From the NCBI GenBank assembly GCA_029339505.1, contig JAQISU010000026.1:731501-795500 (forward strand): a stretch of 64,000 bases of DNA, given 5' to 3'. Position 1 is the first letter of the stretch, and every line of letters begins with the position of its first letter. The position numbers were made by a program, and so were the translations under genes. This DNA is from Unio delphinus (lineage: Eukaryota; Mollusca; Bivalvia; Unionida; Unionidae). The notes beneath the pieces were generated by a model. It was not told the DNA's origin. It did not search any database and saw only the letters and a list, made by a program, of their open reading frames with translations. Below are positions 1 to 64,000 of this stretch, in pieces.

Positions 1-425
1 CTAAATATATGTTTCCCCTCAAAATAGGATATAGTAGTAAAAGATCTAGTTAAAGGATTTTTGTCTCATATGCAGAGTTGATGATTTCAACATCAGAGAA
101 TATCTCTCAATTTCTATTACTGTAAAACACTTTATTTTTGTGGCTTTCAAAATTCATGTTTTGAGTAAAAAGTACATATTCGTGGGTACCTAATTTTGTG
201 GGTCTATCATTTTAAAAAACCTGCTGATGTGTATACATCTGTACATGATTATACATGTATTGACATTTATTTCCAAGAATTTGCAAGCAATGTGTTTCAG
301 TGAATGAACATTGTGATGGATGCTGCTTTAGGAATTGTTACAAAATATGTAAAATATAAATTGCACAAATACAGACAGTGGAAATGTGCACTGATGTCAG
401 GTTTCAGGAGACCTGAAAATATCTA

Positions 426-2472
426 CCGTATTTACCATACCTGATAATAAAAAGAAAGAAACTAACCTTGTGTTGTTATGACTTATTCATTCAATGAACA
501 TGAGCATTACAGAATAAAATACATCCACGAAATCCATATAAGTAGCATAGGCTTCCATACTGTAGCGTGTATCAATTTTGTCTGATAACACATGCCACAT
601 TGTTCATTGATGTAACATCTCTTGTGTTCAAAGGATTGAATATGTTATCCGATTGAAAACTGGATCAAACAAAATTGCAAATAAGAGGGAAAAAATGAAA
701 CGATATCTTGACACCATTCACGCATGACAAGGTGTTAGGTGCAAAATAATCAAGATTGAATTATATCCAGATCTACTGACAATATCTCGTGAATTTTTTG
801 TTTTATTTGAAAACAGATTCACTTGATTCTAAGTGACAATCTTTTCAACAGCTCAGGCTACATTATCTTTACTAGTTATCCACAGACATTAATGCTTGTT
901 TGTATTAACTGTAATTACAGATGTCAAGCACACAGAAGCCTTGGTGGTGAATAAACATGATTGGCAGAGAGCAGCTGACTCCTTCTTTGAACCTACTGTC
1001 AGGACATCAAAGACAAAAGGTTATTTTATTGCAAAGCAAGATGACATCGGAAGTCGACTATGGATTCTTTGAAGTCAGCTGATTTTTTATTTTGGAATAT
1101 ACAAAGAGGGTCGAGATATGGAAGCAAACTTGGTTCCTTTTCACCAGTATTCACGAGAATCTTGAATATAAATTGAAACAATGAAACAAATTTTAAGTGA
1201 CACAATCTAGTGTTTAATGTTCTGATGTCAATGACCCAGCATTGCCCAGAATATTTGGAGAAAATATAATCATGTGATGAATTTGTGAAGGACAGAAGAG
1301 AAGAAAATGATTTTGGAAATAAGAGAGAAATATTCAACAGATATATTGAAGACAAGTGCCATTCATGCATGATACAGTATCAGGTGCAAAATAGTAAAGA
1401 TTGAATTATATCCAGTTCTACTGTATGATAGTATCTTGCAAATAAAAATCATTATTTAAAAACACATTCACTTGAGTGCAAGTGTCAATCTTTTTGCCAG
1501 CACGGGTTACAAAAGTAACATTACTATTTTCCGCAGAATTCAGTGCTCCTTTGTATTAATTATTGCTACAGATGCTAAGCACGTAGAAGCCATGGTGGTG
1601 AATAAACACAACTGGCAGCCAGCAGTAAACTTCTTTAAACTTACCGACAGGACATCAAAGAAAAAGGTTATTTTTTTTTACAAAGCAAGCTAATCTCGGA
1701 AGCAGACTATGGATTCTTTTAAGTGTGCTGATTTTTATTTTTTTATTTTTGAATATACAAAGATGGCAGAGATATGGATGTTTTTTGGTTCCATTTCACC
1801 AGCTTTCATGGAAATTTGGAAAAGAAATTTGAACAATCGAACAGTTTTTAAAGTGACACAATATAGTGCTTCATGTGTGATCATCGATGACCCAGTGTCA
1901 CCCAGAAGATTTGGAGAAAATAAAATCACATGATGAATTCGTGAAGGCCAGAAGAGAAACAGATCATTCCGATGACAATATGATCATTAACATGGATGAA
2001 CCTCTAGTGCACTTTGGATGGACTGGCGATAGGATGGGGGTCAAAAGTGTGAGAATTTGCAAGACTAGTGCAGATTTGAAAAAATCAGAATTTTGTCCTT
2101 GCAGTTTCCGCTACAGGTGATGTGTTGCCTATAAAAAGAATTCACGGGATGAGAAAGCTAAAAAATATTCATGTACTGAAAGAATGGATTGTACATGTGC
2201 AGGAGAAGGAATGTGTTAATGAGATGCTGCTGCAGTGGATTAAAGAGTTTTATTTCATGCACACAGTTTTATATTTTTTTAAAATAAAATTTCAGTTGGA
2301 GTGCATTTTCTGACATGGTATTTTCGATTGATTAAACGGTGTCCCACAATTTACAACTTGAAAAAAAAAACAATGTGTCCCAGAACATACAGTGGGAAAA
2401 AAATGATACTTTTTAAAAAAATTTTATGGTGTCCCAACAAATACTATGTCCCAACATATATGGTAAATACGG
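426..2472 (+). mobile_element. pogo/Tigger-like DNA transposon, decayed
   Basis: Both ends carry the inverted repeat CCGTATTTACCATA (426-439, and its complement ending at 2472), each flanked outside by TA, as expected for the Tc1/mariner superfamily. The interior holds a broken transposase reading in the plus direction (about 1930-2255). The first two thirds contains an old tandem duplication: 640-1300 and 1290-1960 match imperfectly at an offset of about 650 bp, for example the block starting CTATGGATTCTTT at 1058 and 1707. No intact ORF remains, so this copy is dead. Assignment to the pogo/Tigger group rests on the TA flanks, the CCGTATTT-type end and the transposase fragment. Confidence 0.7.
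1887..2255 (+). pseudogene. Tigger/pogo transposase fragment
   Basis: The translated piece contains INMDEPLVHFGW followed by GVKSVRICKTSADLKKSEF and, after a frame change, EKECVNEMLLQWI. The order matches the DDE-domain region of pogo/Tigger transposases, where a conserved NMDE carries a catalytic Asp and is followed by the block running from GxKTVxIKTTG to an ExxWMxxxxMLxWI motif. The reading frame changes near 2120, so no full protein is possible. The rest of the catalytic domain cannot be seen downstream. It lies inside a TA-flanked element with matching ends. Confidence comes from the motif order and not from a database search. Confidence 0.6.
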
Positions 2473-2689
2473 TACCATTAAATATATTCATGTTAAATTG
2501 TTTTATCTGCACACATGACAAAGTTATGCTTTGGAGAGATCAGACTGAAATGGGCTTTGAGACAGCGGGACTAATCAGCTGATTGTTTATTTAACAGAGA
2601 GTTGATATGTGCAAAAATGTATATATAAATCAGAATAATATTTGCTTTTGGAAAATAAACAAGGACACAGTGAGCAAATCATTCTGTAT

Positions 2690-4401
2690 AGTATGGACAA
2701 TTATGATGAAGAGTGCACCAATGTCATGTGAACTTTATCCAATTCTAACATCACTGCTGCTTGAGTGCTTAGATCCAATATTGTCTTCACTAACTGATGT
2801 TATTAATACCTCTCTCTCATCCGGGGAATTTGTATCATTTTTTCAAAACTGCTATTGTAAAGCCTCTGCTAAAGAAACCAACACTCAACCATAGTGATTT
2901 AAAGAACTACCACCCAGTTTCTAATTACCTGTTCATATAAAAAATCTAAGAAAAAGTTCAGACCCGACTTGTATCTCATCTGAATTCAAAAAGTCTTTTA
3001 GCAATGTATAGTCTGCATATCGCCCTTGCCACAGTACTGAAACTACTCTTCTGAAAGTAGTTAATGACATTCTCTTTGGTTTGGATAGTGGAAAGATTAC
3101 AGTCCTCACCCTCCTTGATTTGTCTGAAGCATTTGTCACAATAGACCATGATATATTATTTCACCGTCTTCAGCATGTATTTGGCATTCTGGTTGAAGTC
3201 CAACTTAGTCAAAAGGATGCAAATTGTAGCTGCAAATGGAATACACTCAAGCCCAATTGATCTATGTTGTGGTGTTCCACAGGGGGTCTGTTCTTGGACC
3301 TGTTTTCTTCATTCTATACACTCAGCCGCTCTCAAGTGTCATAGATAATCATCCAACATGCCACAAATTGTATGCTGATGACACCCAAATATACAAATCT
3401 AGCCACCCAACTTAAGTTGATGCTACCATCCAAGGGGTTGAGAGGTGCATTTCTGATGTGAAATCATGGATGATATCATATGCAACAAGCTGCACATGAA
3501 TGATGATACATCTAAGGCCATTCTGATCACAACACAAAGACTTTCTCATTCACATCTTTTACCTCAAACAATAACTATCAACAACACCAACATTAAATTT
3601 AGTCAGTACAAAACCTAAGTGTTACTCTGGACAGTACTCTCACATTGCACCAACATGTCATGAATATATGCAAGGCTGCATATCTTAAGCTGAGACACAT
3701 CCGCTCCATTCGCAAATATCTTTTAGTTAATGCCACTAAAACACTTGTGTGTTCATTAGTACTTTCAAGACTGGACTACTGTAATTCAATTCTGTCTGGC
3801 TGATCTCAAAATCTACTCCACAAACTTAAAAAAGTTCAAAACACAGATGCTTGGATCATCCTTGAGTACCACGATCAGAGCACACCTCCCTGCTGCTCTG
3901 TACCCTATACTGGCTATCCATTCAATCCACAATCAAGCACAAAATTTGTTCTTCGTGCTATGTTTCACTGACAGACTCCAGTCCAACATACCTATCTGGC
4001 CTCACCCATATGTACACACCAGCAAGATACTTACACTCCTGCTCTGACAATCGTATACTCATTGAATAGTGGGAATCCACTATGAAAATGAAGTCATATG
4101 GACAATGTTCTTTTGCATAACAGGGCCCAGCAATATGGAATGAATTGCCGATTGATAATAGATACAAAGACACAGTGATCCCTTTCAAGATTGCTCTTAA
4201 AACTCACCTTTCTGAACTGCAAGAACAAACTTAAAGACCTAATAATGTTTCCTACCTTACATATTTTCAGCATTTTCTATGTTTCTAATTTCATGGTGTT
4301 TTGTTTTTTGTAGTCATATCATTATAGATGTTGTAAAGTACTTGGAGCTTCGAAAGATTAGGCGCTATACAAAGTCCTCATTATTATTATTATTATTATT
4401 A
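2690..4401 (+). mobile_element. non-LTR retrotransposon (LINE) 3' relic, CR1/L2-like
   Basis: Plus-strand translation in shifting frames gives a non-LTR reverse transcriptase in order: a DPILSSLTDVINTSLSSGEF block (about 2760-2830), then LDSGKITVLTLLDLSEAF near 3080-3130, then CCGVPQG near 3270, then the catalytic YADDTQIY at about 3370-3395. Several frameshifts and stops show it is dead. The 3' end runs into an (ATT)n tail at 4378-4401 right after GCGCTATACAAA, which is the usual way such LINEs end. The 5' part is missing, as expected for truncated reverse transcription. The exact clade is inferred from sequence style only. Confidence 0.75.
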
Positions 4402-4486
4402 TGAAGGAGAGATCACATTAACTGCTACCAAAAGGTTTTCATCTGGAAGGGATGGTTGTGTTATATATGTGTGTGTGTATGTGTGA

Positions 4487-4796
4487 TTAGGCTTTTTAAC
4501 GTAGCTTTAACAAGTTTTCAGTCAAACCGTTACGATGTCTGCAGTGAGGCAGTTTATAGTGATGTCTAGCACTGGGGCATCATGCCACAGACATGTAGCA
4601 TGATGTCCCACCCATTCCATTCACATTATCCTGACACCAGGCCGACCAGTCCTAACACTAACCTCTTATTGCTGAGCGTCAAGCGAGGCAGCTGTTAGTA
4701 CCATTTCTGTTAAGTCTTTGGTATGACTCGGTCAGGGATCAAACCCACGACATCCCGCTTCTGCGGTGGACACTCTAACCACTAGGCCACCAGAGC
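4487..4796 (-). mobile_element. tRNA-derived SINE, family A (copy 1)
   Basis: On the minus strand the copy begins with a tRNA-like head: the A box TGGCCTAGTGGTTAGAG near 4790 and the B box GGGTTTGATCC near 4745. A roughly 240-bp body follows that matches the second copy at 40,138-40,455 almost end to end. The two copies differ by scattered substitutions and short indels, so this is a dispersed family and not a local duplication. Confidence 0.8.
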
Positions 4797-6080
4797 AGTT
4801 TGGTTGGTTGGTTGTGTTATACAGTAGTCGTCATAAGGAATTATGACTGGAAAACTTATTCAAAGAAGAAATTCTTTGTACGGTAGATTCTGGCATCTAC
4901 CTGCCGAGTGTTCGTCTCTAAAAAGTATGCAGAGAAGAATATTCTCTTTAACTAGGTAAAAATCGAAAGTCTAACTCTTTGGGGAGCCAATGTAGCTCAT
5001 TTGGGAGAGCATCAGACTCATCAACATCACAACACCTTGACTATGCAAAACTTATATGCATATAGGCAAACAGCATGTAATGAATGTTTATCACTAAATG
5101 ATTTTGAATTTTTAATATTTCAACTACATTTTATAACATAACGACAGTTTGTAAGCAATCTGTTGGAACAAATATCCAAAAATTTCAACCAGTACTTTAT
5201 TGGTCTGAAAAGTTTAAGTGAGTTAATAAGGTTTTGTCTGCTTACAGTAAATTTCAAAAGATATTCAAGTTTAAAAATTTCAGATAAACTCAGTAACATT
5301 CATAACTTTTAATAATGTCAATGGATAAATGGCTTTTAAAATATAGTAATGATATCCTGTAATACAAATGAATGGTAATTTTGTTAGATTTCTTAATTAG
5401 AAAGATGTCGACTTTATTCAAATATCATGAGCACTGTTGTCCTAAATAAGATTCACTTAAATTGGAGATTTTTCTGGTTCAATTTTCCATGAATCTGACA
5501 TTTTTTATTTTAAATTAAATTTCAACATTTATGAGTAATATAAATTATATTTATTCAAATTTATTTACAAATGTATTTATCTTTAGATGAATGTTTATTT
5601 TAATGCATTTTTTTTAAAGAAAAGAAAAGTATCTAAAATACTTTTAAAGAAAATATTTTGAACAGGTTTTTTTCATCTGTTGTGCCATCAAACAATGAGA
5701 AAATAAAATGTTTCTAATAAATTGTCTCCCCTGAAATAACTTTAAATGCTCATAATTGTTAAACTACACTGTTGTTCAGTATCAATTTACAATAAGTTTA
5801 ATTTTACTGCAATGTAGTTTATTTTAAAATAAGCTATTTATTTTTATAGTGTTTATTACCAAGTTCCATTGTCAATCGTAGTAAGAAGAACAGAACGAAT
5901 TATGCTTGAGAAATGGATAAAAAAAAATATGAGAATGGATTAAAATTAGTATTGCTGAACACAAAACACATAAAATATAAAATAAAAAAAGTTGGGACTG
6001 ACCTAATCAAATTTGTATTTAGAAAATAATTTAAAAGCACAAAGAGTAAAAAAAATCAATAATTTTTTTAAAAAACATAC
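4797..6080. other. non-coding, AT-rich stretch
   Basis: No coding region is supported. A short tRNA-like fragment (TAGCTCATTTGGGAGAGC near 4993) may be the head of a degraded SINE. The rest is AT-rich sequence downstream of, or inside, the host PMS2 gene. Confidence 0.5.
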
Positions 6081-6188
6081 GTTTAAGAGTCTGCCTGTCA
6101 ACTTTCTGGTGAAGTTTGGGTGATGTGGTTATGTCTTCCTTTGCAAATGTACTTGAGAATGATCGCTTGAGTCTGGATAATGAACAGC
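6081..6188 (-). CDS. PMS2: PMS2 exon in the variable linker region (probable)
   Basis: The minus strand reads CSLSRLKRSFSSTFAKED and continues in frame to a donor GTATGT at 6080. The SLSRLKRSFS block resembles the SISRLREAFS segment that follows the transducer domain in vertebrate PMS2. An acceptor AG at 6190-6189 gives a phase that fits the small upstream exon at 10,008-10,041. The pyrimidine tract is weak, so the 5' edge is uncertain. This is the last exon I can find; the C-terminal endonuclease-domain exons must lie outside the window or are missing. Confidence 0.55.
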
Positions 6189-9100
6189 CTGATAAGACCT
6201 TGACATAAATACATAAAAATATATTTTAACATACCATATAATACATAAATGTCACAATTTTAAATGTATTTATTCTCTGCACTGAAAGAACACAACAAAA
6301 CATACAATATTCCATATATGTTAGATTTATTCTCAAAGGAATGGGTGAAAGATAAACTTCAGCAAAGTAAAACTGCCCATTTTATTTTCTCAATTCTGCA
6401 ATTCAATAAATAATAATAAAAACTTATCCTTGCAGAAATTTAGATGGGATGGCAAAACAACTAAAGCCAGTAACAAAATATTTATGAAACTTAAACATCA
6501 GAAATGTTCCGAACTTATTACTTTGCAAAAATGTAAGAAAATGCAAATTTTCTTTGAAACTTTTTATTTCTTGATAAAACTGCAATTTGAATTCCTATTT
6601 GATTTTTTTTTTAAAAACCCTCTGATAATGATTTGCATATAGATATTACCATATGACATTCTTAACAGATGTACTTAAACAGAAAATCCTTTTGACAACT
6701 GGACAGAACTGTGGTAACATGAATGCTTTGAACCTCTGCAGTAATGTACCAAAAACCACCTTTCACAATCTGCTCTGTGAAGGGGCATATACACAGCTAG
6801 GTCAGGAACAGAAACAAGTTTTAAACTGTATTTGTTATGGTTATATACAATTCTCCACAGCACACAGAAATTGTATTTTCAATACTTCCGCTCCAAATAA
6901 GATTTGTTGCTACCATAAGCTCTGCCCAAGTTTCACTTTCTTGAATAAGTACTATACTAACTACTATGACTGATGTTTATAATGCTGTATTAGGATTTCA
7001 AGTCCATTAATGCTATTGTTCTGACAAGGTATCTAAAGCTCTATACTTCTTAATTTCATTTTAGACTCGTATTTATCAAATGTATCTAATTCATTATGCT
7101 AGGGCTATAAGAATTTAAAGGACATGATCATGAAGGGCTAAACTATGATGAGAAAAGAAACAAAAATTTGCACTCTACTTTTATAATACATGTATTTTAA
7201 TTTGGCTTGTTTGCTTGCCATTTAATTTTGAAATACCGTAAATGATGTATCAACTAGCATGCTATCTTTTCTGTCCATTTAGCAAGTCAGACTTGTATCA
7301 AGCACCATTTTTGGGTTCAAAATCATTCATTGGTATCACTATTAAACATCTTCTCATCTCCAATAATTTGATATTCTTCCAACTTGAAACATAAATTGCC
7401 TTCATCACTATCATCAGCCGAATGAAATTGTCATCTAAAGATGAACCGTACTAGCAATCAACCATTTTTCCAGGTAGCATTATAAATGAGCATTTGTAAA
7501 ACTTCCTTGATGCAATGTTCAAATTGTGACAGAATGTTTGTTCCAGGGCCTAATGCGCCAATCAAATTTTGCTTAGCAACCTATCATGTCAAGCCAAAGA
7601 GACCAGATGTATAAACAGTAATATTGCAACAAGAGTTACTATATTTCTATGAGCGTGACTTTTGTCGTGACAAGTATTTTAAAGGCAAAGTTTTATAAAA
7701 CTTAAATACTGTGCAGTGCAAAATACATATGCATGACTATAATTTGCTGGAGTTCTCGTGCATCACTGGTCTCCATGTGTTCACACTGGTACAAAATGTG
7801 CACAATTCACACAATTTCATCACATGTAACAACAGTGGACACTAACCACTGCTTTTGACGATAAAACAAGAAATATATCAGAGTTTCGTTTACCAATTTT
7901 GATTACAATTTTCTTCACACTTAGCGAATAAGAGTCAATTTCTACAAAGAAAAATGTGATCCACATCTGCCCTCATATTAAAAGCAGTTTCAGGAATTAT
8001 CCAGGCATGAATTATTGAGGAGGCAGTGTACTTTAAAGGCCCCAAATAATCTCCCTGTTATAAAAATATTATATGGCAGAATACTACACAATAATCGAGA
8101 TTCTATTAAAAACAATATTTTTTGGCATAACAACAAAATGGTACAAATGAAGGTTGATGAAATCACAGCTGATGCCAGGATAAAGTTACCTAAAAACTAT
8201 CTTCCTGGAATTGTATAAAATTATCTTACCTGTTCATGAATGACTAAATTTCTGAACTGCAATTTTTAGCAAATAAACATATATCTTTAGCAGTAACGTT
8301 CTAGGCCAAGAGACTTTGGTAATCATGTAGGTTGTAGTTAATTTTAAAGAATGTTAATGATAAACGACTAATGAAAACAAAATAAAAATAACAAGAAAAT
8401 GTCCAAAAATGTACATTTTAGTGAATTCTTGTAAATTTTAAATATTAATTCTCTGGATATTGTTTGCTTCATATTTTTCATATTTTTTTTAATAAATGCA
8501 ATTCAAGCAATGAAAATACTAAGTCCCTTTCATACCAGTGTTCTGAGTACAACTTATCCATTCTTTTACCTTTTTCTCAATGTTGCTTGCAAATGGAGAT
8601 GGTTCTCTGTAAAAGATGGAAGTCTTTATATTACAAGGTCTCAAAACCAAAAGCTTCTGAACTGATACTTACAAGATGAATAATTTAAATTTTACATGAA
8701 ATTTTCTTTGTAATGAAGAGTTAATTTAATTTTTTAAGTCACTTCATTAAAATATTAAAATTTTGAAGTCTGAGAATATGCACAAAGTGCAAAAAATAAA
8801 AAGCTTAACATAGTTCAAGTATATTGTAAAGGACTAGATGTTAAAATAACAAATCTGCCCCCCCCCCCACTGCCAGTTCCATGTTAATTATCAGTATGCT
8901 GAGCCAATGATAATATATATTAACATAAAGAAGACATTACAGATTTGTTCTTCATATCTAAAGTTTATCTGTTGCTATGTGAATTTATCTGTTGCTTCAA
9001 ATCTTGTCTACTTGCATACAATCTGATCGCTAGACTTCTGATGTGTCACAGTGAAAAATGTTGCATCCTGATTGGTGGTAATTCTTTGTTCAAGCCCAGT

Positions 9101-9911
9101 TTAATACAATATTCATCAATCAGAATTAACCATGGCTTATTCACTCCACGACACACAGGATATATTGGTATCCAGACTGGATCCAAACAAATGCACAGCT
9201 ACAATGAAACTTTGCACACATGGCTTTTAAAATGACCTGTTAAGTACTTAAAATGTTCAGCAGAACAAGTCTAGAATATCTCATTTTACAGTGACAGATG
9301 TAGTCAGCCATTGAACATGTCAACTGGAGTAAAAAGAAACCTTTTTAGCATTGAATTGGCAAGGAGGCAGATTTCAAACAACACAAGTTAAATGTTAAAA
9401 CCACTTTGTTCTGTTGTAGAAGAGTGAGTGTTATCAATAACTTAGTTTTTCACTAACAGAAATGAGTTCCTGTGTCTGTGGTTGTTCGCTATCTCCACTC
9501 AGACATCTGGACATGTTTTCGACACTTTCTTGCTTTCCTGAGCATATGTTAAAACTCCATCAGAAACTACACCTACAGTCCAGCACTATCAATTTTTTGG
9601 GTACTAATTATGCAATTACTCAATGGTCTAGCAATGTCATTTATATAATACTTATGTTACACTTTGCTTCAATGGTAGCATTAAAAATATTAAATGTGGA
9701 AAGTTTCTAAATATAAAATCACACCTCTATGCAATTTGATTAACATATGTACCAAAATTGGTAGCTATACTTTCAACAGTTTAAGAATTATTCTCAGGAA
9801 ATTATAATGTTTATAGAGAGTTGAGAATGTAACAGCTATATCATACATACTAGGTATGAGGTGGCTGGTAAATTAAGCATATGTAATTAAGTGCTTGAAA
9901 CACTGAACTTC
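6189..9911. other. PMS2 intronic sequence, no gene recognised
   Basis: AT-rich intron sequence. A poly-C tract sits near 8861-8869. Open frames of 60-106 codons here look like chance: no domain, and no consistent codon use. Confidence 0.5.
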
Positions 9912-9938
9912 ATGTGTGTGTGTGTGTGTGTGTGTGTG
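9912..9938. repeat. (TG)n microsatellite
   Basis: About 13 uninterrupted TG dinucleotides. Confidence 0.95.
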
Positions 9939-10007
9939 AAGTCCCCTATTTGAAGAGTAGCAGTAATGTCATTATTACAAAACCTGTGAATATATATCTG
10001 TACTTAC

Positions 10008-10041
10008 TCTGAATCATGGTCTTCTTGAGATGTAAAGGAAA
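10008..10041 (-). CDS. PMS2: small PMS2 exon (candidate)
   Basis: A 34-nt segment on the minus strand is bounded by an acceptor TTTATTGCAG and a strong donor GTAAGT. Its length fits the reading phase of the preceding exon (ends at codon phase 0) and of the next exon (which needs one carried nucleotide). Its 11 codons are not conserved enough to identify by homology. The acceptor is the first unit of the tandem array at 10,042-10,330. Confidence 0.4.
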
Positions 10042-10330
10042 CTGCAATAAATTAAATACAGTACTAAAAAATCAACTACTGTAATAAATTAAATACAGTA
10101 CTAAAACTCAATTACTATAATAAATTAATACAGTACTAAAAACTAAATTACTGCAATAAATTAAATACAGTACTAAAAAATAAATTACTGTAATAAATAA
10201 AATACAGTACTAAAAAATAAATTACTGCAATAAATTAAATACAGTACTAAAAACTAAATTACTGCAATAAATTAAATACAGTACTAAAAAAATCAATTAC
10301 TGCAATAAATAAAATACTGTACAAAAGAAT
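10042..10330. repeat. 36-37 bp tandem array (about 8 units) of acceptor-like sequence
   Basis: Units read CTGCAATAAATTAAATACAG on the plus strand followed by TACTAAAAA(A) and a short variable part. On the minus strand each unit ends TTTATTGCAG, TTTATTACAG or TTTATTATAG, so every unit resembles a 3' splice site directly upstream of the candidate exon at 10,008-10,041. Confidence 0.85.
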
Positions 10331-10602
10331 CAATTAGCAATGTTCCTATGTTCCTTCACATCATCTAAAGTAAAATAATTGGTGCTTCCAAATTGACTAT
10401 GTCTTAATTCTAGTGTCAAGTCATATGACTATATGGGCACAGTGTCATTGAGAAAGAAATAAGAACCTTTACACTGTATAAAGAATCCAAGTAATGGTAT
10501 GAAAAAATTTCTACCTGAATATAAAAACTTGATATTAATTTTGATTTGACCGAAACACATGGAAAATGTATAATCCACCATGATTAGGCTTATAGTGAAC
10601 CC

Positions 10603-10944
10603 TTAACTAACAATCTTTGATCATTAATTATTGTATTTTCTCATATACAGGATGCAAATGACTTAGATCATTGGATATAAAACATGATTCAACTAGAAAT
10701 CTTATTTTTAAAACCCTCAATTAACAATGTTTGATCATTAATTATTGTATTTTCTCATATACATAATGCAAATGATTTAGATCATTGGTTATAAAACATG
10801 ATTCAACTAGAAATCTTATTTTTAAAACCCTCAACTAACAATGTTTGATCATTAATTATTGTATTTTCTCATATACAGGATGCAAATGACTTAGATCATT
10901 GGATATAAAACATGATTCAACTAGAAATCTTATTTTTAAAAATT
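10603..10944. repeat. 114-bp tandem repeat, 3 units
   Basis: Three nearly identical units (for example CAATNTTTGATCATTAATTA at 10,611, 10,725 and 10,839). They differ at only a few positions. Confidence 0.9.
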
Positions 10945-13785
10945 CTGACCAAATAAAAGGCAACAATTATACATCTTGAATAATATTTTCCAATGTAAAG
11001 TTTTAAGAAACCTCCTGCTACTATAAGTGCTGCCAGAAATTTGTCCTTGCTAACGTTCCAATCAAACAGCACAGGTCCTTATCTGTTCATTATCCAATAG
11101 CAAACCTGGCCCTATATTCTCAAATGTTTCTGAGGAACTCAACCTTAAAATTGAAAGCCCATATTTAGATAATATTTTGAGGGATTCAAGTTTAGAAAAA
11201 TATGAAAGTGCATAGATTCAGTATATGGGACCGAACTCGAGATTCTTGTTTAAAAATTTGATGAATATTAAAATCCATGCCGGGAGATCATAAAAAAGCT
11301 TGTATTTGAGATTGAGTTTTCACTGATCTAATCAGAACAACCTTTCAAATGTAATGTAATTTGTGATTCATCTAAACAAAATCTGGTGCTCAAACTCAAA
11401 TTCAAGGGTCTTATAACTTCCAGGACTAGATTGACAATATTCTTCCAAAAACATGTAATCTCATTTTTATAAATTTAAATCTTTGCTTTTTTTCCTTAGC
11501 TGAGAACTATTACCAAAAAATCATTACAAAATGTTGAAAGAAAATGTTAGAAACAAATTACCTTTCGTGAACATTTTGTAATGAAATGAGTGCTTTCCAA
11601 CTGGAAAACAATACCAGGGAGTTAACCAAACTGAGTATAAACATTTCATTTTAGAATTAAATTTGAGTTATGTTTCTGACATTGCTTAGACTTGCATTTT
11701 CAAGGATAAAAGGACCATAGACCTAAATATAGAATGGTATTTATTATCTGCAGGTAAATTTCTAAGTAAATTAATTTTTGCCAATAATGCCAATTGCATT
11801 AACATTAGGGATTAGAATCCATCCCTCCATGAAAGATGAAAAAAAAGTCTTTCTGTCGCCATATCATAAAGATCTAATGAAGCAACTCTAATAAAAATTA
11901 ACTATTAAAATATAACATTGTGGAAACCAGTATCCCAACTATAATCAGTTTAAGGTTGAGTGAAACTTCAACGTGATGCTCACACTGCATGGAAGAGTAT
12001 GAGGGAATTTGAGTAACATGATTGGAAGTGATATTGGAGGAATATAATTTACTAAACAAAATTGCCTTCTCTATCAAATACATTACAGAAAAATGGTAAG
12101 AGAAAAGGAAACGATTGAATATCCAACTCTGGGAACCTGATGATTGCTCTACTGCATGGGAGAATTCCAGTGGGATCCTATACCTGGTTGTTGTCATGCC
12201 AATGGCGGAGGTTGTGCTTTCATGAATGAGGTGTGGTGACTGTCTGGGTACATATTAGTGGCCTTCTGAGATTTAGTTCTATCGTATAGAATGCCATCTA
12301 ACACATATAAAGGCTGGAGAATGTAGACTGTGCACATTAGCTACCAACTCCACTATGTTTTGAATTACGACATTATGTTTTCTAGTCAGGCTTGTGGAAA
12401 TAGGTCTTATTTTCTGAACTGAAATCTTCACTATTTGTCACCAATCCTATGAGAGTTGAGTGTACACTGATTTAATAACTCCTTTTACGCCAGGCTCATT
12501 GGGCTATATCTTGCTGTTGTAGGTGTTGCGTTTAGCATCTGCTGTGGATATTTTCAGTGCACCTGAGATGCATATTAGGGCACATCCATGTTCCTGCAGC
12601 TTTGCTTATTTCGATGGACCCAGATATAGTGAATGGTAATTATTTTGTTACCAAATGACTGAAATATATTCTTGAAAACAAAACCAGGTTGCTTAATTAG
12701 AATGATTGAGCGATTGGAGCTGAACTGCAAATGATCTAAATGCAAAATTTTATGAAAGTCACAGAGGCATGAAATATAGGTCACACTGACCCTTAAAGGT
12801 GTTGCTCCAAGATGAATCCAAAAACAATGATGTATAATTCTCCAAGAAAATAATGTTATTAAATGCATTGCTTAACGAAGGTATAATGGACCAACGAGTA
12901 TACAAATGGATGGATGGATGACCAATGGTAGTGCAACATTTAATTCCCATAACTGTGGTGGCTATAAAAATGACCAACCTGAATGTAGTATAGATGGCTG
13001 CTGGAGTTTGAGAATAGAGGTAGTGGGCTCATACAATGCAATAAGGGAGGCCTGCAACAAAAATAAAAGGAACACAAATAGTATATGGTCTAAAATGCTT
13101 TTGTTTTTATGTTCAAAATAATGACATTCAATTATTCAAGTATGATGTGTGAAAATAAATTGCTGTGAACAAACAACTTTGCAGATATGATATAAATTCA
13201 AAGGGTTTATTGTTAATGCTGTTTGTTTCAATTAATTAGTTAAACTAAAGTTTAACTATACTTCTGCTTGCACTTTTTGAATTGTGTAATTCAGATCATC
13301 TTCTCTTAAATGTAAAACAACACTTTATCAAGCATAAAATAAATTATACAAAAAATACTGCATAATGCACAAGCTGATCAGGGGCTCAGAGATTGTTAGG
13401 AGTAAAAAGTAGAACAAACAACACAGACCCTGAACCACATGTCCATTATGCAATGACAATCCAGGATATATGTTTTTTTTTACAGTTGGAATTGACTTAT
13501 AAATATGGTACATCATGATTATGAATGATCACCATAACAGTATGTCAACAGTTTGCAAATTTACTTTAGTTAAAACAAAAAGTAATCTACAGATGAGGTA
13601 AACCCAGCACCATCATCCCTCACTTATGTTAGTATATTTTGATCAAAACCTCCATATCTAAGCAATACTTACAGTATACCTTGTTTCCAAAATAAACAAA
13701 TATACTAAATTATCAATATTAAAATGCACCTAGTACACAGATATTGCTTCACATGTGTACAAAGTCCAAATTATCATCAGAAAAT
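10945..13785. other. PMS2 intronic sequence, no gene recognised
   Basis: AT-rich sequence without a supported gene. Open frames of about 60-100 codons show no domain and lie on both strands over the same bases. Confidence 0.5.
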
Positions 13786-15714
13786 TAAAATGTTTATTAA
13801 AGACAGACAGCTAGACATAGCAATAGTAGTATTACATACTAAAATGTTTATTAAAAGACAGACAGCTGGACTGACCAATAGTAGTATTACATACTAAAAT
13901 GTTTATTAAAAAACAGCTAGCTGGACAGAGCAATAGTAGTATTACATACTAAAATGTTTATTAAAAGACAGATAGCTGGACATAGCAATAGTAGTATTAC
14001 ATACTAAAATGTTTATCAAAAGACAGATAGCTGGACAGAGCAATAGTAGTATTACATACTAAAATCTTTATTAAAAGACAGACAGCTGGACTGACCAATA
14101 GTAGTATTACATACTAAAATGTTTATTAAAAGACAGATAGCTGGACAGAGCAATAGTAGTATTACATACTAAAATGTTTATTAAAAGACAGATAGCTGGA
14201 CAGAGCAATAGTAGTATTACAAACTAAAATGTTTATTAAAAGACAGATAGCTGGACAGAGCAATAGTAGTATTACATACTAAAATGTTTATTAAAAAACA
14301 GCTAGCTGGACAGAGCAATAGTAGTATTACACACTAAATTGTTTATTAAAAGACAGAGAGCTGGACATAGCAATAGTAGTATTACACACTGAAATGTTTA
14401 TTAAAAGACAGATAGCTGGACAGAGCAATAGTAGTATTACACACTAAAATGTTTATTAAAAGACAGCTAGCTGGACACAGCAATAGTAGTATTACATACT
14501 AAAATGTTTATTAAAAAACAGCTAGCTGGACAGAGCAATAGTAGTATTACACACTAAAATGTTTATTAAAAGACAGATAGCTGGACAGAGCAATAGTAGT
14601 ATTACACACTAAAATGTTTATTAAAAGACAGCTAGCTGGACACAGCAATAGTAGTATTACATACTAAAATGTTTATTAAAAAACAGCTAGCTGGACAGAG
14701 CAATAGTAGAATTGCACACTAAAATGTTTATTAAAAGACAGATAGCTGGACATAGCAATAGTAGTATTACATACTAAAATGTTTATCAAAAGACAGATAG
14801 CTGGACTGACCAATAGTAGTATTACATACTAAAATGTTTATTAAAAAACAGATAGCTGGACATAGCAATGGTAGTATTACATGCTAAAATGTGTATTAAA
14901 AGACAGACAGCTGGACACAGCAATGGTAGTATTACATGCTAAAATGTTTATTAAAAGACAGACAGCTGGACAGAGCAATAGTAGTATTACATACTAAAAT
15001 GTTTATTAAAAGACAGACAGCTGGAAAGAGCAATAGTAGTATTACAAACTAAAATGTTTATGAAAAGACAGACAGCTGGACAGAGCAATAGTAGTATTAC
15101 ACACTAAAATGTTTATGAAAAGATAGACAGCTGGACAGAGCAATAGCAGTATTACATACTAAAATGTTTATCAAAAGACAGACAGCTGGACAGAGCAATA
15201 GTAGTATTACACACTAAAATGGTTATGAAAAGACAGATAGCTGGACATAGCAATGGTAGTATTACATACTAAAATGTTTATTAAAAGACAGACTACTGGA
15301 CATAGCAATAGTAGTATTACATACTAAAATGTTTATCAAAAGACAGATAGCTGGACTGACCAATAGTAGTATTACATACTAAAATGTTTATTAAAAAACA
15401 GATAGCTGGACATAGCAATGGTAGTATTACATGCTAAAATGTGTATTAAAAGACAGACAGCTGGACACAGCAATGGTAGTATTACATGCTAAAATGTTTA
15501 TTAAAAGACAGACAGCTGGACAGAGCAATAGTAGTATTACATGCTAAAATGTTTATTAAAAGACAGCTAGCTGGACAGAGCAATAGTAGTATTACATACT
15601 AAAATGTTTATCAAAAGACAGACAGCTGGACAGAGCAATAGTAGTATTACACACTAAAATGTTTATTAAAAAACAGACAGCTAGACATAGCAATAGTAGT
15701 ATTACATACTAAAA
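13786..15714. repeat. 55-bp minisatellite, about 35 units
   Basis: The unit contains AAAATGTTTATTAAAAGACA, then AGCTGGACAGAGCAATAGTA, then GTATTACATACT. Variant units recur in blocks: the pair carrying AAAATGTGTATTAAAAG at 14,886 and 15,436 is offset by 550 bp, exactly ten units, showing higher-order duplication. Confidence 0.95.
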
Positions 15715-16596
15715 TGATGCAAATCTGACAAATTATAGGATGCTGCAATATAATCAGTTGACATAATTTCTTTGTCTTTAATCTTAAGTAATTACAATTT
15801 GTAATGTGCAATTGAACTTTGGCTATTGCTTTTCTTGTAAACAACATAATTGTGACAGCTAATTCTTGTCTGTGATTGTAGATTTTCATTTTTTTTTTTT
15901 TGCTCTTTTCTGTTACTTAGTTTAAGAAAAGAGAGTCATAACAATGCATACACGTCATATCTGTCTGCAAAATGCAAAGATCCAGATCTGGCGCATTATG
16001 CAACAGCATATTGGGCTGTATGCATTTTGTCAAGATTAATCAGTAGAACAAACAACACAGACCATATAATGCAGCAGATTGCCATTAATTGTCTTGTGAT
16101 GTAACGAATCCAACTTTATAAAGGGACACAATTTCAACAAGGTAAGCTTGATTAATTAACTTGTCTTTGTGATTATAGTGTATCAAGCCAAGATTTGGAG
16201 TTTTTCAGAAACAGAATGAAAATGTATGTTAGATCTCAATTGCAAGAGACTCCACATATCTGTGCTCACAATGTCAAGATAATGCACATATCCCATACTG
16301 TTCGGTTGGCAAGTGAGAGTTGTATATATCCAGCCTCAGGTGTAAACCAATTTATTCCATAGAGTAATGGTAATTTTTCAGACTGTTTAGACTGATGTTT
16401 TCGAGTCTAAATCAACTAAGTATTTTACATCACCACACTTTAACGTAAATTAATCAATTCTAATTCAGTGGAGTTGATCAAAAGTTTCAAACACTGAGAG
16501 AAATACAGCAAAAGCCAGAATATCTGACCTGCATATATCACTAAATATACTCAGTAGCATGTTAAACTAGCACAAATATAGTTGAGCCAAACATAC
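15715..16596. other. PMS2 intronic sequence
   Basis: Nothing recognisable between the minisatellite and the next exon; a poly-T run lies near 15,889-15,900. Confidence 0.5.
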
Positions 16597-16676
16597 CTTT
16601 ATAATGGCCAACAGTAACTTTTCTTTCTGGATAAAGAGCTGCCTCTTGTCTGGTGTAACATTCATGTCCACAGTCT
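16597..16676 (-). CDS. PMS2: PMS2 exon: end of transducer domain
   Basis: The minus strand reads [20 protein letters not shown] then LLLAIIK between a TTTCAG acceptor and a GTATGT donor. The [10 protein letters not shown] block is a hallmark of the PMS2/MutL second domain: its lysine reaches into the ATP site of the N-terminal domain in MutL structures. The exon is 80 nt and ends on a codon boundary. MutL-family proteins act in DNA mismatch repair as a heterodimer with MLH1 in the nucleus. Confidence 0.9.
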
Positions 16677-17678
16677 CTGAAACAATTTTAAAACAATGGC
16701 TTAAACAGAGGCTCCTTTTTAAACAGATAAACACTGATTTTCAGTTTTGCAGTTTTTCATTACTTGGACGCTGATCATAATGGAACTGCAAATGAAATGA
16801 TGTGCATCTTGATGATTCGACCTGCTCTAGCAAGAATGACTAGGATGGTGAGTCAGGAGGTGCTTTATTCGGTTATGTTATAAACCCTGGTAAGACTCCA
16901 TTTAAAACACAGTATCAAAGCCTTTGGTCAAGAGAAATCAAATTTCACCACATATGTCATGCCTAGTATATACTTTCTTCCATGATGTCCAAATGTGTCT
17001 GAGATTGTTGCCTTTGATAGTAACAAGGTCTAACTTCTCTTCACAGAGACAAAGGAAAAATATATTTGTACATGTGTGGTATTGAGGCTTTTAAATGAAT
17101 TATGTGTTTTCAGTTGAACCAGTAGAGAAAAATGTTCCACTTCCCTGCATTTTAAAATTGTAGGACTTCTCGCCTGAGCAATTATGTCCACCATTAGTTC
17201 AAAAAAATGTTTTCCCTTAAGGTCTTGTTTGAAGGTTCAATAATTCCAGGTGAGATAAAGCTTGAGCAAGTAAGGAGCATGTTTTTGATCTATTATAGTG
17301 ACAGTATATTATGACTTCTGAGATGCTCCCTCACTGTGCCCAGGTAATAGTTCTGTGGGCGAAATCTATTGTATGCTATGTTTATACACATTTCACAGAC
17401 AAACTCTTGTACCTTAACAGATGTGTGTTTTAAGAACTGACTGATGATTAACCCTTTCTTGAACAATGTTGTCACTGCCCAATTTTTGACTACTAATTAT
17501 ATGACTTACAGATGAAAACATACCAACTTCTGTTTTAAAATTTAAACATCAATATATGTGTGTTTATAATACACATATAATACAGAAATTTTAACTTGAA
17601 ATTATAGTATTGCTTAAAACCAAAGTTAAAATGCTTACTGAGAAATAGAGGAAAAAATTTGAATAAACAAACCAAAAA

Positions 17679-17742
<64 letters not shown>

Positions 17743-18142
17743 GAATATGCATTTCTTGCTTTGTTTCCACTTCTCCCTGTTCAGTTCTCACTTCTCCCTA
17801 CTCTGTCCAAAACAAGAAGTCACTTCTCCCTTAAGTTCAGGTCAAGTCTAGCTTGACCCTTGTGAAGACATGCATGTCCAACTGGCACAATTGGTGACAT
17901 TCATCTTTGCAGCAAACACAACTGTTTGGTGCACAATTCAGCCAATGAATTGCTTCAACACTCTCCTCTAAGGACTAAAAACCTTATTGCTGTTCGAATG
18001 TATCATACAGGAAATTTATCAGGTGGAACAGGAATCAGAATGGTCACTGAGAACATGTGACTATGTAAGGGTGACCATTTGGACAGGTTTGACTATTGCA
18101 TGTTGATGATGCAGTAATTCAAGTTCGCAGACCCAATAAAGA
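16677..18142. other. PMS2 intron with (CA)n microsatellite
   Basis: An intron without coding signal. A (CA)n tract of about 25 units occupies 17,690-17,740. Confidence 0.6.
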
Positions 18143-18280
18143 CAATGACAGACTTATTACAAACAATGACAGAAAGACCAATTATAAACAATGACAGACA
18201 CATTACTGACAATGACAGACCAATTACTGATGACGACAGACCCATTACTGACAATGACAGACTGATTACAGACAATGACC
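18143..18280. repeat. about 21-bp tandem repeat, 6-7 units
   Basis: Units of the form GACAATGACAGACCAATTACT lie beside the donor of the PMS2 exon at 18,288-18,372 and so extend into its intron. Confidence 0.85.
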
Positions 18281-18287
18281 TACTGAC

Positions 18288-18372
18288 CTTTATCCATTGT
18301 AATGAGAAGAGCTGTGAAGGGATACTGGTGTCTATTGTACTGGTGGTATGCCTCATTGACAACTTTTGAAAG
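18288..18372 (-). CDS. PMS2: PMS2 exon (human exon 9 equivalent)
   Basis: The minus strand reads [20 protein letters not shown] then ALLITMDK. It matches the [20 protein letters not shown] region of vertebrate PMS2. The acceptor is TTTTTTTTGCAG and the donor GTCAGT. The length of 85 nt and the phase equal what I recall for human exon 9. It forms part of the MutL S5-like transducer fold. Confidence 0.92.
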
Positions 18373-20900
18373 CTGCAAAAAAAATTCCAATATTTGATAA
18401 CATGTCCTTCAGTGTGTACATTAAATACAGCAGAATATATTTACAAATTCAGCCGCAATCTTTATAACATGTACATTAAATACAACAGAGTATACATATG
18501 CAATACAATCATCAATATTTGTGGAAGTATTCCTATGATTGTTTCCCTTGGCAACACCTATTTACACAATATGCTTTTAAATTAAACAAGAGTGGCTTAG
18601 ATAAAAGAATCTTTTTATTAACAAATTACTTCCCCTTGCTACTAGGTGATCACCTGTGTACACTGGATGTTTACCAGTTAAAGCTTAAAGGTAGACCTGA
18701 GACCCCTTATCACTTAACTCTAAATTATTAAATATCATGATTTATGTAATATCTGAAAATTTCTACCCTATGCGATCAACGGGTATCGAGATATTTATTT
18801 TAAATGTACATGTCATGAATATTCTCCGTAAATCAAGTACAACTTCGGCAGTTTCCATGATCTCAGGCAGTGTGACGTCACATGAGGAACCCAACATTGC
18901 AAGGAACCATTGACATTGTTGTATCGTTGTCAAGCGTGAAGCGTCTCTTCATTAATGCCAGTGATTTTGTCGTATGTTTTAGAAATTTCTAACATGTATT
19001 CCTCTGTTAAAGTTATTAACAGAATATATATTGTAAGTGGAGATTTCAATCAATTGTATTAATTAGTATGGTTATTAAAAAATAATTCATATTGTTGTTT
19101 GTTGTGAGAAGGAGAGAGGCAAGTGAGTTCTATTTAGATGTCAAATATTGACTTTCTCATCATTGCGCCATGCCATTCTACTTTCATTGGTCATATTAGT
19201 TTTCTTTGGTTATTAAGTTGATATTTTTCCTTTGAAGCTGCAGCAGTGGATATATTACCGCAACTGCAATAAATTTCATTAATAGAGAAGGAAGGTCTGT
19301 CATGTGTATTCCACATCTAGTTCGCGTGGGAGCAACCTGCTACTATGGTTGTGCTGTAGATCTGCTAACAGTCTAGTGTTATTTATGTTTATACGGAAAC
19401 TTCATGTTACTAAACTGATGTTTTAAAACTAAACCTGGGTTATCTACATGTGTTTGACTGTAAACCTGTTTTGTCTCCTGAAGTGAATGCTGCACAACTA
19501 GAAAGGTGTGAAATTAATTACTTTTCTGTGCAAGCCAAACACTGTCTGGTTCCTCATATAGGTGTTATGTTACAGACAAAAGTTTCCTTGGCAAATACCA
19601 TGAAAGCTTGAGATCTCATGCCTGAAGCGAAAGCTGTGCTTTGATACATGGGATCTAGTAACCATCTGGGTAACCACAAGAGGCTAAACGAAGTTCAACT
19701 CTAACCTCTGCAATACCAATTAACATAGATACAAGCTTTTGAAAGTAGAATGAGAAATGCAAAACAATTACTCCACAAAATCTTGAACGGAAAAATCACA
19801 TTCACTAGTGAGATTGAAGAAGAGTGCTTTACACCACTCAGCAATCTAGGGCCAACAGATCAATTAAAGGGCCAACAGATCAATTAAAGGGTCAACAGAT
19901 CAATTAATGGTTATTTTCTGACTGCCCATCGATGGAAACCTGTTCTTAGTGACAAAACAAAGTTGTGACATCAGTATGACTGAATCATAGGATCAGAAAA
20001 GCTGGCAATTTTGGTCCATGGGAAAGGCATGCTGAAACTAGTGCTATATGGATATCAGAATAGCTGGCAAATTTTGTCCATGGGAAAGGCATGCTGAAAC
20101 TAGTGCTATATGGAAGCAAGTCTTACAGGATAAAAGATTCAGCAAAGCTGAAGACAGGGACTCAATGGGGAGAGTTAAGCCATTTCAAGACCATGGGAGG
20201 TTACATTTGAGAAACAGTGTGAGTAAAAGGGGCTTGTATTGGTTAAAACTGGATGAGTCGGAAAGTTCACTGTTGACCCATATCTTCTCTCCCATGATCT
20301 CTGACTGCATCAAAAATAATTTAATATCACCTTTAATTGTAAAAGGAACTTCTCCTCAAACAGTGAAAGGAAGATGTTAGTCAAAGTAAGGAATTCAGGA
20401 AGAAATCATATCACTGTCATGACAACTGATGAGAGCAACATACTAATTCACTTCATAAGCCTTCTATCTGTCAAGATTCCCTCTGCAACTGAAACTCTTT
20501 CACCCTCACAAGAGCCAGGCATGATGGTGCTTATCTGGAAACATGAAATGCCCTAAATCTGACATTTTTGAACAACATGTAGAGTTGCCATTATCTTCCC
20601 TGAAGTGTTCATCATGACATTTTGTAGAATACTGACCTAAGATTTATCCCAATTATTATAGGAGCAATCAGAAAATACCTGAAAAGACCGGCTCCAAACC
20701 TTCTCAACTACCTTTAGAATCAAGACTACTGGGGGCAAAAGCAGAGGCTAACATCCATCCCAATCCCCAGCTGACTGATATCCCAGGCTTCTGGGTCTGG
20801 GATATGGAGACAAAGATGGGCAGTTTTCTGTTCCACCATGTCACAAAGTCTATCACCTGAAACTCCCATAGGGCACAAACTCAATAAAAGATGGAAGGAG
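18373..20900. other. PMS2 intron, small duplications, otherwise unassigned
   Basis: No gene supported. It contains a 20-21 bp motif GGGCCAACAGATCAATTAAA repeated three times (19,849-19,910) and a direct duplication of about 64 bp at 19,985-20,115. The open frame of 110 codons at 20,048-20,380 has no recognisable domain and covers the duplication. Confidence 0.5.
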
Positions 20901-21199
20901 ATGGGTTCTTGACTGCTAATTGAAAACAAATCGGCCAGGTCATTGAGCTACCCTGCAATGTGCCTAAATTGTACTAAGATATGGTAGTGGGAACATCAGT
21001 GCATAAACCATAACACACAAAATGTCAGTTATTTTCCCCCACTTACCTGAGGAGGTAATTCATCACCACAGAGTTATCCAACATAATCAGAACCTACTTT
21101 CTATGTATCCAGAGTTTGAAAGAGCTGACAATGACTTTCATATCCAAGAGGTTCATATTAAATGCCTTCTCCCATTATTTCCACTCAATGTCTTGATCA

Positions 21200-22030
21200 T
21201 TGGTGGAAATGTACCGTACATCGATGAGTCTGTGTTTGTGTACAGCATCTTAATGTTATCACCATTCCATGGTTTTATCTTCACAATAATTAAACTCACA
21301 CTTTGGTCAGTTTGGTCAAACACAGACATGCCAACACAGACAGGCTTTATCAGCTTCAGATTTTAACTTTTATTGGGCATGGCAACGAGTCCACCATCAA
21401 AGACCTTTCAGAACACAAATGCTGGGCCAGCAATAAAAGCCAACAAAGCGTTTCTTGTTCAATATGATGGACAAGGTAAACATGAATCCATTTCCAAAGA
21501 TTCTTCATAATCTTGTTGAACACAGAATTGTTCACAAGTTTGATGAAATCCTTCTTAAACTTGTTCATGGTCTTTTTGCATAGATTTGTATTTATTTAAA
21601 TGTATGGAACCATACATGCACCCTGGCCAAACTGTAACACTCCATAGACTTTGCAATTATGCATCGCCAGCCACAGATACAGCTGAATTTTTTCATAGGC
21701 GAACTATATAATTGTTCTCAGTTCTTAGGATCAGTATTAATTTAATGCATTCTCCATACTTGCAGCCAGTTTCATTTATAATATGGCATTGATACTGGGA
21801 CGACCAATCCTGCAGCACTGATGACATTTCCAGTGATAGTAGATAACCATTGTGGCTGCCATAAAGCACATCAGGATACTCTTGGTCAACTTCATAATAG
21901 TACCAAATATCAGTCACTTTTATATTTGCTTATGTCCATGCTCTCAGGACTGATCCACTGAAAATCACCAACAGGCATGGCAGCATCATTGGTTAGCCAT
22001 AAAGATTGTTGGTTTCAAGATAAATGATGC
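21200..22030 (-). pseudogene. relic of a Maverick/Polinton-type DNA polymerase B
   Basis: Reading the minus strand in shifting frames gives, in the right order for a protein-primed family-B polymerase: a motif A equivalent ETNNLYG at about 21,997-22,022 followed at once by a stop; VDQEYPDVLYGSHNGYLLSL at about 21,830-21,890; the motif B region KKDFIKLVNNSVFNK near 21,510-21,555; KPVCVGMSVFD near 21,310-21,345; and a motif C equivalent LYTNTDS near 21,222-21,245, where the usual first Asp of DTDS is Asn. Stops and frameshifts break it throughout. The 5' part is missing where the 30-bp satellite begins. It is unrelated to the polymerase-like domain of the 46-61 kb element and represents an older insertion of a classical Polinton. 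Confidence 0.72.
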
Positions 22031-22149
22031 AACTTAAGGGGGACACAGGATCATATCAATTTTTGACGTTGAGAGAAATGCATGCGAAGTCATTCATGGT
22101 GACACATAGCAAAGTGCAGGAGGAAGGAAAAAATTTCAATTTCTTTTTG

Positions 22150-24005
22150 GTGATAGATATACAAGTAAGCTATATGTAGGACGATGATATACAAGTAAGC
22201 TATATGTAGGACAATAATATACAAGTAAGCTACATGTAGGGATATGATATACAAGTAAGCTATATGTAGGGATATGATATACAAGTAAGCTACATGTAGG
22301 ACAATGATATACAAGTAAGCTACATGTATGACAATGATATACAACTAAGCTACATGTAGGGATATGATATACAAGTAAGCTACATGTAGGACTATGATAT
22401 TCAACTAAGCTACATGTAGGGATATGATATACAAGTAAGCTACATGTAGGACTATGATATACAACTAAGCTATATGTAGGACTATGATATACAAGTAAGT
22501 TACATGTAGGACAATGATATATAACTAAGCTACATGTAGGACTATGATATACAACTAAGCTACATGTAGGGATATGATATACAAGTAAGCTACATGTAGG
22601 ACTATGATATACAACTAAGCTACATGTAGGGATATGATATACAAGTAAGCTACATGTAGGACAATGATATACAACTAAGCTACATGTAGGACTATGATAT
22701 ACAACTAAGCTACATGATGGGATATGATATACAAGTAAGCTATATGTAGGACAATGATATACAACTAAGCTACATGTAGGGATATGATATACAAGTAAGC
22801 TATATGTAGGACAATGATATACAACTAAGCTACATGTAGGGATATGATATACAAGTAAGCTATATGTAGGACAATGATATACAACTAAGCTACATGTAGG
22901 GATATGATATACAACTAAGCTACATGTAGGGATATGATATACAAGTAAGCTACATGCAGGGATATGATATACAAGTAAGCTACATGCAGGGATATGATAT
23001 ACAAGTAAGCTATATGTAGGACAATGATATACAACTAAGCTACATGTAGGGATATGATATACAAGTAAGCTATATGTAGGACAATGATATACAACTAAGC
23101 TACATGTAGGGATATGATATACAACAAAGCTACATGTAGGGATATGATATACAAGTAAGCTATATGTAGGGATATGATATACAACTAAGCTACATGTAGG
23201 ACTATGATATACAACTAAGCTACATGTAGGGATATGATATACAAGTAAGCTACATGCAGGGATATGATATACAAGTAAGCTATATGTAGGGATATGATAT
23301 ACAACTAAGCTACATGTTGGGATATGATATGCAACTATGCTACATGTAGGACAATGATATACAAGTAAGCTATATGTAGGACAATGATATACAACTAAGC
23401 TACATGTAGGGATATGATATACAACTAAGCTACATGTAGGGATATGATATACAAGTAAGCTACATGTAGGGATATGATATACAAGTAAGCTATATGTAGG
23501 ACAATGATATACAACTAAGCTACATGAAGGAATATGATATACAAGTAAGCTATATGTAGGACAATGATATACAACTAAGCTACATGTAGGGATATGATAT
23601 ACAAGTAAGCTATATGTAGGACAATGATATACAACTAAGCTACATGTAGGGATATGATATACAACAAAGCTACATGTAGGGATATGATATACAAGTAAGC
23701 TATATGTAGGGATATGATATACAACTAAGCTACATGTAGGACTATGATATACAACTAAGCTACATGCAGGGATATGATATACAAGTAAGCTACATGCAGG
23801 GATATGATATACAAGTAAGCTATATGTAGGGATATGATATACAACTAAGCTACATGTTGGGATATGATATGCAACTATGCTACATGTAGGGATATGATAT
23901 ACAACTAAGCTACATGTAGGGATATGATATACAACTAAGCTACATGTAGGGATATGATATGCAACTATGCTACATGTAGAGCTATGATATACAAGTAAGC
24001 TATAT
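22150..24005. repeat. 30-bp minisatellite, about 62 units
   Basis: Units of the form GATATACAAGTAAGC then TACATGTAGGACAAT. Because the period is a multiple of three and the unit has no stop in one minus-strand frame, an ORF of 638 codons runs across it with a ten-residue repeat (for example VYHIPTCSLL). Variant blocks recur 540 bp apart (ATGCAACTATGC at about 23,329 and 23,869), showing an 18-unit higher-order repeat. Confidence 0.97.
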
Positions 24006-24948
24006 TGTATAACATATGGATATATATACTCCACAAGGGGGTGGGAATGCATGGTAGGGAATAATGTAGATTACCAGTGTATTATATTCACTAATTTATG
24101 GTAGTCCATATACATTGCAAGACAATACGAAAGACTAGGTGCAGTAAGTTAATTGTGTGCATGAGGATACAAGAAAAAAAGGGCAATAACACCAACAAAA
24201 AAGGCAGGAGTTGAGTCATTTATTGCCATGCTCATCTGCTGGTGATGACAACAATATTTAACAAGTTTCATGGCAATCCATAAAAAATCGAACTACTAGT
24301 TGCACGAACAAGATTTATCATAAAGTCCATGCTAAGCTACAAAGAAAAAAAGGGCAATAACTCTAAGAAAAATTGCAGGAATGAATAATTTGTTGACGTG
24401 CATCTTCAGGTGATGACCATATTTACCAAATTTTATGGCAATGCATCAAACCTGCAGAACTAGTTATTCTAATGAGATTGTGCCATACAATGCTACAAGC
24501 TACAAGACAAAAAAGGCAAGAACTCCAACATGATTACCGGAACAGAGATTTGCTGACGTTCAACTTTAGGTGATGAACATTGTATTTTTATAAGACTAGC
24601 TACATTAACAAGATGTACAGACAGATGGACACAAGAATTAATACATACCTTTGTCTGTATAGAGGGAGTAGTATTAAAAAAAACTATTGAAGAACGATCA
24701 ATCTCTGGAAGCTATAGGACATTATTCTACAACAGGACATCATTCCACTATACAAGATTTTAAGTACCAATGGAAAATGTCATTTTTGCCAAACCATGAA
24801 AACTTTCACTCTCAAATATAAATCACTTCACACCAGCTGATGAACTGACAGACAATCTACTTCAGTGTTATTGCTATGTCCAAAAGTGAATAACCTTATT
24901 AGTTAGGTTATCAGCCTATTATTAGTTAAGTTTTTAACCTATCTTCAC
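24006..24948. repeat. diverged roughly 160-bp repeats with the AGGGCAATAAC motif
   Basis: Three diverged units start near 24,172, 24,339 and 24,497, each beginning ACAAGAAAAAAAGGGCAATA or a variant, then a TTGNNGACGT-type block and a GGTGATGA block. The last runs into AGACAGATGGACACAAG. The remainder up to the next exon is unassigned intron. Confidence 0.6.
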
Positions 24949-25048
24949 CTTGGGTAAATCACATGGTCTTCTATTAATGAAGATAAACTGTCTGTCAGTA
25001 CTGCTTCTTCCTAGTCCATGGTCACATTTTGATACAAAGCCCTCAACT
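24949..25048 (-). CDS. PMS2: PMS2 exon (human exon 8 equivalent)
   Basis: The minus strand reads [20 protein letters not shown] then [13 protein letters not shown], matching the [20 protein letters not shown] region of vertebrate PMS2, the start of the transducer domain. The acceptor is CTTTTCAG and the donor GTGAAG. The length of 100 nt and the phase equal what I recall for the human exon. Confidence 0.93.
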
Positions 25049-25102
25049 CTGAAAAGAAACATACAAACATGTGCATCATTAGGATAATATGTTTATGTTT
25101 AT

Positions 25103-25333
25103 GTTTTAGGGTTTAACGCCATTTTTCAGCACATGATAGGCTATACATGGTGGCCAGTATTATTGGTGGAGAAAGAACCCGGGAAAACCCCCGGAAAAAA
25201 CCACCGACCCACGAGAAGCTACTGGCAAGCTTTCTCACATAACTGAATTAGCCGAATCTTAGACTCGAACCCACACAGAGGTGAGACGACAGTGATCCGT
25301 AACGGAAAGTGCTTTAGACCACTCAGGGCCCCA
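25103..25333 (-). mobile_element. tRNA-derived SINE, family B (copy 1)
   Basis: On the minus strand the head reads GGGCCCTGAGTGGTCTAAAG with the B-box-like GGGTTCGAGTC. The body contains GGTCGGTGGTTTTTTCCGGG and ends in ATGTGCTGAAAAATGGCGTT before AAACCCTAAAAC. A diverged second copy lies at 36,133-36,314. Confidence 0.75.
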
Positions 25334-25724
25334 TCATTAGGATAATAAAACTGCATGAGATTTAAATTAGGAATAGATGTGGTCTCAGAGCTACCACGTG
25401 TCTTGAAAAATTGCATTTTTTAACTACATGGGAACAAATGAATTTCAGCTAGTCATTACAAATAAGAATCTGAAGTGGATTATGTTCAACACAGTTAAAA
25501 CAGTCCAAAAAAAAAAAAAAATACTCTTAATATCAACATAATTTGTCAAGCAATAATACATGAAAATGAAGAGAATTTATAGAAAAGACCAATATTTGGG
25601 CAAAGCATGTACATACATATATTCTGTTTTAGTTGTTTCTACTCTGCTGAAGAAAATCGATTAATCCAATGTAATCTGTATTTTGTTTTGAGCAACATCT
25701 ACGCATGTTATGCACATATACACA

Positions 25725-26437
25725 CATACATGCCAAGTTTTCTGGAACCAAATCAGGGAGATTTGTGTTCAAAATCAGGGAGACTGGGTCTAAATCAGGG
25801 AGATTAGCGTAACGACTATTTTTCTCATAAGTTTAAGTGCGAAAGTGCAGATCGTACCACAACAAAGTAAAATAACTATAATGAATAATAGTTACTGAAC
25901 TTTATTAATTTTGTTACATGTTATTTTCTTAATAAACTTGCAAACATATTTCTTTTTTTTCGAAGGCATATTTTCCATCGAATCCGTTAGTGGACGTTTA
26001 GACACGGCACCAGAATTTTTGAAATAACCAGAGAAATAGTTGTAGGAATATACATCAATTTTTATGTGTTTGGTAATTCGCCTCTGGCGGAGCGCACTAC
26101 GTACTGTACAACAGCAAAGGCCGATGATATTCCGATTGTGATGCATCTCCTTCCACTGCTATATTGCTCCATGTGAACAAAAGTAGTTCAGAATATAGCA
26201 GGAACGAATTACATAAGAGCTTTATTGCTCAAATAAACGGAAAAGGCAGAGAATATTCCGATTGTAATAACTTGATTGACGGATTACGGTAGTCGTGAAC
26301 ATGTTGTTTTAGCTGGAAATACATATGCTTGGCAATTTTTTTTTCTTCCGGGAGATCTTGTCGGCAAATCGGTAGATCAAAAGATGGGGTCGAAAATCAA
26401 AAGACTCCCGGACAATTCGGGAGACTTGGCATGTATG
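25725..26437. mobile_element. short non-autonomous DNA transposon (candidate)
   Basis: A perfect 14-bp inverted repeat CATACATGCCAAGT (25,725-25,738) and its complement (26,424-26,437) bounds about 713 bp. Inside each end are CAGGGAGA / CTCCCGG-type motifs. A minus-strand open frame (25,892-26,146) with a KKKKYVCKF motif may be the remnant of a zinc-finger region of a transposase, but this is weak. The target duplication is not clear. Confidence 0.5.
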
Positions 26438-26589
26438 ACACACCAAAACCAACAATGCATCCCAAGACTGAATTGTACTGAAATATTTTACTTTATGTAA
26501 TTTTCAAAAACTGTCCATTTTTGAAAGGTGATTTCTTGATAAAGATAACCTTTAAAGCAGGGAAGTTTATTTCAATATAAAACATGTAC

Positions 26590-26690
26590 TTTAATCCATG
26601 GGAATTTTCTCCTTCAGCTGCTGGAACTCCAAACTCAGCACAAACAGCCTCCCCTATTTTAGTCTGTTTGAATTCCAGAAGACTTTGTAT
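26590..26690 (-). CDS. PMS2: PMS2 exon (human exon 7 equivalent)
   Basis: The minus strand reads IQSLLEFKQTKIGEAVCAEF and continues GVPAAEGENSHGL, matching the [20 protein letters not shown] region. The acceptor is ACTTTTCAG. The donor GTACAT at 26,589 was chosen because it leaves two nucleotides, the phase required by the next exon (24,949-25,048). The length of 101 nt is one codon longer than I recall for human exon 7. An alternative donor GTTATC further downstream would give the wrong phase. Confidence 0.8.
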
Positions 26691-27234
26691 CTGAAAAGTA
26701 AATAAGTGTTCTACTAAACTTTGTATCTCACCTTAGTATGTGCAATGATTTTCCCTGATATCTGACTTGTACACAGTAATATAAATGGTGATACTACTGA
26801 CACTGGGGAGTGATAGCTATGTATTGATATACTTGTACGGTTAGGGGTCGTTGTTACGGCTATTGGATTTAATTAATTTATTTTTTATTGTTAAATCCAA
26901 ATTTGTCATTTGGGGTTTGATATTCCTTACTTGGGTTTTTTTTTTCTGGAAAATTCTGACTGACCTGGGTTCTAGTTGTAAACAGGCTGACCTTGGCTTG
27001 GTTACCTCTTTATCTGACCTTGCTTCAGATTGATAAACAGGTCTTTAATACTATTGGTTAATTTCAAGGATAACTTTTATTTTTAGTTCTTGGGGTGTAG
27101 GACATATCTAGAATACGTGACTTGCTAGAAAGATCATGTGATCACTTGTTTACTTAAGAAAAACAAGTTATATAAACTTGTTTGGGATAGAACAATTCAG
27201 TAGAATTTTGGGCTTTAAAATTAACAGTTGTGTA

Positions 27235-28722
27235 CCGTATTTTCGCGCATATATCCCGCGGGTTATACCAGATTTTACAAACCCCGCAGGGGGGATGCGG
27301 GTTATATAAGGGTGCGGGCTATATCACAATTTTTTTTACACATAATGATATTTCAACATATTGTTTGAAAAACGTAACTACATAACATATATTGTTCTAG
27401 TTTTGTTTTGCTAGGGTTGGATATTATGGCTACTACGGTGACTTTACAACAACTTACGGTATCGGGACCAAATCAACATTTCGGGATAAAAACTTAAAAT
27501 TTCGTATCCGTCACGTTTTCATAATCAATATTTTCTGTTTTCAATCGAAATAACTACAGTACCTAATTTTACCGCTGGGCCACGATCCACTGCTTCAGGT
27601 CAGCTTCAAGGTGAGGCCACTTTGCTTTAGGTCCGCGACGAGCACGTTCTCGTGGATTCATCTTCTCCAACGTTCCTTTTTCTTTTCTCCAACCTCGGAT
27701 TACACTCTCATCAATATCAAATTTTGTGCCTGTGGCTCTATTGCCATGCACTTCAGCATACGCAATGGCAGTTAGCTTGAAGTCGGCTGTGTAAGACTTT
27801 CGTTTCGGCATTTTTTAAATTAAACAGAAAGAAATTATTTAAACTCGAATCTACACTTCACAAGAATACAAGATTATTTAAAAATGTCCGTGTTTATGTA
27901 GCCTGTAGTTGAGGCACAGCTCCTACGCACACAAGCACTGTGTACCGTGTTTTTTCTGACTTTTATTGAGCAAAGGTCGTCGGCTTACTTTGATGATGGC
28001 GCCGCTAAAGGCTCCAGTTGAAGGGTGAAACAAATACCTGTTTGTTATAGCTGCGGCAACTTCAGATAATTGTAGAACATTGAAACAGATTTGTTTTATT
28101 TGTTTAGTATATATCAGTGCTTCAAAGGTAATCAGTTCTCTTTGAAGTGTCAGCAAACGTATTTTTTCTTCTTCCATCTGGTATTTGTTTTTAAATTAGT
28201 GTCATCTGCTTGACTGTACTCATTTTACGTTTCCGCCTTCTGCGGATTCGGATTTTGACTAGTCAGTTGCATAAAGTAATAAGGCCAGATATCATCATTA
28301 GCGGATTATGATATAACAGTGCACTGTTAGTGTGGTTTGCCAGTATGAGACAAGGACTTGTTATTTTAACAATATATTCCAGTACATTGTTTCCTGTCAT
28401 GGTGCCTTTGATTTTCTCTACTCCAAACGCAAGACTGTATATACGGTTTTTATCAGCCAAAATTGGTGTCGCCACAAATATCACCAGATGGTATATTTTG
28501 TCACCAAAACGGAAAACAGAATCGCAGTTTGCTACATCAGCGAAGCCCCGTGATCCTGTAATTGATTTCATTTCCGATTGTAGCTGTATAAATATATCTA
28601 TGGTTGCGGGTTATACAAAGGTGCGGGTTATGCCAACAATTTTTTACACAAACCCCAAAACCCGCGGGCTATATGAGGGTGCGGATTATCTGCGTGTGCG
28701 GGATATATGCGCGAAAATACGG
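27235..28722 (-). mobile_element. Tigger-like DNA transposon derivative, about 1.49 kb
   Basis: The ends carry CCGTATTTTCGCGCATATAT (27,235-) and its complement (to 28,722), flanked on both sides by TA. The subterminal regions are rich in GCGGGTTATA repeats in inverted orientation (27,260-27,335 and 28,600-28,700). Only the N-terminal DNA-binding part of a transposase survives inside (27,569-27,811, minus). The 28,263-28,600 interval is open on both strands but not recognised. The sharp ends and TA duplication make this a well-defined insertion. Confidence 0.85.
27569..27811 (-). pseudogene. N-terminal HTH domain of a pogo/Tigger-type transposase
   Basis: The 80-residue product starts MPKRKSYTADFKLTAIAYAE and contains GNRATGTKFDIDESVIRGWR, the helix-turn-helix typical of the N-terminus of pogo/Tigger transposases and related proteins, then a KAKWPHLEADLKQWI block where the second DNA-binding helix set begins. 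It stops there. The catalytic DDE domain is absent from the element, so it cannot transpose on its own. The retained domain could still bind the element ends if expressed. Confidence 0.7.
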
Positions 28723-28724
28723 TA

Positions 28725-29136
28725 ATTCATGTTTGAGTGTTAATATTAATTATTTTGTTCTGGACTTTGTGTCAATTTATTGAAGAGAGAGGATTTATTA
28801 TCTATTTGGAGGAGAAAACATGTGCTCATAATTCATTTGGATGATAATTAAACAAGAACTGCATCACGTGACATTGTCAACCATTTTGGATTACATCGTC
28901 AAGATTCGAACCTGGAACTATTTGAACATTTATTTATCAGGACTCTTGCAATTCCATTAGTGGATTATTTTTGTGAATTCTATATTGGATTAATGTTGGA
29001 TTTGATTCTCTAAAACTGTAAGTTTATTTATTTTATGAAAATAATTGTACTTAATAAATTCATTGTTCAAGTTATACAAGCTTGTTAGTTTTCACTCTTT
29101 CTGTGTTGCTGCTTATTCGAGCCTAAGCACGTAACA
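28725..29136. other. intron sequence between two DNA transposons
   Basis: No feature recognised in about 410 bp. Confidence 0.5.
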
Positions 29137-29881
29137 GTCATCCATTTAGTATGTACGCAAAAATAAGGCAAAACTTGACCCCTCCCCCCCCCCCCCCCGT
29201 ACGCATGCATACTTTTTACACACACACCCCTATGCGTACATACATATGAATGACCCACCCCACCCACTCGTATAGAACTTCCAATATTTCATCCAGGCAG
29301 AAATGACACAGGATTAATTATATTCAAATGTTTAATGAAACAGAGTAAAACAGACAGTCCTCAGCTGCTGTATATATAAAAGAAATAAGTTGCATGTTAT
29401 TAAACTTTTAAAAAGTTCGCCAGTGTCTGCTAAAGGTCAGACAAACGCCAACTGAACCCAGTCAAACAGGTTACGTATAACAGGAATTTCAGCAACAAGC
29501 TTAACGTCAGGCTGAATCATAACAGCATTTGCTGCACTATGCTGGGCCGCTGTCTCAATATCCACAGCCTCGCTGACGTCATCATCCAGGTTTTGATTCA
29601 AGTTCTCACTGTCGGTAGACTCAGTAGTGTGAACGCTTTGGTGTCGTCTTATACTGGCCTGCGACGAGTGATACACGCCGCACACAGGACATGTGCGCTT
29701 GATAATTTCAGATTGTGCAAGTGACGGACAATGCAGATCAAATGACGCATTAAAAGGAATTTTGGATCCAAAAGCTAGCCGCTGTGCAAGTACATTGTCA
29801 GTAGACCCCCCCCCCCATACACAAGCAAGTGTACGCATTTGGGTTACCCCCCCCCCCATGCGTACGTACTAAATGGACGAC
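29137..29881 (-). mobile_element. inverted-repeat DNA transposon fragment, about 745 bp
   Basis: The ends match as inverted repeats: CATCCATTTAGTATGTACGC (29,139-) against GTCCATTTAGTACGTACGCA read from 29,878 on the minus strand, both followed by poly-C/poly-G tracts. Inside is the C-terminal part of a zinc-finger-containing transposase on the minus strand. It is probably an internally deleted element. The superfamily is not assigned. Confidence 0.65.
29437..29859 (-). pseudogene. transposase C-terminal fragment with C2H2 zinc finger
   Basis: The minus-strand ORF contains a CPVCGVYHSSQASIRRHQSV zinc finger followed by H, preceded by DLHCPSLAQSEIIKRT, and then an acidic tail. This layout occurs at the C-terminus of several invertebrate transposase-like proteins. 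The first 20 codons are low-complexity (terminal-repeat sequence) and probably not coding. No upstream catalytic domain remains. Confidence 0.5.
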
Positions 29882-29984
29882 CCCTTAAGACAAAAACCAA
29901 TGCTTGCATGCATAGACTTCCTTTAGCACTCATTGTCACCTTAAAAGTTACACATTTTATAACCTGGGAAGTGTAAGTCCTATA

Positions 29985-30990
29985 TGCATTTGATTTACAG
30001 GGTTCAGGTTTTTATACCCTTGGAAGATGAAGTGCCCACAGCTATGTGGTTTACAGGGTTCAGGTCTTGATACCCTTGGAAGATGAAGTGCACACAGCTA
30101 TGTGGTTTACAGGGTTCAAATGTTTATACAATTGGAAGATGAAGTGCCCTCAGCTATGTGGTTTACAGGGTTCAAATGTTTATACAATTGCAAGATGAAG
30201 TGCCCACAACTATGTGATTTACAGGGTTCAAGTGTTTATACCCTTGGAAGATCAAGTGCCCATAGCTATGTGGTTTACAGGGTTCAAATGTTTATACAAT
30301 TGGAAGATGAAGTGCCCACAGCTATGTGATTTATAGGGTTCAGATCTTTAAACCCTTGTAAGATCAAGTGCCCACAGCTATGTGGTTTACAGGGTTCAAG
30401 TGTTTATACCCTTAGAAGATGAAGTGCTCACAGCTATGTGATTTACAGGGTTCAAATATTTATACAATTGAAAGATGAAGTGCCCACAGCTATGTGGTTT
30501 ACAGGGTTCAAGTGTTTATACAATTGGAAGATGAAGTGCCCACAACTATGTTTATAGGGTTCAGGTCTTTAAACCCTTGGAAGATCAAGTGCCCACAGCT
30601 AAGGGGTTTACAGGGTTCATGTGTTTATGCCCTGGGATGGTGAAGTCCCCATAACTATAAGATTTACAGTATTCATGTGTTTATAACTTGGGAGGATGAA
30701 GTCCCCATGAGTATAATATTTACAGGATTCATGTGTTTATACCTTGGGAAGGTGAAGTCCCCATAACTATAAAATTTATAGTATTCATGTGTTTATACCT
30801 TGGGAAGATGAAGTCCCCATATGTGTTTATACCTTGGGAAGGTGAAGTCCCCATAAATATAAGATTTACAGTATTCCTGTGTTTATACCTTGGGAAGGTG
30901 AAATCCCCATAACTATAAGATTTACAGGGTTCATGTGTTTATACCCTGGGAAGGTGAAGTCCCCATAACTATAAGATTTACAGGGTTCAT
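29985..30990. repeat. about 55-bp minisatellite, about 18 units in two subtypes
   Basis: The unit contains TTACAGGGTTCAAATGTTTA then TACAATTGGAAGATGAAGTG then CCCACAGCTATGTGG. From about 30,600 the units change to a second subtype (ACCTTGGGAAGGTGAAGTCC then CCATAACTATAAGA), so the array consists of two diverged domains. Confidence 0.92.
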
Positions 30991-32873
30991 GTATGCAAAA
31001 ATCGGATAATTGATATCTGAACAACATGCATGGCAAAAGGTACAGTGTCTCACTCATCAGTTTGCTAATTTATGTATTCAGACTTTATACAACTGAAATA
31101 GGTCTCTATTTCATAGATGAAGAGGAAGTTAAATTTGATAATTCTTTCCTAATTGTTTGGACTTGTATAATGTTACTGGTTATGATAATAACATATGAAA
31201 ACAAGCTTAGGTCTTTGTTTAGGGATATATGCTAGCTGATCATTTTGGATCAATTTAAATTCATACTTTGCACAGATGATATGTATTTAAAGCGCTTGGG
31301 GTTTTGTTTCAGGTCTATTTACATTTCCTATGACATACTACAAAGGTCCATTTAGCCTATCTATTGCATGTGGTTTTCTATGTGTTCTTTGCTTTTCAGG
31401 ATTATTTGTTACAAAACTTCAGGTTTCATGAAAAAGCAATACAAATTTTGTAAAATGAAATATTACTATAATAATCTGGAAATCTGAAATGATTTTATTC
31501 TAATTTGCTATTTCCACATTTTAGCATGCCTGAATAACTTGTGAATCCATTTATGAAGTGGTGCTAGGTGTGGATCTCATTTGATTCTTATAGAACAGGC
31601 CAAACTATGGCTACATTTGTCTCAAACATTAAAAAGTCATGACCATACCCATCATAAAAGATTTTTTGGGGGGGGGATGTGGGTCTAGTCTTTCAGGATA
31701 AAGTATATGCCAACCGTGTTTGCCGCCAGTACACATTGCATGGTGTTGTACATTACTGTCATGTGGCATACACAAAGTAGCGGGATTTAAAACATCTAGG
31801 TTAATGCACTTGTAATGGAAAATATGATTTTGCTTTTCTTTAGAATAATACTGCATGACCTTTGGGAAAGCAGGATTATTCTTAGAAAATAAATTCATAT
31901 TTTCACACATAAATGCAGTAACGTTATTATTCTATACTCATTTTGTTATTCTACCTATGGCTTAATCTTTAAAAAAAAATACAATACAAAAAACAAAGTA
32001 ATTAAACTTATGCTGTGTTCCAAAATAAATACACATCCATCAATACACAATAACAATAATAATATGCACATAGCACCGCCCAGCAAGCTTTGAAATTCGT
32101 CGCATGCTTGACATTAGTTTAAAAAAGGCTACCTTTAAGTGGCAATGAATGGAGAACAAAGTAAAGTGACATCCCCTGGGTAGTGATGCACTAAACTGGA
32201 CAAAATCTACATTTATCGCCTTATGCCACCATGTGGGTTAGGCTGATCTATGAGAGTATACATATACTTATATACTATGAAGTGGGCACTAAGACTAGAT
32301 TAATAAACAAAACTTAACTGCATGTATCCAACCACACATATTTCAATTCAGCTATGGTAATGTGAGGAGACAGCAAGAAGTGCAGGTTATGTAAAAAGTG
32401 CCTAATTGAAGCACCAGTTTTTTTCCAAGGGGAGATTACTCTAACTGCCACCTAAGTAAGCAAATAACTAATGTTTTAATGTAATAAAGTTTTAACCTGG
32501 GAGGGATATATTTGTGAGGTAGTACTTTTTCGCCCCCATCTCCTAAAGTATTATGATCTGGTAATGTATTTTATTAAGAAATTGTATCCTGACAGAATCT
32601 CTTCATTTGTCTTTCAGTGTAATGAATCTAGTCATTACATTTTTATTTATCAATCTTTGTTCTATATTGGTGCTCTCTTTTCTTCAAAATGCTATCAGCA
32701 TTTAACTGGCATTGAATCTGCATTCATTCTTCATTCTGTTTATTTTTGTCCTTTATTTGCTCTGCACTAAATTTTTTTTTTTACTAGTAGTACTATCTTT
32801 TTCTGGGCTTATAACTGGCAACTAAAATTGGACCTCTGAATATCATTTTTTTTGTATACTGTATATAACATAC
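30991..32873. other. PMS2 intronic sequence, no gene recognised
   Basis: A poly-G/poly-C run lies near 31,667. Open frames of 60-93 codons carry no domain. Confidence 0.5.
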
Positions 32874-32952
32874 CTGCTTTGGTCCAAACAAATTTGAAAT
32901 ATTTTCTCTGACTGAAATATTCCCATTTGTTGAAAGCACAGTAGTCTTCTTC
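32874..32952 (-). CDS. PMS2: PMS2 exon (3' part of human exon 6 equivalent)
   Basis: The minus strand reads KKTTVLSTNGNISVRENISN then LFGPKQ, matching the [20 protein letters not shown] region. The acceptor is TTTTCTTCAG and the donor GTATGT. Its single leading nucleotide completes the split codon from the exon at 33,433-33,602. In vertebrates this belongs to one exon, so an extra intron is present here. Confidence 0.9.
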
Positions 32953-33432
32953 CTGAAGAAAAGAAAAATTAAGTGCAATAAAAACCTTAAAAGACATAGA
33001 AACAGTTAAAATTTTAAATTAAAGAATTGACATGGGACATCCAACTTTAATTTATTCCCCTTGTTTTGATTTATAATTTCAATGGTTTTTACCAATGAAA
33101 TAAGAATTTAAAAAATACTTTCAATTTTAGATTTTTTTTATTCTGTTCACTAAGACAGCACAGGCATTGAATATGTAATAGTAAACTAAAACTTTTAAAA
33201 AAATAATATTTGACTTTACTTCACAAAGAACTTAACAAAGTCTCCTCCTTTCTCCTCACCCATTTTCAGTCATTTTTTTTTTTGTTGGTAAAAATAACAT
33301 TATTCTTAACAGACAGTGATAAATTAAAAACCAGTCATATGTATTCATTGGTGGAAAAGTCTACTAAATATCAAGTTGCAGCATGATAAAAGGTAATGAA
33401 TGGTTCATTTTCAAACTGATTTTTTATCTCAC

Positions 33433-33602
33433 CCTTTCCCTGTCTGGTTGGTGCAAGATAGACGCACTCCAATGCTGACAATGGCATATGCGTTGAGGAC
33501 TTGGGCCATCTTAGCAAACTCTTTTTTTAGGTTCCGATGAAACTCCTTGTGTCGCACAGGCAGAGTGTAGAATAAGTTCTGTACTGTGACTGTTGTTCCA
33601 AC
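33433..33602 (-). CDS. PMS2: PMS2 exon with motif GTTV and LPVRHKEF
   Basis: The minus strand reads [20 protein letters not shown] and continues [20 protein letters not shown], matching human [20 protein letters not shown]. The GTxVxVxxLFxxxPxR motif is GHKL-ATPase motif IV of MutL proteins, part of the nucleotide pocket. The acceptor is TTCTGTAG and the donor GTGAGA. It joins in phase 0 to the preceding exon (37,107-37,209). Confidence 0.95.
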
Positions 33603-34535
33603 CTACAGAATTAATTGTAAAAGAAACTTATTAACAAGTAAATGTTTCATCTTTATCACAGTATAAATGTAATATAATATAATCTAGCTGGATCTGCTCA
33701 AACTCCCTGTGTCACACAGTTCTGATCAGTAACTATTTTTCCATTCAGTAAAATAAATACAGTTGATGACTGCAATACAAAACAACAATGTCATATTGGA
33801 AGTCATAACATAACATGGTTGACTCAGATAAAATTTGTGCAAAGTCAGTAATTGCTCCGTGACTTTCACACACAATTAGCATTCATCGTCTGGCACTTAA
33901 TTAAATGAGAATCGTTTCAACAAATGTTGTGTGTGATAAATAACTTTCAAAACAGTCATCTTCATCATTGGCACAATGGCAGAGATTGTGTGCAATGATA
34001 ATAGATGTAGTTGTATTCATTAGAACTAAATGTAATAACAGAGATAATACCACTGAATACAAGATGTATACCTCTGTGCAATTTTACCATGTGCTGTCGG
34101 TAAAATGCTTTCGATAACCAGATAGTCAAATAAAGCGTCTCATGGCTCAATTTCAAAATGTCACTTAGTAAGTGCCTGATTCTGGCAGCTCATTAATCTG
34201 ATTAGCCGCCTTATTTATATTCTCCACAATTTTCATAAAATCCAGTACATTAGTTTAGATCCACCACTTATGCTATATACTAACATAGACATAAACATAA
34301 AGTATGTTTTATCTTCTGGAAATATTTGCATTTCAATGAACTAATTGTAATTTTAGTGCAAGTGACTTTGTTTAGGCTTTCTTTCTTCTGAATGTAATGA
34401 TCTCCAGGATATTTTAATAATGTTCTAACAGACTACAATGGGATGTAAAAACAGAATCTAGCTGAACTAGTGTCATAATAACAAGAAATCAAAAGCTAAA
34501 TGATCAGACTAAGTTATTTAATATTGATAAAAGTA
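33603..34535. other. PMS2 intronic sequence
   Basis: No feature recognised. Confidence 0.5.
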
Positions 34536-36051
34536 CAGTAACACCTGATATGAGAGACCAGCCCTTTAGCCAACAAAAAGTGGTCTCTCACAGGTCGTCT
34601 CTCACAGAAGGTTTGTACAAAAAGACCAGTTTCCAAGGTCCAGTTTTAGAACACTTTCATGAAAAATAACCACAATCACTGTATATATATTCTATTCTTT
34701 ATTAATAGTTCTTCTTAAAATATTTTATGCATTCATCTAAAAACAAAATTATATAGCAATAAAGATATATTTCTATCATTAAACATGAAATCACATTTAC
34801 ATTTGATGATCACATATTTTAGCGTATGAAATCATTTCTGAATTACACCTTTTCATTTGTAACAACCTAAATTTGTTTTACCAATGTTTAAACCAAATTT
34901 TTGCTAGTGGTCTGCTCTTTTTCACTTCTTTCAGTTACAATAAATATTTTCTCGAGCCTTAAAATTTGTCTCATTTTAGTTGTTATTAAGGTTCTAGGTG
35001 TTAAAGTTATTAGTGCCCAGTTGTAATACTGAATTAGACAGTTTTGACTGGACTGTGGGAAAATATAAAAAAATCTATACATATGCATGGCATATCTAAC
35101 AATTAATGAAATAAAAAAACAATTATCTCATCCGGAAACAGAACCATTGACTCAGTGACGATAGTCAACAGATTCATACAAAGATGATATACAGGGATTA
35201 ACTCTGTAAGCAAAGTGTGAAACCCAGTCGTACCAACTTGAATAGACGACAAGTTTGTGATTGGGATGTAATCACCTATTATCGGGGGGAAAATCAACAA
35301 ACATCACAAGTCTTGATTCTCAATTCTCTCTTGCTGGTTTAATAGACAATGACTTTATTAACCCCCTGCAATATGGATTCACTCTAAAGACAAATAATAT
35401 ATGTGACCACTATGTCAACTTAGGCAGTACAATGGCAATCTGTGACATGTACATTATACTGGTTTACAAACTTTAGCGGTCATTGCAACAATTGATTACA
35501 TACAGGTCAGTGGTGTCTGTTCTAGCGATACAGTCGTTGAAACGGATGCTCAATTCTGTGATAAGGCTGGGAAGCAGGTTAAGTGTGGAAATAATTAGTC
35601 TGGTCCCATGCTTTTTATGCTCCCTGCGTTGCTCACCCCTATATGAATAGTGGAGAACAACGCAGGGAGAATACAAAGCATTAAACCAGGCTAGGAAATA
35701 ATCTATATATACTTTAGTCTGGTTTATGACAAAAACTATAAAACCCTATGAGCACAGCTGACAAAAAGTAGCCAGACTATTTTTTAAAATTATTTTAGAA
35801 TGGTATAAGTGGTCATTTTTACAGGAATTAAATAAAGGTCAGTAGAGTTTATCCTCGTTTTTGTGATGCTGTTGTTCATAGCTGTGTCAAAATGCATATT
35901 TTGCCAAGATATCGCGATTATTGGTCACGTTCAGCAGGTGGTCATTCATTGCAGAGTGCTTATATTACAAAATTAATCCCTGCATTACAATTGTGGTCGG
36001 AAATTACAGGTGGTCCCTCATAACAGAGGTACCTCATAACAGGTTTTACTG
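34536..36051. mobile_element. candidate DNA transposon with CAGTAANACCTG ends
   Basis: The left end CAGTAACACCTGATATGAGA (34,536-) and the right end, read on the minus strand from 36,051 as CAGTAAAACCTGTTATGAGG, form an imperfect inverted repeat. A TA precedes the left end; the matching right TA is not seen. GGTCTCTCA / GGTCCCTCA motifs repeat inside both ends. No transposase is recognised. Confidence 0.45.
35598..35691. repeat. long imperfect palindrome (hairpin)
   Basis: The left arm contains CTCCCTGCGTTG (about 35,620) and the right arm CAACGCAGGGAG (about 35,658). The flanking bases GTCTGGTNNNATGCTTT and its complement also pair, giving arms of about 37 bp around an 18-nt loop. Confidence 0.8.
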
Positions 36052-36132
36052 AAACAGGTTTCATTTGACTCACTGCCAATCATATATGCATGATTTGACA
36101 TGCTTGCTCATTTTTAGCAGAGGATCTAGGTT

Positions 36133-36314
36133 TTGCGGGTATAATGCCATTTTTCAGCACATGATAAGCTATACATGGTTGCCAGTATAACTGGTGGAGA
36201 AGGAACTTGGGAAAACTATGCAAGAACCAATGACCCATGGGCAGTTATTGGCAAGTTTTCTCACATGCCCAAATTTGCAAAAGCCTGAGACTCAAACCCA
36301 TGTCAAATGTACTG
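36133..36314 (-). mobile_element. tRNA-derived SINE, family B (copy 2, diverged)
   Basis: It aligns with the copy at 25,103-25,333 through the shared body: ATTTTTCAGCACATGATA, CTATACATGGTNGCCAGTAT, GGTGGAGAAGGAAC and the B-box complement GACTCAAACCCA. It is more diverged and lacks part of the head. Confidence 0.65.
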
Positions 36315-37106
36315 CAGAAGCTATGATTGAGAACTCCCTTGATAACACACAACGGGGTACAAAAATATAGACCATACTATAAATAAGGGTGTGAGACCAA
36401 GGTACCTCCAAGAAATAAGTGATCTATCCCTGCTGGACATTGAGCAAACTGCAGGAAGCAGGGGTAAATGTGCTGTTTAATGGATGGAAACTCATTTTAT
36501 AATCATGTTGATAATACTTGTCAATAAAATACTTTTCTAATAAATTTGTTTTATATTCTTTATAAATTATGTTTATTTTGAAGATGCCCAACATCTGAAA
36601 TATCATTAACATTATTCCATGTACACAAGAACATTTGTGTATTTCATCATTGCTTTTTGTTGTAGTTGATTAGTCTGGTTTCCTGCTTCATTAATGGCTA
36701 TGAAATCAGTAGCAAAGAATTTAAAAAACAAAGACTAAACTGCTGATAGACTACAAAACAAGATTCCTTTTTCCAAAAGCCAGCAATATTTCGGGAAATA
36801 ATCATCTATGTCAAAACTAAATTTTTGTAGTGCTTAGTTAGTAACAATATGAACCATGATTTCATTGTAAATATTAATGACACTTCTCCCAATCTCAAAG
36901 AGCCTATTCAATGAGCACTGTCAAATTTCATCTAGGTCTCCCTAATTTATAGATCTATACCAAATTTTGTTAAATCCATTACAAAAGTAACTGAGCAGGA
37001 ATAACGTTACCAACCAATATGATTTGACATTATATGATGGGATGGATAAACATGGATAATACCCTATGCCCTATCCACAGATATTGCTGGGGCATGAAAA
37101 ATTTAC
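36315..37106. other. PMS2 intronic sequence
   Basis: Nothing recognised. Confidence 0.5.
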
Positions 37107-37209
37107 CTGTCTAGCTTGAGGTGATCTGTTGATAATTTTGCCATGATTATCAAACTCCAGTCTCGTCCCAACCTGGTTACTGCTATGTCTGGTGACAATG
37201 ACCATATCA
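37107..37209 (-). CDS. PMS2: PMS2 exon (5' part of human exon 5 equivalent)
   Basis: The minus strand reads DMVIVTRHSSNQVGTRLEFD then NHGKIINRSPQARQ, matching human [20 protein letters not shown]. The acceptor is TTTTTCAG and the donor GTAAAT. The first base completes the codon split from the exon at 41,936-42,038. It belongs to the MutL GHKL-ATPase domain. Confidence 0.93.
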
Positions 37210-39855
37210 CTGAAAAATAAAATTACAAGTACATGATCATCCCTGTAAAATTTATGAGGCATTCACCTCTTCAAAAGTTCAAACCTTATTTACTTTGAAT
37301 TTATTGCATCCCTAGTTAAAAATCACAACTCCATCATACATTTATTCACATGTGACCCCCCCCCCCCCCCCCCCCGGATCAAATTCCAAACTCTTTGTGC
37401 ACATCGACTGACCACCCATATTTATATAATCAAAAATGTCCCCAACCCCTAGTCAACCCCAACAAAGGATATAAAATGTTTCCAACCAGTACTCAACCTC
37501 AACAAAGGATATAAAATGTCTCCAACCAGTACTCAACCTCAACAAAGAATCAAACATTCTGAAACCACTGTGCATATCTACTGAACTCCGCAATCATATC
37601 CCTATATGTGCAGTTTTTCTATTAAATGATGTAGAGGTAGTTGTACTACATTTTGTATGTTCATGCAGGATCACTCAGTGCCCAAAGCTTCTTTAAGAAT
37701 GTGGGAAGAACAATTTCTTTGTGGATCTAAGATAGACCTTGCAGTGAAAAGAAAGAGGTAATCCAAAGAAAACTACCAATTCTGCATGAGTGATCATTTA
37801 TCCTTGCACATGTCTGAACTTGTGACTCAAACCAGGATTATAAAGGTGCAAAGAAAACAGGTTGACACTCCAGCATTCAGACCAGGCACTCTCACTTCTT
37901 AGAAAGATGTTAGATGGCTCTGTTTTATAGCTTAAAATCTCAAAAACGAACTAACACATAAAAGCACATTTATAAATAAATGTTTTTCTGATAATACTTA
38001 CTTGATAATATTAATATTATTATTTATTTTTTATTGATTCCTGCTGTTTTTCTGCCTCTATGTGATCACTGGGAGCATCCATCATGAACATGGAGAATAA
38101 AATGGGAGGGGGTTCAACAAATGAGATATGTCGACCCTCTGAAACTAACTGGAGCAACCTGTAAGTTACTGCATGCATCTCAAAATAGAAGCAGCATTGC
38201 AGAATGTCCATGGGCAGTAAGGAGGATAAGGAACTATTACTGAAAGGCTTGGGGAAGGAAAAAAACTTGTACTCCCTGTCTCTGAGAAGTAGTTGGATGC
38301 CTCTGCCTATTACACACATGGCCTCTACAAGGTGGTCTTGCCTGTGAATTGATGGTATAATTATGCTGGCATTTATATTCCCTTCTCTGGGATGCTCTTG
38401 GCAAAGGCATGTCGAGGAGGGATTCTGGACTAAGAGCTATAAGGGGCAGTTCCTGTGCCGCTTGTTTTTAAACTTTTTCAAGTCGTCCCCCAAACATGAG
38501 CAGTGAGCCAAAAGGGACTGCAATGAACTGCACCTTGAGTGACTACTGCAAAAAAAAAAGTCCCTTTTAACCAGGTATAAACTGCAGGTAGCAGTCTGAG
38601 CATTTGCCATCATGTGGTGAACTGCCATATTTGTCACCTAATGGCATCCAATGCCTTCCTGCCTTTACCACCAAGCTATAAATGACCAAGGATGCCAAGT
38701 CGAGAAAAGATGAAATTGAAATGATATCACTAACTAGTTTTAAATTGGCAGTCAAAACTTGTCTGTCCAAGTCATAAAAAGATGGCATGGTTATATTAAC
38801 AGCCAAAAAATCCTTACCTATTGCAGGAACTTCTGTGTGATAAATATTGGCATGTGTCTGATATCAGTTGGGTCAAAAAGTGGCTGGGAGCTGACTGGCT
38901 AAAAAAAGATGTCTTGCTGGTGCTTGGATCATACATCTTTTCAGAAAGGTGTCCAGAAATTTCAGAATAGTAAAAAAGTTGTGAGAGAAATCTGAATGAG
39001 TGATGTTAATCCATCTCTTTGACTTCCATGGAAGCTCTCATTTTGTAAGCTTTGTTCACCATTAAAGAATGAGGACATTTGACAGAAGACAGTATTTTAT
39101 AAATCTCTTTGATCACAACTTGGAAGCTAAATTAGGAATGGGTTCAGAATTCTCAAGTATGTCTCTGATCCATGAGAACTTCTGCTGGAGCATACTTCTT
39201 TGATGCCAGAGTCCAAGAGTACTACATACTACATGGTAGTGATAATGCTGTATCCTAGCTGTTGTTAGATATGACCTGCCTGTGGGAATGAACAAACAAG
39301 GCAGTCTAAGAAAAATGCAAACTGTACTTGTAGTTCTTGGTTGTTACTGGACTAAAACTGTGAGGGATAGTCTGGTGTGGTTCAATAATCTCTGTGGTCA
39401 GCTGGGTCAGTCATGTTGCCATATATGGAGAGCAATATCCACATGCCAAGGGTGAAATGGCATGAAATTACATGGGAACTGGCAATGGTTTTTTTATGGA
39501 GCATTTTAAGTCAATTAACAGGCAAATTTACCTGGCTGACATAACTTAAATCAGAATTACTTTGGCAACTGTTGTTTAATTAGGCATATAAGCAAAAGAA
39601 TGGAAGTTCCAAGTCCATTCAGTCATTGAATTATGGATGTCCCTGAGAAGTCAGGCATATAATATGCTGGGACACCTGTAAATAGAATTCCAGGTAAATC
39701 ATCGCTTAAACAGATGTGTCCTTTACTTATTTTGCAGATTTCAAAGCAAAATAATACAAAGTCTCTAATTCAGAATACAAACCAGACATTCACATATACC
39801 TAGTAAATATGATATACTGTGTACCAATCATGTTAGCACACCAACTAACCAGAGA
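37210..39855. other. PMS2 intron with poly-C tract and a short repeat
   Basis: A poly-C run of about 21 lies at 37,356-37,376. A CAACCTCAACAAAGGATATA-type repeat (about 48 bp, 3 units) follows at 37,440-37,555. Open frames at 38.0-39.3 kb on the minus strand have no recognised domain. Confidence 0.5.
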
Positions 39856-41790
39856 ACATGTTATCCTTTTTACCAGTCACCTACTGACAAAAAAAAGTGT
39901 TATCCTATTTACTAGTCACCTACTAACCCAAAAAAGTGATATCCATTTTACCAGTCACCTACTGACAAAAAAAAGTGATATCCTATTTACTAGTCACCTA
40001 CTAACCCAAAAAAGTGACATCCTATTTACTAACCAAAAAAAGTGATATCCATTTTACCAGTCACCTACTAACCCCAAAAAGTGATATCCTATTATCCTAT
40101 TTACTAGTCACCTACTACCCCCCCCAAAAAAAAAAACGCTTCGGTGGCCTAGTGGTTAGAGCGTCCGCCGCAGAAGCGGGAGATCGTGGGTTTGATCCCC
40201 GGCCGAATCATACCAAAGACTTACAAAAATGTTACTAACAGCTGCCTCGCTTGATGTTTAGCATTAAGAGGTTAGTGTTAGGACTGGTCGGCCTGGTGTC
40301 AGGATAGTCAGGATAATGTGACTGGGCAGGACATCATGCTACATGTCTGCGGCATGATGCCCCAGTGGTAGACATCACTATAAACTGCCTCACTGCAGAC
40401 ATCATAGCAATATGACTGAAAAATTGTTAAAGCTACATTAAAAATCCTAATCAAACAAACAAACAAACTAACAAAAAAAGTGATATCCATTTTACCAGTC
40501 ACCTACTGACAAAAAAAGTGACATCCTATTTACTAGTCACCTACTAACCAAAAAAGTGATATCATATTGACTAGTCACCTACTAACCAAAAAAAGTGATA
40601 TCCATTTTACCAGTCACCTACAAACCCAAAAAAGTGATATCCTATTTATTAGTCACCTACTAACCAAAAAAGTGATATCATATTTACTAGTCACCTACTA
40701 ACCAAAAAAGTGACATCCTATTTACTAGTCACCTACTAACCAAAAAAAGTGATATCCTATTGACTAGTCACCTACTAACCAAAAAAAGTGATATCCATTT
40801 TACCAGTCACCTACTGACAAAAAAAGTGATATCCTATTTACTAGTCACCTACTAACCAAAAAAGTGATATCCTATTTATTAGTCACCTACTAACCAAAAA
40901 AAGTGATATCCATTTTACCAGTCACCTACAAACCCAAAAAAGTGATATCCTATTTATTAGTCACCTACTAACCAAAAAAGTGATATCATATTGACTAGTC
41001 ACCTACTAACCAAAAAAGTGATATCATATTGACTAGTCACCTACTAACCAAAAAAGTGATATCATATTGACTAGTCACCTACTAACCAAAAAAGTGATAT
41101 CATATTGACTAGTCACCTACTAACCAAAAAAGTGATATCATATTTACTAGTCACCTACTAACCAAAAAAGTGATATCATATTTACTAGTCACCTACTAAC
41201 CAAAAAAAGTGACATCCTATTTACTAGTCACCTACTAACCAAAAAAAGTGATATCCTATTGACTAGTCACCTACTAACCAAAAAAAGTGATATCCATTTT
41301 ACCAGTCACCTACTGACAAAAAAAGTGATATCCTATTTACTAGTCACCTACTAACCAAAAAAGTGATATCCTATTGACTAGTCACCTACTAACCCAAAAA
41401 AAGTGATATCCATTTTACTAGTCACCTACAAACCCAAAAAAGTGATATCCTATTTATTAGTCACCTACTAACCAAAAAAGTGATATCATATTGACTAGTC
41501 ACATACTAACCAAAAAAGTGATATCATATTGACTAGTCACCTACTAACCAAAAAAGTGATATCATATTGACTAGTCACCTACTAACCAAAAAAGTGATAT
41601 CATATTGACTAGTCACCTACTAACCAAAAAAGTGATATCATATTGACTAGTCACCTACTAACCAAAAAAAGTGATATCCTATTTACTAGTCATATACTAA
41701 CCCAAAAAGTCATATCCTATTGACTAGTCACCTACTAACCAAAAAAAGTGACATCCATTTTACCAGTTATCTACTAACCAGACAATATGA
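39856..41790. repeat. about 38-bp minisatellite, about 42 units, interrupted by a SINE
   Basis: The unit is AAAAAAGTGATATCCTATTT then ACTAGTCACCTACTAACC. Subtypes differ in CCATTTTACCAG versus CATATTGACTAG. A family A SINE splits the array at 40,138-40,455, after which the same units resume. Confidence 0.95.
40138..40455 (+). mobile_element. tRNA-derived SINE, family A (copy 2) inside the minisatellite
   Basis: The head shows TGGCCTAGTGGTTAGAGCG (A box, about 40,144) and GGGTTTGATCC (B box, about 40,190) with tRNA-like spacing. The body matches the copy at 4,487-4,796. It is flanked on both sides by the 38-bp array, so it inserted after the array existed. Confidence 0.85.
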
Positions 41791-41935
41791 TAACCAGAGT
41801 TTGTTTTTAAAAATAAATGAAAGAGTAATTCAGATTTAAAACTTGAGATATGCACAGTTCAAGTCTAATGCAACAGAGTATCTCTTAATGAAAAACTTAA
41901 ATAACAAACTACATTTGATTAATTACAAAGCTTAC

Positions 41936-42038
41936 CCTAAAGCACACAAGGAGCTGAGAGCCTCACCACGAAAACCAAATGTTTCCACATTAACCAAGTC
42001 TGAAAATTCTTGAAGTTTGGAAGTATGATGCTTCAAAG
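41936..42038 (-). CDS. PMS2: PMS2 exon with GFRGEAL motif (human exon 4 equivalent)
   Basis: The minus strand reads [20 protein letters not shown] then [20 protein letters not shown] is the diagnostic motif III of MutL GHKL ATPases, contacting ATP phosphates. The acceptor is CTATTCCAG and the donor GTAAGC. The length of 103 nt and the phase equal what I recall for human exon 4. Confidence 0.97.
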
Positions 42039-43971
42039 CTGGAATAGGGAGGGAAAAGAATGTAATTGTGTATAAATAGCTCGATCTTAATAAAATTTGA
42101 TTAAGAACAATAAGAATAAAGATTTCTGAAAAAAGGGAGAAAAAACTTGAAGCTTCTATATACAGAATTTCTCCAATAATAATCCCATTGGATCCATTTT
42201 GTAAAACTGATCAAAGTTAGGACAGGTTCATCATTAGGCACTAATTTTTTAAAAGTTGCCACACCTTTGTAGCAATTATTTCTCTAATGCTACTGTACTC
42301 AGTGTTCTATCCCAAAATGAGATCACAAATATTCATTTAAGGATCTGAAATCATTTGGAACATTTTATTCTTTTGGACTTCAATAGAACTTTTTAAGATT
42401 ATAGTGAATTCAATTCATAATACTAAGTTCCTACACTTTCATTTCGTAATATTGACAATTAAATTATTTAAGTTTTACAAAACTTGTTGCTTTTGCTTAT
42501 TTCTGTTAGTTTAAGACCAGAGTCATGACATTTCTGTACTGTTTTTTGTTTGAATAATGACTGATTCAATGATTTGATCTAAAAATATATAATACCTGTG
42601 AACCTGGCCCAGTTTAACTAAATACATTAAAAACAATTCTTGTCTACATTTTCGTTTTGAATTAAGATGTTATAAAGAATAAAATTTCAGTAATATAAAC
42701 TTACTATAAAACTGTCTGAAGAAAACTGTAGAAATACCAGTTTTTTTTACATTCAAGATTAGAAATATTCCCAGTTTTACAAAGTTTGGACAAATATTTT
42801 TTTTATTCTTTCCATTTCCTGTCTCTTACTGATATTATTGGAAGTATTTTAAGTAGGATTGGGAAAAATCTAACTTTAGGAAAACTGGGAGAGAAAAAAA
42901 ATGACTGAAACTGTTGACTGGGTCCTGCCTCATATCTCAGCTTGGCAGACTTCCTGGCCCTACTCCATTATGGTCAGCAGATGATTTGGTCCTGACTTTT
43001 CAGCTTTATCACCAAAACATTTCAACACACTTGTAGAACTGCACCATTTCTTATCTTATATCCTACAGTTTGGGGCATTCAGTCCTGGGCAAAGTAAACA
43101 TTATCTTGCATATTAGATCCTAAAATATGATCACAAATGTCTTCATAGGTTTCTTTTATTTGGCAATTCACCGAAATTTGACATTTTGATTGCTGCTGTA
43201 TTGCTTCACTGTAACACATGGTAAGACTTCTGATTCATGTCAGTATGGTTTTTGCACATGGCACATGCACTTTGTACAATGCAAAATGTCCAAGGATCAA
43301 GATAAGGTGCAGTCTAAAAGCATTATTTGGTTTCAACAGAAAAGAAATTTATATGCCAGAGCACTGCAAAATGTATTTATGACACAGGGTTTCAGTCAAG
43401 TCAGGTAAGTAAAAGACAAACCATCCATGATGTAAGTTTTATCTGGCATGAATTTTCTTACTGGTGAAACAAATTATTTACGGTTGCTAAAAACCAAAAA
43501 ATTTAAAAATCAAACATTGATTCATCAGTGGAGTCAACAGCATCCTCTTTCACATTCCATGATTTCAAGGACCATATCTACTCACTTATAAGCAGAGTCC
43601 AACTGCAGGCTGCACAGACCCAGAGGAGCCTGCAGATATGGGTCAATGCAGTTTATAAGGAGTAATCAAGAGAACATGGTTCCTGATCTGCAAATGCATT
43701 ATATGGTGGCAGATCAATGTCCATTTTGTTTGAAGCTGAACTCAACTTATAACTGTCTATATATGGTACCAACAAACCATGCAATTGTCTGCAGAATCTT
43801 AACATTTTTTATTCACAAAAATAAATTCACAAAAGAGCTAGATAGGGGAATATCATTATTAAGTTAAACTCTTAAAATATGTTCTTAAATTAATCTACTT
43901 ATTTAAAAACAATAATCTCCAAAAAATTTACCCCCCAAAAAGAATTATTTTTTTTATAAAATTTATATTAC
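42039..43971. other. PMS2 intronic sequence
   Basis: AT-rich; no feature recognised. Confidence 0.5.
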
Positions 43972-44058
43972 TCAATCCTTCAAAGTTCTTCTCTTCCACT
44001 CCTGACCCATTATCACTGACTTCAATCATCTCACTTCCATATTCCTTCAACTTCACAT
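43972..44058 (-). CDS. PMS2: PMS2 exon with DNGSG motif (human exon 3 equivalent)
   Basis: The minus strand reads [20 protein letters not shown] then EEKNFEGL, matching human [20 protein letters not shown]. DNGxG is motif II (nucleotide binding) of GHKL ATPases. The acceptor is CATTTTTAG and the donor GTAATA. The length of 87 nt equals what I recall for human exon 3. The exon carrying motif I (ELVENSLDAG) should lie upstream at higher coordinates but is not visible before 46 kb or in 61.6-64 kb. Confidence 0.95.
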
Positions 44059-46056
44059 CTAAAAATGAAACAAAAGAAATGCTCAAATAATTACATTATC
44101 ATCATCATCATCATCTTTCTTATCATCATCACTGCCTTTATCAAAGTATTCAATAAGACTAATACAAATGCTGACTGGGAAAAGAGTGTTGTCACTATAC
44201 AAAGTGTGCAATCAAATTATTAGTAAAAGTAACTATAATGGTTTCCATCTTTGTAGTAGAAAAATGCCTCTCTGGAAATGAGTCGTGTAGATGTAATAAC
44301 TCTGAAATACCATACATACTGACATACAAGTTATGTCCAACTGTAAATGCTATAGACCCTGATCTGCCATTGCATAGTGTAAAGGGTTGAACTGTTTCTG
44401 CTATAAGGATGTGCAGAAAAGAATTAAGCATGAAGAAGAAGATGGTGCAGAATAAGATAGGACACACGATTTCAAGGCTGTTTGAGAAGATTTTGCCTGC
44501 CTGGGATCTTCCTCTGAAGATTTATTACAAGATCAAGAAGATTGTCGATCCAGGATTCATTCCATTAGAAGGACAATCATTATTATTTTGCACTTCTGGC
44601 CTTTAAATTTCTGTATAATTATAAGAATCAAGATCATTGGGAGTGAAGACAAAAGGCAATAGACCCCTCCCAACTAAAAATTAGCATTGATGGACCAGTG
44701 GTCATAAAAAGATTAATCATAAGATACCGCCATAGCTGACAAATCTTAGGAAAGATCAACAGAAGAAGGAACCAATCTGTATGTATAATATGTATAATCT
44801 CTTCCTCCTTGTCTGATCTGGACATAAGTATTGTGTTGTGTGCAGCGGAATGCTGAGACTAGAATGTAGAGTTGGGGTAATTTGGTACCACCCTGCTTGA
44901 GAGTGTATATCACCACCACCAAGTTCTCTGCTATAATCAGCACTATCGTATTCTGAGAATGGTCACTCCAGAAATGAAAGGCGTTGATTATAGCTTTTAA
45001 TGTCAAGATACTAATGTGGAGACCTGTGTCCTCTGGACCCCACTGGTCACTGAGAGAATCTAAAGCTGGTATCAGATAGGTTCCTCAAACAGATGTGCTA
45101 TCGTTTTTATTTATACACAGAAACATCCAGGTATGGCTGTTCAAGAGGTATTCCTGTCATGAGCCAACCCAGGTTATGCCACTTGTTACACTGTCATAGT
45201 ATTCAAGCGGCATGGATTCGGTATACCCACAACATAGCAAGATCATATGTAAAGGGCACCTGTAGAGACAACCCAGTGGAACAAGATCCACTGCTGCATA
45301 AAACAATCTGAGGAGTTGCAGAAACTCCCTGACTATGACCCATTTTGTATTGAAAATGAAAACACAAGGAGGAATCAGATCACCCAAAGGTGGGGTAGAT
45401 GTACTGGGTTGAGGTGGGTGAGAAAATCCATACCCAGATAGATGAATGGATGGGATGGACAATGATGATACTTCACAAAGGATCAGAAAACCTAGATGAT
45501 GTAAAACGGACATCAGATCGTTCTTTCCTTTGACTAAAATGGAACTGATCATGTTTCTGGATGATGTCATAAAATAATCACTAATCCATGTATATATATG
45601 AAGTCGTACAGAACATGAATATGATACAGTAGAGTAGTTTTATAAAGGCCAATGACTTATGTACAAGACGGAGAAGACTGCAAAACTTATAACAATTTCC
45701 TCAGTAAGAAAACTGTAGAAATTTGAAAAAGACTGGACATGAACATGAAAATATGTCTGTCAGATCAAAACAGATGGTAAATTAATTGAACAAATGGAAA
45801 AGAGGACTGATTTTACCATCTCCATCTTGAATGCCATTGGTCATCCTAACCAACAATGGCTTGAAGGACAATTACGGAGAACACTGCCCTCTTATAGATG
45901 AATGTATAAATCTCTAGCTACAAAAGTGTGTCCTTGATCGAGTCTGATGGTAATTCCATCAGAAATGGAGAGAATGAAGGAGCAAGGTGTTGGCAAAATG
46001 AAAACCAAATCCCCTCTGAGGCAATTTGGACTAACCACTTGCTTGGTAGAAAGAGA
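44059..46056. other. host sequence flanking the viral element, left
   Basis: An ATC/ATT microsatellite lies at 44,094-44,120. No gene is supported. The overlapping opposite-strand frames near 45,093-45,570 have no recognised domain. It may be PMS2 intron 2. Confidence 0.5.
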
Positions 46057-46062
46057 TCCATC
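46057..46062. repeat. target-site duplication, left (TCCATC)
   Basis: TCCATC directly precedes the left terminal repeat and recurs at 61,555-61,560 directly after the right one. The T at 61,555 can be counted either as target or as the last base of the repeat, so the duplication is 5 or 6 bp. Polinton-type integrases typically make 6 bp. Confidence 0.8.
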
Positions 46063-46341
46063 AGCAGCAGAGAGGGTGAACAGACCACGTTTTCAAGCAA
46101 AAATAAGGCTTCCAGATCATGTTTTCGAACAAAATATGGCCTATAGATAACGTTTTCGAACAAAATATCAGGTTTCCAACAAATCTCATTTAACCCAAAA
46201 AAAATCTCCATTTTTGCAAAAACGGAGATTTTACGATTTTTTAATCAATTTTGCTCGCAACGATGTGGTCATCCACCCTCTCTGCTGCTACAAGTTAACA
46301 AAAAATAATAAATGATTTTAACCGAATATTTGATCCAGTCC
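46063..46341. repeat. left terminal inverted repeat (279 bp)
   Basis: It pairs with 61,264-61,555. By eye the outer 227 bp (46,063-46,289) is identical to the right end, and the inner part differs by a short indel. It contains three direct repeats starting GTTTTCGAACAAAATAT (46,089, 46,121, 46,152; the first is a variant) and a 28-bp near-palindrome at 46,203-46,230 (AATCTCC...GGAGATT). It also has an inverted copy of its own first 16 bases at 46,274-46,289. Its inner edge contains a copy of the last codons of the packaging ATPase gene from the other end. Confidence 0.93.
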
Positions 46342-46357
46342 TTAGGACGAAAATCAT

Positions 46358-47749
46358 TTATGATTTCACAAACAGACTAATCGCTAACACCTCTTCTTGT
46401 AAATCAATCAGATTATTTGACTGGTCGGTGAGTTTGAAATTAATTCTGGTTAATGAATTATTATGGCATTGCATGTAGACAGGATTAATTGGGTTTTCAA
46501 TAATTAGGAATCCTGGAGGAGCTGTTGGTGCAAACGAATAAAGAATATATATTTGCTGAGCTTGATTTGATCGTTTGAGATTAATTTGATAGCTTCCTTC
46601 GATAACATCACATACTAAATTAAGCGCAATCACTGAGGATATATTCACGTTGAATGGAGCGATATGCCTACCACCACCATCTGGATCATTATTATGTTTG
46701 AGGATAGTTGTTTGTTGTTCTATTAATTTCTTCCATGCGTCATGGATTTTTTGGAAACCTTCATCGATGGCATCATTGAGAAGTTTTTTTAGTTCCGGTA
46801 CGTTATATCCCGGTAGTTTGAATGTGTGGATATCTTTGACGGGGATTTTATATTGTTTTACAAATTCTGTTATCGATAGGGGATTATAGTCATCTAATAT
46901 ATCCTGAATAATTTTTAGGTTAAATGTTTCCATATCGTCGATAATTTTATTGCATGTTTCTACGACGCTGATAAATTCATCTCGGGTGAGAGAGCCGGAT
47001 TTAAGAGATATTAACAACAGCGATAAATCATTATTCATTGCTGTGAAATTTTCAATGATTTTAGGTTCGTTAACAAAATTATATCCCTCTATTCTATCCC
47101 CTAGCCTCTCTTCTCTGGTTGATCGGTATCTGAGATCAAAAAAATCTAAAGTGTTTTCGTGATATTTATAACTCCTTATTGGATTATTGGGTTTTATTCT
47201 GTCGGTGATATAATCAGATTTTTGTGGTTCTGGTACATCAACGGTTTCTCCCCCTGGTGGTAATTCAGGCCATCCTAGTATGGTTCTAATAGAACTCTGA
47301 TAGATATCTACGACGTATCCTTCTGTGCTTATTTCAATTGCGGATGATAGCGTCGGCTCATGAACTGTTATAGCTATTTTCGATTCTGTTCCAGTAATCG
47401 ATTTTATTCTACGCGCGAATTCATTATTGATTTGTTCGATTTGGTATGACCCTGTTGGTATTGAAACGACGTTCCAGTCTGGAGTCCCGTCTTCTTTATT
47501 CTTATTCGCGAAAACCAAGGAATTATTCGGTTGTTGACCACCAAATGATTTTGATCTGATATTAGGCCAACTGTGATACATTCGTAGTTTTGCTAGCGCT
47601 ATCTCCTTCACGGGGACTGGGCTAGGGAAATTCACACTAAACTCGGGTTCCGTTGATGTTATTGATATCATACTTGTTTGTACTGGGTTCGTGTTCTCCA
47701 CTACTCGTTGAAGTAATTCCATCGGTGTCGTCATTGTTATTATACTCAT
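46358..47749 (-). CDS. penton-like / minor capsid structural protein
   Basis: 463 residues. I see no enzymatic motif. The N-terminal third has FSVNFPSPVPVKEIALAKLR and an IPTGSYQIEQINNEF segment; the C-terminus has PGFLIIENPINPVYMQ and NNSLTRINFKLTDQSNNLID. From memory these two blocks mark a structural protein found in many invertebrate Polinton-like and adinto-like elements, where it accompanies the major capsid protein and is taken as a single-jelly-roll penton. That role is an inference. The N-terminus is affected by a 151-bp tandem duplication: the preceding copy (47,637-47,900) carries a second, out-of-frame version of the same start region. ATG at 47,749 gives the longest frame. The gene ends 17 bp from the left terminal repeat. 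Confidence 0.65.
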   Translation of the reverse strand: MSIITMTTPMELLQRVVENTNPVQTSMISITSTEPEFSVNFPSPVPVKEIALAKLRMYHSWPNIRSKSFGGQQPNNSLVFANKNKEDGTPDWNVVSIPTGSYQIEQINNEFARRIKSITGTESKIAITVHEPTLSSAIEISTEGYVVDIYQSSIRTILGWPELPPGGETVDVPEPQKSDYITDRIKPNNPIRSYKYHENTLDFFDLRYRSTREERLGDRIEGYNFVNEPKIIENFTAMNNDLSLLLISLKSGSLTRDEFISVVETCNKIIDDMETFNLKIIQDILDDYNPLSITEFVKQYKIPVKDIHTFKLPGYNVPELKKLLNDAIDEGFQKIHDAWKKLIEQQTTILKHNNDPDGGGRHIAPFNVNISSVIALNLVCDVIEGSYQINLKRSNQAQQIYILYSFAPTAPPGFLIIENPINPVYMQCHNNSLTRINFKLTDQSNNLIDLQEEVLAISLFVKS

Positions 47750-47930
47750 GTTGTCGCTCTAATTTTGACACCGCGGAATCATAAATACTGACCATCACTG
47801 AGAACTCACAATTTGGTATGGTTGAGGTTATTGAGATCATTCTGGTTTTCGGGTTCGTGTTTTCTAATTCCATCGGTGTTGTCATTGTTATTATATTCAT
47901 GTTGTCGCTCTAATTTCGATATCGCGGAAT
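47637..47930 (-). repeat. 151-bp tandem duplication at a gene junction
   Basis: The block ending CATGTTGTCGCTCTAATTT occurs at 47,747 and again at 47,898, an offset of 151 bp. It carries both the last codons of the upstream membrane-protein gene (LERQHEYNNND) and the first codons of the penton-like gene (MTTPMEL), read in different frames. Because 151 is not a multiple of three, only one copy is in frame with each gene. Confidence 0.85.
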
Positions 47931-48351
47931 CAAAAATACTGACCATCGCTGAGAATTCACTATCTGATATAATTGTATTATCGAGTGACGACGATATCAT
48001 CAATGATAATTGCGAGTATGCGGTTGATGCAATATGAAATTGAAGTAAGTAATTCTGCAGTTTACTCTGGCTGCATGATGATATCTTTTTTGCTATCCCG
48101 GTTGATATACCCCCGACTGTAGCCACCGCAGAAATGCAAATTGGAACTACGACCGGGGCAATCATTGTAACCGATGCAAGTATTATTCCGGCGCCAGCGA
48201 GAACGCTTGACACCGAGTACATAGTAATATCAATTGCGGTGATTCTTCGTCGGTATTTTTTTATTTTTATTTGATACTCCTCAGTGAGGGTTTTGAGTCT
48301 ATTTTGAAATTCTCTGACCTGATCATAGCGACATTGCGTTGATGAAAACAT
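47806..48351 (-). CDS. two-helix membrane protein of the virus element
   Basis: 181 residues. Residues 1-43 are basic and likely coiled (EFQNRLKTLTEEYQIKIKKY). Two hydrophobic segments follow at about 44-64 and 66-84, with glycine and small residues and a short hairpin between them. An amphipathic region and a hydrophilic Asn/Asp-rich tail complete it. Proteins of this layout occur beside the capsid genes in other Polinton-like elements; a role in an inner membrane or entry is inferred only. The tail lies in the 151-bp tandem duplication shared with the penton-like gene, so the C-terminus may be altered. ATG at 48,351 is the only reasonable start. Confidence 0.6.
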   Translation of the reverse strand: MFSSTQCRYDQVREFQNRLKTLTEEYQIKIKKYRRRITAIDITMYSVSSVLAGAGIILASVTMIAPVVVPICISAVATVGGISTGIAKKISSCSQSKLQNYLLQFHIASTAYSQLSLMISSSLDNTIISDSEFSAMVSIFDSAISKLERQHEYNNNDNTDGIRKHEPENQNDLNNLNHTKL

Positions 48352-48410
48352 TTTTATTTTAAAAAAGCTAGCGTTTTCAATTGTGAAATCCGAACGATTT
48401 TCCTTTCAAT

Positions 48411-49688
48411 TTAGTTATTTACTTCGCATACGAATTCTAAGCACCAGGATATTTTTAATCTACCGGTGTTATCAACCGCAATAATCTCAAATTCTTCTTC
48501 AACTCCGATAATTACTGTCGCGGTGCCACCAAAGTAGGTTTTACCGCTTACGATGATATCAAATTGCTTGTCAGAGATTAACGTCATCCTGTAGATACCA
48601 TGAGGCCACTTCTCGATATTGACCTTCAATTTAGCATTAGATTCTTTTACCCAATCAAAGGTCCCATGCTTTACCCTTTCAGAGGTTTCTTTTAGTTTAA
48701 AAATATCGTCGTAAACGTCGAGATAGGTTTTTTTGATTTCAGCGAGAGTCGGGCCTGTCAACGATGTGGTTTCAGATTCATCACGTGTTCTCCCCAAAAA
48801 TCTATCCACGATGGTATTAAGTGTTGTTTGTCTCACCATAAACCTAATAATATCGTTGAGAGTCATCGTAGATGTAGCGGGGACACCAAAGAAATTATTA
48901 GCGACGTAGGCATTGTGAGTATGCCTGATAATAAACTCGCTGATTTCAGCGAGAGTCGAGTCTGCCACAGGTGGGGATCCAAAAAACCTAACAATGACGT
49001 CGTTAGTGGGTTTTTGTACCCGCTCAACATTTTCTATTATTTTAGAAATATCATTGTAAATATCGAGATAATTTGCCTTGATTTCATTTTCATTCATCAT
49101 CCTTCCCGCGTCCTTGTTAAAAAAGAATAGCGATAGATAGTTTTTGATTTCAGCGAGAGTCATGCCAACCAGAAGCGGGGTTCCAAAGAATTTATGTACG
49201 ACATTTTTGCGAAAAACTGAAAACTGTTTTCCGTGTTCTTCAATTTTAGATTGAAGTGTTGCTAGTTCTAACAGAGAATTATCCAACTCATTGTCATGGG
49301 TAGCAATCTTATCAGTGATCGTAGACACAAGTGCACCTGGTTTAAGTCGTCCGTCGCTGGAATACAACGCAATAGAGTTTTCAGTGGCGTCTTGCTGCCG
49401 TTTTAAAATGTCATCCGCGGATATATTACTGGCTTTAAGTCGTCCGTCGTTGGAATACAGCGCAATAGAGTTTTCAGCGGCGTCGCGCTGCCGTATCAAA
49501 ATGTCATTCAATGACACATCACTGGATTTCAATTTACCCTGTTTGTCCTGAAATACAACTATTTCGTTCGGGTCAACATTTACTAAATTTAACGTCTCAG
49601 CGATTTCATCTTTGATTAGTTTTTTTACATCACCGGTTGCAGTGCCATCGGGTTTGGGTTTCAAAGATCTCCCCCAAATATCAATCAT
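48411..49688 (-). CDS. fibre-like repeat protein (candidate attachment protein)
   Basis: 425 residues without a known enzyme motif. Residues 43-118 hold three copies of a roughly 31-residue repeat (SIALYSNDGRLKASNISADD and variants); the DNA repeat is visible at 49,330-49,540. Residues 140-165 look coiled-coil. Residues 166-320 hold four looser repeats of FFG-P followed about ten residues later by TLAEI (about 167, 234, 266 and 300). The last 80 residues are rich in beta-type sequence (GKTYFGGTATVIIGVEEEFE). This stalk-plus-head design suggests a trimeric fibre, but that is inference from architecture and position. The start at 49,688 lies just downstream of a CGATTTTAGA motif shared with two other gene starts. 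Confidence 0.5.
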   Translation of the reverse strand: MIDIWGRSLKPKPDGTATGDVKKLIKDEIAETLNLVNVDPNEIVVFQDKQGKLKSSDVSLNDILIRQRDAAENSIALYSNDGRLKASNISADDILKRQQDATENSIALYSSDGRLKPGALVSTITDKIATHDNELDNSLLELATLQSKIEEHGKQFSVFRKNVVHKFFGTPLLVGMTLAEIKNYLSLFFFNKDAGRMMNENEIKANYLDIYNDISKIIENVERVQKPTNDVIVRFFGSPPVADSTLAEISEFIIRHTHNAYVANNFFGVPATSTMTLNDIIRFMVRQTTLNTIVDRFLGRTRDESETTSLTGPTLAEIKKTYLDVYDDIFKLKETSERVKHGTFDWVKESNAKLKVNIEKWPHGIYRMTLISDKQFDIIVSGKTYFGGTATVIIGVEEEFEIIAVDNTGRLKISWCLEFVCEVNN

Positions 49689-49712
49689 GTTATTGTAAAA
49701 CTCTTTCTCTCT

Positions 49713-50168
49713 CTAAAATCGTTTTTGACGACTTCGTTGAAAAATCTTCGATTTTCTCCAGCGATTACTAGTGTATTCATTCACGACAACATGTGGTGGT
49801 TTTCTGCTTGGGTTACTCAAGGAGTTAGAAATAGCGTCAAGGACATTTAATACTTCGCTGCCACATATTGGTGGGTCATTCATTTGTTGTGTTGGTAGCG
49901 TAGAATACCAAGTCTTCATTGGAAGGGTTTTTATATAACGCATAAACTCTTTTGGTGGGGCTAATCCATATGAATCGAAATAAACAATCCCACGTGGATC
50001 AATAGCGTATGCAACCCAGTGAGTTCCAGGTCCGGTGCTGTTATCTAAATTAATGATTCCGGTTTCAACGCTGTTTGGTTGATGTGGTAATTGATCTTTC
50101 ATAAAGACACCTCTGAAGTTTTTAATCGCTAGTTTTTTAGCAGCATCCATTAAATCAAAATTGGACAT
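49713..50168 (-). CDS. adenain-type maturation cysteine protease
   Basis: 151 residues from the ATG at 50,168 (MSNFDLMDAAKKL). It shows the adenovirus-protease signature in order: GTHWVAYA with catalytic His50, YFDSYG with the acidic residue Asp65, Gln94/95 for the oxyanion hole, and PPICGSEVL with nucleophile Cys102. The family cleaves structural precursors during particle maturation, and this enzyme is standard in adenoviruses, Polintons and virophages. An upstream ATG at 50,279 would add 37 residues, but these are merely the other frame of the 45-bp repeats belonging to the neighbouring gene, so I reject it. At about 150 residues it is short against adenovirus protease (about 204) yet usual for this type of element. 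Confidence 0.85.
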   Translation of the reverse strand: MSNFDLMDAAKKLAIKNFRGVFMKDQLPHQPNSVETGIINLDNSTGPGTHWVAYAIDPRGIVYFDSYGLAPPKEFMRYIKTLPMKTWYSTLPTQQMNDPPICGSEVLNVLDAISNSLSNPSRKPPHVVVNEYTSNRWRKSKIFQRSRQKRF

Positions 50169-50188
50169 AGGAATCTTCGATTCCTGAA

Positions 50189-50473
50189 TTAATAAATCGT
50201 TCCTGGTAGTCTTAGACCCTTTCCGCTGTACCACGAATACGGGGTTCCTGGTAGTCTTAGACCCTTTCCGCTGTACCACGAATACGGGGTTCCTGGTAGT
50301 CTTAGACCCTTTCCCTTTTTTTTATATCCTTTCCCAGTTGCTTTCTTTAGTGCCATTCCTGCTGCAGTACCAACGGCTCCTAACGCTGCCGCTTTAGCCA
50401 CCGCTGGGGCTGCTGCTGCAATCAATGCTGGAATCGCAGCTAACAACGGAAATATACCGCCTGTTTTAATCAT
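50189..50473 (-). CDS. hydrophobic/basic core peptide (pX-like)
   Basis: 94 residues. A GGIFPLLAAIPALIAAAAPA hydrophobic stretch (residues 5-30) is followed by a small-residue helix and a basic segment (GKGYKKKGKGLRLPG). The C-terminus holds three units of a 15-residue repeat (GKGLRLPGTPYSWYS), visible as 45-bp DNA repeats at about 50,199-50,325. Peptides of this type, hydrophobic then strongly basic, recall adenovirus pX and occur next to the capsid gene in related elements. The LPGTPxxxY motif also occurs at the start of the PLA2 protein at 60.4 kb. Its ATG overlaps the TGA of the upstream small gene (ATGA). Confidence 0.55.
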   Translation of the reverse strand: MIKTGGIFPLLAAIPALIAAAAPAVAKAAALGAVGTAAGMALKKATGKGYKKKGKGLRLPGTPYSWYSGKGLRLPGTPYSWYSGKGLRLPGTIY

Positions 50474-50697
50474 ATTTTTGATAGCAGCCGCAGAGAGAGT
50501 AATCTGAACACCCTTTTTGCTACTAGTGCATTATTGAAATGTTTCACCTGACGAGTTGTCAGCGATAGTTTATTTGCACCACCAGTCATTTGATTGGGTT
50601 TCAACGTGATTGTGGTTCCGCATTTTTTAGCTGATTCCGATTGCAATTTTTTTAATTGACCGGGAGTTAACGCAACACTAATAACACTATATGACAT
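50470..50697 (-). CDS. small conserved structural-region protein, possible frame break
   Basis: About 75 residues from ATG 50,697 (MSYSVISVALTPGQLKKLQS). It consists of short LT-x-x-Q-type repeats (VALTPGQLKKL, LKPNQM, LSLTTRQVKHF), which I recall from small proteins next to the capsid gene in related elements. There this unit often continues directly into the GG-hydrophobic segment that here starts the next gene. After VAK, at an A5G3 run near 50,515, the continuation in the minus-one frame looks more like the family than the present frame, which ends in a leucine-rich tail. A one-base deletion, an assembly error or programmed slippage are all possible. The longer upstream ATG at 50,748 overlaps the capsid gene and is unlikely. 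Confidence 0.5.
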   Translation of the reverse strand: MSYSVISVALTPGQLKKLQSESAKKCGTTITLKPNQMTGGANKLSLTTRQVKHFNNALVAKRVFRLLSLRLLSKI

Positions 50698-50715
50698 TAT
50701 ACATAATTGATTGAT

Positions 50716-50727
50716 TCTAAATCGTTT
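50716..50727 (-). promoter_or_regulatory. shared start-proximal motif AAACGATTTAGA (site 2)
   Basis: On the minus strand AAACGATTTAGA lies 19-30 nt before the ATG at 50,697. Near-identical motifs lie at similar distances before the major capsid gene (CGCGATTTAGA, 52,155-52,165) and the fibre-like gene (AAAAACGATTTTAGA, 49,712-49,725). Confidence 0.45.
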
Positions 50728-52135
50728 ACATGTTTTCCACTGGTGCATCTACCACTCTCATTCTTCCACCAACACCTTCAAGTAGCATTGATTTATCACT
50801 GAGAATGACAGCAACCGCTCTATAATCAGAAATAGCACCACGAGTCACATTAGCTCTAAAATGTATATCAACAACAGATTGTCTCATCAAATCGAGATGT
50901 TCCAGTGAGAAGTAATAGATTGGATACAGATTTTTAAAATCATATTGTGATATTTGCAAACCAGTATCCACATTTTGATCGCGTGCCATAAATGACAACA
51001 GACGATGATAAACTCGTGCAATATGATTTTCTGTGTAATTAAGTTGTATATCCTCGGATGGTTCCTGTTGGCCGTTTATTCTCAGTGAGACGTCTTTCAC
51101 ACCTAATTGATCAAATATCATATGAGTGAAACGTTGATCGCCAACTCGTGCGTTATCTTGTAACGCAATAAATACATGACGTGGCGCAGAAACGCCTTGT
51201 TTTGATGCTAGGTTCCAAGTGAATAACCCGTTGATATTTGATTGTTTAACATCTGTACTCACGGTTAGCCAACTTAGTAATGATTTTCCTCCTTGGTCCA
51301 TAAATGATAGTAATCGTCCTTCTGCGGTGATTGCTGGAGTCAACACTGGCATCCACAATGATATTTTTGTTAAATTGACTTTACCAGCATCAGCATTGGG
51401 ATTTGCAGCATCTGCTGGAATCCTCCAGATTGCGTCGTTATCATCACTTTTTCGTACAAGCGATACTGTATGCTTCGCCCCGTAGATAACTTTTCGGACG
51501 TTTCTACAGAATCCAAATATGTGATGCAGTGGAATCGCGCATAAAAATGATTTACGCGCTCCTTGCAACATTGAGTTTCGTGTTGCAGCTCCTAGATTGA
51601 AATTAGCATCGTTGTTTATAATCATATTCTCGACATCAGCATCACTATTATCACGTTTTTTTGGTCGTCTTACAACAAATGGATTTCCTCCAGCGGTATT
51701 CTTACCATCTTTTGCAAACATCATAGAGGGTCCTGCTGATCTTGTATAATCATCAGAATATCTCGCTAACCCGATTATTGTTGTAGCCACATCAACATCG
51801 CGATCTATCGACTCAATTTCTTTTCCATCAATGAGATATCTAGCACTCTCAAATAGCGCCATAATACCATTATTGACAAAACCGACTTGAGTACCATCTG
51901 GATACGGTGCTGGTACAGCAGTAGTATCAGCAGCTGTTACAAGTTCTCCTTCTACTTCAATAAACGCTTCACAGGGCAAAAAGTATTTACTGGTATCATG
52001 GACTTGAAGTTCAATTCTTGCTCGACTATTTGGGTCTATTGCATGATAGGCGTAATATTGATAATCGCGTACAGAATCATCCTTGCCAACTGGGGCATCT
52101 ATATCAAACGCTGGATCAGGTGACTGTTTGAACAT
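50726..52135 (-). CDS. major capsid protein, double-jelly-roll type (inferred fold)
   Basis: 469 residues. The N-terminus reads DSVRDYQYYAYHAIDPNSRA, then RIELQVHDTSKYFLPCEAFI and EVEGELV, followed by GFVNNGIMALFESARYLIDG and KEIESID. From memory this succession, with an early strand pair, a PCEAFIEVEG element and a VNNGIMALFE helix, matches the capsid protein of invertebrate Polinton-like and adinto-like elements. Length is in the expected range (about 450-650). Position and order beside protease, pVI-like and core genes support it. No internal stop or frameshift is seen, so this gene is intact. The start at 52,135 is the first in-frame ATG and lies about 20 nt after the shared CGATTTAGA motif. 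The fold is inferred; structure prediction would settle it. Confidence 0.75.
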   Translation of the reverse strand: MFKQSPDPAFDIDAPVGKDDSVRDYQYYAYHAIDPNSRARIELQVHDTSKYFLPCEAFIEVEGELVTAADTTAVPAPYPDGTQVGFVNNGIMALFESARYLIDGKEIESIDRDVDVATTIIGLARYSDDYTRSAGPSMMFAKDGKNTAGGNPFVVRRPKKRDNSDADVENMIINNDANFNLGAATRNSMLQGARKSFLCAIPLHHIFGFCRNVRKVIYGAKHTVSLVRKSDDNDAIWRIPADAANPNADAGKVNLTKISLWMPVLTPAITAEGRLLSFMDQGGKSLLSWLTVSTDVKQSNINGLFTWNLASKQGVSAPRHVFIALQDNARVGDQRFTHMIFDQLGVKDVSLRINGQQEPSEDIQLNYTENHIARVYHRLLSFMARDQNVDTGLQISQYDFKNLYPIYYFSLEHLDLMRQSVVDIHFRANVTRGAISDYRAVAVILSDKSMLLEGVGGRMRVVDAPVENM

Positions 52136-52154
52136 TTTATTCTATTTATCAGAG

Positions 52155-52165
52155 TCTAAATCGCG
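52155..52165 (-). promoter_or_regulatory. shared start-proximal motif CGCGATTTAGA (site 1)
   Basis: It lies 20-30 nt upstream of the major capsid protein ATG. It is one of three near-identical motifs placed at similar distances before structural genes (see 50,716 and 49,712) and is therefore a candidate late-promoter or initiator element. Confidence 0.45.
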
Positions 52166-52176
52166 ATTTTCCATTT

Positions 52177-52614
52177 TCATCGTCGTAGTTTTTTAAAGCC
52201 ACTTCCTGCTATCATATTTGCAATATTGCTTTGGTCGGGGGTTAAAGCCATCGACGCTAATTTTTCGTCTACTGCGTTATTTATAATTCTACTAACACTT
52301 GCAGGCATTTCCGCTGTAGATGGCAATGGTACCGGTTTCTTTTTTCGTCTCACTAATGATGTTATTTTATTCTTCGCAGTTGAAAACGCTTTTCCAGCAA
52401 AATCTCCAACAGCACTAATACCCTTATCACGAATAACATCAATTGCTTTCATTCCTAATTGTTTAGCCAACGGCATCACTTTTGGAGCCATTCTCGCAAA
52501 TAACCCTAAAATGGTATTGCCTAAACCATCTCCGTAGTATGCTCTATAAACCGGAAACCGTGAATTAACTACGTAGACGGGGGTTGGTTTATCATGATTG
52601 TAGTGTATGATCAT
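52177..52614 (-). CDS. pVI-like minor capsid protein (candidate)
   Basis: 145 residues. A YYGDGLGNTILGLFARMAPK segment (about residues 26-45) is followed by a PLAKQLGMKAIDVIRDKG helix, an AVGDFAGKAFSTAKNKIT segment and the basic RRKKK cluster. A C-terminal helix and a GSGFKKLRR tail end it. The G-x-G-[IL]-G...F....P....K......D pattern is one I recall from small proteins next to the capsid gene in related elements, compared by others to adenovirus pVI/pX. Membrane-active or DNA-bridging roles would be inference. The 33 bp around and upstream of its ATG are identical to those of the next gene upstream (53,524). Confidence 0.5.
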   Translation of the reverse strand: MIIHYNHDKPTPVYVVNSRFPVYRAYYGDGLGNTILGLFARMAPKVMPLAKQLGMKAIDVIRDKGISAVGDFAGKAFSTAKNKITSLVRRKKKPVPLPSTAEMPASVSRIINNAVDEKLASMALTPDQSNIANMIAGSGFKKLRR

Positions 52615-52644
52615 TATTTGAAATCAGAAACAATTTTTCAATTG
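52612..52644 (-). promoter_or_regulatory. 33-bp leader block shared by two genes (copy 1)
   Basis: The 33 bases 52,612-52,644 (plus strand CATTATTTGAAATCAGAAAC then AATTTTTCAATTG) are identical to 53,522-53,554. In both places the first three bases are the ATG of a minus-strand gene, so the block is a common 5' leader or promoter. Confidence 0.7.
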
Positions 52645-52699
52645 ACTTTTCAATTCAGTCACTATGATACCCACTTTCCACTAACTCGCCAATGAAATC

Positions 52700-53524
52700 T
52701 CAATATGTGCTGATATCCATGATACCACCCTGAAATAATCGTCTACAGATATCAGCTGCTTCATTAATTATTTCCGGTGAGTTATTTCCGGCTCGGAACC
52801 CTCCTACAAGAACCTCTAATCGTGATATATCACTGAGAACACTACCAGGACATGAAACGCTAGCGTTTCCAACTAGACCACTCCCCAGAAATTTCTTCTC
52901 ATCGTATGGCTGTCTTATTTGGAGTTGAAATTTTCTCTTGAAGTCTCTGTATTCCTTCATCCTTCTGTCTAAAATCCCAGTATTTATTTCATACACTATA
53001 TCAGCCCATTCATTATGTGACATTCTATAATTCGAATAATTGTCCGTGAAAAACTTCTCTTGTGAATCATAGCTGTTAGCAGCGAATTCACCTAAATTGT
53101 CTATATCCTCGTTGAGAATTTGTTGTTTAGCGCTCTCGGTAAATATAATTGATTTAGGTAGTCCACTAACTAGTTCTTCCTGAAATCCTTTAAATTTTCG
53201 TTCTGAAGCAGTTGATATATCCTGAGGAAAAGATTGCAAGGATTTTTTTGTTTGTTTAGTTCTTTTTGCTATTTTTTCTAACACAGGAATAAGACCCTCT
53301 TCTTTTCTTTTACCGTCAGGATCATCTCCCAGTATAGCACGCTCTATCTCCTTCGTTGCTGTGGTTACTGGTTTAAACAATTCTTCAGATCCCGCAGCAA
53401 AATCAGTCTGAAGACTCTGTCGTTGTTGTAGTTTATTCCGTACAGAGTCACGAATTGGTACAAATCTCCTGATTGCATCCAGTCGTTCACGAGCCAATCG
53501 GGTTGTTAATGCTTCATTGACCAT
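52700..53524 (-). CDS. conserved-type protein of unknown function (274 aa)
   Basis: 274 residues, largely helical and charged: RLARERLDAIRRFVPIRDSV at the start, KKSLQSFPQDISTASE in the middle and a C-terminal part with KKFLGSGL, RLEVLVGGFRAGNNSPEIIN and a closing CRRLFQGGIMD. The C-terminal GSGL...RLxxLxxGxxAGNNSxExxNE pattern is one I recall in uncharacterised proteins of related elements, located just upstream of the pVI-like gene. There is no catalytic motif. A core or scaffold role is possible but not shown. It shares its 33-bp leader with the following gene, so the two are probably expressed together. Confidence 0.55.
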   Translation of the reverse strand: MVNEALTTRLARERLDAIRRFVPIRDSVRNKLQQRQSLQTDFAAGSEELFKPVTTATKEIERAILGDDPDGKRKEEGLIPVLEKIAKRTKQTKKSLQSFPQDISTASERKFKGFQEELVSGLPKSIIFTESAKQQILNEDIDNLGEFAANSYDSQEKFFTDNYSNYRMSHNEWADIVYEINTGILDRRMKEYRDFKRKFQLQIRQPYDEKKFLGSGLVGNASVSCPGSVLSDISRLEVLVGGFRAGNNSPEIINEAADICRRLFQGGIMDISTY

Positions 53525-53554
53525 TATTTGAAATCAGAAACAATTTTTCAATTG
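53522..53554 (-). promoter_or_regulatory. 33-bp leader block shared by two genes (copy 2)
   Basis: It is identical to 52,612-52,644 and covers the ATG and leader of the 274-residue protein gene. The core CAATTTTTCAAT is repeated once more 15 bp further upstream (about 53,560-53,571). Confidence 0.7.
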
Positions 53555-53614
53555 CAAAACAATTTTTCAATCCGACCTAACACCATCGTGGAAGTGTTAA
53601 GGGCGTTATCATTG

Positions 53615-53669
53615 ATGAAGGAAGTGTGGAAATTGTATATAAAAATAAATAATACCACACTTCCTTCAT
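53615..53669. repeat. 15-bp perfect hairpin
   Basis: The arms ATGAAGGAAGTGTGG and CCACACTTCCTTCAT are separated by 25 nt of AT-rich sequence. Confidence 0.9.
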
Positions 53670-53789
53670 TCTATTTTGATCAATCTGAACCGTCCATCAA
53701 TTTTTATTCAGTGTGAAATATTTTCACTGTTTTTGACATTATCAATCAAAAAATGCTAAAAAAAATTAAAATCTCTATGAGGGACGGTC

Positions 53790-53862
53790 ACAATCAAATA
53801 ATGATAAATAGTCGGTCAATCAAATAATGATAAATGGACGGTCACAATCAAATAATGATAAA
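53790..53862. repeat. three iteron-like direct repeats
   Basis: CAATCAAATAATGATAAAT occurs three times with 26-27 bp spacing, each preceded by a GGTCA-type base pattern (GGTCACAATC or GGTCAATC). Confidence 0.9.
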
Positions 53863-53869
53863 TGGTCAA

Positions 53870-54271
53870 TCAAAATTGTTCATTTTCTTGAATTAACGCC
53901 CGTAGGTTTCTGACTTTAGAATTAATCTCCTTTTTCAATTCGTATTCGTACCCCAATTCTTTTCGTATTCGTTCTACGATGGTATACAATGGAGCGAACA
54001 CACTTACGTCACTGGAAAATGCGAGAGAGTCCTTAATAGAATTCTGAATTCTTTTGATGAGCGCATACTTCTTTGGTAGCATATACTTGTTAGTGCTAAC
54101 TCCGTATTCAATATCCTGAAAATCAGACATGATTTGATCAGGATTTAACCCATCTGATAGTTCAATATCCCAACTTTTCAATTTTGAAATCTCGGATAAA
54201 ATGCTATTCATGTTTTCAGAATTCATTATTCTATAATAATGATATATTTCTAAATGAAAAATATGACGCAT
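53870..54271 (-). CDS. unknown small protein (133 aa)
   Basis: Not recognised. The likely protein starts at the internal ATG at 54,226 (MNSENMNSILSEISKLKSWD), since the first 15 residues of the longer frame are hydrophobic/aromatic and overlap the upstream gene. It is mainly helical and charged, with SDFQDIEYGVSTNKYMLPKK and a C-terminal KKEINSKVRNLRALIQENEQ helix. The ATG at 54,271 would overlap the TAA of the nuclease gene by one base. Confidence 0.5.
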   Translation of the reverse strand: MRHIFHLEIYHYYRIMNSENMNSILSEISKLKSWDIELSDGLNPDQIMSDFQDIEYGVSTNKYMLPKKYALIKRIQNSIKDSLAFSSDVSVFAPLYTIVERIRKELGYEYELKKEINSKVRNLRALIQENEQF

Positions 54272-54765
54272 TAGACGTAACTAAATCGAATTTTCTGTCC
54301 AGTCCCCTTTGAAATAGCCGATCGATAAACCTCCTCTGCAACTTTTCGTACTGAGGCTCTACAAATATCGAAATACTTGCCGGCTTCATATAATGATTGA
54401 AATATTTTTTCTTCGTTAGTTGTTGTATTCAAAGATTTTACTGGTCTCGCTTTTTTTGAACAAGTGCCAGTCTTTCCTCGTTTGGTATTCTCACTTTGTG
54501 TGATAGCCTGCAGATTTGATAAAGAATTGTTTTTCGGATTAGAATTGATATGATCAATAACAAAATCATCCTCGATCAATCCATAAAAACATTCAAATAC
54601 GAAACGATGATTGAGATAAGTTTTCTTTCCCTTAACAGTGAACACCAAGTACCCTTGATTATTCACAGAACCAACTGGTTTCTTCAGTCTGCGGTTTCTT
54701 ACAACACCATCACTGGATGCTTCATAATTTGTGATCACAGGGTGTTGTCTGAATTCTTGGTTCAT
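54271..54765 (-). CDS. HNH endonuclease with NUMOD-type domains (homing-type)
   Basis: 164 residues. The N-terminus (YEASSDGVVRNRRLKKPVGS) resembles a NUMOD4 DNA-binding motif. Next comes KKTYLNHRFVFECFYG and the HNH core VIDHINSNPKNNSLSNLQAI (Asp71-His72, Asn80, Asn84), then the SENTKRG ending typical of these enzymes. The C-terminal part (FQSLYEAGKYFDICRASVRK) resembles the NUMOD1 helix-turn-helix. Such free-standing nucleases are common in phages and large DNA viruses and usually act as selfish homing enzymes. It is not a standard gene of this element class, so it is probably a cargo insertion between the zinc protein and the 133-residue protein. Confidence 0.85.
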   Translation of the reverse strand: MNQEFRQHPVITNYEASSDGVVRNRRLKKPVGSVNNQGYLVFTVKGKKTYLNHRFVFECFYGLIEDDFVIDHINSNPKNNSLSNLQAITQSENTKRGKTGTCSKKARPVKSLNTTTNEEKIFQSLYEAGKYFDICRASVRKVAEEVYRSAISKGTGQKIRFSYV

Positions 54766-54779
54766 TCGTATACATAATA

Positions 54780-55202
54780 CTATTGTTTGTCTAATTCATC
54801 GTTTGGTTTAATGATAAATCTTTCGATGTAGTCTTGAGGAGTTCTTATGATTTTATCCTTGATACTGACTTTGTCAGTGTCAAGGATACTGACTTTATCA
54901 GTGTCAGCGTCAGGGACTTTGTCAGCGTCAGGGTCAAAATTTCTGATTGATTGTCCATTTTTTATTCTTTTATCATAATAACGCTTCAACTCCCTGTATC
55001 GCTTACCACCGCAATTTAGACACAACTGAGATTTTCCCCTGACCCCAACTCCACATAGAATACAAGGTAACGGACCAAGGCTTCCACGACGATAGCTTTG
55101 CATATGATACCCACAGAACTCATTTCTGCATGATTTGTTACATGGGTTTATTGATCCAATCATAAGCCACTTGCAGTGATTCATTATATAAAAATCTTTC
55201 AT
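54780..55202 (-). CDS. zinc-binding protein with two Cys clusters
   Basis: 140 residues from ATG 55,202; the ATG at 55,184 (MNHCKWLMIGS) is an alternative and more family-like start. Cluster one is Cys10, Cys21, Cys25, Cys30 and His33 (CKWLMIGSINPCNKSCRNEF). Cluster two is Cys47-Cys50 and Cys61-Cys64 (CILCGVGVRGKSQLCLNCGG). Both look like zinc ribbons or knuckles. A basic stretch follows, then an acidic repeat (DTDKVSILDTDKVS) visible in the DNA at 54,855-54,930. Its role is unknown; the setting, divergent from the replication gene, suggests a regulatory protein. Start codons of the two divergent genes lie within about 25-45 bp. Confidence 0.6.
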   Translation of the reverse strand: MKDFYIMNHCKWLMIGSINPCNKSCRNEFCGYHMQSYRRGSLGPLPCILCGVGVRGKSQLCLNCGGKRYRELKRYYDKRIKNGQSIRNFDPDADKVPDADTDKVSILDTDKVSIKDKIIRTPQDYIERFIIKPNDELDKQ

Positions 55203-55226
55203 TTAAATGCTTGTTTTAATTATAGC

Positions 55227-58200
55227 ATGAGGGAATTAAGGAGAACGCCTTCGAAAAATGCTGATAAGGAGTTTAAGAGATTATTCAAAATCAATCCTAG
55301 ATTTAATCTCGATAGACCCAAAAAACGTCCAATAGACGGAAACATGAAAGAGTTTAAGAGATTATTAAAAATCAATCCTAGATTTAATCTCGATAGACCC
55401 AAAAAACGTCCAATAGACGGAAATATGAAAGAGTTTAAGAGATTATTAAAAATCAATCCTAGATTTAATCTCGATAAACCCAAAAAACGTCCAAGAGACG
55501 GAAATATGAAAGAGTTTAAGAGATTATTGAAAATCAATCCTAAATTTAATATCGATAGACCCAAAAAACGTAACAAGAGATTATTGAAAATCAATCCTAG
55601 ATTTAATCTCGATAAACCCAAAAAACGTCCAAGAGACGGAAATATGAAAGAGTTTAAGAGATTATTGAAAATCAATCCTAAATTTAATCTCGATAAACCA
55701 AAAAAAACGTCCAAGAGATTACCCTGGAAAGATGCTCAATTCAATCTCGATATAGTTTCTAATACACCAAAGAATACAATTCTTGATAAAGCCATGATTA
55801 GTAAAATCAGAGACTGTTTTAATGAATTCAAGCGTGATGGAGCATCTTATTGTTGGTCAACATTTCGAATTGATGGTGTTGTTGATGCTACCATGAGTGA
55901 TGAAAAAGCAGCAGTGATAATTTCACGTGTTGGGGAAAAACGGCATTTTTTCCGAATCAAATTCATTATCGAAGTCGATGGTAAATGGATTATTAGGGAT
56001 AAATTTGAACCAATCCTCAAGAATAAAAAAGCTGTCATTGTGAGTAGAGATTCCAAACCAGGAATTCTAACCGGAATCGATAAGCCATACTACGAAAGAT
56101 CTTATCCCGTAACAGCAATGGTTTATGGGATATATCCGTTAAATGATAAACCCGATATCGCAAAACTAGCTCCTATGAAATATTCTAGTTCACTGAATTG
56201 TGTAGCAGAACGAATAATAGAACACTTCACAAATGCGTCCCGGGGGAATGAACTAACTGATCTAAGACGAAAAAAAATAACCGAGTGGGAATTAACGGTA
56301 AAACAGCACGGTGCAAAGATTTCTGATATAGCTAAATTAGAAGCATCATTAAAATTCCCAATATCAGTAACAACAATAACCGGAGAAGTATTATACGAAC
56401 CGAAATATCAATCGCGAGGAGCCCCAATACAGATTATTGATCATAACAAACACGCGTGGACACCTGCGGTAACAATATTTCCACGAGAACGAACCGTGAG
56501 ATATATCCCCAAGGAGTTCGTCGGGGATGTTTTCTATGAAGAGAGATTATTTGATGCTATTCATGCGTTGTGTAAGGATGATCCTGTGTCAGTGTGGCTA
56601 CTTAGAAGTGATGAAGAATTCGATCAATTTGTAAAACCAAATGGTGAATTATATCGCATTGAAGAATTAGATAACAGAATGAGAAAAATCGCTAGTGATT
56701 TTTCACCGGAGAATTCCCATGAAAAACTACTCACGGATAGTTTTACTATTCCATCAGTGGTAGCTCACTTCGCAAGAGAAAAAAACTCATGGCGTCCAAC
56801 ACGAAGTGATTTTCTTGAGGATGTTAAATTGAGTTGCGTCGAATTCGGTCATAGAGGACTGTGGAATACGAAATACTCACGTGATGGTATGATTTCAATT
56901 GATATATCCGCGTGTTATCCCGGAAGTTTTCTCGGATATGGGGAATGTGCTGAGTACTTCAAACGATTTGGACACCCCACGCATGAAATGACTCGTGTTG
57001 CGATTAATGGACCATTGCCTGATTTTGATTTAACCGGATTCGCTCGTGTGATATCATTCGAATTAGCTACAGGGTTACATCCGTGTAGTTATGTTTGGCT
57101 CGGTAGACACCTATCTGAAAAACACTGGATGCCAATAGTGCTATTGAGATATATGATTGATTGTGGTATGCTAATATCGTTGATTGTTTCCGAGGCTATT
57201 ATATGCTATCGAGCTCAGAAAGAAGTTTGGCTACCACAACCCGATCTAGATAGAATAATCAACGAACTACGAAAACAGTTTCCAGATTTCAGTGAAGAAG
57301 AAATCATGAATCGGTCTAAGAAGTTATTTGAAATTAAAAAAGAACAAGCAAAAGATCTCGGAAGAAGAATAATCGGTAAATTTACCCAGGGTGGACGATA
57401 CGACAACGCAAAATACTCTTCGCGGTTGATCATAGATGTCGCTGAATACGATTTTATTGTAGCAGATTTAATCAAACAGGGAAAACTTGTATCCCGTAAG
57501 GATGCTTTTCTATCCAATGGTGAGAAATTAGGTACGGTTGTTACCTACTGTGATGGATATAATTCCCAGTACACACATTTGAGAAGTTCAATGCTAGCCT
57601 ATGCTTCTATTAATCTATTTTCGATGATAAATAGATTTCCTAATACCGCGGTTAGAGTGGCCACTGATTCGATGTATATACACAATAAGTACAAATCAGC
57701 TGTAGCGGCATTCACAGATCCCGAAGAAAATTGGGGGCGTTGGCGATTTAAAAAGGAGATGCTACATGAGTATTGTGAATCCGCAGACGTTGCCATGGAT
57801 GATAAATATCTTTGTTGTAACCGTATTGAAATTCAATCAGAACTTTCTAATGCACCACCGGTATCTGATCCAATATGTAGATATAAGACAGTTTATTTAA
57901 ACGGTTGTGGTGGGTCAGGAAAGACAACTCGTGCAATTGAATTATTTTGTCGGTCAACCATGATTGTGCTAACACCGACTCACAGACTCGCCAGAGAGAT
58001 GATACAGCGAGGGGTAAATGCCTGTACTTATCACAGTGTTTTTCGATGGAAAGGTGACAAATGGACTCCTGAGCGTATGGGTGATAAATTCATTCCTGAA
58101 ATCATAATTTGGGATGAAATATGCACAGTGTCATTAGATGTATTACAAACATTTCTCGAGTGGTTGTTAAACAAAAACACAAAAGTCGTCATGTGCGGGG

Positions 58201-58772
58201 ATCACGGCCAACCACCACCATTTGTCGGTGCATCTCCACATGAATGGCTAAAGGGTTTTGTAGACTACTATGAAGAAATCACCACTGATTATAGATCACT
58301 TGATGAACGATTACGAGAATTTAAGAAACTAATTAGATTACAACCGGATAGAATCCAATGCGAAATAGCGCGTGAAGTGATTTCAGAAACTCCAATGAAT
58401 GATTTCTGGGAAACATGGAGACCAAATGATTTGATAATTGCAAGTAGAAAAATAGTCAGGGACACACTTCAAATGAAGTTATTTGAATTGCATAAAGAAC
58501 AATTTGCAACGCTTCCAGTACCCCTTTGTTATAGGCCATCGGATACACGAAAACAGAATATTGAAGTTGATATTCCAGGACAGAGTGAAAAACAAATTCT
58601 CGTATTAAATGATATTGTGCTGGTTGATATCAATGTCGTTGAAGATGCATTGCGTGCTAATAAATCCCCATGGACGCTAGGATACGCAGCAACAATACAC
58701 TCTTCACATGGATTGACTATATCAAATACAATTGTTTGGATGGTGGAAATCACATCGAATGGTCGAATTTAG
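55227..58772 (+). CDS. polymerase-B-like / SF1 helicase fusion protein
   Basis: About 1181 residues from ATG 55,227; ATG 55,176 would add 17 residues over the divergent gene. Residues about 10-165 are six or seven tandem basic repeats of 27 residues (KEFKRLLKINPRFNLD plus PKKRP). The central part has a polymerase-B motif A, SIDISACYPGSF (Asp559). Motif C appears as VRVATDSMY (812-815), with Ala in place of the first catalytic Asp, and the usual K-x6-NSxYG motif B is absent (GKFTQGGRYDN in its place). The domain therefore looks inactive. The SF1 helicase follows: Walker A NGCGGSGKT (893-900), Walker B IIIWDE (963-964), motif III GDHGQ (991-995) and motif V TIHSSHGLT (about 1155). It resembles the inactivated-polymerase/SF1-helicase fusion described for Polinton-like viruses, Tlr1 elements and transpovirons. 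The frame breaks just before helicase motif VI. Confidence 0.85.
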   Translation: MRELRRTPSKNADKEFKRLFKINPRFNLDRPKKRPIDGNMKEFKRLLKINPRFNLDRPKKRPIDGNMKEFKRLLKINPRFNLDKPKKRPRDGNMKEFKRLLKINPKFNIDRPKKRNKRLLKINPRFNLDKPKKRPRDGNMKEFKRLLKINPKFNLDKPKKTSKRLPWKDAQFNLDIVSNTPKNTILDKAMISKIRDCFNEFKRDGASYCWSTFRIDGVVDATMSDEKAAVIISRVGEKRHFFRIKFIIEVDGKWIIRDKFEPILKNKKAVIVSRDSKPGILTGIDKPYYERSYPVTAMVYGIYPLNDKPDIAKLAPMKYSSSLNCVAERIIEHFTNASRGNELTDLRRKKITEWELTVKQHGAKISDIAKLEASLKFPISVTTITGEVLYEPKYQSRGAPIQIIDHNKHAWTPAVTIFPRERTVRYIPKEFVGDVFYEERLFDAIHALCKDDPVSVWLLRSDEEFDQFVKPNGELYRIEELDNRMRKIASDFSPENSHEKLLTDSFTIPSVVAHFAREKNSWRPTRSDFLEDVKLSCVEFGHRGLWNTKYSRDGMISIDISACYPGSFLGYGECAEYFKRFGHPTHEMTRVAINGPLPDFDLTGFARVISFELATGLHPCSYVWLGRHLSEKHWMPIVLLRYMIDCGMLISLIVSEAIICYRAQKEVWLPQPDLDRIINELRKQFPDFSEEEIMNRSKKLFEIKKEQAKDLGRRIIGKFTQGGRYDNAKYSSRLIIDVAEYDFIVADLIKQGKLVSRKDAFLSNGEKLGTVVTYCDGYNSQYTHLRSSMLAYASINLFSMINRFPNTAVRVATDSMYIHNKYKSAVAAFTDPEENWGRWRFKKEMLHEYCESADVAMDDKYLCCNRIEIQSELSNAPPVSDPICRYKTVYLNGCGGSGKTTRAIELFCRSTMIVLTPTHRLAREMIQRGVNACTYHSVFRWKGDKWTPERMGDKFIPEIIIWDEICTVSLDVLQTFLEWLLNKNTKVVMCGDHGQPPPFVGASPHEWLKGFVDYYEEITTDYRSLDERLREFKKLIRLQPDRIQCEIAREVISETPMNDFWETWRPNDLIIASRKIVRDTLQMKLFELHKEQFATLPVPLCYRPSDTRKQNIEVDIPGQSEKQILVLNDIVLVDINVVEDALRANKSPWTLGYAATIHSSHGLTISNTIVWMVEITSNGRI
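55270..55720 (+). repeat. 81-bp in-frame repeats in the fusion gene
   Basis: Units beginning GAGTTTAAGAGATTATTAAA start near 55,270, 55,351, 55,432, 55,513 and 55,657; a shortened one lies at about 55,575. All are multiples of three and keep the frame. Neighbouring units are nearly identical in DNA, which suggests recent expansion. Confidence 0.92.
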
Positions 58773-59149
58773 TCTATCTCGCAGTATCCAGAGTACGAAA
58801 CATAAATCAACTTCGAAGAGTTGTCCTCGATGATGAAATCATTGGTGATGATAATGACACAACAATAAGTGATATTGATGTTAGCATCATTAATAAAAAA
58901 ATCTCCGGTTACAAACAACAGGACAAAAAAAAACAACGAGAATTTGATATTGATGCTAAATTAATAATTACACTGAAGAAACAACAGAATAATCACTGCG
59001 CGAGTTGCAATTGTATAATGCATTGGCAGTATTCGGATAAGGATCCTCGCCAATTCACCGTAGACAGAAAAAATAACAATCTCGGTCATGTCAAAAATAA
59101 TGTGATGTTGACTTGTCTTGAGTGCAATAGACGCAACGGTGCTAGTTAA
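58736..59149 (+). pseudogene. frame-broken 3' part of the fusion: helicase motif VI plus HNH domain
   Basis: In the frame minus one relative to the upstream ORF the strand reads IEWSNLVYLAVSRVRNINQL, the motif VI (Y-x-AxSRVR) that must follow motif V in an SF1 helicase. A charged linker (SGYKQQDKKKQREFDIDAKL) comes next, then an HNH/endonuclease VII-like domain: CASCNC, FTVDRKNNNLGHVKNNVMLT and CLECNRRNG. It clearly belongs to the gene starting at 55,227. One base is missing, or two are extra, somewhere between about 58,735 and 58,765. As read here the protein would lose motif VI and the whole nuclease. The fragment also has an ATG at 58,670 in its own frame, which is probably fortuitous. Confidence 0.8.
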
Positions 59150-59492
59150 GACCATGCGGTGGCAATTGAGTATCCTCGGGAATCACTTGTAGTTGTTGTC
59201 GAGTAATACCCCGCTGAGGGGCAGTTGAATCCAGTTTATAGACTGGAGGTCTACCAGTTGATCGTGTTATACTAGATATCTTATGCGTAGTGACGCTCCA
59301 AATAGGATCAGTAGCCCTTTTTCTACCCCCTTCAAGCTCTCCTGGTTCGTATAAGTACCTCACAATGACATTACTACCAAGAATTGGTTCTTTGAAATCT
59401 TTTTGTGGTTGTACGGGTATTGACTTCTTTTTAATCGCGTTGATAGGTTTCATGTTGATTGTTCTAGTAATCTCGTTATTCAGTGCAGTAAT
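59142..59492 (-). pseudogene. integrase C-terminal part, separated by an in-frame stop
   Basis: It continues in the same frame as the integrase core after a TAA at 59,508-59,510. It starts at about ITALNNEITRTINMKP and contains GSNVIVRYLYEPGELEGGRK followed by RATDPIWS, the beta-barrel-type C-terminal domain characteristic of Polinton/adintovirus integrases. The last bases overlap the end of the convergent nuclease fragment. Because the frame is unchanged, a single nonsense change separates it from the core. Confidence 0.75.
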
Positions 59493-59507
59493 CACAGATG
59501 GTAATCT

Positions 59508-60086
59508 TTAAACCCATTCACGGGATCGCTTTTCTTGAATGAATTCTTTTGCGTATTGATATCCAAATAACCGCTCAGCAATCGTCCGATTAAATCGTTC
59601 TACAATGGCCTGATCGCGATGTAGCGCAGTATGCCCTCGTCGTATGGTGACATTATGATGTTTCATTGTAGATAACACTGCACCCTGAAATTCCTTGCCA
59701 GGATCAACCTGCAATAGATTTGGCCAGTGCAGAGGACCTCGTCGATAAATCCTTTCAAATGCAGAAGCGACTTCAGTGGCTGATTTTGTTTTTAACGGTT
59801 CTGCTTCTTTGTATCGACTTGCAATATCAACTACGGTTAAAGCGTATTTGTAACCACGATCATGTGGCAGAAATAATATATCAGCCTGATGAACTTCATT
59901 AGGAGCGGTCACATCAAAATGCGAGAATTGAATTTGTTTAGGCGGTGGTAGATAAATTTGCCATAGTGCCTGTTTGGATAACCAATTAGCTGCAGTGGTT
60001 TTTTTCACTTTTGCAGCGCTAGCGAGTTTATGGACTGCTGATTTACCCCTCCAGTATCCTCTTGGGGAATAATAAATTGATTCCAT
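59508..60086 (-). pseudogene. retroviral-type (DDE) integrase core, truncated by a stop
   Basis: ATG 60,086 (MESIYYSPRGYWRGKSAVHK) is preferred over 60,104, which overlaps the PLA2 gene. Core motifs, numbered in the longer 198-residue frame, are NEVHQADILFLPHDRGYKYA (Asp75), NLLQVDPGKEF (Asp134) and DQAIVERFNRTI (Glu169): a D-D-34-E catalytic triad of the rve family. This enzyme joins the element ends to host DNA with a short target duplication, as seen at this locus. The frame hits TAA at 59,510-59,508 directly after SREWV, although homologous sequence continues in frame beyond it. The catalytic core is complete but the C-terminal domain would be missing. Confidence 0.88.
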
Positions 60087-60090
60087 ATTA

Positions 60091-60426
60091 TTAATTACCA
60101 GCACCTAACATCAATTTGCTTTTCATAGCCGATTTTATTAAAAATGAAGCCAATTTTTCTTTGAAGGATTTATCAGGAATAGCATTTAACGCATAAATTA
60201 ATTTCACATCCGCGAGATGTCTGTGTTGCAGATTGCTGCTTTTATAAGCAACATCATGAAGGTGACAGGCCTTATCAATGGCGTTTATTGGTTCTTCACC
60301 GGGTCGGGACTGATTTTGATCATTGAGTCTGATATCAAGTCTGGTTCCCGGTCCACAGTAGCTATATCCTGGAAGGTGCTTTTCTCCGGGGTACTTTGCC
60401 CATGGGGTTCCAGGGAGCTTTGCCAA
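60091..60426 (-). CDS. phospholipase A2 domain protein (parvovirus VP1 type)
   Basis: The open frame, counted from a TTG at 60,426, gives 111 residues and extends upstream to 60,459 without an ATG. It has the calcium loop YSYCGPGTRL, then INAIDKACHLHDVAYKS with the catalytic His57-Asp58 pair. This is the PLA2 type of parvovirus VP1, also found in adintoviruses and Polinton-like viruses, where it opens membranes during entry. The N-terminus carries LPGTPWAKYPG. No ATG exists in frame upstream; the likely start lies in the end of the zinc-ribbon gene, one frame away, across an A8 run (60,451-60,458), so a one-base indel or slippage is suspected. Confidence 0.8.
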   Translation of the reverse strand: MAKLPGTPWAKYPGEKHLPGYSYCGPGTRLDIRLNDQNQSRPGEEPINAIDKACHLHDVAYKSSNLQHRHLADVKLIYALNAIPDKSFKEKLASFLIKSAMKSKLMLGAGN

Positions 60427-60439
60427 TTTGGCTGCGATA

Positions 60440-60607
60440 TCACCTCCTCGTTTTTTTTAAATCAGATCTCATCGACACAAATCTAAATTTCTTTGTACCA
60501 CATTGCACGCATTTACCAGAAAGCGCTGATCGGTTATTTCTGGTTGTAATCGTTGTCACGTCATCTGTGCCAGTACGCGTTTTACACTTCACACAATATA
60601 GATCCAT
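60440..60607 (-). CDS. DUF5679-type zinc-ribbon protein (55 aa)
   Basis: A 55-residue gene, too short for common ORF cut-offs. ATG at 60,607: MDLYCVKCKTRTGT, then NNRSALSGKCVQCGTKKFRF. The two CxxC pairs (Cys5-Cys8 and Cys33-Cys36) with the xNxRxAxxGxCxxCGTKxFR signature match the DUF5679 family, small zinc ribbons frequent in adintoviruses, Polinton-like viruses and virophages. Function is unknown; presumably regulatory or nucleic-acid binding. It is divergent from the packaging ATPase with only 5 bp between the two start codons. Confidence 0.85.
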   Translation of the reverse strand: MDLYCVKCKTRTGTDDVTTITTRNNRSALSGKCVQCGTKKFRFVSMRSDLKKTRR

Positions 60608-60612
60608 AATTT

Positions 60613-61287
60613 ATGTATAGCGATATGGATATAATTGATTTTTCAGCGACTAAAACAAGAGAACCAGTTAAGCATCATGCAGCGCTACCAAACTCTATCC
60701 GGATGATTATAATCGGGCCATCTGGATCCGGTAAAACGCAATTGTTACTCAATTTAATAATGAGATGGATGAAGTGGGATAAGTTGTATTTAATTGCCCC
60801 TAGCGTAGATGATCAACGATGTTATGAAGTGCTAAAAGATTTTAACGACAGCGCGGTAGAAAAATCCGGAGAGGGTATTATTGAGTTTATAACCGATATC
60901 GATGAAGCACCGAGCATTGATGATATTGATGGAGATATTAACAATTTAGTCGTATACGACGATATAATGTTGGATAAACAAAAAAATCCTGCTAGAATAT
61001 TTTCCCGTGGGCGTCACAAAAACACTGACGTGATATATGTCACTCAACGCTACACTCAGATTCCAAAAGTGATCAGAGATAACTGCAATATTCTTGCTGT
61101 ATTCAACGGAGTTGATACTCATACTCTTAGAAATATTTGGCAGACATGGTGCTGCGGTGATATGGATCATAATCAATTTAAAAACTTCTTTAGTCATGCT
61201 CAGTCAAAACCAAACGGATTCGCAACAATAAATTTGCATGATCCTCGGACACCATATCGTATCGGACTGGATCAAATATTCGGTTAA
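60613..61287 (+). CDS. FtsK/HerA (A32-type) genome-packaging ATPase
   Basis: 224 residues from ATG 60,613. The Walker A motif is IGPSGSGKT (residues 35-42), the Walker B motif NNLVVYDDIM (Asp116-Asp117), followed by FSRGRHKNTDVIYVTQRYTQ, whose Gln is the sensor typical of the family, and PKVIRDNCN. This is the packaging ATPase of double-jelly-roll viruses, pumping DNA into preformed capsids. Length fits the 200-260 usual for Polinton-like elements. The last eight codons lie within the right terminal inverted repeat, so a copy of this 3' end exists at the left end (46,320-46,341). The gene is intact. Confidence 0.9.
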   Translation: MYSDMDIIDFSATKTREPVKHHAALPNSIRMIIIGPSGSGKTQLLLNLIMRWMKWDKLYLIAPSVDDQRCYEVLKDFNDSAVEKSGEGIIEFITDIDEAPSIDDIDGDINNLVVYDDIMLDKQKNPARIFSRGRHKNTDVIYVTQRYTQIPKVIRDNCNILAVFNGVDTHTLRNIWQTWCCGDMDHNQFKNFFSHAQSKPNGFATINLHDPRTPYRIGLDQIFG

Positions 61288-61555
61288 AATCATTTATTAT
61301 TTTTTGTTAACCCAGAACTGAAAACTTTAGCAGCAGAGAGGGTGGATGACCACATCGTTGCGAGCAAAATTGATTAAAAAATCGTAAAATCTCCGTTTTT
61401 GCAAAAATGGAGATTTTTTTTGGGTTAAATGAGATTTGTTGGAAACCTGATATTTTGTTCGAAAACGTTATCTATAGGCCATATTTTGTTCGAAAACATG
61501 ATCTGGAAGCCTTATTTTTGCTTGAAAACGTGGTCTGTTCACCCTCTCTGCTGCT
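61264..61555. repeat. right terminal inverted repeat (292 bp)
   Basis: Inverted partner of 46,063-46,341. The outer 227 bp (61,329-61,555) appear identical to the left end. The inner part carries an extra roughly 13 bp. The near-palindrome AATCTCCGTTTTTGCAAAAA then TGGAGATT lies at 61,388-61,415, and the inner inverted copy of the terminal 16 bases at 61,329-61,344. Confidence 0.93.
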
Positions 61556-61560
61556 CCATC
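61555..61560. repeat. target-site duplication, right (TCCATC)
   Basis: It matches 46,057-46,062. Confidence 0.8.
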
Positions 61561-64000
61561 CAATGCTGTTTGAAAAAGCAAGATTCCAGTGCCTACCAGA
61601 CAAATGTCCACTGACAGTCAGCATCACAAGTGAACAGTGAGAAGGTGGAAGTTCAGAGGTAGAAAATCTTGTTTTCTATCAAATAGTTACAAATGCTGAC
61701 TTTTGGGTTGTGCAGTGAATGATCCTTTATCTCCTTGTCTATTTTCATCAAGTCATCGCGGGTGAATCACTGATCAAGTACAAAAGAAGGTTACTGTGCA
61801 GAGAGATGGAAGAGTAGTTCTTAAGCTGCCTGCCTCCACAATTCCTCCATCTTGCCACCAAATAGCAGAGGTGCTCCAAAGGAAGATTTGCATGGTCAGG
61901 GCAGGAAATGCATTGCTGGATTTGACTGCAAGCTTTTAAAAAAAAAAAAAATCAATAGAGATGTCAAGCCCAATAACAAAGAAATGGCCACTATATTGTG
62001 AATGAGCTTCAATGTGGTGTGCAGAACATCTTTATCCACTAAACAAAAGCAAGCAAAGCCAGACTGACTGCTGTGTACATCTTATATAATGCCAGATCTG
62101 AGAAGGCACTGAAATGGGTCTTGTACGAATGAGACTGAAAATATTGCTGGAAACTAACTCTTAAATAAAGAAAAACTTTGGACTTGTTTAGGTCACTGAT
62201 CTTAGCAGATATAATCAGCTACATCAATTTTTTCCTCCTGACTGCGGGGAAAGGAAAAAGGAAGGACCAACTTCTAAGTCATCAAAATTGAGAGCTGTAT
62301 ATAAGTGTAGAAGAAAGATGCTGGACAATCTGAGTTCTGCAACATCCCATAAATTTATCAATTGCTGCCTTAAAGCTGTACTCAGTCAACTCTCTGGTGG
62401 GATCTTAGCATGAACCGTCATCAGGTTTATCCACACACAGGTCATCCTGGTTAGGATCAATATAGATATCCTGATTGCACATTCATAGAGGCATTGACAA
62501 AAGCAAAGTCATTGGCTCTAAGACTGTAATGGCACTGTCCAAACAGGTAAGGTAATAAATTTCTAACCATATCCAGACGATGTGGCCATTGAATCCTCAC
62601 AGATGGATTGTTGAAATAAATAAAAAAATCTAGTACAAGTGTCAGGCATACAGTGAGCACTGTATAAAGCTGTACTGTCAGAGTAACATGACAATTAACA
62701 TGATCCCTGCATATATGAACGTTATTTGGTCTACCTGACAAGGTATAGAAAACTTTGTAACAAAAGCAATATGGCAACAGATAGTATGGATAAAAAAGCC
62801 ATCAGAACTGACGTATTTCGATATGGTATGGACTGAGATCCAGATGACTGGATCGTAGTTAGCAGATGAGATGGCATAAAAACTGAGATGCACCTAGATG
62901 GTAAGGATCAAGGGCCAGATGACTAGACTGTACGGCCAGGAGCTGAAATGGCATCAACAGGGTTCATACAGAATTCTGAATGATAAATTCAATGACTGTT
63001 CCCAAACTTTCAAAGACCACAAACTTAGATTCCAATAACTATTTCTGCTAACATTTTGTATACAAGTTTTGTTACATGAGAAAACAATGAATGCAAAAAT
63101 ATACTACAATATTGTTTAATGATGAAATCAAAACTAAATGGGTTATCAAAAGAAACAAACCATGAAATGTTGTCTACATCTGAATCTAACAACCTTGGAC
63201 AATTTCATTTGTGATTATGAAAAAAAATAATGTTTGGGTTTATTTCAGTTTTCAAAGACTTTTAAACACCTCAGAGTAATCCACTCGATTTTCCCAAACT
63301 TTCAAGGCATTGAAATGCTACCTCATTTTTCCCAAACTGTCAAGAACCTTCAGAGACTGTATGTACCCTGATCAAAACTGAGATGTGATTAGATGACTGG
63401 ATCAAGAGCCAGACCACCACTTGAAGGTACAGTAATAAAAATGGAGGTGCAGCTAAACAGCACTCTGTCATAATTTGTTGTACCAAATGACACACATGTA
63501 AGTCCATCGTGCAGACAGTTGACAAGAAATCACAGCTTCCACCATTCCACCAGACATAATGGCATACCTCACAAAGCAGTATTGTCTGTCATTTGATTTT
63601 AAAATTTTCAAAGGTCAGTACTCTTTGACTTTGGATTTCCCATGATATTCCATGTTTCTTGCAGTTTTTCTTAGAAATGTCAACCATTTATTAACTGGCA
63701 TACATGCTGCATGTTGCTGATGCATGCATCACACAAAGCATGAAAATCCTAACTGGCTTTGCATTCTTGCATTTAGAATACTTAACCATCATAGTTGATT
63801 CTGAGATAACAAAGTATGATGAGAGAAAAAAAAAAACCAAATGCATAGTTAACTATTTAAAATGTCTGAGACACCTAATATACAATAAATGGTGTGTACA
63901 AATGTCAGTACATCCTAAAACAATGTAGCTTTGTAGAACCATGTGGACAGAGATTGAGGAAACTAATACTGCATAGGTGAAAACATTATTATGGTCCCAA
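61561..64000. other. host sequence flanking the viral element, right
   Basis: A poly-A run lies at 61,937-61,950. No gene, exon or recognised repeat is supported. The missing PMS2 exons 1-2 are not visible here. Confidence 0.5.

What the first reader, a model, noticed from the sequence alone, without database searches (positions are those of the whole stretch)
46063..61555. Complete endogenous Polinton-like virus with verified ends in a mismatch-repair gene region
The element has both terminal repeats, a 5-6 bp target duplication and about 17 genes, including capsid, penton-like, protease, ATPase, integrase, PLA2 and a replication fusion. Having both ends and the full set in one locus defines a whole virus genome. 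Its combination of an adintovirus-style structural module with an inactivated-polymerase/helicase fusion is not the standard adintovirus layout, which carries an active protein-primed polymerase.
Basis: partly seen in the sequence, partly recalled or inferred. Interest (0 to 1): 0.9.

Follow-up and report, generated by a model that had tools for sequence, protein, structure and literature searches.

The report
Maverick-like provirus with polymerase-helicase fusion
A 15.5-kilobase endogenous virus, likely sitting in an intron of an animal's DNA-repair gene PMS2, carries capsid, packaging and integrase genes of the Maverick/Polinton kind together with a polymerase-helicase fusion that is predicted to copy its DNA, and this copy has two interrupted key genes, so it likely cannot spread by itself.

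The parts
46063..46290 (.). left terminal inverted repeat, outer block; begins AGCAGC, holds a 31-bp tandem array and a 32-bp near-palindrome, and ends (within one base) in an inverted copy of its own first 16 bp
46294..46341 (.). left inner 48-bp inverted block
46358..47749 (-). penton candidate (463 aa); relatives in Sinanodonta woodiana and Potamilus streckersoni; fold not confirmed
   Evidence: no Pfam hit
47806..48351 (-). ORF, 181 aa, function unknown
48411..49688 (-). ORF, 425 aa, internal repeats, function unknown
49713..50168 (-). adenovirus-type cysteine protease candidate (Peptidase_C5 below cut-off)
50189..50473 (-). small Ala-rich ORF with 15-aa repeats (KGLRLPGTPYSWYSG)
50470..50748 (-). 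small basic ORF, 92 aa
50726..52135 (-). [quoted passage not shown]
   Evidence: PF21738 E 3.4e-16; 147 homologues, best 120 listed
52177..52614 (-). ORF, 145 aa
52700..53524 (-). ORF, 274 aa
53870..54271 (-). ORF, 133 aa
54271..54765 (-). free-standing HNH_3/NUMOD1 homing-type endonuclease (NUMOD1 below cut-off)
   Evidence: PF13392 E 3.4e-13
54780..55202 (-). Cys-rich ORF, 140 aa
55227..58772 (+). replicase: repeat-rich N-terminus, candidate priming region, vOTU-type Cys325/His406 (predicted), protein-primed PolB palm (Asp559, Lys718, Asp814), SF1 helicase motifs I-V
58670..59149 (+). continuation of the replicase in another frame: helicase motif VI and C-terminal HNH-like domain
   Evidence: continuous in relative P0008; HNH pattern
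59142..59453 (-). C-terminal part of the integrase, after the in-frame TAA
59508..60086 (-). rve integrase, catalytic part, ending at in-frame TAA
   Evidence: PF00665 E 2.1e-9
60094..60456 (-). PLA2 domain, no ATG before the catalytic part, in the -1 frame of the DUF5679 ORF
   Evidence: PF08398 E 6.1e-12
60443..60610 (-). DUF5679 zinc-ribbon-like protein
   Evidence: PF18930 E 3e-14
60613..61287 (+). A32-type genome-packaging ATPase, open
   Evidence: PF04665 E 1.3e-12
61264..61311 (.). right inner 48-bp inverted block
61328..61555 (.). right terminal inverted repeat, outer block
46058..46062 (.). target duplication CCATC, left
61556..61560 (.). target duplication CCATC, right

Best explanation
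Window 46063-61555 is an endogenous Maverick/Polinton-type DNA virus with perfect terminal inverted repeats and a 5-bp target duplication, whose replicase fuses a phi29-like polymerase palm to an SF1 helicase (with predicted vOTU and HNH parts, as in the Tlr1 type) and likely copies the linear genome by protein priming, and whose replicase and integrase frames are interrupted in this copy, so that it is likely defective. Shown: ends, duplication, gene set, interrupted frames, a predicted palm structure matching phi29 polymerase, kept catalytic residues, helicase motifs. Inferred steps: the rve integrase joined the AGCAGC.../...GCTGCT ends to a staggered cut and left CCATC; the N-terminal region supplies the terminal protein that primes at the repeats; the vOTU-like part cuts that region off the polymerase; the fused helicase opens the duplex ahead of a palm that apparently lacks an exonuclease domain; the A32-type ATPase fills a double jelly-roll capsid; PLA2 helps the particle through a membrane during entry. 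The insertion likely lies in a PMS2 intron of an animal, perhaps a bivalve mollusc.
Against: By sequence alone no polymerase is found: Pfam at E<=1 lists only two AAA families and one chance hit for the replicase, and the profile's 25 PDB matches are helicases or unrelated, none a polymerase. Foldseek TM-scores are low (TMt up to 0.34 for the phi29 rows among the 33 at E<=0.001), as one domain of a long model is matched. No solved-structure match for the capsid by sequence and none confident for the penton. No close relative in IMG/VR in 8 scans: three capsid scans, one integrase, one PLA2 and one replicase scan gave none; two replicase-alignment scans gave three distant loci matching the helicase part only. 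The vOTU and priming regions were not recognised by fold comparison (rows cover mainly 593-854 and 878-1178). No second copy or empty site could be checked, because the genome search did not complete. The lost frames might be assembly errors.
Confidence: 0.85

Rival explanations
1. A standard adintovirus/Maverick with a stand-alone protein-primed polymerase that was only mis-annotated as a fusion.
For: Same strand layout, rve integrase, DJR capsid, PLA2 and DUF5679 genes.
Against: The palm continues into an SF1 helicase in the same ORF, relatives carry the same fusion, and there is no PF03175 hit at E<=1 in the replicase.
Confidence: 0.05
2. The polymerase part is catalytically dead and only the helicase works, as the first reader and the older literature held.
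For: The first Asp of motif C is replaced: Ala in 59 of 66 rows and Asp in none.
Against: Motif A Asp, motif B Lys and the second motif C Asp are kept across 66 rows; the same replacement occurs in polymerases reported active, according to PMC11071308 section 10.
Confidence: 0.15
3. A domesticated remnant whose capsid or PLA2 genes now serve the host.
For: Capsid and ATPase frames are open while replicase and integrase are interrupted.
Against: Identical repeats and a clean target duplication suggest a young insertion or gene conversion; no expression or conservation data were available.
Confidence: 0.05

Closest known systems
Tlr1 element of Tetrahymena thermophila and Tlr1-like (pPolB-S1H) replicases of polinton-like viruses and transpovirons
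   Same: as described in PMC11071308: rve integrase (Tlr1) plus a replicase of N-terminal region, vOTU, palm without exonuclease, SF1 helicase and C-terminal homing nuclease, first motif C Asp lost; here palm, helicase and motif C state were found, vOTU and HNH by residue pattern
   Different: animal-type host region (PMS2); HNH-like domain where Tlr1 has GIY-YIG; a 27-aa repeat array at the N-terminus not seen in the 21 other rows of alignment A1 (by eye). No Tlr1 sequence was compared directly
Maverick/Polinton of vertebrates
   Same: size 15.5 kb (theirs 12.7-24.6 kb); repeats within their 46-1447 bp; trinucleotide-twice end motif (AGC here, AGT there); replicase and ATPase on one strand, integrase, capsid and protease on the other
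   Different: vertebrate Mavericks carry a protein-primed polymerase gene with no helicase fusion mentioned in the passages read
Adintoviruses
   Same: rve integrase, adenovirus-like protease candidate, OTU-like residues before the palm
   Different: helicase fused to the palm; no chromodomain found in the integrase C-terminus; capsid relation not tested
Oxyrrhis marina OmPLV helicase-pPolB
   Same: SF1 helicase and pPolB in one protein
   Different: helicase is N-terminal there and the exonuclease domain is kept; tyrosine recombinase instead of rve (PMC12721341 passages)

Membership tests
Tlr1-like pPolB-S1H replicase | protein-primed PolB palm with motifs A, B, C | tested here: met
Tlr1-like pPolB-S1H replicase | C-terminal SF1 helicase in the same protein | tested here: met
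   AAA_19/AAA_30, Pif1 fold; motif VI only after the frame break in this copy
Tlr1-like pPolB-S1H replicase | no exonuclease domain | tested here: inconclusive
   alignments to phi29 start at residue 183 or later of its chain, after the exonuclease domain (border recalled); residues before 491 were barely tested
Tlr1-like pPolB-S1H replicase | vOTU protease upstream of palm with Cys and His | tested here: inconclusive
   Cys325 and His406 kept where aligned; fold of that region not matched
Tlr1-like pPolB-S1H replicase | C-terminal GIY-YIG or HNH nuclease | tested here: inconclusive
   HNH 14.4 bits, below cut-off 21.4; Cys pattern in 44 of 65 homologues; separate frame in this copy
Maverick/Polinton | terminal inverted repeats and 5-6 bp target duplication | tested here: met
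Maverick/Polinton | rve integrase | tested here: met
   PF00665 38.0 bits, cut-off 32.6; interrupted by TAA
Maverick/Polinton | stand-alone pPolB without fused helicase | tested here: not met
   palm and helicase in one ORF
Maverick/Polinton | DJR major capsid protein and packaging ATPase | tested here: met
[quoted passage not shown]
Adintovirus | capsid reciprocally recognisable by BLASTp with reference hexons | not tested
   no reference sequences in the tools; definition from PMC11071296 section 16
Adintovirus | integrase with C-terminal chromodomain | tested here: inconclusive
   0 families at E<=1 in 59145-59504, part of an interrupted gene
Polinton-like virus sensu Yutin 2015 | PgVV-like capsid protein | not tested
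   no reference sequences in the tools; definition from PMC4642659 passages

The most novel reading that the evidence does not exclude
Animals, molluscs first of all, host a lineage of Maverick-type viruses that swapped the classical protein-primed polymerase for a Tlr1-type polymerase-helicase-nuclease; this locus is an end-to-end provirus of that lineage and shows that the replication module known from protist viruses crossed into an animal virus chassis.
Probability: 0.5. Interest if true: 0.7.

Novelty: new variant of a known kind. Interest (0 to 1): 0.5.

Why it matters
Bellas et al. [quoted passage not shown] This element, in a chromosome of animal type, shows such a protein with a phi29-like palm, which makes the question testable in animal genomes that are already public. 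It also links capsid and penton-candidate genes seen in freshwater mussels to a full gene set with both ends, and it argues against calling this replicase class inactivated.

Full report
What is there. Two 228-bp arms, 46063-46290 and 61328-61555, are perfect inverted copies, and a second perfect 48-bp pair lies just inside (46294-46341 / 61264-61311). Between the two blocks the right repeat is 13 nt longer. The ends read AGCAGCAG...CTGCTGCT, and CCATC stands directly outside both. The six-base TCCATC of the finding counts the last T of the element as part of the duplication; five bases is the strict reading. A 5-bp match at two given places has a chance of about 0.0015 by base composition. 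Each 228-bp arm ends, within one base, in an inverted copy of its own first 16 bases; exact copies of this 16-mer occur in the window only at these four places.

Gene set. Seventeen genes can be listed. The plus strand holds the replicase and the packaging ATPase; the other 15 are on the minus strand, among them integrase, capsid, protease candidate and penton candidate. This is the two-module layout reported for vertebrate Mavericks (PMC8097293, passages). Pfam supports the capsid (PF21738, E 3.4e-16), ATPase (PF04665, 1.3e-12), integrase (PF00665, 2.1e-9), HNH_3 nuclease (3.4e-13), PLA2 (6.1e-12) and DUF5679 (3e-14). The protease is a sub-threshold C5/C48 hit. The penton candidate has 14 homologues, of which three are named as Sinanodonta woodiana and one as Potamilus streckersoni; of the 13 that were aligned, two lack the central part of about 200 residues. 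Its model is confident only in that central helical part, so the name penton stays a candidate.

Relatives. Of 65 replicase homologues, four without a source name are 62-71% identical; 51 of the other 61 are 36-45%. In a tree of 59 rows the window protein and these four form one group (SH-aLRT 100) on a long branch, apart from Elysia crispata and Glomeromycota sequences (quick method, midpoint root, long branches elsewhere). Capsid homologues number 147 (best 120 listed); the closest is 80% identical and unnamed, and named animals in the list are Sinanodonta woodiana, Potamilus streckersoni and Hydra vulgaris. Whether replicase and capsid travel together in those species is not shown, because the hits come without context and the IMG/VR scans found no close relative.

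State of this copy. Helicase motif VI and the HNH-like part are in another frame from about 58.75 kb on, whereas the relative P0008 reads through. An in-frame TAA separates the catalytic part of the integrase from its C-terminal part. PLA2 has no ATG of its own before the catalytic residues and lies in the -1 frame of DUF5679 behind a T TTA AAA run; no downstream structure supports programmed slippage. Capsid and ATPase frames are open. The perfect repeats suggest a young insertion or gene conversion; no date is claimed.

Host. Nine PMS2 stretches with 37 to 86% identity to human run in order on the minus strand from 44062 to 16576, seven at E<1e-6 and two at about 0.015. Exons for residues 1-53 and for the C-terminal part were not found, so the element, which begins 2 kb upstream of the first exon found, likely lies in an intron, though a position upstream of the gene is not excluded. 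PMS2 points to an animal host; a bivalve is a guess from the capsid and penton-candidate relatives.

Literature. Searches list no title or start of abstract that reports a pPolB-S1H element with both ends in a mollusc or other animal; some lists were capped (one search shows 15 of 613) and most listed papers were not opened. Mavericks as such are reported across the mollusc genomes of PMC10294476 (passages). Opened: PMC11071308 (abstract, passages, section 10), PMC11071296 (abstract, passages, sections 13 and 16), PMC12721341, PMC10120064, PMC4642659, PMC8097293 and PMC10294476 (passages), PMC12220804 (passages, section 11). In part of the cryptophyte PLVs, helicases with an N-terminal HNH unit lie directly upstream of the rve integrase (PMC12220804 passage); here helicase-HNH and integrase are also neighbours, but face each other.

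Verdict. A Maverick-type chassis with an unusual, though described, replication module, in an animal-type chromosome, likely defective in this copy. It is a new variant of a known kind, of moderate interest; it would rank higher if the lineage is shown in several animal genomes.

Noticed in passing
window 60443-60456: DUF5679 and PLA2 ORFs overlap in the -1 frame over a T TTA AAA / A-run site; possible programmed frameshift or indel.
   Followed up: partly
window 55269-55721: 27-aa (81-bp) repeat array near the N-terminus of the replicase, not seen in the 21 other rows of alignment A1.
   Followed up: no
window 46063-46290 and 61328-61555: Each terminal repeat is itself bounded by inverted 16-mers (AGCAGCAGAGAGGGTG), so the 228-bp arm could act as a small mobile unit of its own.
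   Followed up: partly
window 50199-50333: 15-aa repeats with LPGTPY in a small ORF resemble the LPGTPW stretch just before the PLA2 domain.
   Followed up: no
window 40005-40235: tRNA-Leu call at 40138-40210 inside a short frame; looks like a tRNA-derived SINE.
   Followed up: no
window 27572-27814: Minus-strand frame resembling the N-terminus of a pogo-type transposase (recalled, no search).
   Followed up: no
P0206 (Sinanodonta woodiana): Penton-candidate sequence within a 628-aa predicted protein that carries a CABIT domain; likely a gene-model chimera or an intronic insertion.
   Followed up: no
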